DNA of 64,000 nucleotides from Tribonema minus (taxonomy: Eukaryota > Sar > Xanthophyceae > Tribonematales > Tribonemataceae): the NCBI GenBank assembly GCA_017506865.1, contig JAFCMP010000124.1:620001-684000 (forward strand), given 5' to 3'. The notes beneath the pieces are model-generated. The model had not been told where the DNA came from. It was given only the letters and a program-made list of their open reading frames with translations, and ran no database searches. This document shows positions 1-64,000 of the stretch, piece by piece (position 1 is the stretch's first letter; the number at the start of each line of letters is the position of its first letter). Both the position numbers and the translations under genes were made by a program.

Positions 1-192
1 GACGGAGCAAGCATATCCTTTGTACTATGACAACACATGTACATGTGTATAGTATACACTTGCATGCAATAAAGTACACAACTATGCATGTGCATAAACG
101 ACAGGTGTACATGCAGCAAGCGTTGAGCACATTTCAAGCTAACCCTAAGCTCAAGCTCAACTTGTAGAGTTCAAGTTGCAAAGTTGAAGTAC

Positions 193-3100
193 CTGGACTT
201 GCGCGACATCTCCCTCTCCGCATCATCGGGGTCCACGCCCTGCGCCAGTAACAAGGGTTTGAGGTGAGCGTTGAAGTGAGGGGACAACGCGCATATGAGA
301 AGTTACAAACACGGGGACGCTCGGCAAGAAGACAATGTGAACACGAACCAGTGACCGGCCATAGGTGGCCGTGTTGAGGAGCTGCGACAGCACACTATGT
401 GCGGTAAAACACATTTGTGCGAGGAAATGCGCCGTATTCAAGATGCGTCACTGACGCATTACGGCATATTTTGGCATATGGCGCACGCAGCTGGCCGCCG
501 CAGTGCTCAGCAACAGCGGCACGGCACCACAGGCACCAGCAGCAGCAGATACCTACATACCTTGATGGCAGCGACGTCGGTGGGTGCTGGCATGTAGTAC
601 ACAACAGCGTCCAGCAGGGGCTGCACACCTGTCATGGTAGCGCAGTCGCAAAGCAGGATTGGTCGCTGCGCAGACGTCCATGCGACATCACAATTGCAGA
701 TTTCGGACACATTGGCATCTGTGCGTGCGTGTGTGCTTAGGGCGTGGGATAGTGGAATGCAGAGGAGGTTGATCACTCTGAGTTTAGGCCAGGGGACATC
801 ATAATTGTCGTACTGGACACAGCGCCAGGCTTAACATTAAAACTCAAATAAGAGGGTTGACGGGCCTGAGGGGAGCGGCGCCGCACAGCAGCGCCAAGCT
901 TGACATTCAAAGCTGATAGGGGGGGGTGACGCACCCAAAGGGAGCCGGTGCCGCCAAGAACATGCTGACACACAGATTTCAGTGACTATACCCACAAGGT
1001 AATACGTGTGGAGAAGCGCCGTTAACACTAGCCCTAACCCTGCCAGTCGACGAGCTGCTGTGCGCAATATGCCTAACCCTAACCCTAGCCCTATCGCAGC
1101 TGCACACTCCAGGTGCTCTATCCTGTCAGCAAAGCGCTGTTCGTTACGCGAGATCAGGACTGCCAGGGGCACGCTTGCACAGCCAAATGCTCCAGGTACT
1201 CAATGCCAGTCAGCGAGCTGCTGTGCGCAATATGCCCTACCCCTAATCGCAACTGTGACCGTGACCTTAACCTTAACCCAGGACTGCTAGGGGCGCGCTT
1301 GAGGCGGGAGGCACAGCTGACTGCGGACTGAAACGAGTGCCACACCTCACCCTGACCCTATTCAACACACAAAGCATGAGAGCTGAATATGCACCTGAAG
1401 GTGACGATGCACATTACGAGACGTGTCGTATAAAACAGCCTTTGCTTACCCTTGTTCTTGAAGGCAGTGCCTGTCAGCACGGGAACAAAGGCACCGCCGA
1501 GGGTGCCCTTGCGGAGGCACTCACGCAGCTTCTCCGTGTCCGGGGATACACCTGAGGGGGTGGGAGGGGGGGAAGTAGATTTGTTGTTGACAAACTTGAC
1601 AACTTGCTCAGATAGGGGGGACAGAAAAAAATTGTGGAATTGACGTGGCCAAATGACTGACCCGGTATGCAGTAGAGTATGCAACAAAACTTTGTAGTAA
1701 CTTATTTGACAACAATTTGATGCAGTTGAGCCCCAGTGGTGCTGTGCTGGTATGGCGCTCAGCATTAATTGCAGCGCGCATCTATGGAGGACCCTCGTGC
1801 AGAGCGGAGCGATAATCAAGGTATGCATATAGGGCCGTCGTGCTGAGCACTGCATCAAATTTTGTTTGACAACGTATTAATGCAATTAAGGCCTAGTGGT
1901 GCTAGTGCAGCGATCAACATTGGTTGCAGCATGTATGTACACATGTAGGGCCATCTTGCTGAGCGCCGCTGATCACGGGCGCATTCGTGCCGCAAAGCAC
2001 TCTCGAGGTAGTTCATGAAGATATCGGTGCTGCAACCATCTCTCGAGGTAGTTAATGAAGGAATTGCCGTCCTGCTTCACTTTCAGTTGCTGCGCATTGC
2101 GACATAATTGACGCTCTTCGTGTGACTGGCCCTCCAGTGGTCCACGAGAGTCACGTCGTGACTGCTTTCTTCAAGCAGTGACTTCCCCTCGATGTAGTTC
2201 TTGAGAGACTCACCACCCTGCTCCACGGCAAACTTTGTGGAACTGCTGAGCAATATGATGCACCTAACACTCTTCAAGCAGTGACTCACCCTCAAGGTAG
2301 TTCATGAGGCACTCGTCGTCCTGCTCCACGGCAAGCTCCACAAGCGTCTCGTGGTACTGCTTTGCGCTGGCCTTGAGCTCATCAGGGATCGGCGCCTGCA
2401 TACATACATATACGCGTGCGCATACGTTGTTGAAAATGATAGATAGTGAATGTCATTAGTATTGCTGTGGTCATGCATGAAGCATATGTAGTGTTTTACC
2501 TGATGGAAATGATGAAGGGGTGTAAGCACAAGCATAAGCGTACTTGGATGGAGGAGCGTATGAACACACGCTTTACAAAAGGGGGCGGCATCATCCCCCT
2601 AGTCACTGCGTGCGCATATTGATGTCATAGAAAATGAATGTAGTAGTGTCTGTTATTACACTTGTTGAGCTCCATGCACAGCTTCAGTGCTGCTGAGCGA
2701 TACACACAGCAGAAAACTTGCGCCAAAGCAGACGACGCTGCTGTTGGACGTGATACGATCACATGATTTGACGCACAAAGTCTTGTCTTACTGAGCATTA
2801 GTGACAATTCGCCGAGGCAGAATGCCAAGCAAAACATCGCAGTGTTACAGAGGAGCTTGCACGCATACAAAGCCATTTACTAAGGCAGGGTTTGATGCAA
2901 TGATAGTTCACAGGTGATGCCTGGTGCATGCTGGCTAGGGCTAGGATTGGGGTTAGGGTGAGTGGCGCTATGCAGCGCAATACCATATGACGTATAGCAC
3001 TGCAACGAAAAGTCTTGAAAAACCAAATGTGTTCAGCGAAAGCCATACAATTCAACCGAGTTCTTGGTCAGCAAGGCGTCGCACGGAATGCATCCGTCTA

Positions 3101-5323
3101 TGTGTGAAATATAACTTAAACGGCCTGCGCACTGTCAGCATTGGTGCGCGTGAATCCAGAATGACGCCTTTTTTGCGGAGTCGAATAACGACGTATTCCG
3201 GGCAAAAAAGCAACCATATCCAGTAGTGGACTTGTTGAAATGCAGCGTGTTGTTGAACTGTAGTCGTCCATTATTCGTTCATGATCTGTGCGGTGATAAA
3301 CTGCAGCTTGTGGGTGTTGCGTGCAGGCGATTATGAAGCCTGCGTGTAGCCAGCATCATCTATCAGCTAGCACGATGATCACTACCTCTGAAGTGTATGC
3401 ATGTGCGGCTTCTGCATGCAAGTGCACGTGCGCCTTCTACAGGCAGTAAACACGTGCGTAGCGATGACATTTTGCACAGCAGTGCTGCCATCATGGATGG
3501 TTGGTTAAGTGCTATCGTGATTTTTGCTGATTGCGCTGCACTTGCAAATCTGTTTGTTTGGTTGTACAGCCAGCTCTAAGCTGCCGGTCGCATTCAAGGC
3601 ATATGGAGTCAGCAATACTTGATGCCGCGTATGGACGATGCTGCTTCACATGCTTACGGCCAGCCAAAGCTGGCGAACCCGTGTGCCAGTGATGACACAC
3701 ACCGGATGAAAAGGGAGAAAATACTATTGCGCCCAAAGCATTGTGATGTGGCATCATTGCGGTGTATTGCGTTCTGTGAGCAAAAAGTGCCATCATCTGT
3801 GACAAGAGCGCACATCCGCAACCAGTGTGCGGATTGCTGCCAGGCACGCATCGCGGCGGTCAAGTGATGGTACATGTGCAGTTTCCACTCAATGCAACTC
3901 AATGATGAAGTAATGTCAAGGTGACATAGCACACACTGGCGAACCTGGCACCCATTGCAGTGGTCACGAGTTGATCACCAGTCGAATTGAGGTATGCATG
4001 ACCTCATGAGAGGACAGATTGAAGTTTGTCATTGGCACAATTGTGCACTGAGACAGTTCATCGCAATGTTGAAGTTTGTCAACAGCGATGCTGAGGCAAT
4101 CGTCACAGGACTCAAAACTTGCCGTGACCAGTGTTGTTGAAACGTGATGAACAAGCAATCGAAAATGTTGAAATATTCAGATGCTCGGTGTTGGTTTCAT
4201 TTTGCTCACCTCGTCAACGGGGATGCGGTCGTACTTGGCCCCCATCTCCTCGCCGCTCCAGATGACCGCCTCCATCGTCACCAGGTCAATCACGCCTGCA
4301 AAGTCGCTCTCCTGGCCAATGGGCAGCTGCAGGATCGCGGGAACGGAGTTCAGGTTCGTCTTGATCATGTCCACGCACCGGTAGAAGTTGGCCCCCGTGC
4401 GGTCCATCTTGTTGATGAAGCACATGCGGGGGACGCCGTACTTGTCGGCTTGGCGCCAGACAGTTTCGGACTGGGGCTCCACCCCCGCGACACCATCGAA
4501 GACGGCGACGGCGCCGTCGAGCACACGCAGGGAGCGCTCGACCTCCAGGGTGAAGTCGACGTGGCCGGGGGTGTCAATGATGTTGATGCGGTGGTCCATC
4601 CATGCGCAGGTGGTGGCGGCGGAGGTGATGGTGATGCCGCGCTCCTGCGATGCAGAGTGTCGCAGGCTGACATGTCAGCGTGCGTGCGTGGTGACAGTTT
4701 TTCGACGAATCACGAAAACAGAGTTTTGGCCTGCCTGCAGAGAATGGTGCAATGCAATCACGACACGAATGATGGCTTCAAAGAACCAGCCGCCGTCTGC
4801 TGAAAACTGAAAATCCTGGCAAAACTGCCACGCGCGTCAACCACCGTTCATGTTGCATCTTGATTGAATGGGGTGCCATCGGAGAAGCTGGCCAGCTGCC
4901 AGGGAGTGGCAGATGGTTTAAAGCACTCTGCAGTAAGTTAACTGTATAAATCACCTGCTCCTGCTCCATCCAATCCATGGTGGCGCCACCCTCGTGCACC
5001 TCCCCAATCTTGTAGGACTTGCCAGTGTAGTACAGGATGCGCTCCGTCGTCGTGGTCTTGCCAGCATCGATGTGAGCCATGATGCCGATGTTACGGTACT
5101 GCTCCAGAGCCACCTTGCGCCCCGACTTGACGTCCGCATTCATAGACAGCCTGCTGGCAGGGGCACTGTGTCGGCTCGTAGAGACGACAGCCCTGCGCTG
5201 ACCTACTGGTTGAACCCATGAGCTGGCGAAGGGCTTGCCCTTCACGGCCAGGGAGGTAGCGGGGGCAAAGGCGGAGGCCCCGCCGATGCCGCACAGCAGC
5301 GAGACAGCCACAGCGGTCTTCAT
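193..5323 (-). CDS. Plastid-targeted translation elongation factor G (5' part, six exons, runs off window)
   Basis: EF-G is the GTPase that drives tRNA-mRNA translocation on bacterial-type ribosomes; this copy is predicted to act in the plastid. Exons on the minus strand: 5323-4955, 4644-4210, 2395-2290, 1551-1450, 628-561, 239-193; phases agree at all junctions and the gene continues beyond position 1. Residues 1-20 form a hydrophobic signal peptide ending ASA-FAP, with Phe at the expected cleavage site, followed by a Ser/Arg-rich transit-like stretch; the bacterial-like body starts near residue 68. GTPase motifs are intact: [15 protein letters not shown] (G1), [11 protein letters not shown] (G2 region), DTPGHVDF (G3) and NKMDR (G4). 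Later exons encode the family segments [35 protein letters not shown] and [16 protein letters not shown]. The Met at 5323 is chosen because it opens the signal peptide. The intron after exon 3 holds decayed copies of that exon's end. Identification is very secure; plastid targeting rests on the leader. Confidence 0.93.
825..955. repeat. Short tandem repeat, about 66 bp, two copies
   Basis: Two diverged units sit in the EF-G intron between exons 4 and 5. Both contain ccag/aagctt-acatt followed by a G-run, tgacg and an agg-gag-cgg-gccgc block. No coding capacity is visible. Confidence 0.5.
1030..1310. repeat. Intronic tandem repeat (about 165 bp period) with telomere-like CCCTAA motifs
   Basis: The segment gagctgctgtgcgcaatatg occurs near 1050 and again near 1213, with similar flanks (ccagtc before, cctaaccct or ccctacccct after). 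Runs of CCCTAA-type motifs are interleaved. It lies within the EF-G intron between exons 4 and 5. Confidence 0.6.
1988..2235 (-). repeat. Array of decayed copies of the EF-G exon 3 end
   Basis: Read on the minus strand, the intron after exon 3 (real exon end NYLEG at 2290) contains three further versions: 2235-2188 reads approximately [15 protein letters not shown], about 2070-2040 reads [14 protein letters not shown], and about 2015-1990 reads FMNYLES. Each resembles the coding end of exon 3, and none has a convincing upstream splice acceptor. They are not needed for a continuous EF-G reading frame, so they look like duplicated junction fragments rather than exons. Confidence 0.75.
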
Positions 5324-5639
5324 TTGCTGCGGGAGTGCCTGCTGCCAAACCTGAGGCTCTGCTCAGAGTCTCTCTGATGTCAGGCCCCGAGTCACTCGCC
5401 TGTTCCGAGTCTTTCAAACGAAAAGAGCGTGAGTGTTGCCCAGAACCAATTTAATTTCAACTTGTGCAGCATTTTGATGTCGACATTACGAACGTGAGTT
5501 GCTGAAGCCTGGGACAGCCCCATAGTGCTGCTGCAAAAAACCTGAGGCTCTGCGTCTGATCAGGTACGAGACTACTTACACTCGGAGTCCTTCCCTCGGT
5601 AGTTGGGGTTAGGTTAGGGTTACAGATGCAACAGGAAGT

Positions 5640-5815
5640 CAGCAGAAATCATGCACATCATGAGCTCCAGTGCCTCAATCAAGTCATGACATACTAGCCA
5701 ACTTGAAGCACATCAGCAGATCAGCCCAATGCACCAGTGAAGTCAGCATATCAGTGTGTTCAAGCAGCTCAGACAGCTCAGCAGGTCAAGCGCATCATGG
5801 CCTCTAATGCCTCAT
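5640..5815. repeat. Degenerate CA/TCAAG-rich repeat, first block
   Basis: Contains units such as ctccagtgcctcaa, gaagtcagcat and cagtgtgttcaagca that recur in the block at 7985-8345. It appears to be a member of one dispersed or locally tandem repeat family. Confidence 0.55.
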
Positions 5816-6559
5816 AATAGCCCTGCGGGCTGGGGGAAAGTCCTAGGGACGCGTGTAGATAGAGTGCACCATGGTGCTACTAAAAGCAACAGGAGCATTG
5901 TGTTTGCTCACAAGCTGTGGAAATTTGATGACAGGGTTGTTGTATTGCAAACATGTTGGAACGCTGGTCATGCGGACAGGCACAGTGTTGTCAGTGCACA
6001 GCAGCAGACTCTGAGGAAGCAGGGGCACAGGAGGCGGCACATGTGACAACGTGTGCAATGAAATAATTAATATCTTACAAATGCCCAAAAGCTGATTGCA
6101 AATCAACACGGGAGCATAACTTTCCCTTAAACTCGAGAGACTTCAAGCGCAAATTTCAGCCACGCTGAGCTGCAGGTAAGCAGCCATTTCGTGCGTTCGA
6201 AGGGCTGCGCGAATGTGATGACTGCTCCACCGCCTGGGGTTATTAAAGGCATAACCACACCCGACGCTGCTTCATTGCACACTGCAGATGTGTATGTTGG
6301 CAAGCAGGGCAAAGTAGGAGTTCAGCACACAATGTAACATATGTATGTTATGGTTGTTGATACCACATAATGTAGCTTCAAACGCATACACTGTCCAAAG
6401 GGAATGCTCTTACTCCACGCAGGTTTTATGGCAGTATCAGAAGTGTGCTATCACGTCCTGCTGTGCCAGCTTGGTCTGCGCCTCAGCTGCTCTCATACCA
6501 CATGATGCTGTTGACACCAGTGCATTGTTGGTATCACCTGGCCTCTTGAAGAATGCATT

Positions 6560-7170
6560 ACCATGACACCGGCTGCCAGATGGCAGTCCAATGCTCACGA
6601 CGCGCCAAGTCAACCGAGCACAACTTGCTGCGTGCTCACTGCATGCATGGCCCAGTGTGACAGCATGCACAGGCAGCTCCGCAAGCCTCGCATGTTGCAT
6701 ATGTCTTCAGCTGCAGTCAGCCCAAGGCAGTCACCATCGAAATAGGTGGCAAGGACCGGCCATGGCAGTTCAATGTTCATAAGTCGCCAATTCAACCGAC
6801 CGCAACCTGATGCGTGCTCACTGCATACACGGCCCAATGTGACAGCATGCACTGGCAGCTCTGCAAGCCTCGCATGTTGCACATGTCTTCAGCTGCAGCC
6901 AGCCCAGGCCAGTCGCCGTTGCAAACAGTTGGCAAGTACCAGCCATGAAAATTCATGACTGATGAGTCGCCAAGTCTATCGATCGCAGTCTTCTGCGTGC
7001 TCACTGCCCTGTTTGACAGCATGCAGCTCTGCAAGCCTCAGGCTTCTATGTTGAATCGAGGCTCCAGCTTCAGTCAGCCAGGCCAGTTGCCTTTGCGAAC
7101 AGTTGGCAAGCACCACCTATGGAGGTTCAGTGCTGACGGGTCGCCAAATCAACCGACCACAATTTGCTGC
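6560..7170. repeat. Satellite-like tandem repeat, about 180 bp, nearly four units
   Basis: The anchors cgccaa..caaccga and gcgtgctcactg recur at about 6602, 6783, 6966 and 7141, a period of 175-183 bp. Each full unit also contains gacagcatgca, gcaagcctc and cagtcagcc-type blocks. Short open frames inside the array are by-products of the repeat. Confidence 0.85.
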
Positions 7171-7984
7171 ATACCTGCATGTCACCTTAATCACCAGTGC
7201 CGTGCTCCTCCTGCTCGTCGAGTAGCTTAACTTGGACTTGCCGGCAGCAGCCCATCGTCGCAACAGCTTGTGCCCAGGCATTCAGACCGTTGCATGAGAC
7301 ACGCTCCTCATGGGTACCACTTAATCCACAGCTGCATTTCGGCGTATGCTGCACACACGTGTGGTAGCTGAGCCTAGTCATGCTCAGCAGGTGTGTCGAA
7401 ATTAACTCCAGTGGTGTTGATGCTTCTCCAGCCATTACCATGGGCTTCATTCGCCGTGGTCAATACCAGCATTGCTGCCACAGTGGCTCAGCGCTGCTGA
7501 CCGTGAAGCAAGGGCTGTTGCTGCACCTCGCTCGGCATCAGTTCTCGCGTGCTGCGTTAGCCTCGCTCAGGCAGCACCACTGTGTTGGCCTCCGCGAGCT
7601 GTGCCGCACGGCTGCTCCTTCGTGTTGTGCGCGCCTACGCTTTGAACAAGTCTCACCACTTGTTACAGGCTCATTTGGCCTCCGCTGCACTGCTCTCGTT
7701 TCTGTAGCGCAGCTGTTCATGATGTGACATGAATACCGGCGATTATATCGGGTTTTCGGTGGACACACACAGAAACTCTTTTAATCCGAATAAACCCTGT
7801 TTTTGAGGCTTTATAATTACCCACAGCATCACACAAATGGTCTGCTGCAGATCTGTTGCATCATCATCATACCTAACAGTATGGTCTGTTCCATGCACCA
7901 AACAGGATGAGAAACAGGCTTCTACTTCACAAGTTATTGCGATTTTGGGTCTTTTGCACGATGTGCAAACGGAGACCTAGTGAC

Positions 7985-8345
7985 TTCGTCCCTAGGAATT
8001 CAAGTCATAACTAGTCAAGCACTTCAGCATGTCAGCGTCTCATTCAAGTCAGCATGCCAGTGTGTTCAAGCACCCCAGCCAATACAGCACCCAGCGTCTC
8101 ATGGGCTCCAGTGCCTCAACCAAGACATGACCAGTCAAGCACATTGCACATCAGCCCATGTCTGCGCACTGCATCCACGAAGTCAGCATGTCAGTGCGTT
8201 TCAAGCACCTCAGCCGACTCAACAGGTCAGGAATTCCTGACTAGTCAAGCACATCAGCACATCAGACCACATCAGTGCATCAATGAAGTCAGTACGTCAA
8301 GTGTGTTTCATGCACCTCAACCAACTCAACGGCTCAAACACGTCA
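7985..8345. repeat. Degenerate CA/TCAAG-rich repeat, second block
   Basis: About three diverged units of roughly 110-120 bp with gaagtcagcatg, cagtg(c/t)gtt(t)caagcacc and gactagtcaagcac, related to the block at 5640-5815. Confidence 0.6.
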
Positions 8346-8453
8346 TGGTCCTGCCCCATGCGCTCCCCTGCCCCAACCCGCAGCGCGCACGCGGGCCGCG
8401 CGCGCACACACGCAGCGCGAACCCCCCCCCCCCCCCCCTTCTAACACATCAAC

Positions 8454-8604
8454 CTTGCAGCTGCACCATGCACTCCTCGTACCCCGCGCCGCGCAGCCAC
8501 TTGGCGTACTTGGCGTAGTGCTGCGACACCTACGCCTCCGTCTCTCTTGGAATATCAAGAATGAACTCCTGCCAGACCTCGGGAGGTGTCCCCTCCGGCA
8601 CCAG
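8454..8604 (-). pseudogene. Unrecognised exon-like fragment with an in-frame stop
   Basis: On the minus strand, after a possible acceptor (ccgtgcag), one frame reads LVPEGTPPEVWQEFILDIPR then ETEA, a TAG, and VSQHYAKYAKWLRGAGYEEC followed by MVQLQ, and it ends near a possible GT donor just before a poly-G/poly-C tract at about 8422-8438. The amino-acid texture (charged, amphipathic, not low-complexity) is protein-like on both sides of the stop. I do not recognise the family. It may be a decayed exon, or two exons separated by a feature I cannot see. TAG also ends the RRM gene at 42001, so stop reassignment is unlikely. Confidence 0.35.
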
Positions 8605-10073
8605 CTGCACGGGGCACGTGGTAACAGCGAGCAGCCGAGGGCGCGCGTGTGGCAGTGAGCAGCTGGGCACAGTGTCAAAATACGTGAAGCGAACGCAAGG
8701 GAGCTACAGTTGGCAACGCGCAACGGCACGTGCGAGTGGCCGTGAGAGCAGCGGTGGGCGCAGATGGCAGAAGGCAGCGGGGCGCTGGACGCAGCGAGCT
8801 GCAGCACGTACAGCTGGCAGTGCGCCGATGGCGGTGAGCAGCGACAGGGGTGTGTGGACTGCAGTGAGCGGCGGCGGCGCAGATGACAGCAGGCACTTGG
8901 CGGCCGGCCGCTGTGATGAAATACCATGAAAGTTGAAGTAAAACTTCAATACATTGTCACAAGGAAGACGCCACCACCAAGAGTAAGCTTGACTTCAAGG
9001 TCTCAGCTGTTTCGCGCCCTACGTGAGCTTTGATGAGCAGAATAACTTCACAAAGGTCATGTGTACGATCCCTTCCGCACCTTCTACAACTTCAGAGGGC
9101 ATGCATGTAGTCCTGTCCGCACCTCGTGCGCGTGAGCTGCGCAACAGGTTCAAACTCGCATGTGTGCATACATTTACAACTGGAGCATGCATCGGGTTCA
9201 AACTCGTACATGTGCATATATGTAGTTATACCTGGAGCATGCATGTGTAGGAGTACTTCTCAAGGAAATGTCTATACTTCGGTACGTGAAGTGCTGCAAC
9301 TACATATCCACTCCGCACCTCGTGAGTGTGAGCTGCATGCCGGGGTGATGGCGCGTGTCAGCGCTGACGAACGTGCAGAGGTACGCAAGGTCCGGCTCCA
9401 CGTGCACGCACGCTCCGTGCGCCCATGCGGGCTCGTTCCGCCCTGTACAGCGGAGAGGCAGCAGCGCAGGGGGTCAGGCACGTCAAAACGACGTGCGGCA
9501 AATCTGCACAAGCACGTGATGTCCGCTTCAACACCAGCGAGTGCAACCACCCTACCCCCCAACTCCCCCCCCCCACACTTTGCCAAGGCCTTTCAGTGTG
9601 CCATTGCCGTGCTGGACGCAGTCCTTTTGAAACCAGTGGCGCCACTGCTGCGGCGTGTAGATGCTGGAGGGGCATGCATGGCTTTCAATCAAGGCGACGC
9701 TCAGAGAGTGAGCGCGGTGCAGATCGAGGAAAGGGCATGCCAACCCCCCAACTTCAACTTCAACTGGAACGTCACGTACAAGGTGCGCGCACCTGGCCTT
9801 GCCAGCAATGGTGATGGTACTCTATTGCTGCTTTCTGACACATCGTGGATCCTGACCACAACTTAAGTAGTTCGACACAGCAGAATGCTGATGGACGGGC
9901 GCTGCTGCACCTGTTGAGCGCTGCTGCTTCAACATGGCCCTGAGCACAGCTGCTCGCCGTGTGTCGCTACACCTAGGTGTTGGGCCCCGCTGCCTGGTGC
10001 AATTCCAACGGCTGCTTCAAGAGCATGTGCAAGTAACAAACTACGGCCTGTACGCCACATGATAGTAATTGTA

Positions 10074-10145
10074 CAAATGAGGTATTGCGCTGCCCATATA
10101 CTCCTGGAACAAATGAGGTCTTGCGTTGCCCAAACACTCCTGGAA
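10074..10145. repeat. 36-bp tandem duplication
   Basis: Two adjacent units share aatgaggt(a/c)ttgcg(c/t)tgccca and actcctggaac. It may be a duplicated splice-junction segment of an unrecognised gene. Confidence 0.55.
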
Positions 10146-10302
10146 CGCATGCTCCATGCGTCCTTGCAGTTCGAAGCACATGTGCTTGCGCAACAGCGGT
10201 GCACGCCCAGCCACAGAGACGCGGTCGCGGCCGTCAGCGCCGCCATGACCGAACAGGCGCAAGCGTGGAGGAAGTGAATGCGCTGCGCGCGATGCTGCAC
10301 CC

Positions 10303-10467
10303 CTGTGGCGAGCCCACGGTCACGTCCACGGAGGACACGGCGTGGGCGACCCTCAGGGCGAGCACTGCCACCTGCGCCGGCCGGCAGGTGCCGTGGTCGT
10401 GGGCCTGTCGCCCCTGCGCCAGGGTGCGAGCATCAATCGCCTGGGCGCGTACGCGAACCATTTTCCG
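10303..10467 (+). CDS. Unassigned coding-like patch ending at a strong GTAAGT donor
   Basis: One plus-strand frame ends at GTAAGT (10468) and reads DPQGEHCHLRRPAGAVVVGL then SPLRQGASINRLGAYANHFP. A different frame just upstream reads EEVNALRAMLHPCGEP. Both look protein-like, but they are not in the same frame and I recognise neither. The patch lies only about 340 bp before the RAD54 start codon, so it may be the remains or the end of another gene, or transcribed leader sequence. It could also be chance. Confidence 0.22.
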
Positions 10468-10807
10468 GTAAGTGATGCTGTCGGATCTGCTCGCATATGA
10501 TGTTCAACGCACTCAAGCGTAGTTGGCGAGCGCCAACAGTCAAAAAAGGCTGGGTTCGCAAACATAGCACATCCCGCGAGTTCAAACGAAAAGCGCGCCA
10601 AAACGAGCAGAAAGAAAAGAGTGGTGTGACGCGGTGTGCGACGCTGCAAGGCTGCCTCCCAGCACGTGGCTGCGCGCAAAGATTGCCAAGATCAGAGGGA
10701 AAGTGCGTCTGACTTTGCGCTGAGGCGGTAACATCCGTGCTAAACATGCATCACAGAACTTCAAGACTGATGATGCGATGAGCTAGCCTATAGAGCAAGC
10801 TGCTGTG

Positions 10808-13800
10808 ATGCGGAGGAGCCTGGCGCCATCGAGAAGCCTTCCCGGCACGACCTCACGCCAGAGCTGCGATGGCACAGAGCGGGAGGAATCGGCGGTGTCT
10901 CGCAAGGTGTACAGCACCAACGCCAGGCAGCTCAGCCAGGGCACGGTGTCTGTCGTCAGGGCACCCTTTCTCAGCATCCTGACCTGCCCTGGCACCTGCA
11001 TTCAGGCCTTCAAGCCCCCGGCCGGAGCAGTCAGGACTGACAGCAGCGATGTCCTGCTGCGGCGCAAGTCCCTGGGAGTTCGCAAGAGCTTCCAGCCTCT
11101 GCAGCCCAATCGCTTCAAGACCCCTTCGAAGAGCAGCCAGGACTCTGACATCGACATCACTGGCGGCGACGCTGAGGATGAGGCGGAGCAGGAGGAGAAG
11201 GCTGCTGACCCTGATGAGCCGCCCGTGGAGCCGCTGGTGTTGTGGACCAGCGAGGAGGACAGCACACACTGCATCAGGTGAGTTTTATAATTTCATCTAC
11301 CAAAAGTTGGGGGGTGCAAATCGTGAAACAACTGGGTGAGAGGTGAAGCGCTGCCGCAGCGGCTCAACAGGCCCTGAGTCTGGTGTGCGCCTGCATTTGC
11401 TCAGCGAATTCAGCGAATTTTGCTGGGTCTGCTAGGTAGACTTGCAGCATACAGCGAGAGCGCACAGCAGCAGCAGCAGCACTGTTGGCGGAATGAGTAC
11501 TTCAGAATATGATGTTGGTGTTCCTTCTTGTGTAATAAGAAAGGCACGCAGCACTGCACAAACTGTCTGCGCAATGGGTAACACCACAGAAAAACGTAGA
11601 TTGTCACAGAGATCACAGCACGAGCCTCATGCGCGTACTTGCGAATAACTTGAGACTGCATCTCAGCAAGAGGCAAGTGTGTGCAGTCGTTTCCAACATG
11701 AGGACTACATAGGAATACGGACTGAGCACGCCACCCCCGTTGATGCCTGTCGTGTACATGAACCGCGCGCTTGTCAGGCTAGCTCTTGTTCAAGCCTCTG
11801 ATTGAAATTGCTGCGCCATGCAGTCATCTGGCATTTGCAAACTGTCCTCATTCACGATGCCATCGCTCCCGCGCAGCGTGGACATGGGCCTCTGCAAATT
11901 TCTGCGGCCGCATCAGCGGGAGGGCGTGCGCTTCATGTTTGAGTGCCTCATGGGGCTCAGGAACTTTCCCGGAAGCGGCTGCATCCTGGCGGACGACATG
12001 GGTCTCGGCAAGACGCTGCAGAGCATCGCCGTCATGTGGACGCTGTTGAAGCAGGTACGTGCGTGCCTGCGCTGCACACGACCGCAGTCGTCTCATGTTG
12101 GCAGCTTTTGCTGCAGGCTCGCACTGGCGTAGGGGGGGTTAGCATTAGGGGTATGTATGTGGCAGGGTAGGGGCAGAGCAGCACAGGGTACATGCTGTCG
12201 CTGCTGCTTATCAATCACGTGCAGGACAGCGGTGGTTGTGAGTGAGCTGAGTGGCCAGAAACTCATCACAGTAAGAGCAGCATTTTGAGGTGAGTTGCTG
12301 AAGCCTGGGACACCCCCCATAGTTCATCAAGTGTTGTTGTACTTGAAGTAGGTAAATGTGCTTGCAGTAATGTAAATGGTAACAGCAACAACAGCAGTTG
12401 AATGCGCAGGCAGCCACACTGCCATCAAAGCGTGCCTGGTCAGGTGGCACGTCTCGGTCTCCTCAATCAAGCATGAGGCAGTGCAATGGCTTGATGTGGC
12501 TGATTGCTGGCTAGGATGCAATCATACAGTACGCAATGCGATGTCTTGCCCCAGATCTGGTCTGCCCAGCCCTGTGCTTTGGCGCGTGCGCCAAGCACAC
12601 ATACCAGTTCTCTTAGCAGACGCCTGCACTGCCTGGTATATTGGGCAGGTATGCAATCATGCAGTACACGTATCTGATTACCCTCATTGGATGGTGCCAT
12701 GCCCTCTTCCCGCCCGGGCTGATGAATCGCCTCACAGTGCAGCATACGCTTTGGATGCCTGCATTCGAGCGTCAACATCGAGCGCGTGTGCCATCGCGCC
12801 GTGCGCTGATTGCGGCTTTAGCGCACTTGCAGAATCCTTCAGAAATTACACACCAAGAGTGCACCGTTTCTCTGCATGTCTCAGCACACGTGCCTTATTC
12901 CGCAGCTTCAAGTCTGCATTGATTCATGCATGCGTTGAACCCATCTTTTGTTCACGCAGGGCACTGCGCGGGGTGGGCCGCCGGTGGCGAAGCGCTGCGT
13001 GGTCGTCTGCCCAACGTCGTTGGTGAGTCACACACTGCACTTCAACATGTGAAGTTTCACGCGCTGCACACTTCAGAGCCGCACTTCAACACAACTTCAA
13101 GTACTGCAGTTGCGCCTCCACTGACAAGATGCGCCCGCAGCCTGGAAGGAAGGGTACATGCCAGCGCACTTTCCCCTTAACACGCACCGATAAGTGCTGC
13201 TGTGTCTCCCATAGGGCGTGCCATCGGCCAAATTGACTCACGGCAGTTGTACGGCAGTTGTGGTTTCTCCATCACGATGGCTCCTCACAATGACGGCATG
13301 CAGTCTGCATGTCGCCTTTGAATGGACACAAGAAGGGCAATGCACAGCGGTTACACATTTGTCGTTGAAGCAGGAGCGCTGTTGTGTACTGCGAGCGGCG
13401 CGTGCAGTGTACGCATGAACTGACTGAGCACTGCTACATCATGTGAGCACTCACACACTTCAATGGTATGTAGGCAGGTACAGGTGAGCAGCTGCTCTGT
13501 TACACGTACGCTCTCCCACATCACCATGCTGCATTACGCCTACGCTCACGCACACGTTCACGGTGTGTTAAGGTTTAGGTGACAACTTAATGGTACGCAT
13601 GTATAGACGGGAAGCTGCTTCATCACGCGCACACTCAAACGCATGCCATTTTAGGTCACACTTCGATTTTGTTGAAAGGTACCTCGAAGTATGAGGGGAA
13701 GCTGCTTCATCACGCATACACTCACGCACGCCTTCTCTGCGCGTATGCACAGGCGAGCAACTGATTACACGTTCACTCACGCACACCTTCACTGCGCGTA

Positions 13801-16800
13801 TGATTACATGAGCAAGTGATCACACGTACACTCACGCACGCCTTCATGGCGCGAGTGCGCAGGTGAGCAACTGGGAGGCGGAGCTGGACAAGTGGCTCAA
13901 GGGCGCGTGCAAGTGCGTGGCGCTTAGCGAGACGTCTCGCGATCAGGTCATCTCGGGCATCAACCTGTACCTGTCAAGCCCCATTTACAAGGTACGAAGT
14001 ATGTATGGAAACAAATCAGAACATCGTAGAGCTCTGTATACATGTAATGTGCACATATGTAGGTATACAATGCTTTCGAATCGCCACTGAGATGTCGCGC
14101 GATCAGGTCGTTTCGCGCTCCAACCTGTACCTGTCAAGCCCTATTTACAAGGTACGTACGCGTGGAGGCACGCATGAGTAGGTAGGTATAGGATGCGTTC
14201 GCATCACGAATGAGACGTCGCGCGACCAGGCCATTCTGGGCATCACCGTGTCCCTATTAACAAGGTATGTAGGGAGGTACACGTGGGTAAATATACGTAG
14301 GTACGCACACAATGCCTTTGCATCATCACTGAGATGTCGCACGACCAGGTCATTTGGGGCATCAACCTGTACCTGTCCAGCCCTATAGACAAGGTATGTA
14401 CGTACGCGTAGGTAGGCGTGCGAAGCCTGTGCATTGCTACTGAGACTTCGTGCGACCAGGTCATTTCGGGCATCATCGTGTACCTGTCAAGCTCCATTTA
14501 CAAGGTACGTATTGAGGTACACGAAGGTAGGTAGCACGTCAATGGGTACACGATGCCTTTGCATCGCCACAGAGACGTCATTCGAGCATTAACTGGTACC
14601 TGTCAAGCCCCATTTACCAGGTACCCAGGTAGATATCTGTGTGTAGGCACATGCCTTTGCATCAACAGTGAGACGTCGCGCAACCGGGTCATTTCGGGCA
14701 ACCGGGTCATTTCGGGCAACCGGGTCATTTCGGATATCAACTCCTGCCCCGCCTTATCTACAAGGTGCGTAGGCACAGGCTGCCTTCGCATCACCACTGC
14801 TACATGATTTTTTCCTTTTAGGGAGCACCAATCAGTGCTCAGCAGTTGTGCTGGAGACCATGCCATTGCTGAGCGCTGCTGACAATGGCGGCATTGAACT
14901 CACCGCGACACACCGCAGGTGCTGATAGTGAGCTACGAGACCTTCAGGATGCACGCCGCGAGATTTGGAGGCGCACACGCCAACACCAGCTGCGACCTGC
15001 TAGTCTGCGATGAGGTCAGTGCTCAACCTCTGCCATATTGAAAAATCTTAACAAAGAGCATGCGCACACCTGGGGTCGGGACTGGGCGCGCTCAGCTTCT
15101 GCTATGTTAAGGAGTATGCACACACATGGCGCTGAAACCGGGGCGTATTTGATGCGTGAGCCAGCACTGCAGTCAAGTATCACAAGTATACATGCCTTGC
15201 CAACAGGCACGCTTCACGATGGTCTGCGCTCACATTCCGGGGATATTCTGTCAGCGCGCTGCGATGATGTCAGCGCTCAACCAATGAGGTCAGCGCTTAA
15301 CTTAACCTCTGCTGCTGCGCCAAAGAGTACATCACACGCGTTCGTCGAAAATACATGTTCATGTGCTTCGAGAAGTATGTGTACGGTGAGGTGAGCGCTT
15401 CGTGTCTAGTCTGCCAACAGGTATGCTGAGTAAGGACTACGCTCAAATTCGGTGGTGTCCTTCATCGGGGACCCCAGTCCCACAGGTTGAAGCGGGTGAT
15501 GCGCCGTGACCGGGAGTGCACACGCGCTCCATAGCACATATGCGTATGACCAGACAGTCGTAGCGGCAGTCGGCGGGCAGCGCAGGGCCTAACCCTAGCT
15601 CTAACCCTAATTTTAGAGACTTGCCAACACGCAGCACTGCTCAGTCGATGACTCGTTTGTGTGACAACGCAGCGCTGCAGGCAGACGAAATGCGCAGCGG
15701 CTTTTTACTCTTGAAGTTGCGCATTGAGCACGCATGCTGCAGTCGTCGCAACGTACCCCGACCCAGCCCTAACCCTACTTCCTTACATCAGCAGCGGCTC
15801 CTCGTCACAACACTCCAAGTCTCTACGCTGAGAGTGTGTATTGCGCACAGTCATTCCGTCGCCCGTGCGCAGCGCCTCGTTGCAACACCGCACGTTCGCG
15901 CGCTCAGAGTACATTTGCGCATAGTCATTGCCGAGCTTCTTGGCTCGTCGTCATACCGCATGTACGCATTCTTAGCGTTACATGTGCGCCGATGCGCGCC
16001 GCGCCTCTTGTGACCCCAGGCGCACAGGTTGAAGAACGGCGACACAGCGACCAGCAAGGCGCTGGCGGGGTTGAAGTGCCGCCGCCGCGTCCTCCTCAGC
16101 GGCACCCCCATGCAGAATGACCTGGAGGAGTTCTACGCCATGGTGGACTTTGCGAACCCCGGCGCGCTGGGCGATCAGACCCACTTCCGCAGGTATGTAG
16201 GTAGCGCGCGCGGCTACAGGGTAGGCATGTATGATTGCGCAGAACGACCTGGAGGAGTTCTACGCCATGGCGGACTTGGCGAACCCCGGCGCGCTGGGCG
16301 ACCAGACCCACTTCCGCAGGTAGGGTATTTATGTATTCCATTTTCGCAGGTGGGGTGTTTGTGTATGTACATATACATATGACGCATGCATACATACCCT
16401 GGTAATTTATTGAACCCCGGCGCGCTGGGCGTCCAGACCCACTTCCGCAGGTAGGTGCTGTGTGGCTATAGATGTGTATGTACACATATGATGCATGCAT
16501 ACCCTGATAGTTTTGCAAACCCCGGCGCGCTCGGTGACCAGACCCACTTCCGCAGGTATGTGGGTAACGCGCGTGGCTGCAGGGTATGTATGTATGATTG
16601 TGATGCATGCAGAACGCCCTCGAGGAGTTCTATGCCATGGTGGACGTTGCGAGCCCCGGCGCGCTGGGCGAGCAGACCCACTTCCGCAGGTATGTTGGTA
16701 ACTCGCGTGGCTGCAGGGTATGTATGTATGATTTTGATGCATGCAGAACAACCTCGAGGAGGCCTATGCCATGTGGACGTTGCGAGCCCCGGCGCGCTGG

Positions 16801-19800
16801 GCGAGCAGACCCACTTCCGCAGGTATGTAGGTAGCGCGCATGATTACAGGGTATGCAAGTATACATATAATGCATGCATACCCTGATAGTTTTGCGAACT
16901 CCGTTGCGCTGGATGACCAGACCCACTCCCGCAAGTACGTAGCACGTGTGGCTACATGACGTATATGCTTGTGTACTTCAAAGCATGATGCAAGTGTACC
17001 GTGGTAGCGTTTGCAAACTCTTGCGGGCTCGGCGACCAGGCCCCTACTTCCGCAGGCAGGTAGCGTACGCATGCCGACGGGTATGCATGTATGCAGTGTT
17101 GCATGAGTGCCCTGGTGATGTTTGCAAACCGCGGCGCGCTGGGCGACCAGACCCGCTTCCGTAGGTAGGTGGGGTAACGTACATACCTGCGGGTATGTGC
17201 TCAGAGTGGTGATGCATTCACACCGTGACAACGTGTTGCATGGTTGCATGTAGGAATTAAGGTCGAAGACATCCAAATCATGCCATGTGCCATTGCGGGC
17301 CCGCGTGTTTGCTCGGGCTGTATGTAGGTGGCACCGCCGCAGCCAAAGCGGCTTTGTCGATTGAGCGCCGTGATGCCATACAAATCTCATGAGGGGCATG
17401 CGACTCACTCTGCAGCTGCAAGCGCAGCGCAGCATGCACTACTGCACTTTGCCACTGTGCAATGTGTGCTCCAGGCACCTCCTGAGCACTGCCCACCGCC
17501 ACTGGACACAATGGATATTTTGAATTCAAGGCGCATTACGTCCGTCCGACATGATGACATCCAATGAACTCACTGTGCGGTCTGAAGACGTTCACGGAGT
17601 GCGATTCGTGACACCGCTCTCACCATGCGCGACACTGAGACGCGCCAAGGAAAGCACATCCGCGGTGTCTGCAGCAGGCACTTTCTAAGCGTTTTCACAG
17701 CTCCCGCGGTGCGCAAACTTGCCATGGAAACAAACACATTTGCAGTGTCCGTGACAGGCACTTCCTCAGCGCTGGCACTTGCTGAGCACTGTCACCGCCA
17801 CATGACACGAGGGGATGCAGTTCGCAGCGCAGTTCGGGCATCGACGGACCTTCAGCCTAACCTTAACCCTACCCCCAACCCTAACCTAAACCATGGAAAC
17901 CGTCACACTCGCTTGCTTGGCGATTTACGCGACAGGCACTTCCTGAGCGCTATCACGGCCGCGCGCGAGCCGGACGCGACGGATGGCCAGCGCGCCAAGG
18001 CGCAGAAGGTGCAGAACGAGATGTCGACGCTGGTCAATGAGTTCATCCTGCGCCGCACCAACACGCTCAACGCCAAGCACCTGCCGCCGAAACTGGTGCA
18101 GGTGCGTCACTCAATGAAGTACTTGTTAAAGTATGTTCAAAACGAGATGTCAACGCTGGTCAACGAGTTCATCCCGCACCGCGCCAACACGCTCAACGCC
18201 AAGCACCTGCCGCCGAAAGTGGTCCAGGTGCATCACCCAATGAAGGTACTTGTTGAAGTATATTCGCTCGTGTAGTCCATCACCAACACGCTCAACGCCA
18301 AGCACCTGCCGCCGAAAGTGGTCCAGGTGCATCACCGAATGAAGTACTTGTTGAAGTATGTTCGCTCGTGTCCACATAGTTCATGCTGCGCCGCACCAAC
18401 ACGCTCAACGCCAAGCACCTGCCGCCGCCGAAACTAGTCCTGGTGCGTCACCCAATGAAGCACACATTTGAAGTACGTCCGCTCCTCGTCTCCCACTGCA
18501 GTGCGTGCGCTGCAGTCCGTGTCACAGACATGCAGTTTCTTTTTGCTTGCTTCGTGGCACCTGCCGCCGAAACTGGTCTAGGTGCGTCACCCAGATACTT
18601 CTTGAAGTACGTTCGCTCGTGTCCACATACTTCAGCAGGTACTGCTTGCGCTGACATGGCAGTGATGGTGCGTCCTTCGTGGCAGCAGTGCACGCGCGCC
18701 TTTGTTTGCATGCAGCGACGCACGTACGACACCAGCACAATGCTCCATAGACTTAGAGTTAGGGTCAGGGTTGAAGGTTAGGCACCTGCACTGCGACTGT
18801 GACGCATGCGTGCCGTGGGTCGCCACCAACTGCAATTGCACGTCGTTTCACACCACCGTTACACACTATTTCTGGCAACTTGTATGCATGCCTTCATGAC
18901 AAGTTGATTTGTGACAGTTTCACCATACTTCAAGTACTTGCAGTTGCGTGCATTCGATGTGCCACGCCAGTCTGTCAATGACTCTCCCCACGTGGCGCAT
19001 CCCGCACACCAGCGATCGTCCATTCAGTCAAGCGTTGCCGGCGCTCTCAGCTGCCGGGAAGACAGCCGTGACGTGTCGGCGCGCAAACTGCAAGTGCCGT
19101 ACCTCACTCACACGATCATGCAAGTCTGTTCTGCAGCTCTCTCACTGGCTGACCTGAGAACTTTCATACATACATACTGCTGGGCGTGCAGGTGGTGGCA
19201 TGCCGGCATGCAAGCTGCAAGTGTGGCCGTTCACACCACACAGTTGTGCAGTTTGTGCTTCTGGTTCACCTAAGAACTCCGCTGCATGCATACATGCGCT
19301 TGTTCTTCGATTGGCTCACCTGAGAGTTTTGTACTTGCATACATACATACTGCAGGTTGTGGCGTGCCGGCTGACCGACGTGCAGCGGCGCATCTACCAG
19401 CACCTCCTGGACAGCAAGGAGATCCGGCATATACTCAACGGAAAGCAGGTAAGCGGGACGTCTGCATGCGGTGTGGTGATGCTCATCAGAACCTGCACAG
19501 CGCTCAGAGGAGAGCAGGCGATCCGCATATACTCATTGGCAAGCAGGTGAGGTCGTCCGCATGCGATGTGGTGATGCTCATCAGAACCTGCACAGCGCTG
19601 AGCCAGAGATCCGGCATATACTCAACGGCAAGCAGACAGGTGGGACATCCGCATGCGATTTGATGATGCCCATCAGCAGTGCGCAGCGCGCAGCAAGGCG
19701 ACCAGGCCCACACCGATTGGCAAGCAGGCAGGTGGGTCGTCCGCGTGCGGTGCGGTGATGCTCAGCTGAATTCACACAGCGCTCAGCGCGTCAGTCCAAA

Positions 19801-22800
19801 CTGGTACTGTGAGAGGGGGCAGCGCTCAGGGCGCTGCAGCCGCCGCTTACTCCAGGCTGCCTTCTGTTCCGAGTACGTTCACTACAGACATAGTGCCACA
19901 TGGATGCTGAATGCGTGCCGCAGATACCGTATGTATGCGCAAGTACAGACGGCACGGCGGCACGTCCAATGCGACACCTCATATTGCTGCTGGGTGCCTT
20001 CACATGAGTCTCGTGTCCGACTCCCCGTCTCATGCCTTTACATGAGTCTCGTGTTCGCCTTCCCGTCTCATCGCAGCTGCTGAGCAGCACAACAGTTTTT
20101 TCAGTCTGACAGTTACACAACGTACCCCCCTCCCCCCCCCCCCCCCCCCCCCCACCGCAGACCAACATTCTGAGCAGCATCGGGTCCATGCAGAAGCTGT
20201 GCAACCATCCGAAGCTGCTGGAGGCGGGAGCGGCGGCTGCTGCGGGTGCGAAGCGCGGCGCAGGGGGACCATCCATGGCAGAACATCTCGCTGAGGAAGT
20301 CGCATCCATGCTGCCAGCGGAGTCGGGGCGCGGACGAAGGTGAATACCCCTGACCGGTTCAGTCACAGGGCAAGGGTAGGGTTTGGGTTTAGGGTTAGGG
20401 TTAGTTTCAGTCACTCTTGTAGCCCCTTTGCAGAGGCAGCAGAACATCTCGCTGAGGAAGTCGCGTCGATGCTGCCAGTGGAGTCGGGGGCGCGGAAGGA
20501 GGTGAATACATGAGCTGACCGATTGAATCACACGGCAAGGGGGTGAACGTTAGGGTGTCAGGGGGTGGGGGTTTGGGTTTCAGGTAAGGGTTAGGGTTAG
20601 GCTCAGTTACCCTTGTAGCCGCTCTGCAGAGGGGTACGTCATCACACGCCAGTGGAGTCGGGGCGCGGACGAGGGTCAGGGTCAGGGTTAGGGGTAGTAG
20701 TGAGGATTGCCGCAGTGGAGTGGGGCGTGGAAGGAGGTGAAAACGCCAGACCGATTCAGTCACAGGGCAAGGGTGAGGGTTTGGTTTTGAAGCCAGGGTA
20801 AGGGTTACGGTTAGGCGCACCCTTGTAGCCAGTTTTTGAAGTAACAAGGCAAGGGTGAGCGTAAGCGTCAGGGGTTGGGTGAGGGTTTGGGTAAGGGGTT
20901 AGGGTTAGGGTCAGGGTGAGGGTTAGGCGAATTCACCCTCGGAGCCACTTTGCTGAGGGCTATGTCATCACGAGAAGAGTCGTGGCAAGTGCTTTGCCTG
21001 CACATAGGGTCGAGTGGGGTGCAATGGTGCTGCTTGATGCCGTTGTTGCTGTCGGCATGTCTTGTGCTGCCATAAACGCTCCAGGCTTAAGGTTAGGGCT
21101 AGCATTAGGGTTAGGGTTGGGGTTGGGGCAGCGTGGCATTATGGCATATTCTCCGTGCCGTCTGCGAACTTCCCTTATGCCAATGTCCCATCTTGTGGCG
21201 ACGACAGTAGCCAAACTGACTGCCGGCCACACATGCAACAGCGGTCACACTGCTACTTGTTGTTTGGCACGTGAGGAAGGGTTGACACAAAGGCATGGCT
21301 TGAACTTGTCTGCCCAAAAGCACTGTGAAGCATCAAAAGCACCTATCTAAAGCACTTTCAAGCATGTTTACCTTTCCAAGTACTTTGCTCATAGGCGATT
21401 CAGCATGCACGCCTTCAGCGTCCTTTGCTATTCAAGCGTAATTGAGGTTCCTTGACAAAGCTTTGTGTTCACAATGTTTTGCGCCACGATGTTGTCCGTT
21501 CGACTGCGCTTTTGATAATGCCCACATCCATCGCCATCCTTGCGAATTGATGCAGCTCACAGAGCACGCTCGCACGCTAGCCCTAACCCTAAACCAGTCC
21601 TGTCCTTCGCTAACCCTCACCGTAATTCTCACCCTAACGCTCATCTTTCGTTCGTACAGCGTGCACCCCGAGTGGTCCGGCAAGATGGAGACGCTGTTTC
21701 GGCTCATGCAGGGCATGCGCAAGAGTGGCGATGATCGGATAGTCGTAGTCTCCAACTACACCTCTGCGCTCGACCTGATTGGGAGAATGTGCCAGGAGAA
21801 CCATTGGCCGTATTGCCGGCTCGACGGCAGGTGCGTCGCCTTACCCTAACCCTAACCCTACCGTACCCCCTAATGCTGCCCAGCCCTATTCGTGAGAGTG
21901 TGCTTGCACCTCTCGTCTAGCTGAATTTCAGCTGTTACAGCTGTAACTGTAGCTGTTGCTTGTGGTGGTGGTGGTACTTAGTGACACCAGCGGGTGGTGA
22001 TATCAGCAAGCCGTGTTGCCAGCTCATACACATCCATGGTGGAGGGCGCGCTTGCAGCGTTGTCCTGTCCACATTCGGGTCAGCATTGCTCAGCTATAGC
22101 TGTATCTATAGCTGATAGTGGCTGGCCCTAAACCTCACCCTAACCTTAACTCTTAATCGTGGGGAGGTCTCTCTCACGAGGAATTTGGTTATCGTCAGCA
22201 CTGCCATTAGAGCATACGAGTGCAGCAGGGGCTTGAAGCCAAGGTGTCTGTGCTGCCAAACACACAGGTGTGCGCTTACCGACAATCGAGCACCGTTGGT
22301 GGCGGTTACGCATCCGCTGTAACTGTCACTGCGAATGTACATGAACAGCAGAACTCATAGACTGAACACAGCACAAGCCCATATTCCTACAACACACATG
22401 TTTGTTGGGTGAAGTGACTGCAAGTGGTGACTCACCTCACGTGCCCAAGATGGCTTCACCGCTGAATCTGAGCGGTCTGCTTAATGTGTGGTGGTACCGT
22501 TGATTCGATTGATTGGCAGCTATATTGCATTGCAGGTGACATTGAACAGCCTAATACGACTCGCCACACCGTGTACTGAAGCAGGCTTGGAAGGATTTCA
22601 ATCTTGCAGCCGATGGCATGTTAGTACTTCAAGTACGAAGTTCCCATCTGACCAAGTGCCGCTGCGAATGGTGGTTTCATTTCATGTCTGAAGCCATGTT
22701 TGGCGAATGGTACGCTAAGTGAGTGTGGCGTTACGCACTGAGATCGGCCCGAGCATCATGGGAAACTTCGTTCATTTGTGGTGTGCAGAGAGTCAGCAAA

Positions 22801-25800
22801 CTGCGTTGCATATGGATGGCAAACCTGCCAGTCGTCGCATGTACATCTGAGCGCACGTGCATGCTATTTGCCCCAACCACTTTACACAGCCACGTACACG
22901 CCATGAGCGGTATGATTTTTGAGCTTTGTTAAGCAGCATCTCAATGACAATTGAGCCATGGCCTGTGTCGACAGGGCTTCTTCTAACACGATGTTGGATT
23001 GCTTTATGTGTATGGACTCTTATGTTTTATGACTGCAGCACTGGCGGGAAAAAGCGCAAATTAATGGTCGCCCAGTTCAACGACCAGAAAACAGACAACT
23101 TTGCCTTCCTGCTCTCCAGCAAGGTGTGTACTGCCACTCCCAAATCTCACCATGACGTAAGTACAATGCGCAAATACACATGTATATTCTGGTTGCAAGT
23201 CCATGGACATCCACCATCTGGGCTTTTTTGCGCCCTCAGCAACAATCAATAAAAAAACCTACAACGCGCAGAGGTCGTTACTGACCACGCTTGCGGAAAC
23301 TCAGATGGGGGGCCAGTGTGACCGCTGGCGATGAAGCATGGAGTGCTAAGTAGGGTCGCGGCTAGGGTTGGAAACGCGGTTTGTCCTGAGTGTACCCAGC
23401 GTTTGTAACAGTGATGCCGGCACTGCCTCATATGCACAGGGTTGGAGATAGGGTTAAGGCTAGGGTTGCATGCGCTCGCTGCTGACTTTCATCCGTGCGA
23501 GTGCGCAACATTGCATGTTTGCGCACAGGCGCACAGTGCTCAGTTACCATTCTGCAGCGTCCTTTGTCGGTTTCGCGCCCTAGCTCGCTCGCCATGCAGC
23601 TGCCGTCAGTGATGTGAAGGCATGCACGTATGTGTAGGAATGATGCGCTGCTGCTGTAGTAGAGCGTGCAGCGCGCAACACATACATGGGCTAGTCGGCG
23701 GCCATGCCATGTGTACTTGAAGTACTTTTGGGCGCATTGCAACTTCAACAAGGCCTGGACGGGGACACCGTGCACGCCATACTGTAACAAGCACAGTGAC
23801 ATTGTCAAGCTGCTGCTTCATAGAGCGTGCGGATCACAGCACAGTCATGACGATTCCTGCCAGTTGAGAACTCAGATTTGCAAGCTGACCAACGTGCATC
23901 TTCCGCATTACAGGCCGGCGGCTGTGGGCTCAACCTGATTGGCGGCAACCGTTTGGTACTCTTCGACCCAGATTGGAACCCGGTGCGCAAAATATAGTGC
24001 CGACGATTGATGTTATCCCGACCCACCCGCACCATACTCTGTTCAGACACGTGCAACGGGCTGTCAGCTTGCTGGAACGTCACCACGTATCAAAGTGTCA
24101 AGCGCATTTGAAGCACCGTAGCGGCAAAGCGTCGAAACACATGTATACATAATGCCTGCGTATGCATCACAACTGACCATGCAACGCGCCCTGCCGCTCG
24201 GGCGCTGTCACACTGCTGATGAGGCTTGCGATGCAGGGCAGCGTAACCCTAACCCTAACCCAAAGTTTGCGATCACAATGTTCTGCATCTGTATGCCGGG
24301 TTAAGTTGGGGCAATCCCAACCCAAAGTTTGCATTTACAATGTTCTGCATCTGTGTGTCGGGTGAAAGTTAGAGTTGGGGTTAGCCTAACGTAACCCTAA
24401 AACCAAAGGACCCAAGTGAAAATTCAATCGGGATTGCTTGATGCAGCTACCTACCCCGTATTTTGTGTGCAAAGCTGCCAAAGTCATCTTGCCCTCACCC
24501 TGCTTCCTCCGAATGTGTTTGGCCATGACAACCATGTGCAACATAGAGTGCTTGTGAATCAAGTTGTGATGGCGTGGTTTCTGTGTGTGCGTGTCGTGCT
24601 AGACTGGTGTGATTGCAATGCTATAGCACCACTATCTACGTTTTCATGTTCTCAACTGTGTGTGCGCAGCGCCCCGCCAGATTGAACTGGCGCGAGTCAC
24701 ACTAACTTTACCACTGCACAGAGCCTTCAAACATGTTTGAGTTGTTGTCATGGTGCACCTTGTGCTGAGCGCTGCTGATCCTGTTACTGTAACTGACAGG
24801 CCGTCGACAAGCAGGCCGCGGCGCGCGTGTGGCGCGACGGTCAGCGCAAGCGGTGCTACGTATACAGATTCATATCAGTGAGTGATGATATGTACTTCTA
24901 GCTGCACCTGTTGCGGGGTATAGTAGAGCCTTGACTTCAAACCTTATGTGAACTGACACCTTGCAGCTCAATTGGCTGCGCGCGCTGCTACCAGACAACG
25001 CGTTGAGGTGATTTGCGCAAATCGTCAGTTCTGATTCTGCTGCGCGCGCGCGCCCTCAGGCAGACGGGCACAATAGAGGAGGAGATCTTCCAGCGGCAGA
25101 TAAGCCAAGGGGATGTGTAAAATCTTGTGTGAACTGGCACCTTGCAGCTCCGCCCTAGGTGCACATGATCATAAGTTGAGTTGTACAAACCGTCGCCTCT
25201 CACGCTGCATGCGCACATGCCTGCGCAGCGCACACGGGCACGATAGAGGAGAAGATCTTCCAGCGGCAGCCGATCCGAGGGGATGTGCGAATAACCTTGT
25301 GTGAGCTGACACTTTGCAGCTCAGTTGGCGCGCGCTGCTACCGGACGATGCCTTGAGTTGCACGAGTCGTCACCTCACGTGCTGCACGCGCGCGCAACGC
25401 AGACGGGCACGATCGAGGAGAAGATCTTCCAGCGGCAGCTGAGCAAGGAGGGGCTGCAGAGCGTGGTGGAGGACCAGGCGGAGGTCAACAGCCTCAGCTC
25501 CAAGGACCTGCGCAACCTCTTCAAGCTGCGCGACGGCACGCCCTGCGACACGCACGACAAGCTGCGCTGCGGCCGCTGCGACATGGGTGAGGCCCGATTC
25601 GCCCGTTTGCTCGACTCCTCGAATCCTGTGCTCACTGGCAACTTTTCCAATGTATGAGTCTAATTGTGACACGCACAACAAGCTGCGCTGCGGCCGCTGC
25701 GACATGGGCGAGCGCCGTGCACCGCCGCGCCCCGTAACGGGCCCCCGTTTGCTCACTGCCCCCCAACCCCCCTGTGCTCATTGGCGACTTTGCTAGATGT

Positions 25801-28800
25801 ATGATTTTTTTTTGCATCGCGCCGTCGCCTCGTCCGTTTGCTCACTTGCCCAAGCCCCGTGCTCACTAGCAACTTTGCTGATGTATAAGTTCTTGTTTTA
25901 AAGGCTTCGACAAGCTGCGCTGCGGCTGGTGAGACATGGGTGAGAGCCGCGTCGCCGCTGTGCGCGTTTGCTCACTTCCGCAACCCCCCCATGCTCACTG
26001 GCACCTGTGGTGATATACCCAATACTCTTGTATCACAAGACCTTGAAATGATGCGCTGCGGCCGCTGCGACATGGGTGAGCGTCACCATGCCCGTTTGCT
26101 CAGAGCCAAGCCCTCCCCCCCCCCCCCCTCCCCCAAGCCCCCCCCCCCACCGCCCGCCCACCTCTGTGCTCATGGCAATTCTGATGATTTTTGTAAACCT
26201 TGAACTAGCTGAGGTGCCGCTGCTGCCACAAGAGCGACTGCCAACGAGCCAAGCAGCAACCCCCACCACCCTCCCCCCCCCTCCCCTGCCCCCCCCCTTG
26301 CCAACCCCTGTGCTCATTGGTAACTTTGCTGATGTGCCATATAACCGTTGTTTGGGCTTTGACAAGCTGCGCTGCTGCTGGTGTTAATCGATTCACTCAT
26401 CACATGCTGACAAGCAGCACGCCCCCAAGCCAGCCCCCCCCCCCCCCCCCCCCCCCCCTTTTTTACCCCCCCACCGCTTCTGGTGCCCCCCTCTGTACCC
26501 CCCCCTCCCCCCCCCCCTCACTCCCCGTGCTCATCGGCAACTTTGTGCCACTGCAGCCTCATAGTGAAGTAGACAACATCAAATGTTGACTCGCCGCACT
26601 CTACACGCAGGCGCTACACTGGCGGCCGCGCACGACGACGAGGCGAAGGCGTGCCGCGCGGCACTGCTGCGGAGGACGCAGTTTCGCCCCACTGCCTCAG
26701 TGCAGAGGTAGACATGTCCTCTCAAAGTACAACAGTTGCAACAGTTACTCGCCGACCTCCGTGTGTAACACATGGGCCGAAATCGCAGGCGCTGCACTGG
26801 CGGCGGCGCGCGACGACGAGGCGGAGGCGTGCCGCGCGGAGCTGCCAAGCCCTTGAAGCAATGCGTGGAACTGCTGCGGTCTCACTGCGCCATTTCCAAA
26901 GCACTTGAACTTGAACTTCCAATTCACCACGGGGTCGACTCACCAAGCTCTGTGCGTGTCTGCAGGCGCCGCGCTGGCGGCGGCGCGCGATGACGAGGCG
27001 GAGGCGTGCCGCGCGGCGCTGCCCAAGCAGCTGGACATGTGCCAGGCGCTGCTGCGGGAGATGAGGGCGTGCCCGGAGGCGGCGCACTTCAACGCGGAGG
27101 GGCTGCTGGCGCTGCACGACAGCGCTCAGGTGCTGGCGCCGGGCGTGTTTGAGGAGCGCTGCGGCGAGGTCATACACTTCGGTCAGGCAAGTGGCAATGA
27201 GGTCTGCTTTGGGCAGCTTGTGATGGGAGTCGTACACTTTGGGCAGGCGAGTGGCAGTGAGGTGTGCACCAGGCAGCGGTTGCAGTGCCTTGTCATGGGA
27301 GTGATAACGGCGATAGTGTTTCTGGTGATGCAGCACTGGACCGGTAGCTGGTGCAGGGCTATGTAACTCCAACCCTTTCCCTAACCTGGAGCAGCGCTAC
27401 AGCGAGGTCGTACACCCTCAAAACGAGATAGTCGTGGACAGGGTACACAAAGTACTTTGACATTTGCAGCAAGTGTGATTGGGGTGGTGGTGGCGATGGT
27501 AGTTGCAGTTACGGCCATGCCATGCACTCGAACAGACAAAGGAGTGGCAGCAGTAGCCACGGCAATGGTGGCCGAGTGGTAGTAGTAGTGGCAATGGTAT
27601 ATTATTGGACACAGCAGTCGAGTTGTAGTAGTGGTGGCAATGGTATGTTTTATCGGACACAGCACCCAGTGCGCGGGATGATCATGTAGTGCTCCTGTGA
27701 CGACACACTTTTGTGTGTGAAATACTCTGGAGACCTTGTTGGCTTTGGAGTACCAGGAGGCACTTTGATCAGCATTACACGTTCAAGTTGTTGATGAAGT
27801 CATCATTCTTGACAACGCAGCTGGTAGCTGCTAGGTCTGAAGAGCACTACAGCGGCCACACACGCTTGACATGCGCGGCAATCGGGACCAGCAATGGAAG
27901 TACTACAATAGCAATGATGCTATGATTTCACTGTCTCGAATAATGTGATGGGCGATGATATGGTATTCGTCACAAGTTACGAAGTGCGTCAAGTTGAAAT
28001 GCGCGTAGTGATTGTCGCGATATGTGTTGTGCTGCGCGGTGGTGGCGTCATACATGCATACATACATACATACATACATACTTGCATGCATGCGCTTTGT
28101 GCAGGCGTGTGGTAATCAGGCCTCGTGAAGCAACGCAGTTATGATGGCAGCACCAGCAGCAACATGACATTAATGATCCCACCAGACATGCCCAAGATCT
28201 GCCAAATTTGCACCATCAACTTCATACAGCTGCTCCGAGAGCAGTTGAATCCACGCCACAGTGCCTGATGGCAGCCGCCTGCTCTGCCCTCCACCGCAGA
28301 TCGCAGACAAACTGGAGCAGGGCCTTGCTGCAGCGCACGCCGCCCAGTCCCCAGCCACCCCCGCTGCAACTGCAGAATCTGTCAGCGATGCGCCGGCCGG
28401 CGGCAGCGACGGCACGGGCGCAATCGGCACCAGCGGCGGCGGCGGCGGCGGCAGCAGCGCAGCGGCGGCAGCGCTGGCGCGCCCCGGCGGCAGCGGCGGC
28501 TACGGCGGCGCAGCGGCGGTGCCTGCGTTTGCGCGGGACATGAAGGTGGCGATGGGGGTGCCGGACCGCGTGTGGGGCAAGGACATCAAGCTGAATCCGC
28601 TGGTGGCCGCGGCGCGCGTGCTGCGGGCGCGCTTTGACGAGCGCTGGGGGGTTCTGGCGCCGATCCTGATGGGCGTCAAGGAGATGGAGCGGCAGGCCGT
28701 GCGCGAGCGCAGACAGGTGCGCGCATGTGGAGGTGCCCGCAAGTCGAGAGCGGTTGAGGTTGTTTTTTTGAGTTGGTGTATAAGGGTTGTGTTGATGGCT

Positions 28801-31323
28801 GCCAGCAATGGCCGTTGCTGTGTCAGAGCGCACACGTAGCGTGCCGCTCTCAACTCAAGAGCGCTTTCATGTGCACCATTCTGCAGGCTTGCTAGCCGGT
28901 CAACACCTCTGTAACAGTGAGGTAGTGAGGACCGCATCGTGTGTTAATGTAGCCCACGGCAGCTCCTGTACTGCAGTAACACCCCATTCACTATGTCGAC
29001 TTTGTGTAGTCGTCGGACAGGCATATTCCCTCATCAGCTGACCAATACCTACGCGGCTGGCACGCGTGCGCAGGCGGAGCAGCAGGCCGCGGCGGCAGCG
29101 GGCGCGGGCGCAGCCGCCGCCGCCGCCGCCGCTGCTGCTGCGCCGCCCACAGGCGCCGCCGCCGCGCAGCGCTTCCAGGCGCAGCTCGGCATGCCCAAGG
29201 AGGAGGACCTCAACAGCTGGAGCCACCACTTTTCGACGGACACGGTGGACGACGAGGTGTTCAGGACGGCCATGGCGGGAACTGCGGACTCGCTCGTGAC
29301 GTTCGTGTTTGGCCTGGAGGTGACGTGGGACCTGCTGCAGGCGCAGGTCGCGGAGGAGGTGAGAGCGCGCCGAGCGCTGACCCTTTGTAAAAAAAAAGGT
29401 TCTAACCCTCTCTGGTCAGGATTTGAACCAGCGCTGACCGCTGAGGGGCAGGCACATTGGACCCTAGTAGCGCGAGTGTGTGTTCGGGGATAGGGGCGAG
29501 GGGACGCAGGGGGCGGGGGAGTGTAGTCACCGTTCCGCACCCTGCATCACGTGGAGTCGGACTTGTCAACCGCAAGGACCAGGGGTGCACAGTAAACAGG
29601 GCTTGAGGCGCCTAAACGCTTCCAAAACAGCCTTAATTAATCCCCAGAACCCGTCGTGTCGGTTGAGCGCTGCCTCGGCAGCGCAGCGCAGCCGTTCAGG
29701 GGGCGAGCCTCCAGGGGAGCTACCCTGAGGGCGCGGGTACAGGTTGCACAGTCACTGTCCACTCTGCCTCGCGCACACCAACCATCAGAGGTGCACAGTG
29801 AGTTTTAGTGAAGGTTGCCTACGGGAATGTTAGTTTTGCTCAAGCTTTGCAACAGCCCAAATGTGCTGCTTGCAGGAGTTTTCAAGTGCCCCGTGGACTA
29901 CTGCCTCCTGTGACAGTGACATGTTCAGGAAGTTCTTGGCATCAAGCTTGAAGCAGCCAGATGAGGGCACCAGCATCTCTGTGAAATTGATGTCCCTTGC
30001 AGCTACAGTAGTCACTTCAACAGTGCCAGCTTCACCTTCAACAGTGTCAGCTGCTGCTTGAGCGCACACTTCAAAAACCACAACCGTTTGCTGTGCCAAA
30101 CATGCTACCATTCGCCGGATGCGCTTGCCGTGTCAACACAGACAGCAGAGAAGGAGCGGCTGGCAGATTTGAAGTCAGCAGAAGCAGCGGCGCAGGCCAA
30201 GGCCTTCACAGAGTTTCACTCTGACAGCGAGAATGAAGAGAATGAAGACGGAGAGGCGCCTGCTGCTGCCAGTGGTGGTGATGAGTCAGATCATGAGCAT
30301 GCAATGCTGGAGGACGGGGGGGGTGGGGAGAATGCGGGGGATGTACAAAACAGACACAGTCAAGGTGAGCTCGGTGTTGTTGTTGCGTTGAAGCATTGTG
30401 CTTGCAGCTGAGCTGTGGTGACTGGCTTTGATCATGAGGCTCGCAAGGTTGCGTAGGCAATGAGCTGAGACGTATCAGTGATGTGGTGCAACCGTATGTT
30501 TCAAGCTTGCAGGACTGCCGAGCGGGGCTGGCAATCGAGACCATGTGCAGAGCGCTTTTCCAGTTCAGCAGAATGCTGTCGATCGGGCAGGCTGTTGGGA
30601 CTTGCAACAACCTCATTGACTGCATCCCATCCTGCTGCACAGAAACATGTGCCATGCTGCAACGGTATCTCATCGCCGACGCCTGCAAACCTGCAACCTC
30701 TGGTTTGTGCTGCTGCAGAAACAGATATGCTGGTGGACAGTACGCAGTGCGCGCCCCCTGTCACCGCTGCCCCTGCGGAGGCGTCCGCTGCGGACACTAC
30801 GAATCATGACGCCGGCGATGCACCGAAAACTGGCAGCACCAGCACCGCAAAACAAAGAAGCGCTGGCAATCGAGACAGCAGCGGCGACACTGGCGACGCG
30901 GGCGGCGGCAGCGAAGGCGTCGGCAGCGCCGCCGCCACCGCCAGCGCAAAGCGGTCACGCCGCAGCAGCAGCGGCAGCGCCGCCGCTGCCGCCGCCGCTG
31001 CCGCCCCAGCAGCGGCCGCAGCCACGCCGCCTGGCGAGTGGTCGTGCGAGCAGTGCACGTACATCAACCACTGCAAGGGCGGCCGCTGCGCCATGTGCGG
31101 GCGGAAGGGCAGGCCTGCCAAGGCGGCGGGGGCCAAGCGCAAGGCCAGCGGCGGCAGCAGCGCTCAGAAGGGGGAGGCGGGGGGGCGGCAGAGCGCGCGG
31201 CGGAAGGTGGCCGGCGGCGCGCGATCGCAGCCCTCGACGCTCGCGGCCGTCGCCGCCGGCAGCAGCGGCAGCGACGGAGGCGCCATGGCCGGCAGCGACG
31301 ACGATGACGACGATTTTGAATGA
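10808..31323 (+). CDS. RAD54: RAD54 DNA translocase/recombination protein with insertion and C-terminal NZF zinc finger (19 exons, 1288 aa)
   Basis: SNF2-family ATPase that remodels DNA and stimulates Rad51 strand exchange in the nucleus. Exons: 10808-11277, 11877-12054, 12960-13022, 13863-13991, 14919-15014, 16020-16192, 17936-18101, 19356-19448, 20161-20339, 21660-21830, 23039-23123, 23914-23982, 24800-24877, 25403-25586, 26966-27168, 28300-28716, 29074-29358, 30142-30364, 30719-31323; all phases fit. The N-terminus MRRSLAPS matches animal RAD54. Motifs: [18 protein letters not shown] (Walker A), CDEAHRLKN (split between exons 5 and 6), [52 protein letters not shown]. The conserved C-terminal block LNSWSHHFS...FVFGLEV lies in exon 17. 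Unusual: about 240 residues (712-950) are inserted before this block, and residues about 1014-1288 add an acidic/Ala/Ser tail with a RanBP2/NZF finger ([18 protein letters not shown], about 1193-1215) and a DDDDDD end. RAD54 of animals and yeast lacks this finger. Many introns hold junction-copy arrays. Confidence 0.95.
13440..13862 (+). repeat. Acceptor-side copies before RAD54 exon 4
   Basis: The real exon 4 start is gcgcag|GTGAGCAACTGG at 13863. Related segments acaggtgagcagctg (about 13479), acaggcgagcaactg (about 13750) and catgagcaagtgatc (about 13808) lie just upstream, with shared acgcacgccttc flanks. Two gggaagctgcttcatcacgc units (about 13609 and 13697) belong to the same block. Confidence 0.6.
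13992..14770 (+). repeat. Six donor-side copies after RAD54 exon 4
   Basis: The end of exon 4 (gag-acgtc-cgcgatcaggtcat...tttacaag|gtacg) recurs at about 14088-14152, 14208-14265, 14333-14394, 14442-14504, 14570-14622 and 14670-14766, each followed by a GT-containing intron-like start (gtacgt, gtatgt, gtgcgt). The last unit also contains caaccgggtcatttcggg three times in a row (14681-14733). Confidence 0.9.
15015..15320 (+). repeat. Donor-side copies after RAD54 exon 5
   Basis: The exon 5 end and intron start gcgatgaggtcagtgctcaa is echoed at about 15260-15280 (gcgatgatgtcagcgctcaa) and 15283-15310 (caatgaggtcagcgctta, then acctctgctg), plus a weaker echo near 15086-15105. Confidence 0.65.
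15469..15500 (+). repeat. Acceptor-side copy before RAD54 exon 6
   Basis: accccagtcccacaggttga resembles the real junction accccag|GCGCACAGGTTGA at 16020. One copy was seen. Confidence 0.55.
15585..15615. repeat. Telomere-like CCCTAA tract in an intron
   Basis: gggcctaaccctagctctaa followed by ccctaa: several CCCTAA-type units within the intron before RAD54 exon 6. Confidence 0.6.
16193..17170 (+). repeat. Eight donor-side copies after RAD54 exon 6
   Basis: The end of exon 6 ([19 protein letters not shown] then DQTHFR, donor gtatgtag) recurs at about 16238-16322, 16411-16451, 16515-16555, 16609-16691, 16744-16823, 16891-16935, 17011-17058 and 17127-17166. The first copy is nearly identical over about 80 bp, later ones are shorter and more diverged. 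Almost every copy ends ttccgcag followed by gta, so decoy donors are preserved. Shared intron text (gtatgtatgatt, gatgcatgcagaac) shows that units include both exon and intron sequence. Confidence 0.95.
17470..17785 (+). repeat. Acceptor-side copies before RAD54 exon 7
   Basis: The real junction gcgacag|GCACTTCCTGAGCGC at 17936 is echoed by ccaggcacctcctgagcac (about 17473), cagcaggcactttctaagcg (about 17671) and gacaggcacttcctcagcgc (about 17753). Confidence 0.8.
17850..17892. repeat. Telomere-like CCCTAA tract in an intron
   Basis: Several cctaacc/ccctaacc units just upstream of RAD54 exon 7. Confidence 0.6.
18102..18590 (+). repeat. Four donor-side copies after RAD54 exon 7
   Basis: The exon 7 end ([19 protein letters not shown] then [10 protein letters not shown]) recurs at about 18127-18230, 18277-18328, 18384-18451 and 18556-18581, each followed by ggtgc-t-ac-caatgaag intron text. 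The first copy keeps 35 open codons but has no splice acceptor. Confidence 0.93.
19449..19760 (+). repeat. Three donor-side copies after RAD54 exon 8
   Basis: The exon end atccggcatatactcaacgg then aaagcag recurs at about 19517-19549, 19608-19638 and 19704-19733, followed each time by cgtccgcatgcg-tgtggtgatgctca intron text. Confidence 0.9.
20125..20153 (+). other. Poly-C polypyrimidine tract at RAD54 exon 9 acceptor
   Basis: An almost pure C run leads straight into accgcag|ACCAAC (exon start 20161). It serves the place of the usual mixed polypyrimidine tract; the same arrangement is seen at three minus-strand acceptors in this window. Confidence 0.75.
20340..20770 (+). repeat. Donor-side copies after RAD54 exon 9
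   Basis: The exon end gaacatctcgctgaggaagt through gagtcggggcgcggacgaag and intron start gtgaatac recur at about 20437-20508, more briefly at 20648-20672 and 20713-20743, each with ccgattca-tcaca-ggcaagg downstream. Confidence 0.85.
20360..20935. repeat. Dense TTAGGG-like motifs within RAD54 intron 9
   Basis: Runs such as gggtttagggttagggttag occur at about 20380-20405, 20580-20605, 20670-20695, 20780-20820 and 20870-20932, interleaved with the exon 9 junction copies. They are degenerate and lie far from any chromosome end visible here. Confidence 0.75.
21085..21645. repeat. Telomere-like tracts in both orientations upstream of RAD54 exon 10
   Basis: gggttagggttggggttggg at about 21108 and CCCTAA-type units at about 21578-21642, in opposite orientation within one intron. 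A further CCCTAA run follows exon 10 at about 21842-21865. Confidence 0.65.
24240..24405. repeat. Telomere-like tract and short tandem duplication in RAD54 intron 12
   Basis: gtaaccctaaccctaaccca at 24242 is followed by two units of cccaaagtttgc-tacaatgttctgcatctgt, then further tta-ggg motifs and cctaacgtaaccctaa. Confidence 0.65.
24960..25402 (+). repeat. Three-unit tandem array (about 175 bp) ending at RAD54 exon 14
   Basis: Each unit runs from ttgcagctc through the exon 14 start TGTIEE(K/E)IFQRQ. Copies start at about 24964 and 25143; the third unit carries the functional acceptor at 25403. The earlier exon-start copies are at about 25063-25104 and 25237-25270. They stay open for a few codons only and lack the rest of exon 14. 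Confidence 0.9.
25587..26390 (+). repeat. Four donor-side copies after RAD54 exon 14
   Basis: The exon end [11 protein letters not shown] (gacaagctgcgctgcggccg, ctgcgacatgg|gtgag) recurs at about 25668-25711, 25907-25941, 26046-26079 and 26366-26383. Between copies a shared gcccgtttgctcac...gtgctcattggcaacttt text is repeated, showing units of about 120-300 bp that include intron sequence. C-rich tracts separate the later units. Confidence 0.9.
26600..26965 (+). repeat. Two acceptor-side copies before RAD54 exon 15
   Basis: The exon 15 start (caggcgccgcgctggcggcg, then [19 protein letters not shown]) is duplicated at about 26609-26665 and 26788-26850, each preceded by ccg-act-c-tg-gt-acag-type intron text. 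Confidence 0.9.
27169..27420 (+). repeat. Donor-side copies after RAD54 exon 15
   Basis: The exon end gagcgctgcggcgag|gtcatacac is echoed at about 27391-27415 (gcagcgctacagcgaggtcg, tacac), and the intron start tacacttcggtcaggcaagt recurs at about 27231-27250. Confidence 0.7.
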
Positions 31324-33337
31324 AGCCGCCGCTTGTTCTTTGGGGTCAGCCTACGTGGCATTGCGATTACTCTGGCAACACCAATGGCCGTGGCGTCTGT
31401 GTGTAGATGCAGCAGAGATGCGGGGGCCTGAGCGGGTGTACTTGACCGTATCTTTTTGGCGCACCATTTGGAAATGCTTGGAATCCAGCGTCTGCAAATA
31501 CAATTTACCTGATCTAAGCGCCAGTTTTGTGTTCTTGTTGCGCGGTGCCCACATGAGCTTGCGAAATGCTTGGTCTACAAGTTGGCGTTTGTTTGTTTCC
31601 TTGAACTCTGGTCGCAACAGCAATACTCATCATTGGTCATGTTTGGCCGCTGTGAGCTCCCCAGCTGAAGATGTGAGCGGAGAGTGGGGCCTCGTTTGTT
31701 ATCCCGTAGGGACCTTGCATTTAGACCTGCTGGCAATGTCCTAAGTGTGGTGGGTCTTTGTGCCAACAAGTTCTGTCTATACACAAGCGCAGTCAGTGGT
31801 ACACGCACATGCGTCAACTAGGCAGCTATAGTTGTTGTCCTTGGTGCTGACTGATCGATGCCTGATTTAAAAGTAGGTATTTGAAAAAAAACATGTGCTC
31901 CGGGCATCTGCTCAGTCTGGTACGTCAAGTGGTATGTGCAATGGTGCATCACAACCTTGTGATGATCACAGACCATGGAGGCCACAGATCATGAGGTGCT
32001 GAATGTGCTTTGTGTTGTGCTGTGTGCGCTGCGCTATGCTCAACAAAGCAGCACGCATGCCAACTGGCAGCATGTGCGCTACGCTCTGACACCAGTGTCC
32101 ATTGTTGTGCCGTGATGCAAGCAACGCAAAGGTGATCAGGTGCGCATATTCAATGTGTAGTGCACCAAACTCAGACCTTGTCAGTGCTGATGCTCGGATG
32201 TGAAAACGTGCCTGTTATCCGAGGTGTGCTTGTAAATGGTAAATGATACAGTGTCAGAAGCTGCATGGCAGCAGCAGCATGAGTGCAATGGTAGCCAGCC
32301 TTTCAAGGCGTTCACACCATGAAGTCCACCGCTGCGTTCAGAGCTGGGATGACAAGGAGTTTCACGACAAGCATATAAGGCCAGGTCGCTGTTGCACAGG
32401 TACTTGATGTCAGGCACGGGTGCTCAGACCGCTGGCATGCGTTCATCCATTCATTCATTCATCCGCTCTTCACTTGCCGATGGCGCGTCAACATCACCCG
32501 CGGCGCAAGCGCAAGCGCGCACATGCATTTGCTGCAAACGTGACTGCAAGTCTCGGCACGCCGCACATGCCATCCCGCGTGTTTCATGCACTTCGCAGCA
32601 GCTGCACACCATCCCATCTACTTCGAAAGGTACTTGAAGAAGTAGCCTCCCTCTGCCAGCATCTCACATTTGCTGCCGGCCCGTGGTCTGGGCTGCTCAC
32701 CTCCCCCCCCCCCCCCCCCCCCCCCCCAACAGGGACCTGGAGTGCGTGCATGACCATACGTGTTCTGCTCAGGGCCACAAGGCTGCAGTGCAGGTGTCCG
32801 GCCCGTCGGGCGATCCTCTACACCCCCTCTGTCCCGATTGTGTGTCTGCTGCAGTCCGCTCCGAGGCTCGTGCGCTGCAGCCGCTCCAGAACCAGCCCCA
32901 GCCGTGTGCACAGCAGCAGGCAACGGCACTGAGCGCTGGCGTGCATGTATGCCTGTCCTGAGCACTGCTGCATCAGCGCTCATTTGGTGCTCCTGCTCGT
33001 TCCTGATCGGGCGGCGCCGCAAGCAGCGCGCAGCGGCTGCAGCTGTAGCGCATGGCTTTGGTCCGCGCCGTCGCTAAGTAGTGCCACTGTGAAAGCCGCC
33101 GGTGCGCTTCTGTGAAAGCCGCCGGTGCGCTTCTGTGAAAGCCGCCGGTGTGCACTTGGATCATATTCGCTCGCGGCGTTCTGCTTTGCTGACGAAACAT
33201 CATCACCCCCGGCGCACGTCGCCACGACCGCTACTCGTGTCCGCGCCTCCCCCCCCCCCCCCGCCGCCCGCTGTGCGCAGCCAGTGGCCTGCCTGAACTG
33301 CGCCAACGCGCAGCTCTCTCACAGCAGCGCTCGGCGC
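31324..33337. other. Spacer between convergent RAD54 and bromodomain genes
   Basis: No gene is assigned. It should include the RAD54 3' UTR. It contains a poly-C tract at about 32704-32727 followed by aacag and a short open frame with cysteines, a 23-bp unit (gaaagccgccggtgcgcttctgt type) repeated three times at about 33090-33150, and another poly-C run near 33250. Confidence 0.55.
33091..33151. repeat. 23-bp tandem repeat, three units
   Basis: gtgaaagccgccggtg and flanking cgcttct recur three times in direct succession just beyond the 3' end of the bromodomain gene. Confidence 0.85.
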
Positions 33338-36300
33338 TCACCACAGCGACCAGGCGTCCTGCCTCACGCTGCTGCCGCTCCAGGCACCGCCGGCACCGCG
33401 GCTGCTGCCGCCGCTGCGGTCGACACCGCCATCGCTGCCGCGCCTGTCGCTGCCGCCGCCGCCCGTGCCACCCCCCCTGCCGCCGCCGCCGCCGCCGCCG
33501 CTAACACCGTCGCCGCCGCCTCCGCCACCGTCACCGCCATCCCTGCTGCCGCCACCGCCGCTCCTGCCACTGTTGCCAATGTCCCGACTGCTGCCGCCGC
33601 CACCACCTCTGCCTGCGCCGCCGCTGCCGCCGCTGATTCCGCGGGAAGAGGTGCGGCCGCCGCCGCCGCTGCTGCCAGTTCCGGCAACGCGTTGGTGGTC
33701 AACGCGTTCGTGGTGAGCAGTGTCGCGACCGCTGCTCGGGCCGCCTTGGAGAGCGCCGCCCTTGCGGGTGCCATGGTCGCTGCTGGTGAGGACTTGGGTG
33801 TTGTTGAAGATGGGATCCAGTGCTGCGCCGATTTCATTGGCCGCCCGCACGTATGGAGACTCCGGCTCGGTGTTGAAGGTCCTGCAGTCGTGGAGCGTTG
33901 CCGCAGAGGTGAGCAAGGCGAAGAATCACCGATGACGCGAGGGCTTACTCGATCGTGGCACGGGCATGGTATATCACCATGTCTGCTATTCATATTCTGC
34001 TGTCAGTCTTGCTGTCCGTCACGAAGTTGGCTGTCTATCTGGTTATCCCTCTGTTATTTGTTGGTTTTCAGTGCCATGTGAGTGAGTGTCAGCCTTCAGG
34101 ACCGATCCCCGCTACACCTTAGCCTTCAGGCTCTGCGCAAATTCATTACATACTGGTGCTTGCGAGGAACGAGAACTACTTGTGGACTTGTCATGTATAC
34201 TCTGCGGCCATTTCATGTCGCCTGCAGGACATTCCATGTCAGCGCTCATTTCATTAACGGATGAGCACGATACGAGGTCTTGCTTTATTGCAGACAAGGT
34301 GCCATCAAAGGTAGTTGTTGGCTGAAGTACATGCTTGTACTTGGAAGCGACGCCCCTAATTGTACTTTTTATTAATTCTCGCTCAGGGCGCGATAAAGCC
34401 CAGATGAATGGCATCTAACTTAAAGCTTGCTGTACGGAATCTACATGTCGTGTGACAGTCTGAAAGTGCCTCAACGACAACACTCAAACGCCGCCGCCGC
34501 CAAATGGCATCTCGGGATCCTCCCCTACGTCCTCCTCCATGTGCCCCCCCCCCCCCGGATTCTGCCATGTGTGTCATGACACGGCCAGAGTACGCCATGT
34601 GGAGCGCTGCCGACAGTACCTTAATTTTACTTCAAGAGACACTGAATTGCTTACAACGCTTCTGAAAAGGCTTTACTAAGAATGTGACTCACTCAAAAGT
34701 TTGTGCCTACTTCTCGACGCGTTTTACCGTCCAATTCCCCAATTCAAGTTCCATGGTGTCCATGACAGCGTGCTGCACATTGGCCGATGTGTGGGCTCAC
34801 AGTACTAGTCTAATACTTCAGCAGTATACTTGAAGTACTTTTCATGTGCTATACATGTGAGGTGTGAACGTGCATGCATACTACTGCGCAGTGAAGCCTA
34901 GATGGTAGTACACTCCATGACAGTGTGTGGCAGACTTGGCGACGTGCAGGCCCACATCAGCTCAGGTGAAGTACTTGCAAAAGTCAAGTACCTGCCATGT
35001 GGCATCCAGCTTGAAGTGAAGTGCATACTGCTACATACTTTTTTCGTACTTTTCCCCAGTGGCACCCATGTAAAGTCTATTTTGTGACAGTGTGTGGCAC
35101 ATCTGCCGACACGTAGGCGCACATTGGCACAGGTGAAGTAGTTGTGATGTGTTATCCGGTTGAAGTGTCAGGTGCAAGTTCAACGTAGGTGCTTCTTGCG
35201 TACTACTTCAACAGTGCGTCATACCTGCAGTTGCTCAGCATGAGCTCCATGTCGGTGCGCAGTTCATCGAGCGACGAGTACGGCTCCTCCCGAATGCCCT
35301 CGATACGGCGGCGCATGAACTGCAGATCCATGGGGTGCTTGATGATGGCCTACATTGCACAAGTGGTACGACGGGTGTTGTCATAAGCACTGTTCTGATC
35401 ATTTGGGCATGATTGCGCACCAAGCGAGAATTGATGGCAAGCTCCTCCTAGATGCCCGCGCAATGCGGCGGCGATGAACTGCAGATCCATGGGGTGCTTG
35501 ATGATGGCCTGCGTGTGGAAGTTGTATATACAAAGGGTGTTTGTAACACAACATAGAGACCTCGTCATGTGCAATGTATTGATCATATGGGCACGTTTGT
35601 GCCCCAAGCGAAGCTCGATGGAAAGGACAAAGGGGGGAGGGGGGGGGGAGGCGGGGCAGTTGGCCGAGGCTGTTGCGGAGAGGAAGACGCCGTGTGTCAT
35701 CGAGCGTGCTTGAGCACCATGTAGCGTCGCAACAAGACATCGATTCCTCTTGCAGCAACCAACATATAGATCATCTGGGCTCGCTTGTGCCATCAGCTAT
35801 CATCACTGTCGTAAAGCAAGCGGTGTGCAAGGAAGGGCTACATGCGTAAGCAGCGAACCCGCCCGCATGCAGCATTTCACTCCAATACAAGACGGTCACA
35901 GACGCAAAAGTGCACGCCACATTTTGCTCAAACGTACGCCAGCGCGACACGCTCTGAAAATGGCACGACCGTCCTGAGCATGGCATCGTGTCAAGCATAC
36001 CTGCATGCGTTGCTAAATGGCATCATCGTCTGCCAATGGATGGTCCTACACAGCGGCATACATTGTAAGCAGCTCCACCTTGCGCACAGAGCGCTACATG
36101 ACGTGGGGCACTTGTTGCGTCTACGCTTTAAAACGTGACACCATCAGAAGCATAATGTACCTCCAAGTATGACGCTGCTGTGTCGCATATGACCTGTTTG
36201 CTGCCTGTGCTACTTGCTGCCTTCAAAAGTCTCCTCCAATCTGTGCGGCCAGGTTTGCTTGAACTGCACATGCTGCTTACCCGATACCCCGGAGTCCAAT

Positions 36301-39300
36301 CAGCTCTACTTAGCATACAAACTACCTGACTTGAGGCACTCGTTGCGTCTACTTTCAAACGTGGCTCTATCACCAACACGGTATACACTTCAAAGTAAAA
36401 CGCTGCTGTGATACATGCATCAATTTGCTTGCAGCCTGCGCTACTGCCTTGAACAGTCTGATGATAAATCTGATACGGCCAGGTTTGTTTGTTTGTTCTG
36501 CAACTTCTGCTTACCCGATATCCCGGAGTGCGGCTTGGCACAGGCTGGCGGAACGGCCAGCTAGACTGGTGCTCACAGACTGCAGCCCACACTCGCAGCA
36601 GCTCTGCGGCCAGGCTGCAAGAAAATGACGGAAGATGTTGGAAGATGCAGCGATGCATCATGCGCATGGAACTGGGGGTTGCATGACCTTGTACTTCAAC
36701 ATTTCATCTTTGGGTGAAGGTGTGCTGACAAAACTTCATGTGCGATACATGCCAAGATATACTGCTCACAGACTGCAGCCCACACTCGCAGCAGCTGTGC
36801 GGCCAGGCTGCAAACATACGACGGAGGATGATGCAGCGATGCATCATGCGCATGAAATGGGGATTGCATTACCTTGTACCTCAACACAATGAGGGCACGT
36901 GCCGGTACTGCTTGTGCAATAGAAGCACATACTTAGAACAAGATACACCTGCTACACATTCTGGCTCCACGCGCGAGGCCCCCTTGGGCTGCAGTCACAC
37001 GTCGCGCCATGTGGCGCTCTCATGACAATGCGCTGCGTAGATGCGCCTCTTGTTGTACAGGGGGCAGGGACTTCTGAGCAATGCTGCAACAAACATGTGG
37101 AGCGTCACCGTGTCTCCCTCTCTTGCAGTATCGTCACCATTTCTCTATTTGCAGTATCGTCATCTGTACATGTTTGTTGGTAGTGGCCTCAGCGTCTGTG
37201 TCGTTTCAGGACCACAAGTCGCACCACGCTCACCCTGCTGTGTGATTGCCTGTTGGTGACCGCAAGCACATGACGCTTTTGGCTGACGGAGCTGAGCCCT
37301 GATGTTGAGCGATGACACTCTGAGATCTAGGGTAAAGGGTCAGGTGTAGACTTCTGGCACTGCCACAACAGCACATACTGCACATGCTGTACTCTCCCCA
37401 TGGTCTCGCGTGAAAGCCTGGCATGCCCACATGCACTCGCACTGCATGCATCGGATGCGAAATGAGATATTTACCACTGCAAAACCGCAGTCCTGCAAGA
37501 GTCGTCAGAGTGTCCGTTTGGGCGCCATCACAGTGCACGCTTCTGTGCGATCATCACGGCTACGCGCCAGGTTTCGACGCACATCCGGCTGCATCGACTC
37601 ACGCACTTACTGCATGGGTCACCCCAGCGTATGTTCAGGCGCCATCACAGCGCATGCTTCAGCGACCACCGCAGCACGCTCCATGTTGCAGCACTGACAC
37701 AGCTACGCTCCACTTTGGCGCACATCCTGCTGCATCGGCCGGCGCACTCACTGCATGGCTCGTCACGGGGGCATGTTTAGGCGCCATCACAGTGAATCTT
37801 CAGCGCGAACGACATGTGCACTCACTGAATGCGCTCCGTCCGCGCCGTCGCCGACTGCGGACCGCCACGTGGCGCCGCCGCCGCAGCAGCCCTCGTCGTC
37901 CGCGCGCCAGCGCTCGGCGCTGTCCCCCTCCCAGCCCCCCGCGCAGCAGCGCTCGCCCCCGCTCTCCGCGCCCCCCTCCCCATGCCCCTCCCGGCAGCGG
38001 CGCTCGGCGGCCGCGCGCTGCGCTTCGCAGGGCGCCGCGCCCGGTAGCTCTCGCTCTCGGAGCCGCTCTCCTCGGAGGAAGCGGACCGGGAGGAGGCCAG
38101 CGCAGCAGCGGCGCCGCGCTTGCGCTGCGGCGGCGGCGGCAGCTCCGGACTGCGCGGAGCGGCCGCTGCTGCCGCCGCTGCTGCTGTTGCTGGTGGTGGT
38201 TGTGATGGTGGCGCCACATCGTCTCGCGCCGCTGCCAGCTGCGATTTGGCAGATGACTTCATGGCGGCGGGCGCTGGTTCGACAGGGGGCTGCTGCCTGG
38301 AAAGCTGCTGCTGGCGTGGAGGCAGCTGCGGCACCGACGACGGACGCTGCTTCTGCTGCTGCGTCAGCGGCGCATGTGCCAGCTGCTGCTGTGGCCGCTG
38401 AGCATCCGGCTGCTGCTCGTGCAGCGACTGCACGCGTCGGTGTTGCTGCTGCCGTTGCGAGTCCGCGCCGCCGCCCGCAGTGCTGCCATTCGATGCGGCC
38501 GAAGAGCGCGCATGCGCGCTGTGTCCGGCGGCGCGCGGGCCAACGCCGCGGCGCATAGCGGTGGCCGTGCCGTGCACAGTTGGCGCCGCGAACTTCAGTC
38601 CCAGCTGCCCGCCATATGACATCTGCTGCTGATGCAGCGGCTCTGCCGCTCGCCCATTTGCCCCCAGGCGTGCGGCTGCGTCGCCGAATGACTCCATGTC
38701 CTGCGCGTCGCCACAGCCGCCGCTGCCGCTGCTGCCGCCGCCTCCACCTCCACCGCTGCCGCCATCGTTGCCGCCGTCGCCAGAGCGCTCCAGCACCGCT
38801 GCGGAGGACCCCGCGTCGTTGTGCGGCGTAACGACAACGCTTGCCGCATCAGACAGTGCCGCGTCTGCCGCGCGAATAGCGTCGCGGCCGTGCGGAGCAT
38901 CACCATCTGGTGCACGCCCGCCGCCTGTCGCCGCTGCCGCCGCCGCTGCTGCCGCCGCCGCCGCCGCCGCGTCACCGCCGCCGCCTGCGTCTCCCGTGCC
39001 CGGCGGCGGCAGGCGCGCGCCCAGCCCGCAGAAGAACTCGCCGAGCTGGCAGACGAACGCGTGGAAGCGGTCGTCGAAGAGCAGGCGCGCGGCGTACGCC
39101 TGGACGGCAGGAGCGCTGAGGTCCGGCAGCGGCACGCCCATGGCGATGGCGGCGGCGCGCGCGTTGAGCGCGGGGCCCGCGACGTCGTCGATGCCGCGGA
39201 CCTGGCGTGTGTGTGACGGTCGAGGGGCTCGGGGGGGGTCGAGTTGAAGTGCATATGGTGTTGAAGTTCGGATGTCGATCGCATCTGATGTCGACGGACT

Positions 39301-40279
39301 GTCGGGGCTCCAGTCAAGTGTTGCATTGAGCGAATCTTGGTAACCAATGATGGACATTTCCACTGCAGCAGATATCACACTACATGCCATTGCAGCTTCT
39401 GTGATTTGGACTGGCCCTGTAAGAAGACCCATGGACAGACTGTGTGCAAGAAACTGTTGCAAAGCGCAGGAGCGAGAGCTCTCGCAGGCAACATTGAAAG
39501 TCAGCCACTGGTGCAGATGCGACCAGCTATCGAGGGTCACGATGCACACACATCAGGTCGCCAGCCCTCTGCAAGAGCTCGCAATGTTCTCGACAGCGAT
39601 GCACCCGATCCATGCGAAACATCCGCATTTTTTGTTGAGGGTTGTCGCCGACAAAGCTTCAGCAACATCCATGGCAGATGTCACAGGGAAGAACGCGTGT
39701 TGTGTGATTGCAACTGAAGGTCAGGAGCGCCTGCGAGCAGGTTGCAGCTGTGCGAGTTGTACTTGCGAGTCTCGACTTCAAGCATTCTCGTTGTCATGTC
39801 TCTTGCCAGCACTGAACCGCAATGCATGTGTGCATGTCTATCAACCGAAACGACTGCTTTAAAACTGTACAATGACGAAAGGTCAGCAATGGGGCAATGC
39901 ATTTCTGTCCGCATTTTGTTCTCGGCCCGCGACAGATTGAAGTTGCAGGATTGCCACGCACCTGGCACACAGTGTGTATGCGGCGGGCGAAGAGCCCGAG
40001 ATCTGCCTCAGATCCAAAATCGAGCGCCAGTTTGCGGACAGAAACCCCTCGCAGCGCCAGCCGCAGCGTGGTGCCCTCGACCGAGATCCTTGTCACATCG
40101 GAAGGAACGGAGATGGATTCTCGCCTTCGCTTGCTCGCAGGATCCTCCACAGTCAGCAGCAGTGCTGCGCCATCGTGAGAAGCTGCAACTAGGACCACGC
40201 ACTGCTTGCTGGTGTGTCTCTGCCAGCCTTTGTTGGCAGCAAATTTCATGTACGCCGCGGTAGCCTGCAATGTGTCCAT
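33338..40279 (-). CDS. Bromodomain protein with N-terminal PH/WH1-like segment (five exons, 820 aa)
   Basis: Predicted nuclear acetyl-lysine reader. Exons: 40279-39962, 39201-37826, 36614-36515, 35349-35225, 33881-33338; phases match and the total is divisible by three. The bromodomain (about residues 566-670) is split over exons 3-5: LLRVWAAVCEHQSSWPFRQP with the WPF shelf, TPGYRAIIKHPMDLQFMRRR (ZA loop), YSSLDELRTDMELMLSNC, then RTFNTEPESPYVRAANEIG, with the acetyl-lysine-binding Asn in TFN. Exon 1 encodes a beta-rich domain (WQRHTSKQCVVLVAASHDG ... LDFGSEADLGLFARRI) resembling a PH or WH1 fold, by texture only. Exon 2 (459 codons) is rich in Gln, Ser, Gly, Ala and Pro. The tail is a Gly-rich repeat ending in TGA at 33338; its exact end is less certain. 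An in-frame Met at 40426 is an alternative start. Duplicated junction copies lie beside exons 3 and 4. No close named family is recognised. Confidence 0.82.
34361..34480. repeat. Dispersed repeat, copy 1 (about 120 bp)
   Basis: Shares ctcgctcagggcgcg, aagcccagatgaat, agcttgctgtacggaat, acatgtcg and gtgacagtctgaaagtg with the copy at 48140-48252. It lies in an intron of the bromodomain gene. Type of element unknown; no coding capacity seen. Confidence 0.8.
35457..35520 (-). repeat. Acceptor-side copy before bromodomain exon 4
   Basis: Minus-strand cacgcaggccatcatcaagc through QAIIKHPMDLQF repeats the start of the real exon (AIIKHPMDLQF at 35349). The copy then diverges into AAALRGHLGGA and lacks the conserved second half of the exon, so the downstream one is taken as functional. 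Spacing is about 161 bp. Confidence 0.85.
36240..36300 (-). repeat. Donor-side copy after bromodomain exon 3
   Basis: Minus-strand DWTPGYR followed by gtaagcag at about 36300-36275 repeats the real exon end RTPGYR|gtaagcag at 36515, together with shared intron text (aacctggccg). Confidence 0.8.
36740..36900 (-). repeat. Acceptor-side copy before bromodomain exon 3
   Basis: Minus-strand LAAQLLRVWAAVCE repeats the exon start LAAELLRVWAAVCE (36614), with an upstream intron block containing catgcgcatgatgcatcgct duplicated at a distance of about 187 bp. Confidence 0.85.
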
Positions 40280-42000
40280 GGTTGCAGTTGAACAACCTCT
40301 GTGCAAGGCACCGCCCGCGGCACCTCGTTGTTGTGTCGCAGATGCTGTTGGGCCTCCGTTTTTGACGATGCTGCTGGCAGCGCAGCGCACCAACAAGCCA
40401 GCCTTGCAGCGCGTCTTGCAAGGCAACGAGAATTCGAAGTATGGGCGCGAAGATTTCCTCCCTAAAAAGGGGATTCGGAAGGGAGAAAGGCGATGGGGGG
40501 ACTGCTAACGCAAGGTTGACAAGTGCATGCAGCATGAAAACACAGTGCTACTATGTACTCTCTATCGAAATTTTCACTCAGGGCGCGAGAAGCACATGGA
40601 GGATGTCGAGCTGGCTACCAGCATCTTCATATCTTGCGACAACCTTGAAAGTGTCTCCATGCGCTTTGACGATCATTTTGTAGCAACATTGCCAAATAGC
40701 CCCCCCCCCCCCCCTCCCACAACGTCTTCGTCCGTCTGTCCACCACCTTTGAACTCCGCCATATCATAACACACCAAGAGTACGTCATGTGGAGCGCTGC
40801 CGAGAGAGCTGAGCGTATGCGCGCCAGTGCTATGCACGTGGCGCTGCAACCGGCAATGGGCAAATGCTTGCGTGCGCTGCGGCAACAGTCACAGGTCCTC
40901 ATTATCCGCAAGCCCGTTGGCGATGGCGTCCACGACTGCATGTGTTGCAATCTTAACGACACCAGGTGCAACCTCTGCAGGTCATGTAAGTAACGGCCGC
41001 AGCAACACACATCGCGGGCACACAGCAGTTCCGAAGCCGCCGCGCAGCACACTCACACATGTATAGAAATCTTCTTTATGCACCGGAAAGGGGACATGGC
41101 GGCTGCTACCGTGCGCAGTCAATCCCGCTTCAAATCAAGAAGTTGCTCATGCTCCGCAGCCGGCCCGTTGTTTCTGCTGCCCATAATGATGGGCGCCGCG
41201 GCGGGGAACTGCAGTCGTCGGTGCCCCGACCCTGCTTGTCAGTCAGTCCCCCCCCGTCGTTACACAAACAATTGTTCTGTCGGGGGCGCCCGGTGCACGC
41301 GTGCTGTGCTCGGGGGGCGGCGTGTGCAGAGAGGGTCGCGCATGCCGTGATGGTTTCGTGCATGTACTGCTCACACCCGCCGTCTCTCGGGCGGGGCGGT
41401 GTGTGGGGGGGGGGGGGCGAGGGGGGGGGGCTACTTCAAGTTGAAGTAGTATGCAAAACGCGCCGTGACGCATCCAGGTAATATGGTGGCCACCGCGGTC
41501 CAGGGGTGGGGGGCGTCAATTGACGGGGGCGCATGAAGCCAGGGGAAGCGGCGGCGGGCTAGGTGATGCACAACGAAAAACTGTACAACAACCCGAACTC
41601 TGACAAGAGGTGTGCGTGACGCTCTCGGCGTACTGCAGCTGAGGGGAAAAGGGGGGGCACTGGTGGGGAAGGGGGGGTGCGGGGGGGTGGGGGGGGAGGG
41701 CGGGCGCTGCCGTCGAGTTATACTGCGACAGGGGCAAAGCAGCCTCGCTCTACAAATGACCCGGGACGAGCCAAGGACTAATGAAAGAAACGAGTTCATG
41801 AAGGCCGGGCGGGGCGTGGGGGGGGGGTGAGGGGAGCTGACGCGACGTACCGTCTCCGCAGCAGCAACAGGCGCCCCGACTTGCCGGGGTCACGCGCGCT
41901 GGCCCTGCCTCAAAGAATAAATGGGGTGCGTGCGCGTGCGCGCGTGTTGTGTGTGTGCGTGCGTGTGTGTGTGAAGAGCTGAGCGTCGCCACATCATCGT
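40280..42000. other. Spacer between bromodomain gene and RRM gene
   Basis: No gene assigned. It should contain the bromodomain gene promoter and the RRM gene 3' UTR. It holds a diverged dispersed-repeat copy (about 40569-40810), a poly-C tract at about 40700-40717 and long G-rich runs at about 41405-41432 and 41647-41702. Confidence 0.6.
40569..40810. repeat. Dispersed repeat, diverged copy
   Basis: Shares tcactcagggcgcga-aagc and cgacaa-cttgaaagtgtctc with the copies at 34361 and 48140, and further down gagtacgtcatgtggagcgc, which matches 34588-34607. The shared order suggests one element of about 240 bp, here strongly diverged. Confidence 0.5.
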
Positions 42001-44238
42001 CTAAGTGCGCAGGCGCCACGCGTCGTAGTCGCTGAGGCGCTCCGCATCTTCGGCGTTGGCGGCGTTGGCGTCGCCGCCCATCGCCAGCTGCGCATGCCAC
42101 GCCGCCGCCGCGTCGGCGCTCGGCTGGCGCAGCAGCGGCGGCGGGGCGAACACGGGGGCACGGCCCTGGTCTGGCGGCGACGACGGCGTCGCCAGCATGT
42201 GGCGCCGCTGCTGCTGCTGCTGCTGGAGTGCGTGCAGCGCGTCGAAGCTGCCGCTGGGCGAGCCTGCGGAAGCGGACGCAAGCGCGTGTGCAGCAGACAT
42301 GGGGCGGCAGTCAGCATGGGCGGCAGCTACGCAGCAGTCTGGGGTACGGGGGGGGGAGGGGGGGGGGGGGGGCAGTGGTAACGTTGCAGCAGCGGCAAGC
42401 AGAGGCGCTGGCTCGCGGTCGCATGGTGGTTGATGCAGCAGAGGGCATTGGCGGCGTCGCAGCTGCACTTCTAGTGCTCAGCGACGGCGCTAGTAACTGG
42501 CAGTCTACAGATGTTGAGGTAGGCGGCGACAGTGCTCTGTGCTGGGCGGCAAAGACACACGACAGTGCTCTGTGCTGGGCGGCAAAGACACACGTGAATC
42601 TCTGCACGGAACCACAAGAACAAGCGTGCCGGCGCAGCCCCGTGCGCTGCACACGCCCCGCCGCCGCCGCCGCCGCCGCCGCTGCTGCTGCTGATCACTG
42701 AGCAACGAACCCTACTCTGAGCACGGCTACACTGCAAGACAGACGCTGCGCAGTGCCGACGACGCTCACCCGCAAACGCGTCGTATGCGCCGCTCGCCAT
42801 CGCGCCCCCCGCGGCCGCGCCGGGCATGACGACCGCCCTTGCGGGCCGCGCCGCGCCGACGTCATCCGCGGCGCCGCCCGCAAACGGCCACGTCCACGAC
42901 TGCGTGCCGCCCCAGCTGAAGCCGTCAGGCTGCTGCTGCTGCCGCTGCGACGGGTGCAGGCCCGGCGGCGGCGGCGTGCGCCGCGCATGCTCGCTGCCGC
43001 CGATGCCGTGCGCTGCTGCTGCCGTTGCGCCGCCGCCGCCACTGCGGCTCTCGTAGCTGAAACCAAACGCGTCGGCGGGCGCCGGTGCGCCGTCGCCGCG
43101 CTGCGTGTAATCGCGCGCGAAGCTGCCGTCGGGCGCGGCAGTAGCAGCCATGGCCGCGGCGGCGGCAGCGGCGGCGCCGCGCGCACGGCTCGCCGCCAGC
43201 ACGCGCAGCAGCGCCGCCTCATCCATGGCTGCCGCCGCTGCCTCCGCCGCCGCAGCCGCTGCCGCGCTGTTGGGCGGGCGCGCCGTGGTGGCGGCGGCGG
43301 CGGACGGCAGCGGCGGCCGCGAGCCGGCGGTGGCGGCGTCGCTGCGCGCGCGCAGCAGGTAGGCGCGGCGCAGCGCGTCCGTCTCGACCCTGTCACGGTG
43401 GCTGCCGGCGGCGACGGCGGCGGCGGTGGCGGCGGCGCGCGCCTCGAGGGCGTCAATGGACTGGTGGCTGTGCAGCGCGTAGTGGTCCTCCAGTCTGAGC
43501 GCTGCCAGCCTGGCGCTGACGTCGCCGTCGCTGCCGCCGCCGCTGCTGTGCGCGTACGCGTGCGGCGGCCGGGCGGAGGGGTACGGCGGCGGCGGCGCGT
43601 CTGCCGCTGCAGCGGCGGCAGCCCACTCCTGCTGCTGCCGCAGCAAGAGCGCCTGCTGCAGGCGCTGCTGCTGCTGCAGCGCAGCGTACTGCGACGCCTC
43701 GTGTGCGTACATGCCACCAACCATCGGCGGCAGGCTCGCCGCATTGCTGTTGAAGTGACCGCTGCTGCCGCTGGCGCTGCCACGCGCCCCAGGGATGTTC
43801 GAGCGCAGGTACTGCTGCTGCTGCTGAGAAGGCTGCTGCTGCTGCTGAAACTGGCGCTGCTGAGCGTGCGCGGCGCCAGCCGCGCGCGCTGCAGCGGCGG
43901 TCTGCACGGCGGCGGCCGCGCTGCCGGTGGCGGCGGGCTTGATGGTGCGCGGCGCGCCGCGCGTCTGCATGGTGTGCCTGTTTACGCCGCCGTACAGGTG
44001 GATGAAGTAGCGCAGCGGGTCCGCCCACTCCACGTTCAGCAACGCGGGCGACGCTGGCGCTGCCGCCGCGCTGACGGCGGGGGCAGCAGCGGCGGCGGCG
44101 GCAGCGGCGGTGACGTCATGCGGCGGGGCCATGGTGAACGCGCTCACGGCGGCGGCGCTGCCGCTGCTGCTGCAGCTGCTGGAGCCACTGCTGCAGCTGC
44201 TGGGGCGGACGAGGCCGCTGCCGCTGCCCGCGGCATCA

Positions 44239-44275
<37 letters not shown>

Positions 44276-47200
44276 TGCCACCGTCGCCGCCGCCGCTGTC
44301 GCCGCCGCCGGCGGAGGCGCCGTCGCCGCCGTCGCTGCCGCCGCAGTCGCCAGCGGCCGCGTCGACGGCGGCGGCGATGGCGGCGGCGGCGGGCCGGAGA
44401 GTGGGACTCGGGGTCGTCGTCGTTGAGTCACTCGCCGGAGCACTGCTGGCGGACAGCGTGGCCGTGGTGCAGTTGGAGGCGCCGGCGGTGGGGATGGGGG
44501 AGTCACTGGAGCCGCGATCGGAGTCCGGGTGGTAGCGCGCGTGCGCCGACGTGGCGTGCTCGTGCGTGTCAAACTCGACGAAGCAGAAGGGGCGCAGGCG
44601 CGAGGGGGTCTCGCGGTCCCACACGAGCTGCATGCTGCAGAGGGGGGGGGGGAGGGAGATGGGGCGGGGGGGAGGGGGAATTAGGTGCTGATCCGGGGGG
44701 TGGGGTCAAAAGTGTGATATGCATGTCGGACATAGTGCAGCTGCAAAGAGGAACGGGGGCAGAGTCCTGCAAGTTTCTGGTGAACGCTGCCAACAGACTC
44801 AGTTGCCCGTGCAACGCCGGTATGGTGAATTGAGCCCCAACCGTAAGCTGCGCTTGCTCGTTGCAAGCGCCACCCACACGAGCCGCATGCCGAGCACCCA
44901 CATGGCTGAGCACTCATGATCTCTGCTTCAACTATACCTTGAAGTTTCAAGGTGAAACTGACAATGGCGTTGGAAAACAACCCTTGAGCCGTAGGGTTGC
45001 TACCAGCCGTGGCACACACCTACGCAGGTCGCATGAAGCGATACAAACTTGGCACAGTCCTGCCCACTTTACACACTGCAGAGTATGACCTCGAACGCTG
45101 AAAAGCTTGCACACAGAAGTCTTTTGACTGTGGATATGATAGCACTGTTTCACTCGTGGCCAATGACTGCAGCAGCGGCGACCACGGTTACTGGTGGAAG
45201 GCACTTGCGGCTAACCATCCTTTGTCACCTAGAGCTCTACGATCTTTTAACTCATTTCCATGACCTATTCGGAAAGGGGCATGCATCAATGGCAAATGTC
45301 GCACCGGATGCTCGCAACTCTCCGCCAGCACAACGGTGCGCGCCGCGCAGCAGCATCGCGTGCCGCACAGAGTTCAACTTGCCTCTTGACGCCCTCGAAG
45401 TTGGCGCTGAAGTACGCGTGGACCTGGTCCTGCGACCAGCTCTGGCACATGCCGCTCACGTAGAGCGTGCGGTTCTCGTCACTGGGCAGCATGCCCAGGT
45501 AGCAGCCCTTCTTGAACTGGTAGCCCTGCAGCACGGCTCAACCGCAGCGCGCCGCAGGCAGTCAGCATGGCGGCCCGACGCAGGAGAACCGCGCAAACGA
45601 CAAGGGAACAGGCCTAGAAGAGAGCGGGAAGTGACTGCTGAGTGTTATGGGTGAGCGTGCGGGGTGCGTCTGTCACTGCGCGCTTGGTATCCACATGCAA
45701 GATGAGGCACACGGCTGCAGCAGAGTACCAGCTGGAAGGTTGGCAGAGAGAGAAATACCTGTGCGCACGAATGCTAGAGCGGTGTGGGAGGGCCGACGCT
45801 GCACTGTTCGCTCACAAGATGCCGTTACCGGCGGAGAAATGAGAACATGGTGATGTGAAGAACTCAATGGGGTGCTCACACTTCAACGGCCAAACTATCC
45901 AGAAGATGGCACGCGCGCACTACTCTACACGCGCGCACTATAGCTGGCACGCCATTCCCACACACGTATCCACACATCATATTCTCCAGATGGCACAGGC
46001 ACTACTTTGTGCAATCGCACTATAGCTGGCATGCCACGTGGCGCACCTGCATCGCCTCAATGGCCAGGTTGGCCTGCTCGCTGTTGCGGAAGCGCACGAA
46101 GCCGTAGCCGCGGCACCGCCGGCGGCGCTTGTCGCGTGCGACGCGCACCTGGCGCGAGGCACACGAGGGGTAGGTATGGCGTCAGAAAACAGACGTAACT
46201 GTAGAGAAAACTAGACCGTACTCAAAACATGCCGCCAACGCGCTGCGGACAAATGGCGCCAGCCAAGACATAGGCGGGCCGCAGTCAGGCCGCGCCTCAT
46301 GCAACACAGAGAATGCAGCGCAGGATGCCGCTGCCAGAGCTGCGAGAGTGCGTGGCGCATCCAACAGCAGTGCTCATGTTGCAACAACGGCAAAGATGAC
46401 TGCACTTTGGTATCGAAGCGCGTCATTGAGCACACAGGGAGCGTTCATGGCGCGGCAACCTTACATCTGAACGACTCCAATAAAGTTGCGCTCTCAAAGC
46501 GCACAAAATAGGCCTCAATCCTCTAGCGGTGACATGCCATCATCCTCGTGCAAACAATCGTACTCGCAGGCACTCACCTCAGTAATCTCTCCTAGATGGC
46601 AGAACCAGTCGTACAGCATCTCCGCGCTGGATGCGCGCGTAAGCCCGCCCACAAAGATCTCCACTCCCGGCGGGGGACTGCCGGGCGTTTCGCCACAGCA
46701 GAAAGACAGGTGGTCTGACCCCTCCGTGTCAGTCCCATCTGAGCCCTCAAAGTAGCCGCTGCCCGTGGCAGCAGAGGAGCTGTTGCTGTGGTAGTACGGG
46801 GGGTAGTGTGGCCCGCCATTTGCTGCTGAAAACGCCATGATGGACCGGTGAGAGGGCATAGCACCACCCGCTAGCCCCGCAGCTGCAGCAGGAATGGCGC
46901 CATGTGCGAGACGACTGCCGTAGCGGTCCTGGCGATGAACACTGCCAGTGGCAGGCTGTGTAAGGGATGAGCTCCAGGGCTGCTGAAACGTTTGCTGCCT
47001 ATGGTGCTGCGGCAGCATACGGTGGCTCCTCTGAGCATCTGGCTGTTGGTGCGGGCCGGGCGACCAGCGTGGTGGCGCGCTGGGACTGCTGGTGCGCTTG
47101 ATATAATTACGCGCGTCCACTTGCCAATCATCGCCAGCTGCTCGCATTGAAGGTACGCCAATAGCTCCTGTTGCAGCAGCCGCCGCCACGTTGAGTGGTT

Positions 47201-47363
47201 CCTCTGAAGCCCACAGGCAGTTGTCTGCTGCAGCTGTGTCTGACAGGCTATCAGAGTCTGAAAAGGGATTGATGTCCATGCGGTGGCGCCTGCCAAAACC
47301 ACCTGCACTGAAACTGCTCATGGACACGGGAGCGATGCTATGGACTGCTGCCAGCATGCACAT
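42001..47363 (-). CDS. Two-RRM RNA-binding protein, paralogue A (five exons, 1077 aa)
   Basis: Predicted RNA-binding protein. Exons: 47363-46578, 46148-46047, 45525-45383, 44634-42770, 42338-42001 (stop TAG); phases fit. RRM1 begins near residue 233 with VEIFVGGL (RNP2) and has RGYGFVRF (RNP1) in exon 2. RRM2 has RTLYVSGM (RNP2) in exon 3 and RPFCFVEF (RNP1) in exon 4; its last strand, NVEWADPLRYFIHLYG, appears only after about 160 residues of Ser/Gly/Ala-rich insertion. The remainder is Gln/Ala/Gly-rich and probably disordered. The intron after exon 3 starts with GC (AAGAG|gcaagt), the classic GC-AG form, whereas the paralogue at 53996-61103 has GT there. The start Met at 47363 is the first in frame; a Met a little downstream (MSSFSAGG) is an alternative. 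The VEWADP ending recalls hnRNP R/Q-type RRMs, but I do not assign orthology. Confidence 0.88.
42347..42372 (-). other. Poly-C polypyrimidine tract at RRM paralogue A exon 5 acceptor
   Basis: On the minus strand a long C run precedes gtaccccag|ACTGC, the start of the last exon at 42338. Confidence 0.7.
45890..46046 (-). repeat. Tandem duplication (about 90-105 bp) beside RRM paralogue A exon 2
   Basis: ccaga(a)gatggcac, gcactatagctggca(c/t)gcca and neighbouring text occur twice, at about 45899-45955 and 45988-46035. The second abuts the exon 2 donor, and the unit resembles the junction-copy arrays of the other genes, though no exon sequence is clearly included. Confidence 0.6.
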
Positions 47364-48108
47364 GCTTAGCTGTCACTAGAGCTGCCTAAGCTCTGTCTCT
47401 CCTCCTTGCTGCGCACCCGCTGTTGCTGACCATCGGACAATACAATCTGCAGCAACGTGCTCTCGGCCTAGTATTCCTGCGTGCGACTGAATCTGCACCT
47501 CACGGCCAGCAGCGTATGGCCAGGTTGGCTGGTGTATATATGGCACAAACAAACAAACAAAACACATGGCCTGTGCGCAAAAAACCTCTTCAACATGTTC
47601 GCCGTTGACTTACCTCTTCGCTTGCCGGTTCGACTCTTCCCTGATCTGTTCGGTTGAGGAGGCAAAGCACACAGCGAAGTTTGGTGGAAGCACTGACCTC
47701 CAGTCGGCCCTATTGTTCATGGTGTTGGCGTAGCATGCAAAAATTTGACCCTGTTTCTCTGCAGCAAACGAGACTCAGTGCCAGCTTCGCGCCCGATCCG
47801 CACGGCTGAAGGTCAGGTGTTTGTAGCGAGCGACCGGCGGCGCCGCGCGGCAGCGCGCGGAGCGGGAGCGGAGCCCAAATCCGGATAGATGTCTGTCCGT
47901 TTGTCTGCGACTAAACCGTTATGTTCAGCCGTTGAAGTTCGGTGTGTGTGTGTCGTGTCACCCGACGCCTCTCTGCGGAGCTGCTTGTACCTATGAGCCC
48001 TCTGTCCTTGAACTGAAGTGACAGCGGCGCTTGCATGCGTTGCCAGCAAGGTCCGGAACATCACAGCGAGCAAGTGAAACGCATGTCAGACGATCTGGAG
48101 GTGATGTC
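47276..48108. repeat. Segmental duplication, copy A (RRM paralogue A start and promoter)
   Basis: Nearly identical to 50816-51588, in the same orientation and about 3.5 kb apart. It covers the first coding bases and start codon of the RRM gene plus about 740 bp upstream. Copy A carries an extra GC-rich block of roughly 60 bp near 47822-47885 that is missing from copy B; otherwise only scattered single-base differences are seen. Confidence 0.95.
47531..47542 (-). promoter_or_regulatory. TATA-like element upstream of RRM paralogue A
   Basis: gtgtatatatgg (ccatatatacac on the gene strand) lies about 170 bp before the start codon at 47363 and is conserved in the duplicated copy. The function is inferred from composition and position only. 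Confidence 0.3.
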
Positions 48109-48139
48109 GAGGCGAGTTGTACAACGCATCCCCCAACCT

Positions 48140-48252
48140 GTACTTTTTGTTAATTCTCGCTCAGGGCGCGAAGAAGCCCAGATGAATAGTATCTAAGCTT
48201 GCTGTACGGAATATACATGTCGAGTGACAGTCTGAAAGTGTCTCAATGACAA
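48140..48252. repeat. Dispersed repeat, copy 2 (about 115 bp)
   Basis: Close match to 34361-34480, in the same orientation; it begins directly after the end of the segmental duplication copy A. Confidence 0.8.
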
Positions 48253-50507
48253 CCAGTACTTCATCGACAAAACTGGGGGGCGCAGTACAGTGGCAGTCCT
48301 CTATCGGACCTTCACACTTTTGCTGCTCTAGACAAACCTGTTGCACATGACACAACACCGTCTGGTGCCCTTGTGCTGAAGTATGTTACTCCCGTGTCAC
48401 CTTGTACTTGCATACCCCCACGTACGGATATCACCGCCTGAGCACAATGTAGAGTGCATTGCCAACTTCTCAACTTACTGATGGACAAATGACCTGGGTC
48501 TACGTGTCCAGCCGTCCGCAAGAGCGTATGCCATTGCCCACCACCGTGCCAGAGATGCACAAGCAAGGGACTCAAGCAGACACAAGACTTGCGGCTGGTG
48601 CATCTGTTACAGTAGCTAAAAGTGAACATTGAGAATTGCAAAACATGAACAGCCATGCCAGCGTCAAACAGGACACCCCCTCAACATGGTGCTGGGCTGT
48701 GCGCGGTCACTCCTTAGACTCCTGGCCGTATTGCACAAATGCCCAGGATGATGTCAAGGTGCCGGTGTGGTGCTTGACCTTCGCGTCCTCCCCCCAACCC
48801 GGCAGCATTATGATAGCCATTCGTATCGGCGGAAATCGAGCTCGTCGGGTATGGGCTCGCTGTGGGCGCGCACACACCTGTGTCCAGCACTATGCCTTTG
48901 TTGCGGTCAGCGCTGCTGAAGCGCAGACACCCCGGGCCAGTTCATTACTGTGTCCACCCGACATCCATGTCCCTTGAAGGCACTGGCGTCCTTGTTGCGG
49001 ACAGCAGACACACGCTGCTGCCGTAGGATGCGTTGAAGGCACCACTTGAGAGCAGTGTGCGTCAAGTTGTGCCCCCGAATGGGCTGGCTGGGGCAGCCCA
49101 TCGCTTGCGCGGAGGGGGGGGCTTGAGTCACTGCACCCGCCATGGGCACATGTCCACGAACATTGTCACAACGATCATCGTGCCTGTGGCGGCTGCCATG
49201 GTGGACATTGGTACAGCTGCACTGGCACTGGGGGTACAAGCAGCCACGCCATGACTCAGCTACTAGTAGGTGCCCGCTGGCTGCGTAGCTGCGGCATATC
49301 CCGCATGCTAGCTGCTTGGCGGCCGCGGCGGATCAACAAGTTGTTGCAACGCTGGCCAGGGCCTTCAAGGCCGCCAGGCGCAGGCACCGTTGACTGTTTG
49401 CCGACCGGCACCAGCCGCCCGCATTTCCCAAACCAAGCAATTATCGTACTCACGTTGGAGGATGTTTGAGAGGCTGGCAAGTAGCTCACATGTGAAGCGT
49501 CCTCGCCAGCAGCCTGCTGCGCTGTGTCGAGAACTATAGTATACTCGCTTGAAGGCCTCATCAGTATCCCAGTCGCCATCATGATCGCAGTCATCTTTTC
49601 CGCCGCGACAGCTTCCCTCTTCCGCGCTTTTGCGTGCTTCAGCAGGCGTAGAAGGGGTGTACCTTTGCATAGGCGCCAGTGGCCTCAGGGTCAGGCACGG
49701 CTGTGGCCGCCGCGGTGACAGGCGTGACATCCGAAGTGCAGGGCTGGCTCCAGGTCGGCGCTGAACGTCACAGCATAGATCGACTGCACGGCGGCGGAGA
49801 GCGTTGATGCGGCTGCCGTCGTATCTGATGCCCATTTGCAGCACCGACGCTGGGGCTACAATCCGCACGTGATTTCTGATCCCCTTTTGCGGTCAGTTTC
49901 GCAGGGCCTCAAAACCTGGCCATCGTGCATTGCACAGGACTGCTGCGCAACCCAGGTGACCGCATCGTGCTCAGCACAGGGCTTTCCACTCTGTCTGCTC
50001 AGAGTTCAACTTTCGACGTAAACTTCAACGTGAAGTTGCCTCAGAACTGAAGTTGTTGCCCGTGTGATGACCGTTGCAGGGTGGAGACGCTAACGACGCG
50101 CGTGACTGACGAAACGTCAATTGCAAGAAAAGCAGAGAGGGGGGCCTCCCGCGCACAGTGAGCATGATGCGAGCATCAGTAAGCACCAACGCATAGGCAG
50201 TTCATGCAGCGCGTGCAGCTGGGTCGGGACGCAGCAGCGAAGCACCGGACTTTCTGACACATGGCGTGCCACGGTGAGGCCGGAGCCAACAGGGTGAGAG
50301 CAACGACCGCAACTGCAGGCCGGTTCTCACATCTTGGGACGAATTTCCAGGATTGGAAATAGAAATCGCAATTTGTGATCTACTGCGTTTGACAATAGGC
50401 AGCACAACGACAGCTTTCGGAAGCAAGCAGACTAGGACGGGGTGCAGCAGACGCTGGTGTGATCGTGCAGCGATGATGGTTGACAACAGCAGCGATTCGG
50501 CGCCCTT

Positions 50508-50897
50508 TCACAGCAGCGGGCCGCGGCACCGCAGGCAATGGCACACGGCGGTGGTGATCATACATGTGACAGCATTTCTGCACAAGATTTTGTCAAGCTT
50601 GGGCGATGGCAGATGGGCCGACCGCCGGTAAAATGGTAATGGTGGGAGACATGGGTGTATATATATTGTGGCTTTGGTTGCGACGGTCGACATGGCGACT
50701 TTGACAGATGCAGGGGGAGATACGGTCCTTGTGGGCCGACGGTGCAGGTGGTGGTGTTGCAGCAGTGGTGGTGGTAGTGGTGACGCTGCCGGCACAGCAC
50801 CGATGCCGCTGCTGCCCATGCGGTAGCGCCTGCCAAAACCACCTGCACTGAAACTGCTCATGGACACGGGAGCGATGCTATGGACTGCTGCCAGCAT
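50508..50897 (-). CDS. Possible chimeric small ORF started by the duplicated RRM promoter (129 aa)
   Basis: The duplicated segment keeps the RRM gene's start region (MLAAVHS, then MSSFSAGGFGRR), after which the sequence leaves the duplication at 50816 and the frame runs on for about 100 codons into unrelated DNA before a stop. The novel part has no recognisable domain, is rich in Pro, His and Ser, and may simply be open by chance. Because the upstream 740 bp is a near-perfect copy of the RRM promoter region, transcription is plausible. Confidence 0.35.
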   Translation of the reverse strand: MLAAVHSIAPVSMSSFSAGGFGRRYRMGSSGIGAVPAASPLPPPLLQHHHLHRRPTRTVSPPASVKVAMSTVATKATIYIHPCLPPLPFYRRSAHLPSPKLDKILCRNAVTCMITTAVCHCLRCRGPLL

Positions 50898-51588
50898 GCA
50901 CGTGCTTAGCTGTCACTAGAGCTGCCTAAGCTCTGTCTCTCCTCCTTGCTGCGCACCCGCTGTTGCTGACCATCGGACAATATACAATCTGCAGCAACGT
51001 GCTCTCGGCCTAGTATTCCTGCGTGCGACTGAATCTGCACCTCACGGCCAGCAGCGTATGGCCAGGTTGGCTGGTGTATATATGGCACAAACAAACAAAC
51101 AAAACACATGGCCTGTGCGCAAAAAAACTCTTCAACATGTTCGCCATTGACTTACCTCTTCGCTTGCCGGTTCGACTCTTCCCTGCTCTGTTCGGTTGAG
51201 GAGGCAAAGCACACAGCGAAGTTTGGTGGAAGCACTGACCTCCAGTCGGCCCTATTGTTCATGGTGTTGGCGTAGCATGCAAAAATTTGACCCTGTTTCT
51301 CTGCAGCAAACGAGACTCAGTGCCAGCTTCGCGCCCGATCCGCACGGCTGAAGGTCAGGTGTTTGTATGATAGATGTCTGTCCGTTTGTCTGCGACTAAA
51401 CCGTTATGTTCAGCCGTTGAAGTTCGGTGTGTGTGTCGTGTCACCCGACGCCTCTCTGCGGAGCTGCTTGTACCTACGAGCCCTCTGTCCTTGAACTGAA
51501 GTGACAGCGGCGCTTGCATGCGTTGCCAGCAAGGTCTGGAACATCACAGCGAGCAAGTGAAACGCATTTCAGACAATCAGATGATGTC
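50816..51588. repeat. Segmental duplication, copy B
   Basis: Near-identical partner of 47276-48108. The breakpoint near 50816 falls within what corresponds to the first exon of the RRM gene. It lacks the roughly 60-bp GC-rich block of copy A. Confidence 0.95.
51074..51085 (-). promoter_or_regulatory. TATA-like element in duplicated promoter copy
   Basis: Same ccatatatacac element as at 47531-47542, retained in copy B. Confidence 0.25.
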
Positions 51589-53002
51589 TAAGTGGTAGCA
51601 GTTGACTTGCCAACGGCGGGCAACAGTGGCGGCCCAGAACAGGCCTGTGAGGGGCGAGCGGCCCCCAGAGCTACTCTAGTAGTAGATTCCTGGGTGCGAT
51701 GGAGGTGTGGCGGTCGCGGCGCGGGATGTCCGTACCTTCAGGTTCGTCGGCTCAACGGGGAGGTCATAGATATGTGCCCATGCACCTGGTCATCCTTGCT
51801 CACCATTTGGCAGCGTCGCGGACGAGCCTGCGCAGCACCCGGCCAGACACGTGGCGGTGTGTCCCGATGGCAGGGCGAAAAATCGCACTAGCCAGCTCGC
51901 GCCCGACCCTCGGCAACACTACACGCGACGGGAACTCCAGTCAGAAAAATCAGCGCGGCAGAGGCGGCGGCGCCAGCAGCGGAGCGGCTCGTTGCGCAGT
52001 CCCGCGGCGCCGCGCGCTGGCAGAGATGCGCCCAGCCAGCCTTCTGCCCTTCTCCCACGCGCCAGGCACTGCCTGCACCACTGCCCCTGCTTCCGATCCC
52101 GAGGCACGCCCCACGCCGAGAGTGCCGGCGTCCGCGGCCTCGGCCACTTCCTGCTGTGGCGCACGCCTGCTGCTGCTGAAACTGCCGCTGGTGCGCCCCC
52201 TGCTGCCTCGCACTCATCGTTCTGCGCTGCGGCCGGCGCGCAGTCCACCACCGGCCGGCGCGCAGTCCACCACCGAACGCGCGCGCGACGTCGCCGCTGC
52301 TGCCAGCAGCATGTGCGCTGCCGCTGCTGCTGGCGCGGCCCCCGCCGCGGCGGCAGCAGTTGTCGCAAGTGGCGCTAGCGAGTCCAGAGGCTCGTCGTCA
52401 AACTTCCTGGCGCAGCGTCTGTACATGGCATTTGTGCCAAACAAAATGCCTCTGGATGCCATGCCTTTGCACGTTGCATCTATGGCGTGAGGCTCAGTGG
52501 TCGCTGCAAGCAGATCCACGCAAATGAATCACGCGAGGTGCATGTGTGCTCGTTGCACAGACAGGTGACTGTGTTCAAGAGTGGTGGTGCATCTTGCATC
52601 AAGCCAGCACACGCACATAGCAACAAGCCCCGACATTGGCAGCGCACAACAGCAGAAACCTGACATCAACAACAAGCTCAGATATGCAGCTGTGCAAACA
52701 CAGCGCCAAACCATTGTTATGCATGCGCCGCAAATCGCCGCGATGAACGGCGTGTGTGTCATCTAACCAGGGCGCGGCGCGCCCCGTGCCCGCGCGCAAT
52801 GCAGCAGTGCTCAGCAAGACCAGCCGTTGCGTTTTGGCACTGAAGCATGGGCGGGGAGGGGGGGAGGGGGGCTGCGGCAGCGCCTGGACTGTGCGTGCAC
52901 AATGTCCAGAGGGCATGCGCGCATTGACTGCCCCCCCCCCCCGCCGCTACTGGCCCCCCCGGGGGCGCGACGTCGCGCTTCGCGCGCGCACATGCGCATG
53001 TA

Positions 53003-53111
53003 ACCTCGCGAACCACTGTCAAACTCCTCTTGAGTGATCTTGCAAATGTCTCCACATGGGGTGTGCAGTCTCTGCGTCCAGGGCATGTTGCGGTCGGTCA
53101 GAGGCGAAAAA
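53003..53111 (-). CDS. Unassigned exon-like segment with strong acceptor
   Basis: On the minus strand a C-rich tract (53160-53126) leads to tttctttcttcag, then a frame reading FSPLTDRNMPWTQRLHTPCG and DICKITQEEFDSG before a possible donor (cgcgag|gttaca). The texture is protein-like and unlike the surrounding homopolymer-driven frames. I recognise no family and cannot find convincing partner exons. Confidence 0.28.
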
Positions 53112-53995
53112 CTGAAGAAAGAAATGGGGGCGGGGCGGGCAGGGGCGGGGGGGGGGGGGCGGGGCGGGGCGGTGTTTACTTTACTACTGCGAGGGGCCCC
53201 ATAGGAGCCGCCGCCGCCTTCCGCGCTAGATGCAGTACGAAACATGCACAGGATCTTTTTTTTTGTGTGTGTAGACGGCAGGGGGTAGCGACACAGAAAA
53301 GGCCAGGACCGTGGTGCCTCTGCTTGCGCCGCTGTTTTGAAAGGACCAACACATCGAGAAAAGCCCCTTCCAAGCGCATGCGCTCGCTCCGGTGTAGGCA
53401 CCACGATAGAAGCGAGTCGAGCGCACGTCGGTGGGTGGGTGGGTGGGGGGGGGGGGGTGAAGGGGGACAGACACTGGGTATCATTGTTCGGCGCAAGTAC
53501 ACAGCTCTTTGGAGAGGTGCAGAATGGGGGGGGAGGGGGGGGGGGGGGCACAGGCGGGGGGGGGCTCGTTGCAGCCGCCACGCCGCCGTGCAAAGCGCAC
53601 AGTTCCAGGCAACGGTCGTCGATTCTGCCGGAGGCTGTGCACGGGAATGGACACAGGACACAGTACTTGCGGCGTGTGCAGCGGGCGTGTGTGCGCCCGC
53701 CATTCTGCGCCCCGCACTTATCTGAGCGTGCGCGGGGGGCGCAGAATACGTGAAGAGCCGTTGCTGACGGCCCCTTCGGGACCACGGCACACACATGTGT
53801 TGTCAGAGCTGAAGGGGCGGGGGCGGGGGCGGGGGGGGGGGAGTGGGGGAAGGGGCCATCGGCTACCGCAACCACGACCACCGCCCCCGCCCCCACCGCC
53901 GCCGCCTCGTCGGTGCACCCCCGGAGGGGCAGGTCGAGAGCAAAATGGACGGGTCTAGGGTCACACGCACATGATGATGAGGCTGTCTAGTCGGG

Positions 53996-56900
53996 TCAGT
54001 AGCCGCCTCCGCCGCCGCCGCCGCCGCGGGGGCTGGATCCGTCGCCATAGCGCCGCCCCAGGTCGGAGCGGAGCAGCGGAGAGCCGCCGCCGCTGCCGCC
54101 GCCGCCGCCGCCGATGATGCCGGCTGCATCCTGCTGGTCGCTGCTGCCCCAGATGCTGGTCATAATGCCACCGATGCGCGCCTGCTGCGCTGCTGCGGCA
54201 GCGGCAGCGGCGGCGGCGGCGCCGCCGCCGTCGTCCGGCGGCGGCGACGACGACCACCCGTACGGGCGTGCCTGCGCCGCCGCCGCCGCCGCTGCGTCGT
54301 ACGCGTCGGCACCGTGGTGGCGCGCCTGCAACGGGCCATCGCCGCGGAACCCCGGCGGCGTTGGCGCACGGTGGTGGTACTCAGCGTCCGAGTGCTGCTG
54401 CGGCGGCAGCATCGGCGCGCCCGCCGCGAGCCACGGCGCGTTGTCGCCCGCGGCGGGAGCGGGGCGCACGTGAATGGGCGGCTCGCGCTGGCGCTGTGGC
54501 AGCAGCGCACCGCTGCCGCCGCCGTAGCTGGAGCCACCGCCGTAGCTGCCGCCGCCGCCTCCGCTCATGACGCCGCCGCCGCTCATGCCGCTGCTGCCGC
54601 CGCCGCTGGCGACGGAGGCCGAAAAGAATGGGTCGCGCAGGCTCTGCGGCGGCGGGCTGTCGTGCAGGCGCATGCGGTGCAGCGCGGCGGCGGCCGCTGC
54701 TGCGTCCGACTGCAGCTGCTGATGCTGCTGCCGCTGCTGCTGCTGCCGCTGCAGCTGCTGCAGCAGCTGGCGGTCCTCCAGCTCGCGCTGCCGTGCCGCC
54801 AGGTACGCGGCATCACGGTCCGCTTGCGCGCGCTGCTGCTGGTGCTGCTGCTTCGCAGCCGCATCGCCGTAGTCATAACCATAGGCGGCGGAGCTCCGCT
54901 GGTGCGAGTAGTTGCGCTCTTGGTGCTGCTGCGTTGCCGCCGCCGCCGCCGGCGGCCACCGGTCCTGCGGCAGCGGCATCGCGTGTGGGGCATTGTATGC
55001 CTCCGCAGCGGCGGCGGCGGCTTCGTCCTCCCGCCGCGCGAGCTCCAGCGCCAGCAGCGACTGCGGCGAGCCGTAGTGCATGCCGCCCGAGAGCGACGGC
55101 CGCCGCAGCGGCGGCGCCGCTGCTGCTGCCGCTGCCGCCGCCGCCGCTGCCGCCACTGCCGCAGAGCGCGCTTCCGACGGGTAGCGTGCCGCTGATGTCG
55201 CTGAGTACCGCCCTTCCGGCAGCGGCGGCGTCGAGAAGTGCTGCTGCTGCTGCGGCGGCGCCATGGACGGCGCCCACGCCGGCAGCGGCGTGAACGCCGG
55301 CGGCTGCTGCCGCGCGTAGCTCCGCTGCTGCTGCTGCTGCTGCGCTCGCAGGACGGCGGCGGTGGGCGAGTGCGCAGAGGCGGCGTCGTCCGTGTGCAGC
55401 CGGCTGCGCAGGTAATAGGCGTGCTCCTGCGCGGCGGCGGCGGAGGCCTCCTCGAGCCGCGCTGCGTCGCGGTACGCCGCCGCCGCCTGCGGTGGCCGCG
55501 GCCCCAGCTGCTGCTGCCGCTGCTCCTGCAGCAGCTGCCGGTCCCAGTACTGGCTGGCAAGGCGCAGGTAGTGCTGCTGCAGCGCCGGGTCGCCGCCGCC
55601 GCCGCTGTGCAGCGGCAGCGGCGGCGCAGCTGCGCCGTACGGCAGCGGCGGCGCGAAGGCGCCCGGCGGCAGCAGCGGCGGCGGCGGCAGCGGCCACGCG
55701 CCGTCGTCCACGAGCTCGCCGTAGTCCGGCCCCTCGTCTATCGCCATGCTCAGGCTGCCGTAGAGGTGGATGTAGTAGCGCAGCGGGTCCGCCCACTCGA
55801 CCTTGAGCTCGACGCCGCCGCAGACCAGCGGCGGCACCGCGCCCGCCGCCGCCGCTGCTGCGGGCGCCGCCACGCTGGCGGGCGGCGCAGCGGCAACGGC
55901 AGCAGCAGCGGTCGTCGCCGTGACGGTTATCGCCGGCGAAACTGACGAGGCCCTGCTGAGCGCTGTCCCCTCCGAGGCAGCCCAGTCCTCGAGCTGCGCG
56001 GCCGGCGGCGGTTCCCAGCTGCTGGCACTGCTGCCGGGCGTGGAGCCGCCGCCGCCGCCGCCGATGCTGCCGCGTGCAGGGGGGATGGCGATGGCGCTCG
56101 CGTCTGACGGCCTGCCGTGCGAGGAGCCTGGGGGGGGGGGGGGGGGGGGCGCGCGTGGGGGGACGGTGTTAACATAAGGGGTAGGTTGAGAGTTAGGTTC
56201 AGGGTACTGCGCCTCGCAGCGGCTTCGTGCTGCGGTAAGGAGGGAGCCTGCTGCCATACGCGCGGCCATCACTGGCCTGGTTGGGTGGCTTGCAAAGCGC
56301 GCATACCACGACAGATGATGGCGTGGAGGCCGCAAACTCAGGGTCAGGGTTGGGGTTAGCGTTAGGTGCCTGACACTACTGTAGCCGGGGGGGACTTGAC
56401 GCGCCGTGAGTGTCCATCACGTGGTCGATTTGACTTGGTGTAAGGTTATTGTGACTTTGGTTGTGTCGTGCAGCCCGCAAACTCGGGCGCCCTCGTGACT
56501 GACACTGCTGTAGCCTTGATGCGCCATGCCGTGCGGTGATCATGACTTTACAAGGAGGCACGCGTACAGACATATGTCATGGATCCCAAGTGCTCTGGGT
56601 CACGTCTGACAGACACTTCTGCAGCCTTGCGAGCTTCGCGCTCGCGCCACACATACAAAAAGTTGCACTTCAAGTACTTGGAGTACTGTTTACTAATGAT
56701 CGCTTGGGGGGGGGGGGGGGGGGGGCAGATGCTTGATGTCGAGCTTGCTGCCAGAGTCTACACGTACGGTGGTCTAAAGTGTCTCGATGCTCACTGACGA
56801 TCAAACTCTGTGTGCGTACACAAAGCACGCACGTGCAAGCGCGGGCTGTTGCTTGCTATACACACGCAACACAAGCAAGCCTCTGAAGCTGCTTTCCTTC

Positions 56901-59900
56901 GCCAGCGCGACATGTACTTGCGCGATCCGAGAGGCAGCAGCAGTGCCATGACTCGTGACTCTACCTGTGGGTAAAGGAGTCGTAGAGGCGGCGGCGCGCG
57001 CCGCGGCGGCGGCGGCAGCGGATATCGGCTGGTGGTGCGCCTTGTGCAACGCGAGCGCCTCTGCATGCGAGTTGAACTCCACAAAGCAGAAGGGCCGAAT
57101 GCGCGTGGGCTCCGTCTTGTCCATGACCGGCTCCACCCTGCGCGCGCGGGAGCGTCAGAGTTGAGGTTGAGGGGTGTGCACATGTTGAAGTTGCACGGCG
57201 TCGCGCCGCTGGCCCGGGAGTGGAAGCTGCACTTGAACCCCCTGAACTGCGCCTACTCCAACAAACTTGAAGCATGCAAACATCAGAAGAGCACTGCTGC
57301 GCACTCCCTGCTCACCGCCTCAGCTGCTTCATGGGCCTGAACTTCAAGAGCCTGAATTATGGAGAGCGCCTCGCTCGCCTTGCGTCTGAGTGCGCCTGCC
57401 GACAAAGACAAAACGCCCTTGTGCCCTGAAGTTCAACTGCTCAAACATCTGCAACACACAAAAGCACCACACCCTGCTCACTTACTCTGCTGCTTCATGA
57501 GCATAAACCCCAACATCTGAACTTCAAAAGGGCACTGCCCCACCGCCCCTCACATCTCACTGGCAGCAGGTTGATGATCACCTGCTCAACTGCAATCCTC
57601 ACTTTCAACATTGAAAGCGCTGCCGTGCGCCCCCACACCTCGCGTCTGGGCAACCAGCACGAACTTCAACTTTGTAAAACTTCAGAAAATGGGTGGCAGC
57701 GCGCTCACTCACCTCTTGGCGCCCGGCAGCTTCATGAGCATCTCCTTCACCTCGTCCGCGCTCCACTCCTGGTTGAGGCCGTTGAGGAAGAGCGTGCGGC
57801 TCTCGTCGCTCGGCAGGACCCCCAGGAAGAAGCCGCGCTTGAACTCGAAGTTCTGCATGAGGTTCGCGGCGAGGTTCGCCTGCTCGCTCGTGCGGAAGCG
57901 CACGAAGCCGTAGCCGCGGCAGCGCCGCCGGCGCTTGTCGCGCGCGATGCGCACCTGCGGGGGGGGGGGGCGTCACACGCGCATCTTGTTGAAGTTTAAA
58001 GCCAAGCACTTGAAGTACGTGCGGCGAGGCGCTTTGGAATGACTGCGCACACAGGCCAGCTGCACGGTGACGGTGCGCGATTGATTGTGCCTTGAGAATG
58101 CAAGTAGGGGGTATGTGTGTGCAGACACTGCGTTGCTGCGCGGCAGCGGCGCTGCGTGGCCTGCAACTACCAGACTCTCTATACCTTTGCCGCCGTACAA
58201 AGGCAAAGCTGTCACCGCTCATCGTCCGCCCCATAACGCCCTGTTACCCCCCCCACCCAGGTGTCTATGCATGCGTGAGTGTATTCAGGCGCGGTCGCGG
58301 GTGGCAGCAGCCTCCACAGCTTTGTCCGCAGCCGCTCGTTCCACCATTGCGCCTCCCCCTCTGCCATGCAGCGCACATCACTACTGAACATATACATGTA
58401 CTTCAAAGTACATATATTTGGGTACTTCAAGGTATGTGTATGAAAGACAGCTGTCTGAGGAGCAGGGAGAGGGTATGCATGGCGCGTACGTATGTGTAAG
58501 AGTGCGATTCGCACCCCGCCCGTGTCGCGGCACGCGCACACGCAGGCACCGCGCTGAGATACCGCAGAGCTGAGCGCTGTCACAAACTGAATGTTGAGCG
58601 CTGCCACTGACTGTGATGCTGAGCACTGCTGCAATGCCGCTGTCCCCCCCAGATGCGCGCGGCCTAGCGACGACGATGGACTGCTATGCCGCGCAGCAGG
58701 GAGTGCGACAGGGGCAGGGGTCAGTACGACTGCCATTGACACGAATGAGGACAAGAACGGTGTATCGGTCATAAGCAGTTAGCAAAGGGGGTGAGCGGCG
58801 TTCTCAGGGGGGGGGGGGGGGGCAGGGGCACCTCAGCGCCTGCCGCTGCTGTTGCAGGCGGGGGCAGCAGCGGCGGCGGCGGCAGGGGAGCTGAGGGCGC
58901 CGCTTTTCGGAGCGCGGACACAGCGACGCAGCATGCGGGCCCTCGCAGAATGCGATAACTAGGGCTGCAAGCGGGCTTGGAACGGGGCTGCGCACCTGCG
59001 CTGCACGCGCCGCGCGCAGCGGCAGCGGCGGCTGCAGCGCCCATGGAGTCAGACTGAGGCAATGGCGCTGCGCCTAGGTGCACACGTCAAGTGCGCGACA
59101 TTGTACATAGCCCTGCACACAAAGGCTGCGCGCGCGGTTTGCTGAGCCACCGCAGCAGGTGGGTCATACTTGAAGTATGCATAGAAGTATGCGCACGAGA
59201 TCGGGGCAGCGCACGCTGGTAGTCGGTAGGGGGGACGGCGGATGCGGATTCACGCTTTCATGTCCTGCGCTGGGTACATATTTGATGTGTGCGCATGCTC
59301 AACGCTTGTCACAAGCGCCCCCAGACGGTTACAACGTGGCCACGCGCTACCTACTCATGACGCGCAACAGGTCAGAGTGCCTTGGGTGCTGCTGGGGTAC
59401 GTTGGCAGTGTGACGAAGCATACACACGACGGCAATCGTACTGCGTCATGCGCTGGGAGCTAAATATGGGTACAAGAAACAGCACTGTTGGCCCCGCTGT
59501 AAAACAACTCTGCCCACACAGCAGGGGCGGCGCACGCAGCAACGCTCATCAGAGGCGCTCCCAGAGACAGTGGCAGCAGTGCTCAACGACCGCAGTCAGC
59601 GTGGCGCAAGGTGAAACTGCCACCGCACGGAAAAGAGCGGGCCGCAGCTCACCGCGCCTGCTGCTGCGGCAAAGCGATCATGCGGCAGGCCGAGAGGGTG
59701 TGTCGTGCTGCAACGGCGGCAGCGGCCGGCAGCAGCGGGGGCAGACTCATTGCCGTGTAGGCGATGTCTCCATCACCAACGTGCTGCTCACTGACCATGG
59801 GATTGGAGATGAGCTTTGCAGAGGGCGGGTAGGTATGTACCTCTGCGCTGGTCGGCCGCAGCCTGCACATCATTATTTCATTATCATTTTGAACTGAGAG

Positions 59901-61103
59901 CTGCTGAAGTGCAACCAGAGTCAAACCAGGCAGCGCAGCGGCGACACAGCCGTCGGCGCTCAGAACGGATTCTGTGCAACTGCAGTCGCGCGCCAGCATG
60001 ACCTCTGAAGAATCGGTAAGCACTGCTGAATGAAGGTGGTCCATATGGGGTACAAAGTGAGTAGATGCACTGCTGCGGCCTGAGAAAAGGCGGCACATGT
60101 GGTTGCAATGTAAGTTAGGTGCGGCTCTCACCTCTAGAACGTCGCCGAACGGGGCAAACAGGTCCCGCAGCATGTCGCGCCGTGTGGTCCTCATGAGCCC
60201 TCCCACGAACACCTCCACACCCATACTGGCCCTCGCCGCTGCAGCCGCTGGGGACTCCCGCGCCTGGGGTGGGCTGACCGTGTGCAGCATTGAGCCGGGC
60301 ATGCCGTAGCCATACGCGCTGCGTGGGTATGGCTGCTGCACGTGGCCTGCCACGCGGTATCCATGCACAGGGATGCCGTGCTGAGCCAGATAGAGATCTC
60401 GGCCTTCCGCTTCGTCCAATCGTTGCCAGGCGGCAGCAGCAGCAGCCGCCGCCGCTCGAGGATCAGCCACATTGCCGATCTGCAGCGGGCTGCTGCGCCT
60501 GTGAGGTACGAAGGCCGCAGCTGCACCAGCGCCAGCGCTAGCGCCTGGCGCAGGACTTCTGCTGTGCTGAGGGAGCGCTCCTGAGGCTGTCGATGACACG
60601 GGTACCCTGGAGGTGTGCGCCCGCATAGGTCCGGCGCTAGCCGCGCCTGCAAACCTCGCAGCTTCCTCATCCGATGCAGCTGCCGGCTCAACTAGTTGCG
60701 CTCCACTGCGCCATAGCTGCTGTTCACTCATGTAATGTCCGTGCTGTTGCCGAGGCTCCGCATTCGACGGTCCCCGAGGCATCCTGGGATCGCCATCACC
60801 GTCGTCTGAAATCACGGGGATGGCTGCTAGCCTCGCTGTCCAGGCCGCAGCAGCATCCGATGCCATCACATCATGAGGACCTATTTCGCTCAATGGTGCT
60901 TGGTGCTGAGGGGCAAGAGCGCGAGCTGGCCCAGCGATGGGTTGTGAGCTGGTGCAATTTGGCGAAGACCCTGGGCTCGGATCGCAGTAGGCCTCGTTGG
61001 CCCGCCACTGATCACCGTCCATCCCTGCGCCACACAGCTTGCTTCTGTACGTGGGCGGCAGCCCAGCAGCTGCCGCTCCTCCTGTATGGATGATTGCCTC
61101 CAA
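53996..61103 (-). CDS. Two-RRM RNA-binding protein, paralogue B (four exons, 1172 aa)
   Basis: Paralogue of the gene at 42001-47363. Exons: 61103-60132, 57954-57713, 57137-56965, 56127-53996 (stop TGA); phases fit. RRM1 starts near residue 293 with VEVFVGGL and continues with RGYGFVRF in exon 2; RRM2 has RTLFLNGL in exon 2 and RPFCFVEF in exon 3. The closing strand LKVEWADPLRYYIHLYG lies in exon 4, after about 125 inserted low-complexity residues. Exon 2 corresponds to exons 2 and 3 of paralogue A fused, so the two genes differ by one intron. The long C-terminal part (about 600 residues) is Ala-, Gln-, Gly- and Pro-rich with QQQQ runs. Introns contain poly-C acceptor tracts and, after exon 2, decayed copies of the exon end. 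The Met at 61103 is the first in frame. Function beyond RNA binding is unknown. Confidence 0.88.
56130..56149 (-). other. Poly-C polypyrimidine tract at RRM paralogue B exon 4 acceptor
   Basis: On the minus strand about 20 Cs end directly in ag|GCTCC, so the AG of the acceptor adjoins the homopolymer with no spacer. Confidence 0.8.
56165..56370. repeat. Telomere-like motifs in RRM paralogue B intron
   Basis: ggggtaggttgagagttagg (56179) and cagggttggggttagcgtta (56345) are degenerate TTAGGG-type motifs upstream of exon 4. Confidence 0.5.
57295..57560 (-). repeat. Donor-side copies after RRM paralogue B exon 2
   Basis: The exon 2 end (plus-strand text ctcacctcttggcgcccggcagcttcatgagcat) is echoed by ctcacttactctgctgcttc-atgagcat (about 57479-57505) and ctcaccgcctcagctgcttc-atgggc (about 57309-57335), with shared flanks (gcac(t/a)cccctgct, aacttcaa). 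Confidence 0.7.
57959..57970 (-). other. Poly-C tract at RRM paralogue B exon 2 acceptor
   Basis: A minus-strand run of 12 Cs is followed by gcag|GTGCGC (exon start 57954). Confidence 0.7.
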
Positions 61104-64000
61104 TCAAGCGATGGAAAGATGCGCAGCTACGGAAAGACTGCAGCGCTGCTGCTGCTGGCGCTGATGCATCGGCTGCTTCGCCCTGTTCAGAGCACTCTCT
61201 CTCTCCCTTGCAACTTGCAATGCAGCACAGTCAGGCGCGCATGTCTACAGACATGCGCGCGCGCCTACAGAGGCACGTCTCTACTTCGGCCAGATTATAT
61301 GAAAGAGCTGCTGTGGCATGGCATCAAGGAACAGCGACTGCGAAACGACACTTCCTGGCAACTTCAGTTTGTTTGAAGACGAGGCTTATGGCTGTGGTTG
61401 TGGCTGTGCCCGATCTCAAGTCTATCTATGACACCCTTGCGTTCTTGTCATGCCAAGTGTAGCACACTTTATGAATGCACACTCGCAGGCTGTGTCAGAT
61501 TTTGCCCGATGATAGAGAATTTTTCTTGCGGTGCGAAGATCTCCAGACAAAAGCTCGTTGCACTCATAAGCGATTTACTGGTGCTGTCGATGGGCAGCAA
61601 CAATCAAGAAGGTTGAATCTTAACAAAACTACTCCAGGCAACGATGCAAGCCGCAGCAACCAGCCTAGTAAAAAAAACAATTACTTTGTGGGGTCTTCTC
61701 AGGTTCAACGTTTGGTGAATCATCCCGAAACACTTCAATTTTTCAATTTTGCTGCCATTTTGCTGGTTTTTTTTTTTACATCTTTTCTTTGTATCCCCAT
61801 CCAGACCAGCCGTTCGTCAGGCCGCCTCGCCGACGAGCTGCTCAGGCAGCTGACCGCGGGCTTTTTGACCGTGCCTGCTCGTCCCTGACCCCGAACGGCG
61901 TGGTTGTTGTAGACAGTGAGTTTTGTTCACCTGACATCCAAGCAGCGCGCTGCACACATTGACGCGGCACACCGTGGCACGTGGCACGCGCCAACCGAGG
62001 AGAGGAAGATCTCAAGGCTGGCACGCCCTGGCCTAGCTAGACTCTGCTAGACTCTGGCCGGCGGTTGACATGGCTGCCTGCATGCGACCGCACGACTGCG
62101 CACGTCACTGCACCAGGAAGCTCCAGTGGCATCCAACCTGTTTTAATCCACGTGGCGCAAGGGGAACGCACCTGTGTGCTTCTGGCGCGCGAGCCAGGCT
62201 CTCCCAGGCCCCCGCCGGCCGCCGTGCTGCCGCGGCGTCAAGCGGCGCTATCGCGGGTGCTAGACGCAGCGCTCGCCGCCACGCAGCTGCGCCGGCTTGA
62301 AGCAGCAAATGCGTTGGAAGCAGTCGCGGCGTGGCGCAGGCGGGGCGCCTCTGGGTTTCTTGGCGCAATTGCCGAAGCACCGTCGAGCACCATGTCGTCG
62401 CCAGAATTCCGCGAGACGCTGCGGCGCCACCTGGGCGTAGAGCGCCCCGCCCCCGCTGCGGCGCGGTGCCCCAAGTGCCATAAACCAGGGGACACAGGCG
62501 CCCACCTGCGCCGCTGCACAAAGGGGCTTAACGTCATGCGACACAACCTGCTCGCAGACGCGCTCTTTCAGCTGCTCAAGCAGGTGGCCCACCTCCGCGG
62601 TCTCGACCGGGACACCCTTGCCGCCTCCCGCCGCTGTGCGGCGCGCCACGGGTTCAACAAGTTCTTGGACATCGTCTTCGGCAGCAACCAGGTTTGCCTT
62701 CCAGTCCCTAGAGTGCAGCCGAGCGCAGACGCGGTAGCGGCAGGCCGGTGCACTAAACTGCGCGGCAGCTTTGAAGTAGCTTGTTGAATAGACGTCACCA
62801 TACGTGACAGCTCATGCCCCTCCCGCCTCCGTCAGGCTCAGGGGGACGCGCGCGATGTGCAGCGCGTGCTTGAATCGGCTACGCAGGAAAAGATAGACAC
62901 ATACGTAGTCTCAGGGGCCCTGGACCCCACTACACACACCCTAGTTTCCGCAGCCTTTGATCGCTTCAGCGCTACGTCACGCGACGCCCAAGCGCTGCTA
63001 CACGCGCTCGCCGAGCAGAGCTCGCAGGGCAGCTACAATCTCTCGCAGCGCGTTGCCTTCTGGCGCCGCCGCACCTCCCTCGCGCTACAGCGCGCGCTCA
63101 CACGTGTCGTGATCGACAACTGGAACGCAGTCATTGCCCCTGATGGCGACGTCAGCGCTTACAGCCGCATCGCACTGTTGCACGTGCCGCGGCCCCCGCC
63201 GGCCAGCGCCGAACCGCCGGCCCCTCCGTAGATTTAGTCATTGCAAGCCCGATTTATCGTGTGCTCAGCCCATGCGGTCCAGGACATAATGTACAGTTTC
63301 AGCTCATGAAGATGCCTGATTCGACGTGACTGCAGAGGCTCCAGATCCTTATGGACACACAGAGCGACGAACCAGGACAATAGCCATGATGGCAGTGCGG
63401 CATCATGCACCAAGTCTTGTGCTGCCACGATCCAGAGTACATTACGACCTCAGGCTGCCGCGCCGTGCGCAGTGTAGATGCGTTGTATCGACAAGCTAGT
63501 CCCACTGGGTATTTCTGTTGAAAGTTGGTGGCTCGGGGGTGTTCAGACTGAGTGGTCCACCGCCGTTAAGCCCTTCCCCTCAGGCTCTCGGGGGCGGGGC
63601 CTGGGTAAGCTGCCAGTGCGCTCAAAGCATTTTGCGGCAAACCTGATGCTGTTCGTGTCTGAAAGGTGCCTTCAGCATGGCATAATACGGTGCATTCCGG
63701 TTGTTCTGTCAATTTTGCACAAACTCAGCATGATGAAATGTGTACAGGTCAAGACACCTGTGCCTGCCAGTCAGTGTGACAGAATGCGGAACCAACACAA
63801 TCATTGGCAATGCCCTCATAACGACGCGTGTTGGGTCATGGAAATGTGCCCTTTGAATTTCTGCATGGGATCGTGGACCTTCGCTGGAGAGCGCCGCTGA
63901 GCATCAACTCTCATCAAGTGCCACACGTGGTGGCCATGCAATAACTACAATTGCAATCCATTGTCGCAGAGATCATCACAATTTGTAAATGTATGCAGCA
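61104..64000. other. Right-hand region: promoter side of RRM paralogue B and retroelement-like fragment
   Basis: 61104-62064 holds no gene that I can see and should include the RRM paralogue B promoter. 62065-63231 is the retroelement-like fragment. 63232-64000 shows no gene, repeat or clear signal. Confidence 0.5.
62065..63231 (+). mobile_element. C-terminal fragment of a reverse-transcriptase-type retroelement (probably non-LTR), broken
   Basis: Two open segments (62065-62787 and 62857-63231) carry C-terminal hallmarks of retrotransposon polyproteins common in algae: a zinc knuckle-like CPKCHKPGDTGAHLRRC followed by RHNLLADALFQLL, and then a helix-rich end with FDRFSATSRDAQALLHALAE and FWRRRTSLALQRALTRVV. 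No reverse transcriptase catalytic motif (YADD type), terminal repeat or target-site duplication is visible in the window, so this is a truncated remnant. Family assignment is from texture and motif spacing and is tentative; a decayed host gene cannot be excluded. Confidence 0.4.

Follow-up and report, generated by a model that had tools for sequence, protein, structure and literature searches.

The question raised by this locus is why several exons in the window, a 64,000-nucleotide stretch of Tribonema minus contig JAFCMP010000124.1, are accompanied in the adjacent introns by partial copies of their own edges. The 57 splice junctions analysed, from five genes and one neighbouring exon, were placed by reading frame and homology rather than from RNA, at positions picked after the sequence had been viewed. 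The RAD54 exon chain matches PDB 1z3i (query 146-709, E 2.8e-149), and the spliced bromodomain and RRM1 genes match PF00439 (E 1e-14) and PF00076 (E 2.3e-28), respectively; in the junction map, two calls are uncertain, namely bromodomain donor 35225 and the exon at 26965. When viral contigs were searched for relatives, none was found for RAD54 or for the RRM protein, and two EF-G loci (63% identity) were recovered. Rfam gave no matches at the gathering score.

In a search for junction copies (local score at least 32, 1.2-kb flanks), 9/29 donors had a copy downstream and none had one upstream, and 9/28 acceptors had a copy upstream and none downstream, one of these nine (RRM2 A4) being discounted as low-complexity. 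At the same score, reverse-complement controls matched at 1/29 donors and 0/28 acceptors, and displaced-flank controls at 0/29 and 3/28. Lowering the threshold to at least 28 gave 32 donor and 16 acceptor copies, 48 in all, spread over 20 of the 57 junctions; 5.1% of 570 displaced controls also reached this score, and hence about three of the 20 junctions are expected by chance. During cleaning, RRM1 D2, RRM1 A4 and RRM2 A4 (one copy each) were discounted as chance, EF-G +289 and RAD54 A7 -161 were taken out as double counts, and two RAD54 D4 copies were added by hand, leaving 32 donor and 13 acceptor copies at 17 junctions (Table 1). These figures bear out a sequence-only reading of the same DNA, which had counted roughly 50 copies made up of exon end plus intron start downstream, or intron end plus exon start upstream.

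That reading had assigned copies to the EF-G, RAD54, bromodomain and RRM genes, and here it holds in part. Copies are found at 12/27 RAD54 junctions, at 3/6 bromodomain junctions, at a single EF-G exon (1/11) and at the one junction of the neighbouring exon (1/1), those at RAD54 D5, A6, A7 and A8 being weak (scores 28-42). The RRM genes drop out, as neither RRM1 (0/6) nor RRM2 (0/6) has a junction with convincing copies, the RRM2 D2 copies near 57560 have a score of 25, within the control range, and there are no RRM arrays at the strict level (score at least 50). At that level, none of the 19 arrays in the window covers both junctions of one exon, in line with the sequence-only reading, which had seen no such unit, and duplicated or mutually exclusive exons were rejected on this basis. 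The strict arrays occupy 6075 of the 25689 mapped intron bases (24%), which does not sustain the broader claim that the introns in general are built from such arrays.

Table 1. Splice junctions with copies, and related repeats, in the window (positions counted from its first nucleotide)
Feature	Positions	Strand	Details
EF-G exon 3 donor and decayed downstream copies	1995..2337	-	Last exon base 2290; copies ~2187, 2041 and 2001 (~2041 and ~2001 counted as one)
RAD54 exon 4 acceptor array	13709..13873	+	55-bp units upstream; last intron base of true acceptor 13862
RAD54 exon 4 donor array	13929..14780	+	True donor after 13991; downstream of it six copies (+160 to +773), GT retained in all six (two hand-added)
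RAD54 exon 5 donor, one weak copy	15259..15282	+	254 bp downstream of true donor (after 15014); score 38
RAD54 exon 6 acceptor, one weak copy	15470..15492	+	542 bp upstream of true acceptor (16019); score 36
RAD54 exon 6 donor array	16109..17198	+	True donor after 16192; eight copies downstream
RAD54 exon 7 acceptor, three weak copies	17472..17799	+	~17474, 17677 and 17757, upstream of true acceptor 17935; scores 28-38
RAD54 exon 7 donor array	18009..18634	+	True donor after 18101; four copies downstream; 126-bp unit
RAD54 exon 8 acceptor, one copy	19169..19207	+	164 bp upstream of true acceptor (19355); score 42
RAD54 exon 8 donor array	19409..19787	+	True donor after 19448; three copies downstream
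RAD54 exon 9 donor array	20278..20971	+	True donor after 20339; three copies downstream
RAD54 exon 14 acceptor array	24939..25448	+	True acceptor 25402; two copies upstream
RAD54 exon 14 donor array	25544..26383	+	True donor after 25586; four copies downstream, last partial
Neighbouring-exon acceptor array (gene membership uncertain)	26606..27028	+	Acceptor 26965; two upstream copies, ~177-bp spacing; assigned to junction by hand, match holds just 4 intron bases
Bromodomain exon acceptor (35350) and one upstream copy	35283..35510	-	37 aligned bases identical; assigned to junction by hand, match holds just 2 intron bases
Bromodomain exon donor (36515) and one downstream copy	36067..36529	-	Distance 234 bp
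Bromodomain exon acceptor (36615) and one upstream copy	36570..36886	-	Distance 193 bp
Repeat just downstream of bromodomain gene donor (37826)	37555..37805	-	Copies with decayed donor-like sites; scored as intron-only throughout
Repeat beyond last mapped bromodomain donor	34918-35144		Scored as intron-only

The junction copies are head-to-tail tandem duplications of a kind that is also present between genes. Near pairs (<5 kb apart) found with blastn across the whole window comprise 57 direct and no inverted pairs, and the array spacings are ~55-234 bp, in direct orientation. Tandem Repeats Finder reported head-to-tail arrays at junctions, with units of 55, 95, 126 and 134 bp, and also between genes, with a 182-bp unit; it is the basis of this structure for the A4, D6, D7 and D8 arrays, and self-alignment is the basis for the rest. 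Two arrays fall in a 5.3-kb stretch taken as intergenic.

The extra copies appear to decay like non-coding DNA, and the copy contiguous with the exon would be kept in use by selection. GT is retained in 25/32 copies and AG in 8/11 (10/13 when the two copies at the neighbouring exon, A15, are included), which is about the neutral rate of ~0.75 expected from 13% divergence per site. In the 16 junctions used for this and for the codon-position analysis, from which A15 was left out, copies differ from the exon at 65/483, 59/485 and 98/491 sites in codon positions 1, 2 and 3 (uniformity p 0.0037). In 11 columns the exon base is matched by none of the aligned copies, with 0, 3 and 8 of these columns in codon positions 1, 2 and 3, and this excess of third positions fits decay of the copies at all positions, followed by synonymous substitutions in the exon itself. 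Similarity to the exon drops with distance (7/2000 permutations were as extreme), and the nearest copy is the most similar, ties counted, in 8/11 arrays. These observations agree with the earlier suggestion that copies ranging from near-identical to barely recognisable reflect a long-lasting process. Among 69 copy-copy pairs, the 30 exon-derived bases are more alike (0.762) than the 30 intron-derived bases (0.553), a gap matched in 0/200 and 1/200 runs of two neutral simulations that are not well calibrated. On average they yielded comparable pairs for just 4.5 to 7.2 of the 12 arrays, and some runs of the first model had none at all. The measures disagree: longer windows gave 0.740 and 0.594, with RAD54 D14 +805 omitted and the contrast reversed in some arrays. 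Faster mutation of simple-sequence intron starts may be an alternative source of the gap.

Many of the donor copies resemble credible splice sites, and copies often retain GT or AG, as had been noted. With a median matrix score of 7.7, the decoy donors come near the true donors (8.9) and stand well apart from intronic GT as a whole (-2.1), a background that contains the decoys themselves; measured against the true donors, 21/32 decoys exceed the 10th percentile, and 12/32 equal or better their own true donor. Of 33 copies with an intact GT or AG, 28 would add an in-frame stop and two more a frameshift. As using a copy would usually give a stop and the decoy donors are near true strength, it is probably position that guides splicing. 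Coding use of the copies was rejected on the same 28/33, the third-position excess being ascribed to drift of the exon.

Arrays are in excess at junctions in the window. Of 17 genic arrays, 13 lie at junctions, 11 tagged by script and two assigned by hand as abutting, though with exons unmasked this would come to only p 0.005-0.095 if junction arrays were four times easier to detect. After exons were masked, 11/15 intronic arrays were junction-anchored, two bromodomain arrays being assigned by overlap, compared with 16-26% expected under uniform placement (p 1.2e-5 to 1.7e-4). Because masking takes away the detection advantage, the masked count speaks against uniform placement. The excess persists at all six score thresholds (p <= 7.1e-4), and both lag limits gave identical results. 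In a circular-shift test, 15/56 junctions were matched and this was equalled in 124/2000 shifts, which is only suggestive of a junction bias; low-complexity anchors were excluded from this test and from the category table (5485 of 6396 kept). Even with the avoidance of exon interiors set aside, array placement is, on the masked count, not independent of gene structure, which is unusual.

The explanation that we consider quite probable combines tandem duplication, selection and a master copy. A general local tandem-duplication process, with the direct orientation and spacings seen here, would be at work on the genome and, whenever the duplicated stretch spans a splice junction, the copy contiguous with the exon (the first donor or the last acceptor) would have to remain in use because otherwise the protein would be broken. 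The remaining copies would be merely additional intron. Repeated duplication would extend the row and the extra copies would decay, the distant ones presumably being older, and position (the first donor transcribed, the last acceptor) would allow the spliceosome to ignore the decoys. Selection on the exon predicts donor copies downstream and acceptor copies upstream, and the one-way pattern at scores of at least 32 matches this. Plain tandem duplication plus exon selection, which the sequence-only reading had not considered, yields the geometry automatically, and the number of arrays at junctions is the remaining unusual part. For this part, the weakest step of the explanation, junction arrays might be over-represented because purifying selection fixes one copy as a master from which slippage or unequal exchange could start again, whereas arrays lying wholly within introns would drift apart. 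Against the master-copy step, the present base of the exon is absent from every aligned copy in the 11 columns noted above, and recent re-seeding is disfavoured there. The evidence as a whole comes from one window and mostly from RAD54.

The rival explanations were given likelihoods that are not mutually exclusive. Were the same duplication process to act on exon-intron borders that are mutational hot spots, owing to replication or transcription stress, chromatin steps or short repeats at intron starts, the junction excess would follow directly, and several RAD54 intron starts are, by eye, rich in GTA-type short repeats; however, no breakpoint or motif was demonstrated, and the exon portions of the 13 junction arrays range from 11 to 93 bases. 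We regard hot spots as a possibility to be taken seriously, if not the favoured one. They are compatible with the master-copy explanation and substitute only its last step. Somewhat less likely is tandem duplication that is wholly neutral and uniformly placed, in which case the excess would be a matter of chance in a sample of one window with the bulk of the evidence from RAD54. Similar spacings between genes and within introns, the circular-shift result and the lack of strict arrays in the RRM genes favour it, but uniform placement fails to account for the junction excess among the exon-masked arrays.

A functional role for the copies, in which selection would maintain the rows of splice-like sites because splicing factors bind there or because alternative splicing is regulated through them, would suit the strength of the decoy donors and the better preservation among copies of the exon-derived part. 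It nevertheless appears improbable, as GT and AG are retained no better than neutrally expected, codon positions 1 and 2 are often changed, nearly all intact copies would bring a stop or frameshift, and the contrast between exon-derived and intron-derived parts is uneven between arrays. Two further origins were rejected as very improbable. Birth of introns by tandem duplication of exonic AGGT segments is a known mechanism of gain (PMC4974935, PMC2891723) and would leave such copies behind, but it predicts an intronic copy of the next exon start or previous exon end, and 9/15 junctions fall below the control 95% score of 24; the six that reach 24 are all in introns with copies at both ends, and the copies belonging to the other junction are taken to be the cause of these matches. 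Mobile introner-like elements, which occur in Micromonas, Aureococcus and Amoebophrya (PMC7789003), are the least credible source within this window, given that each array copies its own exon edge and that the 19 dispersed pairs in it (>3 kb apart) all lie outside the listed arrays.

Recurrent junction-copy arrays were not found reported in our literature search. Zhuo et al. in 2007 reportedly dealt, judging by their title, with human introns from tandem arrays. Published intron gain had been said in the sequence-only reading to concern exonic AGGT sites, and this needs correction, since a tandem duplication across an intron-exon boundary, the one published junction-crossing case found, is described for the potato RdRp gene (PMC4974935). 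There, as here, the duplicated segment carries an intron end and the downstream exon start and so straddles an acceptor junction, but that was a single event in one gene and gave a new intron via an activated cryptic donor, whereas here both kinds of junction are copied, the rows reach eight copies and intron gain was not observed. Duplication of exonic AGGT or proto-splice sites (the Rogers model and multi-copy cases in fission yeast, cited in PMC4974935; Drosophila, PMC2891723) likewise makes extra splice sites by local tandem duplication, with premature stops in the intronic stretch, but it draws on the exon interior and creates an intron, whereas the present copies stem from junctions already in place and make the intron longer. 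Tandem repeats with competing, dual-specific splice sites are also known from polyubiquitin UBC, where the repeats are coding and the sites are used (PMC10809524); the repeats here are intronic, decaying and known from sequence alone. Introners resemble the present arrays in that repeats touch splice junctions in protists, but introners (PMC7789003) form families that are dispersed and have inverted repeats, plus direct repeats of 3-5 nt at their boundaries, and they do not copy the local exon edge.

A more far-reaching and rather doubtful extension is that each exon edge would serve as a lasting master from which satellites grow. Held constant by selection, the edge would keep junction-crossing duplications renewed and accumulating, introns in this lineage would lengthen from their ends as they shed copies of their splice junctions, and the spliceosome would have to find the true site by transcription order rather than site strength. 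Should the pattern prove to be genome-wide, copying of its own splice junctions would be a way for an intron to grow, and up to eight graded decoys beside one exon would provide a natural series for measuring the contributions of strength, position and decay to splice-site choice.

The 57 junctions considered lie in five genes, with one of them, acceptor 26965 (A15), belonging to a neighbouring exon whose gene is uncertain. The DNA is eukaryotic and presumed algal, since its EF-G is plastid-like and carries a presequence of the type found in algae with red-type plastids. The exon chain of the EF-G gene was built by tblastn with 11 bacterial EF-G proteins. The RAD54 chain runs in frame for 711 residues and matches PDB 1z3i over query residues 146–709 (E 2.8e-149), the spliced domain of the bromodomain gene is PF00439 (E 1e-14), and the chains of two RRM genes are in frame, with PF00076 recovered across the splice in RRM1 (E 2.3e-28), the one scanned. 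One RRM1 donor is read from the frame as that of a GC-AG intron (Table).

Copies of splice junctions in the adjoining introns are real, directional and well above chance. When 6396 anchors of 40 bases covering the window were searched out to 1.2 kb, direct matches at a score of at least 32 numbered 592 to the left and 564 to the right, against 114 and 132 for reverse complements and 31 and 37 for displaced-stretch controls. The sequence-only reading had proposed a one-way geometry and this was borne out by the junction search, where 9/29 donors had a copy downstream and 0/29 upstream, and 9/28 acceptors (one of the nine low-complexity) had a copy upstream and 0/28 downstream. A laxer search found 48 copies at 20 of the 57 junctions, with about three junctions expected by chance; after three junctions were discounted, two double counts removed and two missed copies at the donor D4 added, 32 donor and 13 acceptor copies at 17 junctions remained.

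The copies appear to decay as non-coding DNA, with the exon having drifted mainly synonymously after each array was founded. Of the aligned cells at codon positions 1, 2 and 3, copies mismatch the exon in 65/483, 59/485 and 98/491 (p 0.0037 for uniformity, A15 left out), and the 11 columns in which all aligned copies differ from the exon fall 0, 3 and 8 at these positions (A15 again left out), a pattern that fits this reading. Copies lying farther from the exon resemble it less (7/2000 permutations), and the nearest copy is the most similar, ties counted, in 8/11 arrays. As had also been claimed, many copies keep the dinucleotide, GT being intact in 25/32 donor copies and AG in 8/11 acceptor copies (10/13 with A15 added), which is near the 0.75 expected at 13 % divergence per site. 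Copies resemble each other more over the 30 exon-derived bases than over the 30 intron-derived bases (0.762 vs 0.553, 69 pairs), a gap met in 0/200 and 1/200 runs of two neutral simulations that produced fewer copies than are in the data; with longer windows the values were 0.740 and 0.594 and the contrast was reversed in some arrays. Several intron starts are simple sequence and may mutate faster, and no claim of selection on the copies is made from this contrast.

The copy pairs are direct and local, with 57 near pairs direct and none inverted, and the units lie head to tail according to Tandem Repeats Finder. When a donor is tandemly duplicated and its first copy stays in use, copies of exon end and intron start are left downstream; when an acceptor is duplicated and its last copy stays in use, copies of intron end and exon start are left upstream. 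As tandem duplication with a retained exon-side copy necessarily gives the observed geometry, no special mechanism is needed, and ordinary tandem duplication, with selection acting on the exons, accounts for both the geometry and the decay of the copies. Two arrays with spacing similar to that of the junction arrays also lie between EF-G and RAD54, in 5.3 kb regarded as intergenic.

Where the arrays lie is a separate matter. Detection without reference to junctions (score at least 50, lag up to 1 kb) gave 19 arrays, two intergenic and 17 genic, the latter comprising 11 script-tagged as junction-spanning, two abutting a junction and four intron-only, one of which sits past the last mapped bromodomain donor. 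Detection favours junction arrays, as their exon copy does not decay, and under a fourfold detection advantage the unmasked 13/17 has p 0.005–0.095. With exons and some open coding stretches masked, 11 arrays were junction-anchored and four intron-only, two of the 11 (bromodomain gene) being assigned by overlap with unmasked arrays. Uniform placement avoiding exon interiors and whole exons predicts a straddling share of 0.16–0.26, and 11/15 has p 1.2e-5 at a share of 0.20 and 1.7e-4 at 0.26; across six score thresholds p ranged from 9.2e-7 to 7.1e-4, with identical counts for both lag limits. Copies were found for 28 % of junction anchors (n=134), 14–21 % of intron anchors and 14 % of intergenic anchors. 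Shifting the junctions along gene bodies equalled or exceeded the observed 15/56 hits in 124/2000 shifts, a weak test because shifted junctions often fall within the same arrays. The apparent concentration at splice junctions, seen in one window, is not accounted for by tandem duplication under selection on exons.

Published cases include one tandem duplication crossing a junction in potato (PMC4974935) and duplicated proto-splice sites in Drosophila (PMC2891723), and junction arrays are unmentioned in three passages of the Phaeocystis globosa genome paper (PMC11347835). By title and start of abstract, no paper was found to describe arrays of several copies recurring at existing donors and acceptors alike, most subscription papers lying outside the search, and this absence is weak evidence.

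Other repeats are present in the window. The heptamer TTGAAGT/ACTTCAA was counted 63 or 64 times over both strands (5.8 expected); mapped introns hold 34 occurrences, mapped exons 3 and intergenic DNA 6, with 21 unassigned, and seven sites form a palindrome, e.g. TACTTGAAGTA. TTAGGG hexamers number 37 (8.2 expected), of which 32 fall within mapped introns and none within mapped exons. A pair of open frames is perhaps a retroelement remnant, though this is a guess.

Coordinates of arrays, repeats and other features in the window
Feature	Position	Description
Intergenic tandem array	6580–7181 and 8001–8336	182-bp unit; 110/120-bp lags; sizes within junction-array range
Telomere-like TTAGGG short runs	e.g. 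21841–21862, 24241–24261	introns of several genes
Abutting array	26606–27028	4 intron bases in match
Abutting array	35283–35510	2 intron bases in match
Dispersed repeat, ~125 bases	34353–34481, 48131–48253; inverse piece 23215–23255	SINE-like size; longer copies 86 % identical
RRM genes	42700–47300, 54000–61020	paralogous, Ala/Gln-rich, identical orientation; DNA of one RRM exon 91 % identical
RRM1 donor	45383	GC in place of GT (AAGAG/GCAAGT)
Direct duplication	47270–48108, 50810–51588	copies separated by 3.5 kb; identity 98 % in one piece and 96 % in the other; spans RRM1 gene start and upstream stretch; GC-rich insert (~58 bases) between pieces in one copy
Open frames	62041–63231	two, side by side; zinc-knuckle-like CPKCHKPGDTGAHLRRC stretch; Pfam search without match

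The donor copies are also fairly strong as splice sites when scored with a weight matrix made from the true sites. Median donor scores were 7.7 for intronic copies (n=32), 8.9 for true sites (n=29) and −2.1 for all intronic GT (n=1610, a background that includes the copies); 21/32 donor copies, against 8.4 % of intronic GT, lie above the 10th percentile of true donors and 12/32 equal or beat their own true donor. Acceptor copies are weaker, the medians being 4.5 for copies (n=13) and 7.9 for true sites (n=28), with 8/13 copies and 22 % of intronic AG above the acceptor cut. Use of a copy (n=33) is predicted to give an in-frame stop in 28 cases, a frameshift without a stop in two and an open in-frame insert in three. 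Strength alone is therefore unable to pick the true donor in many such introns. That donor copies (32) outnumber acceptor copies (13) is compatible with a rule by which the site transcribed first is preferred, though it is no proof of one.
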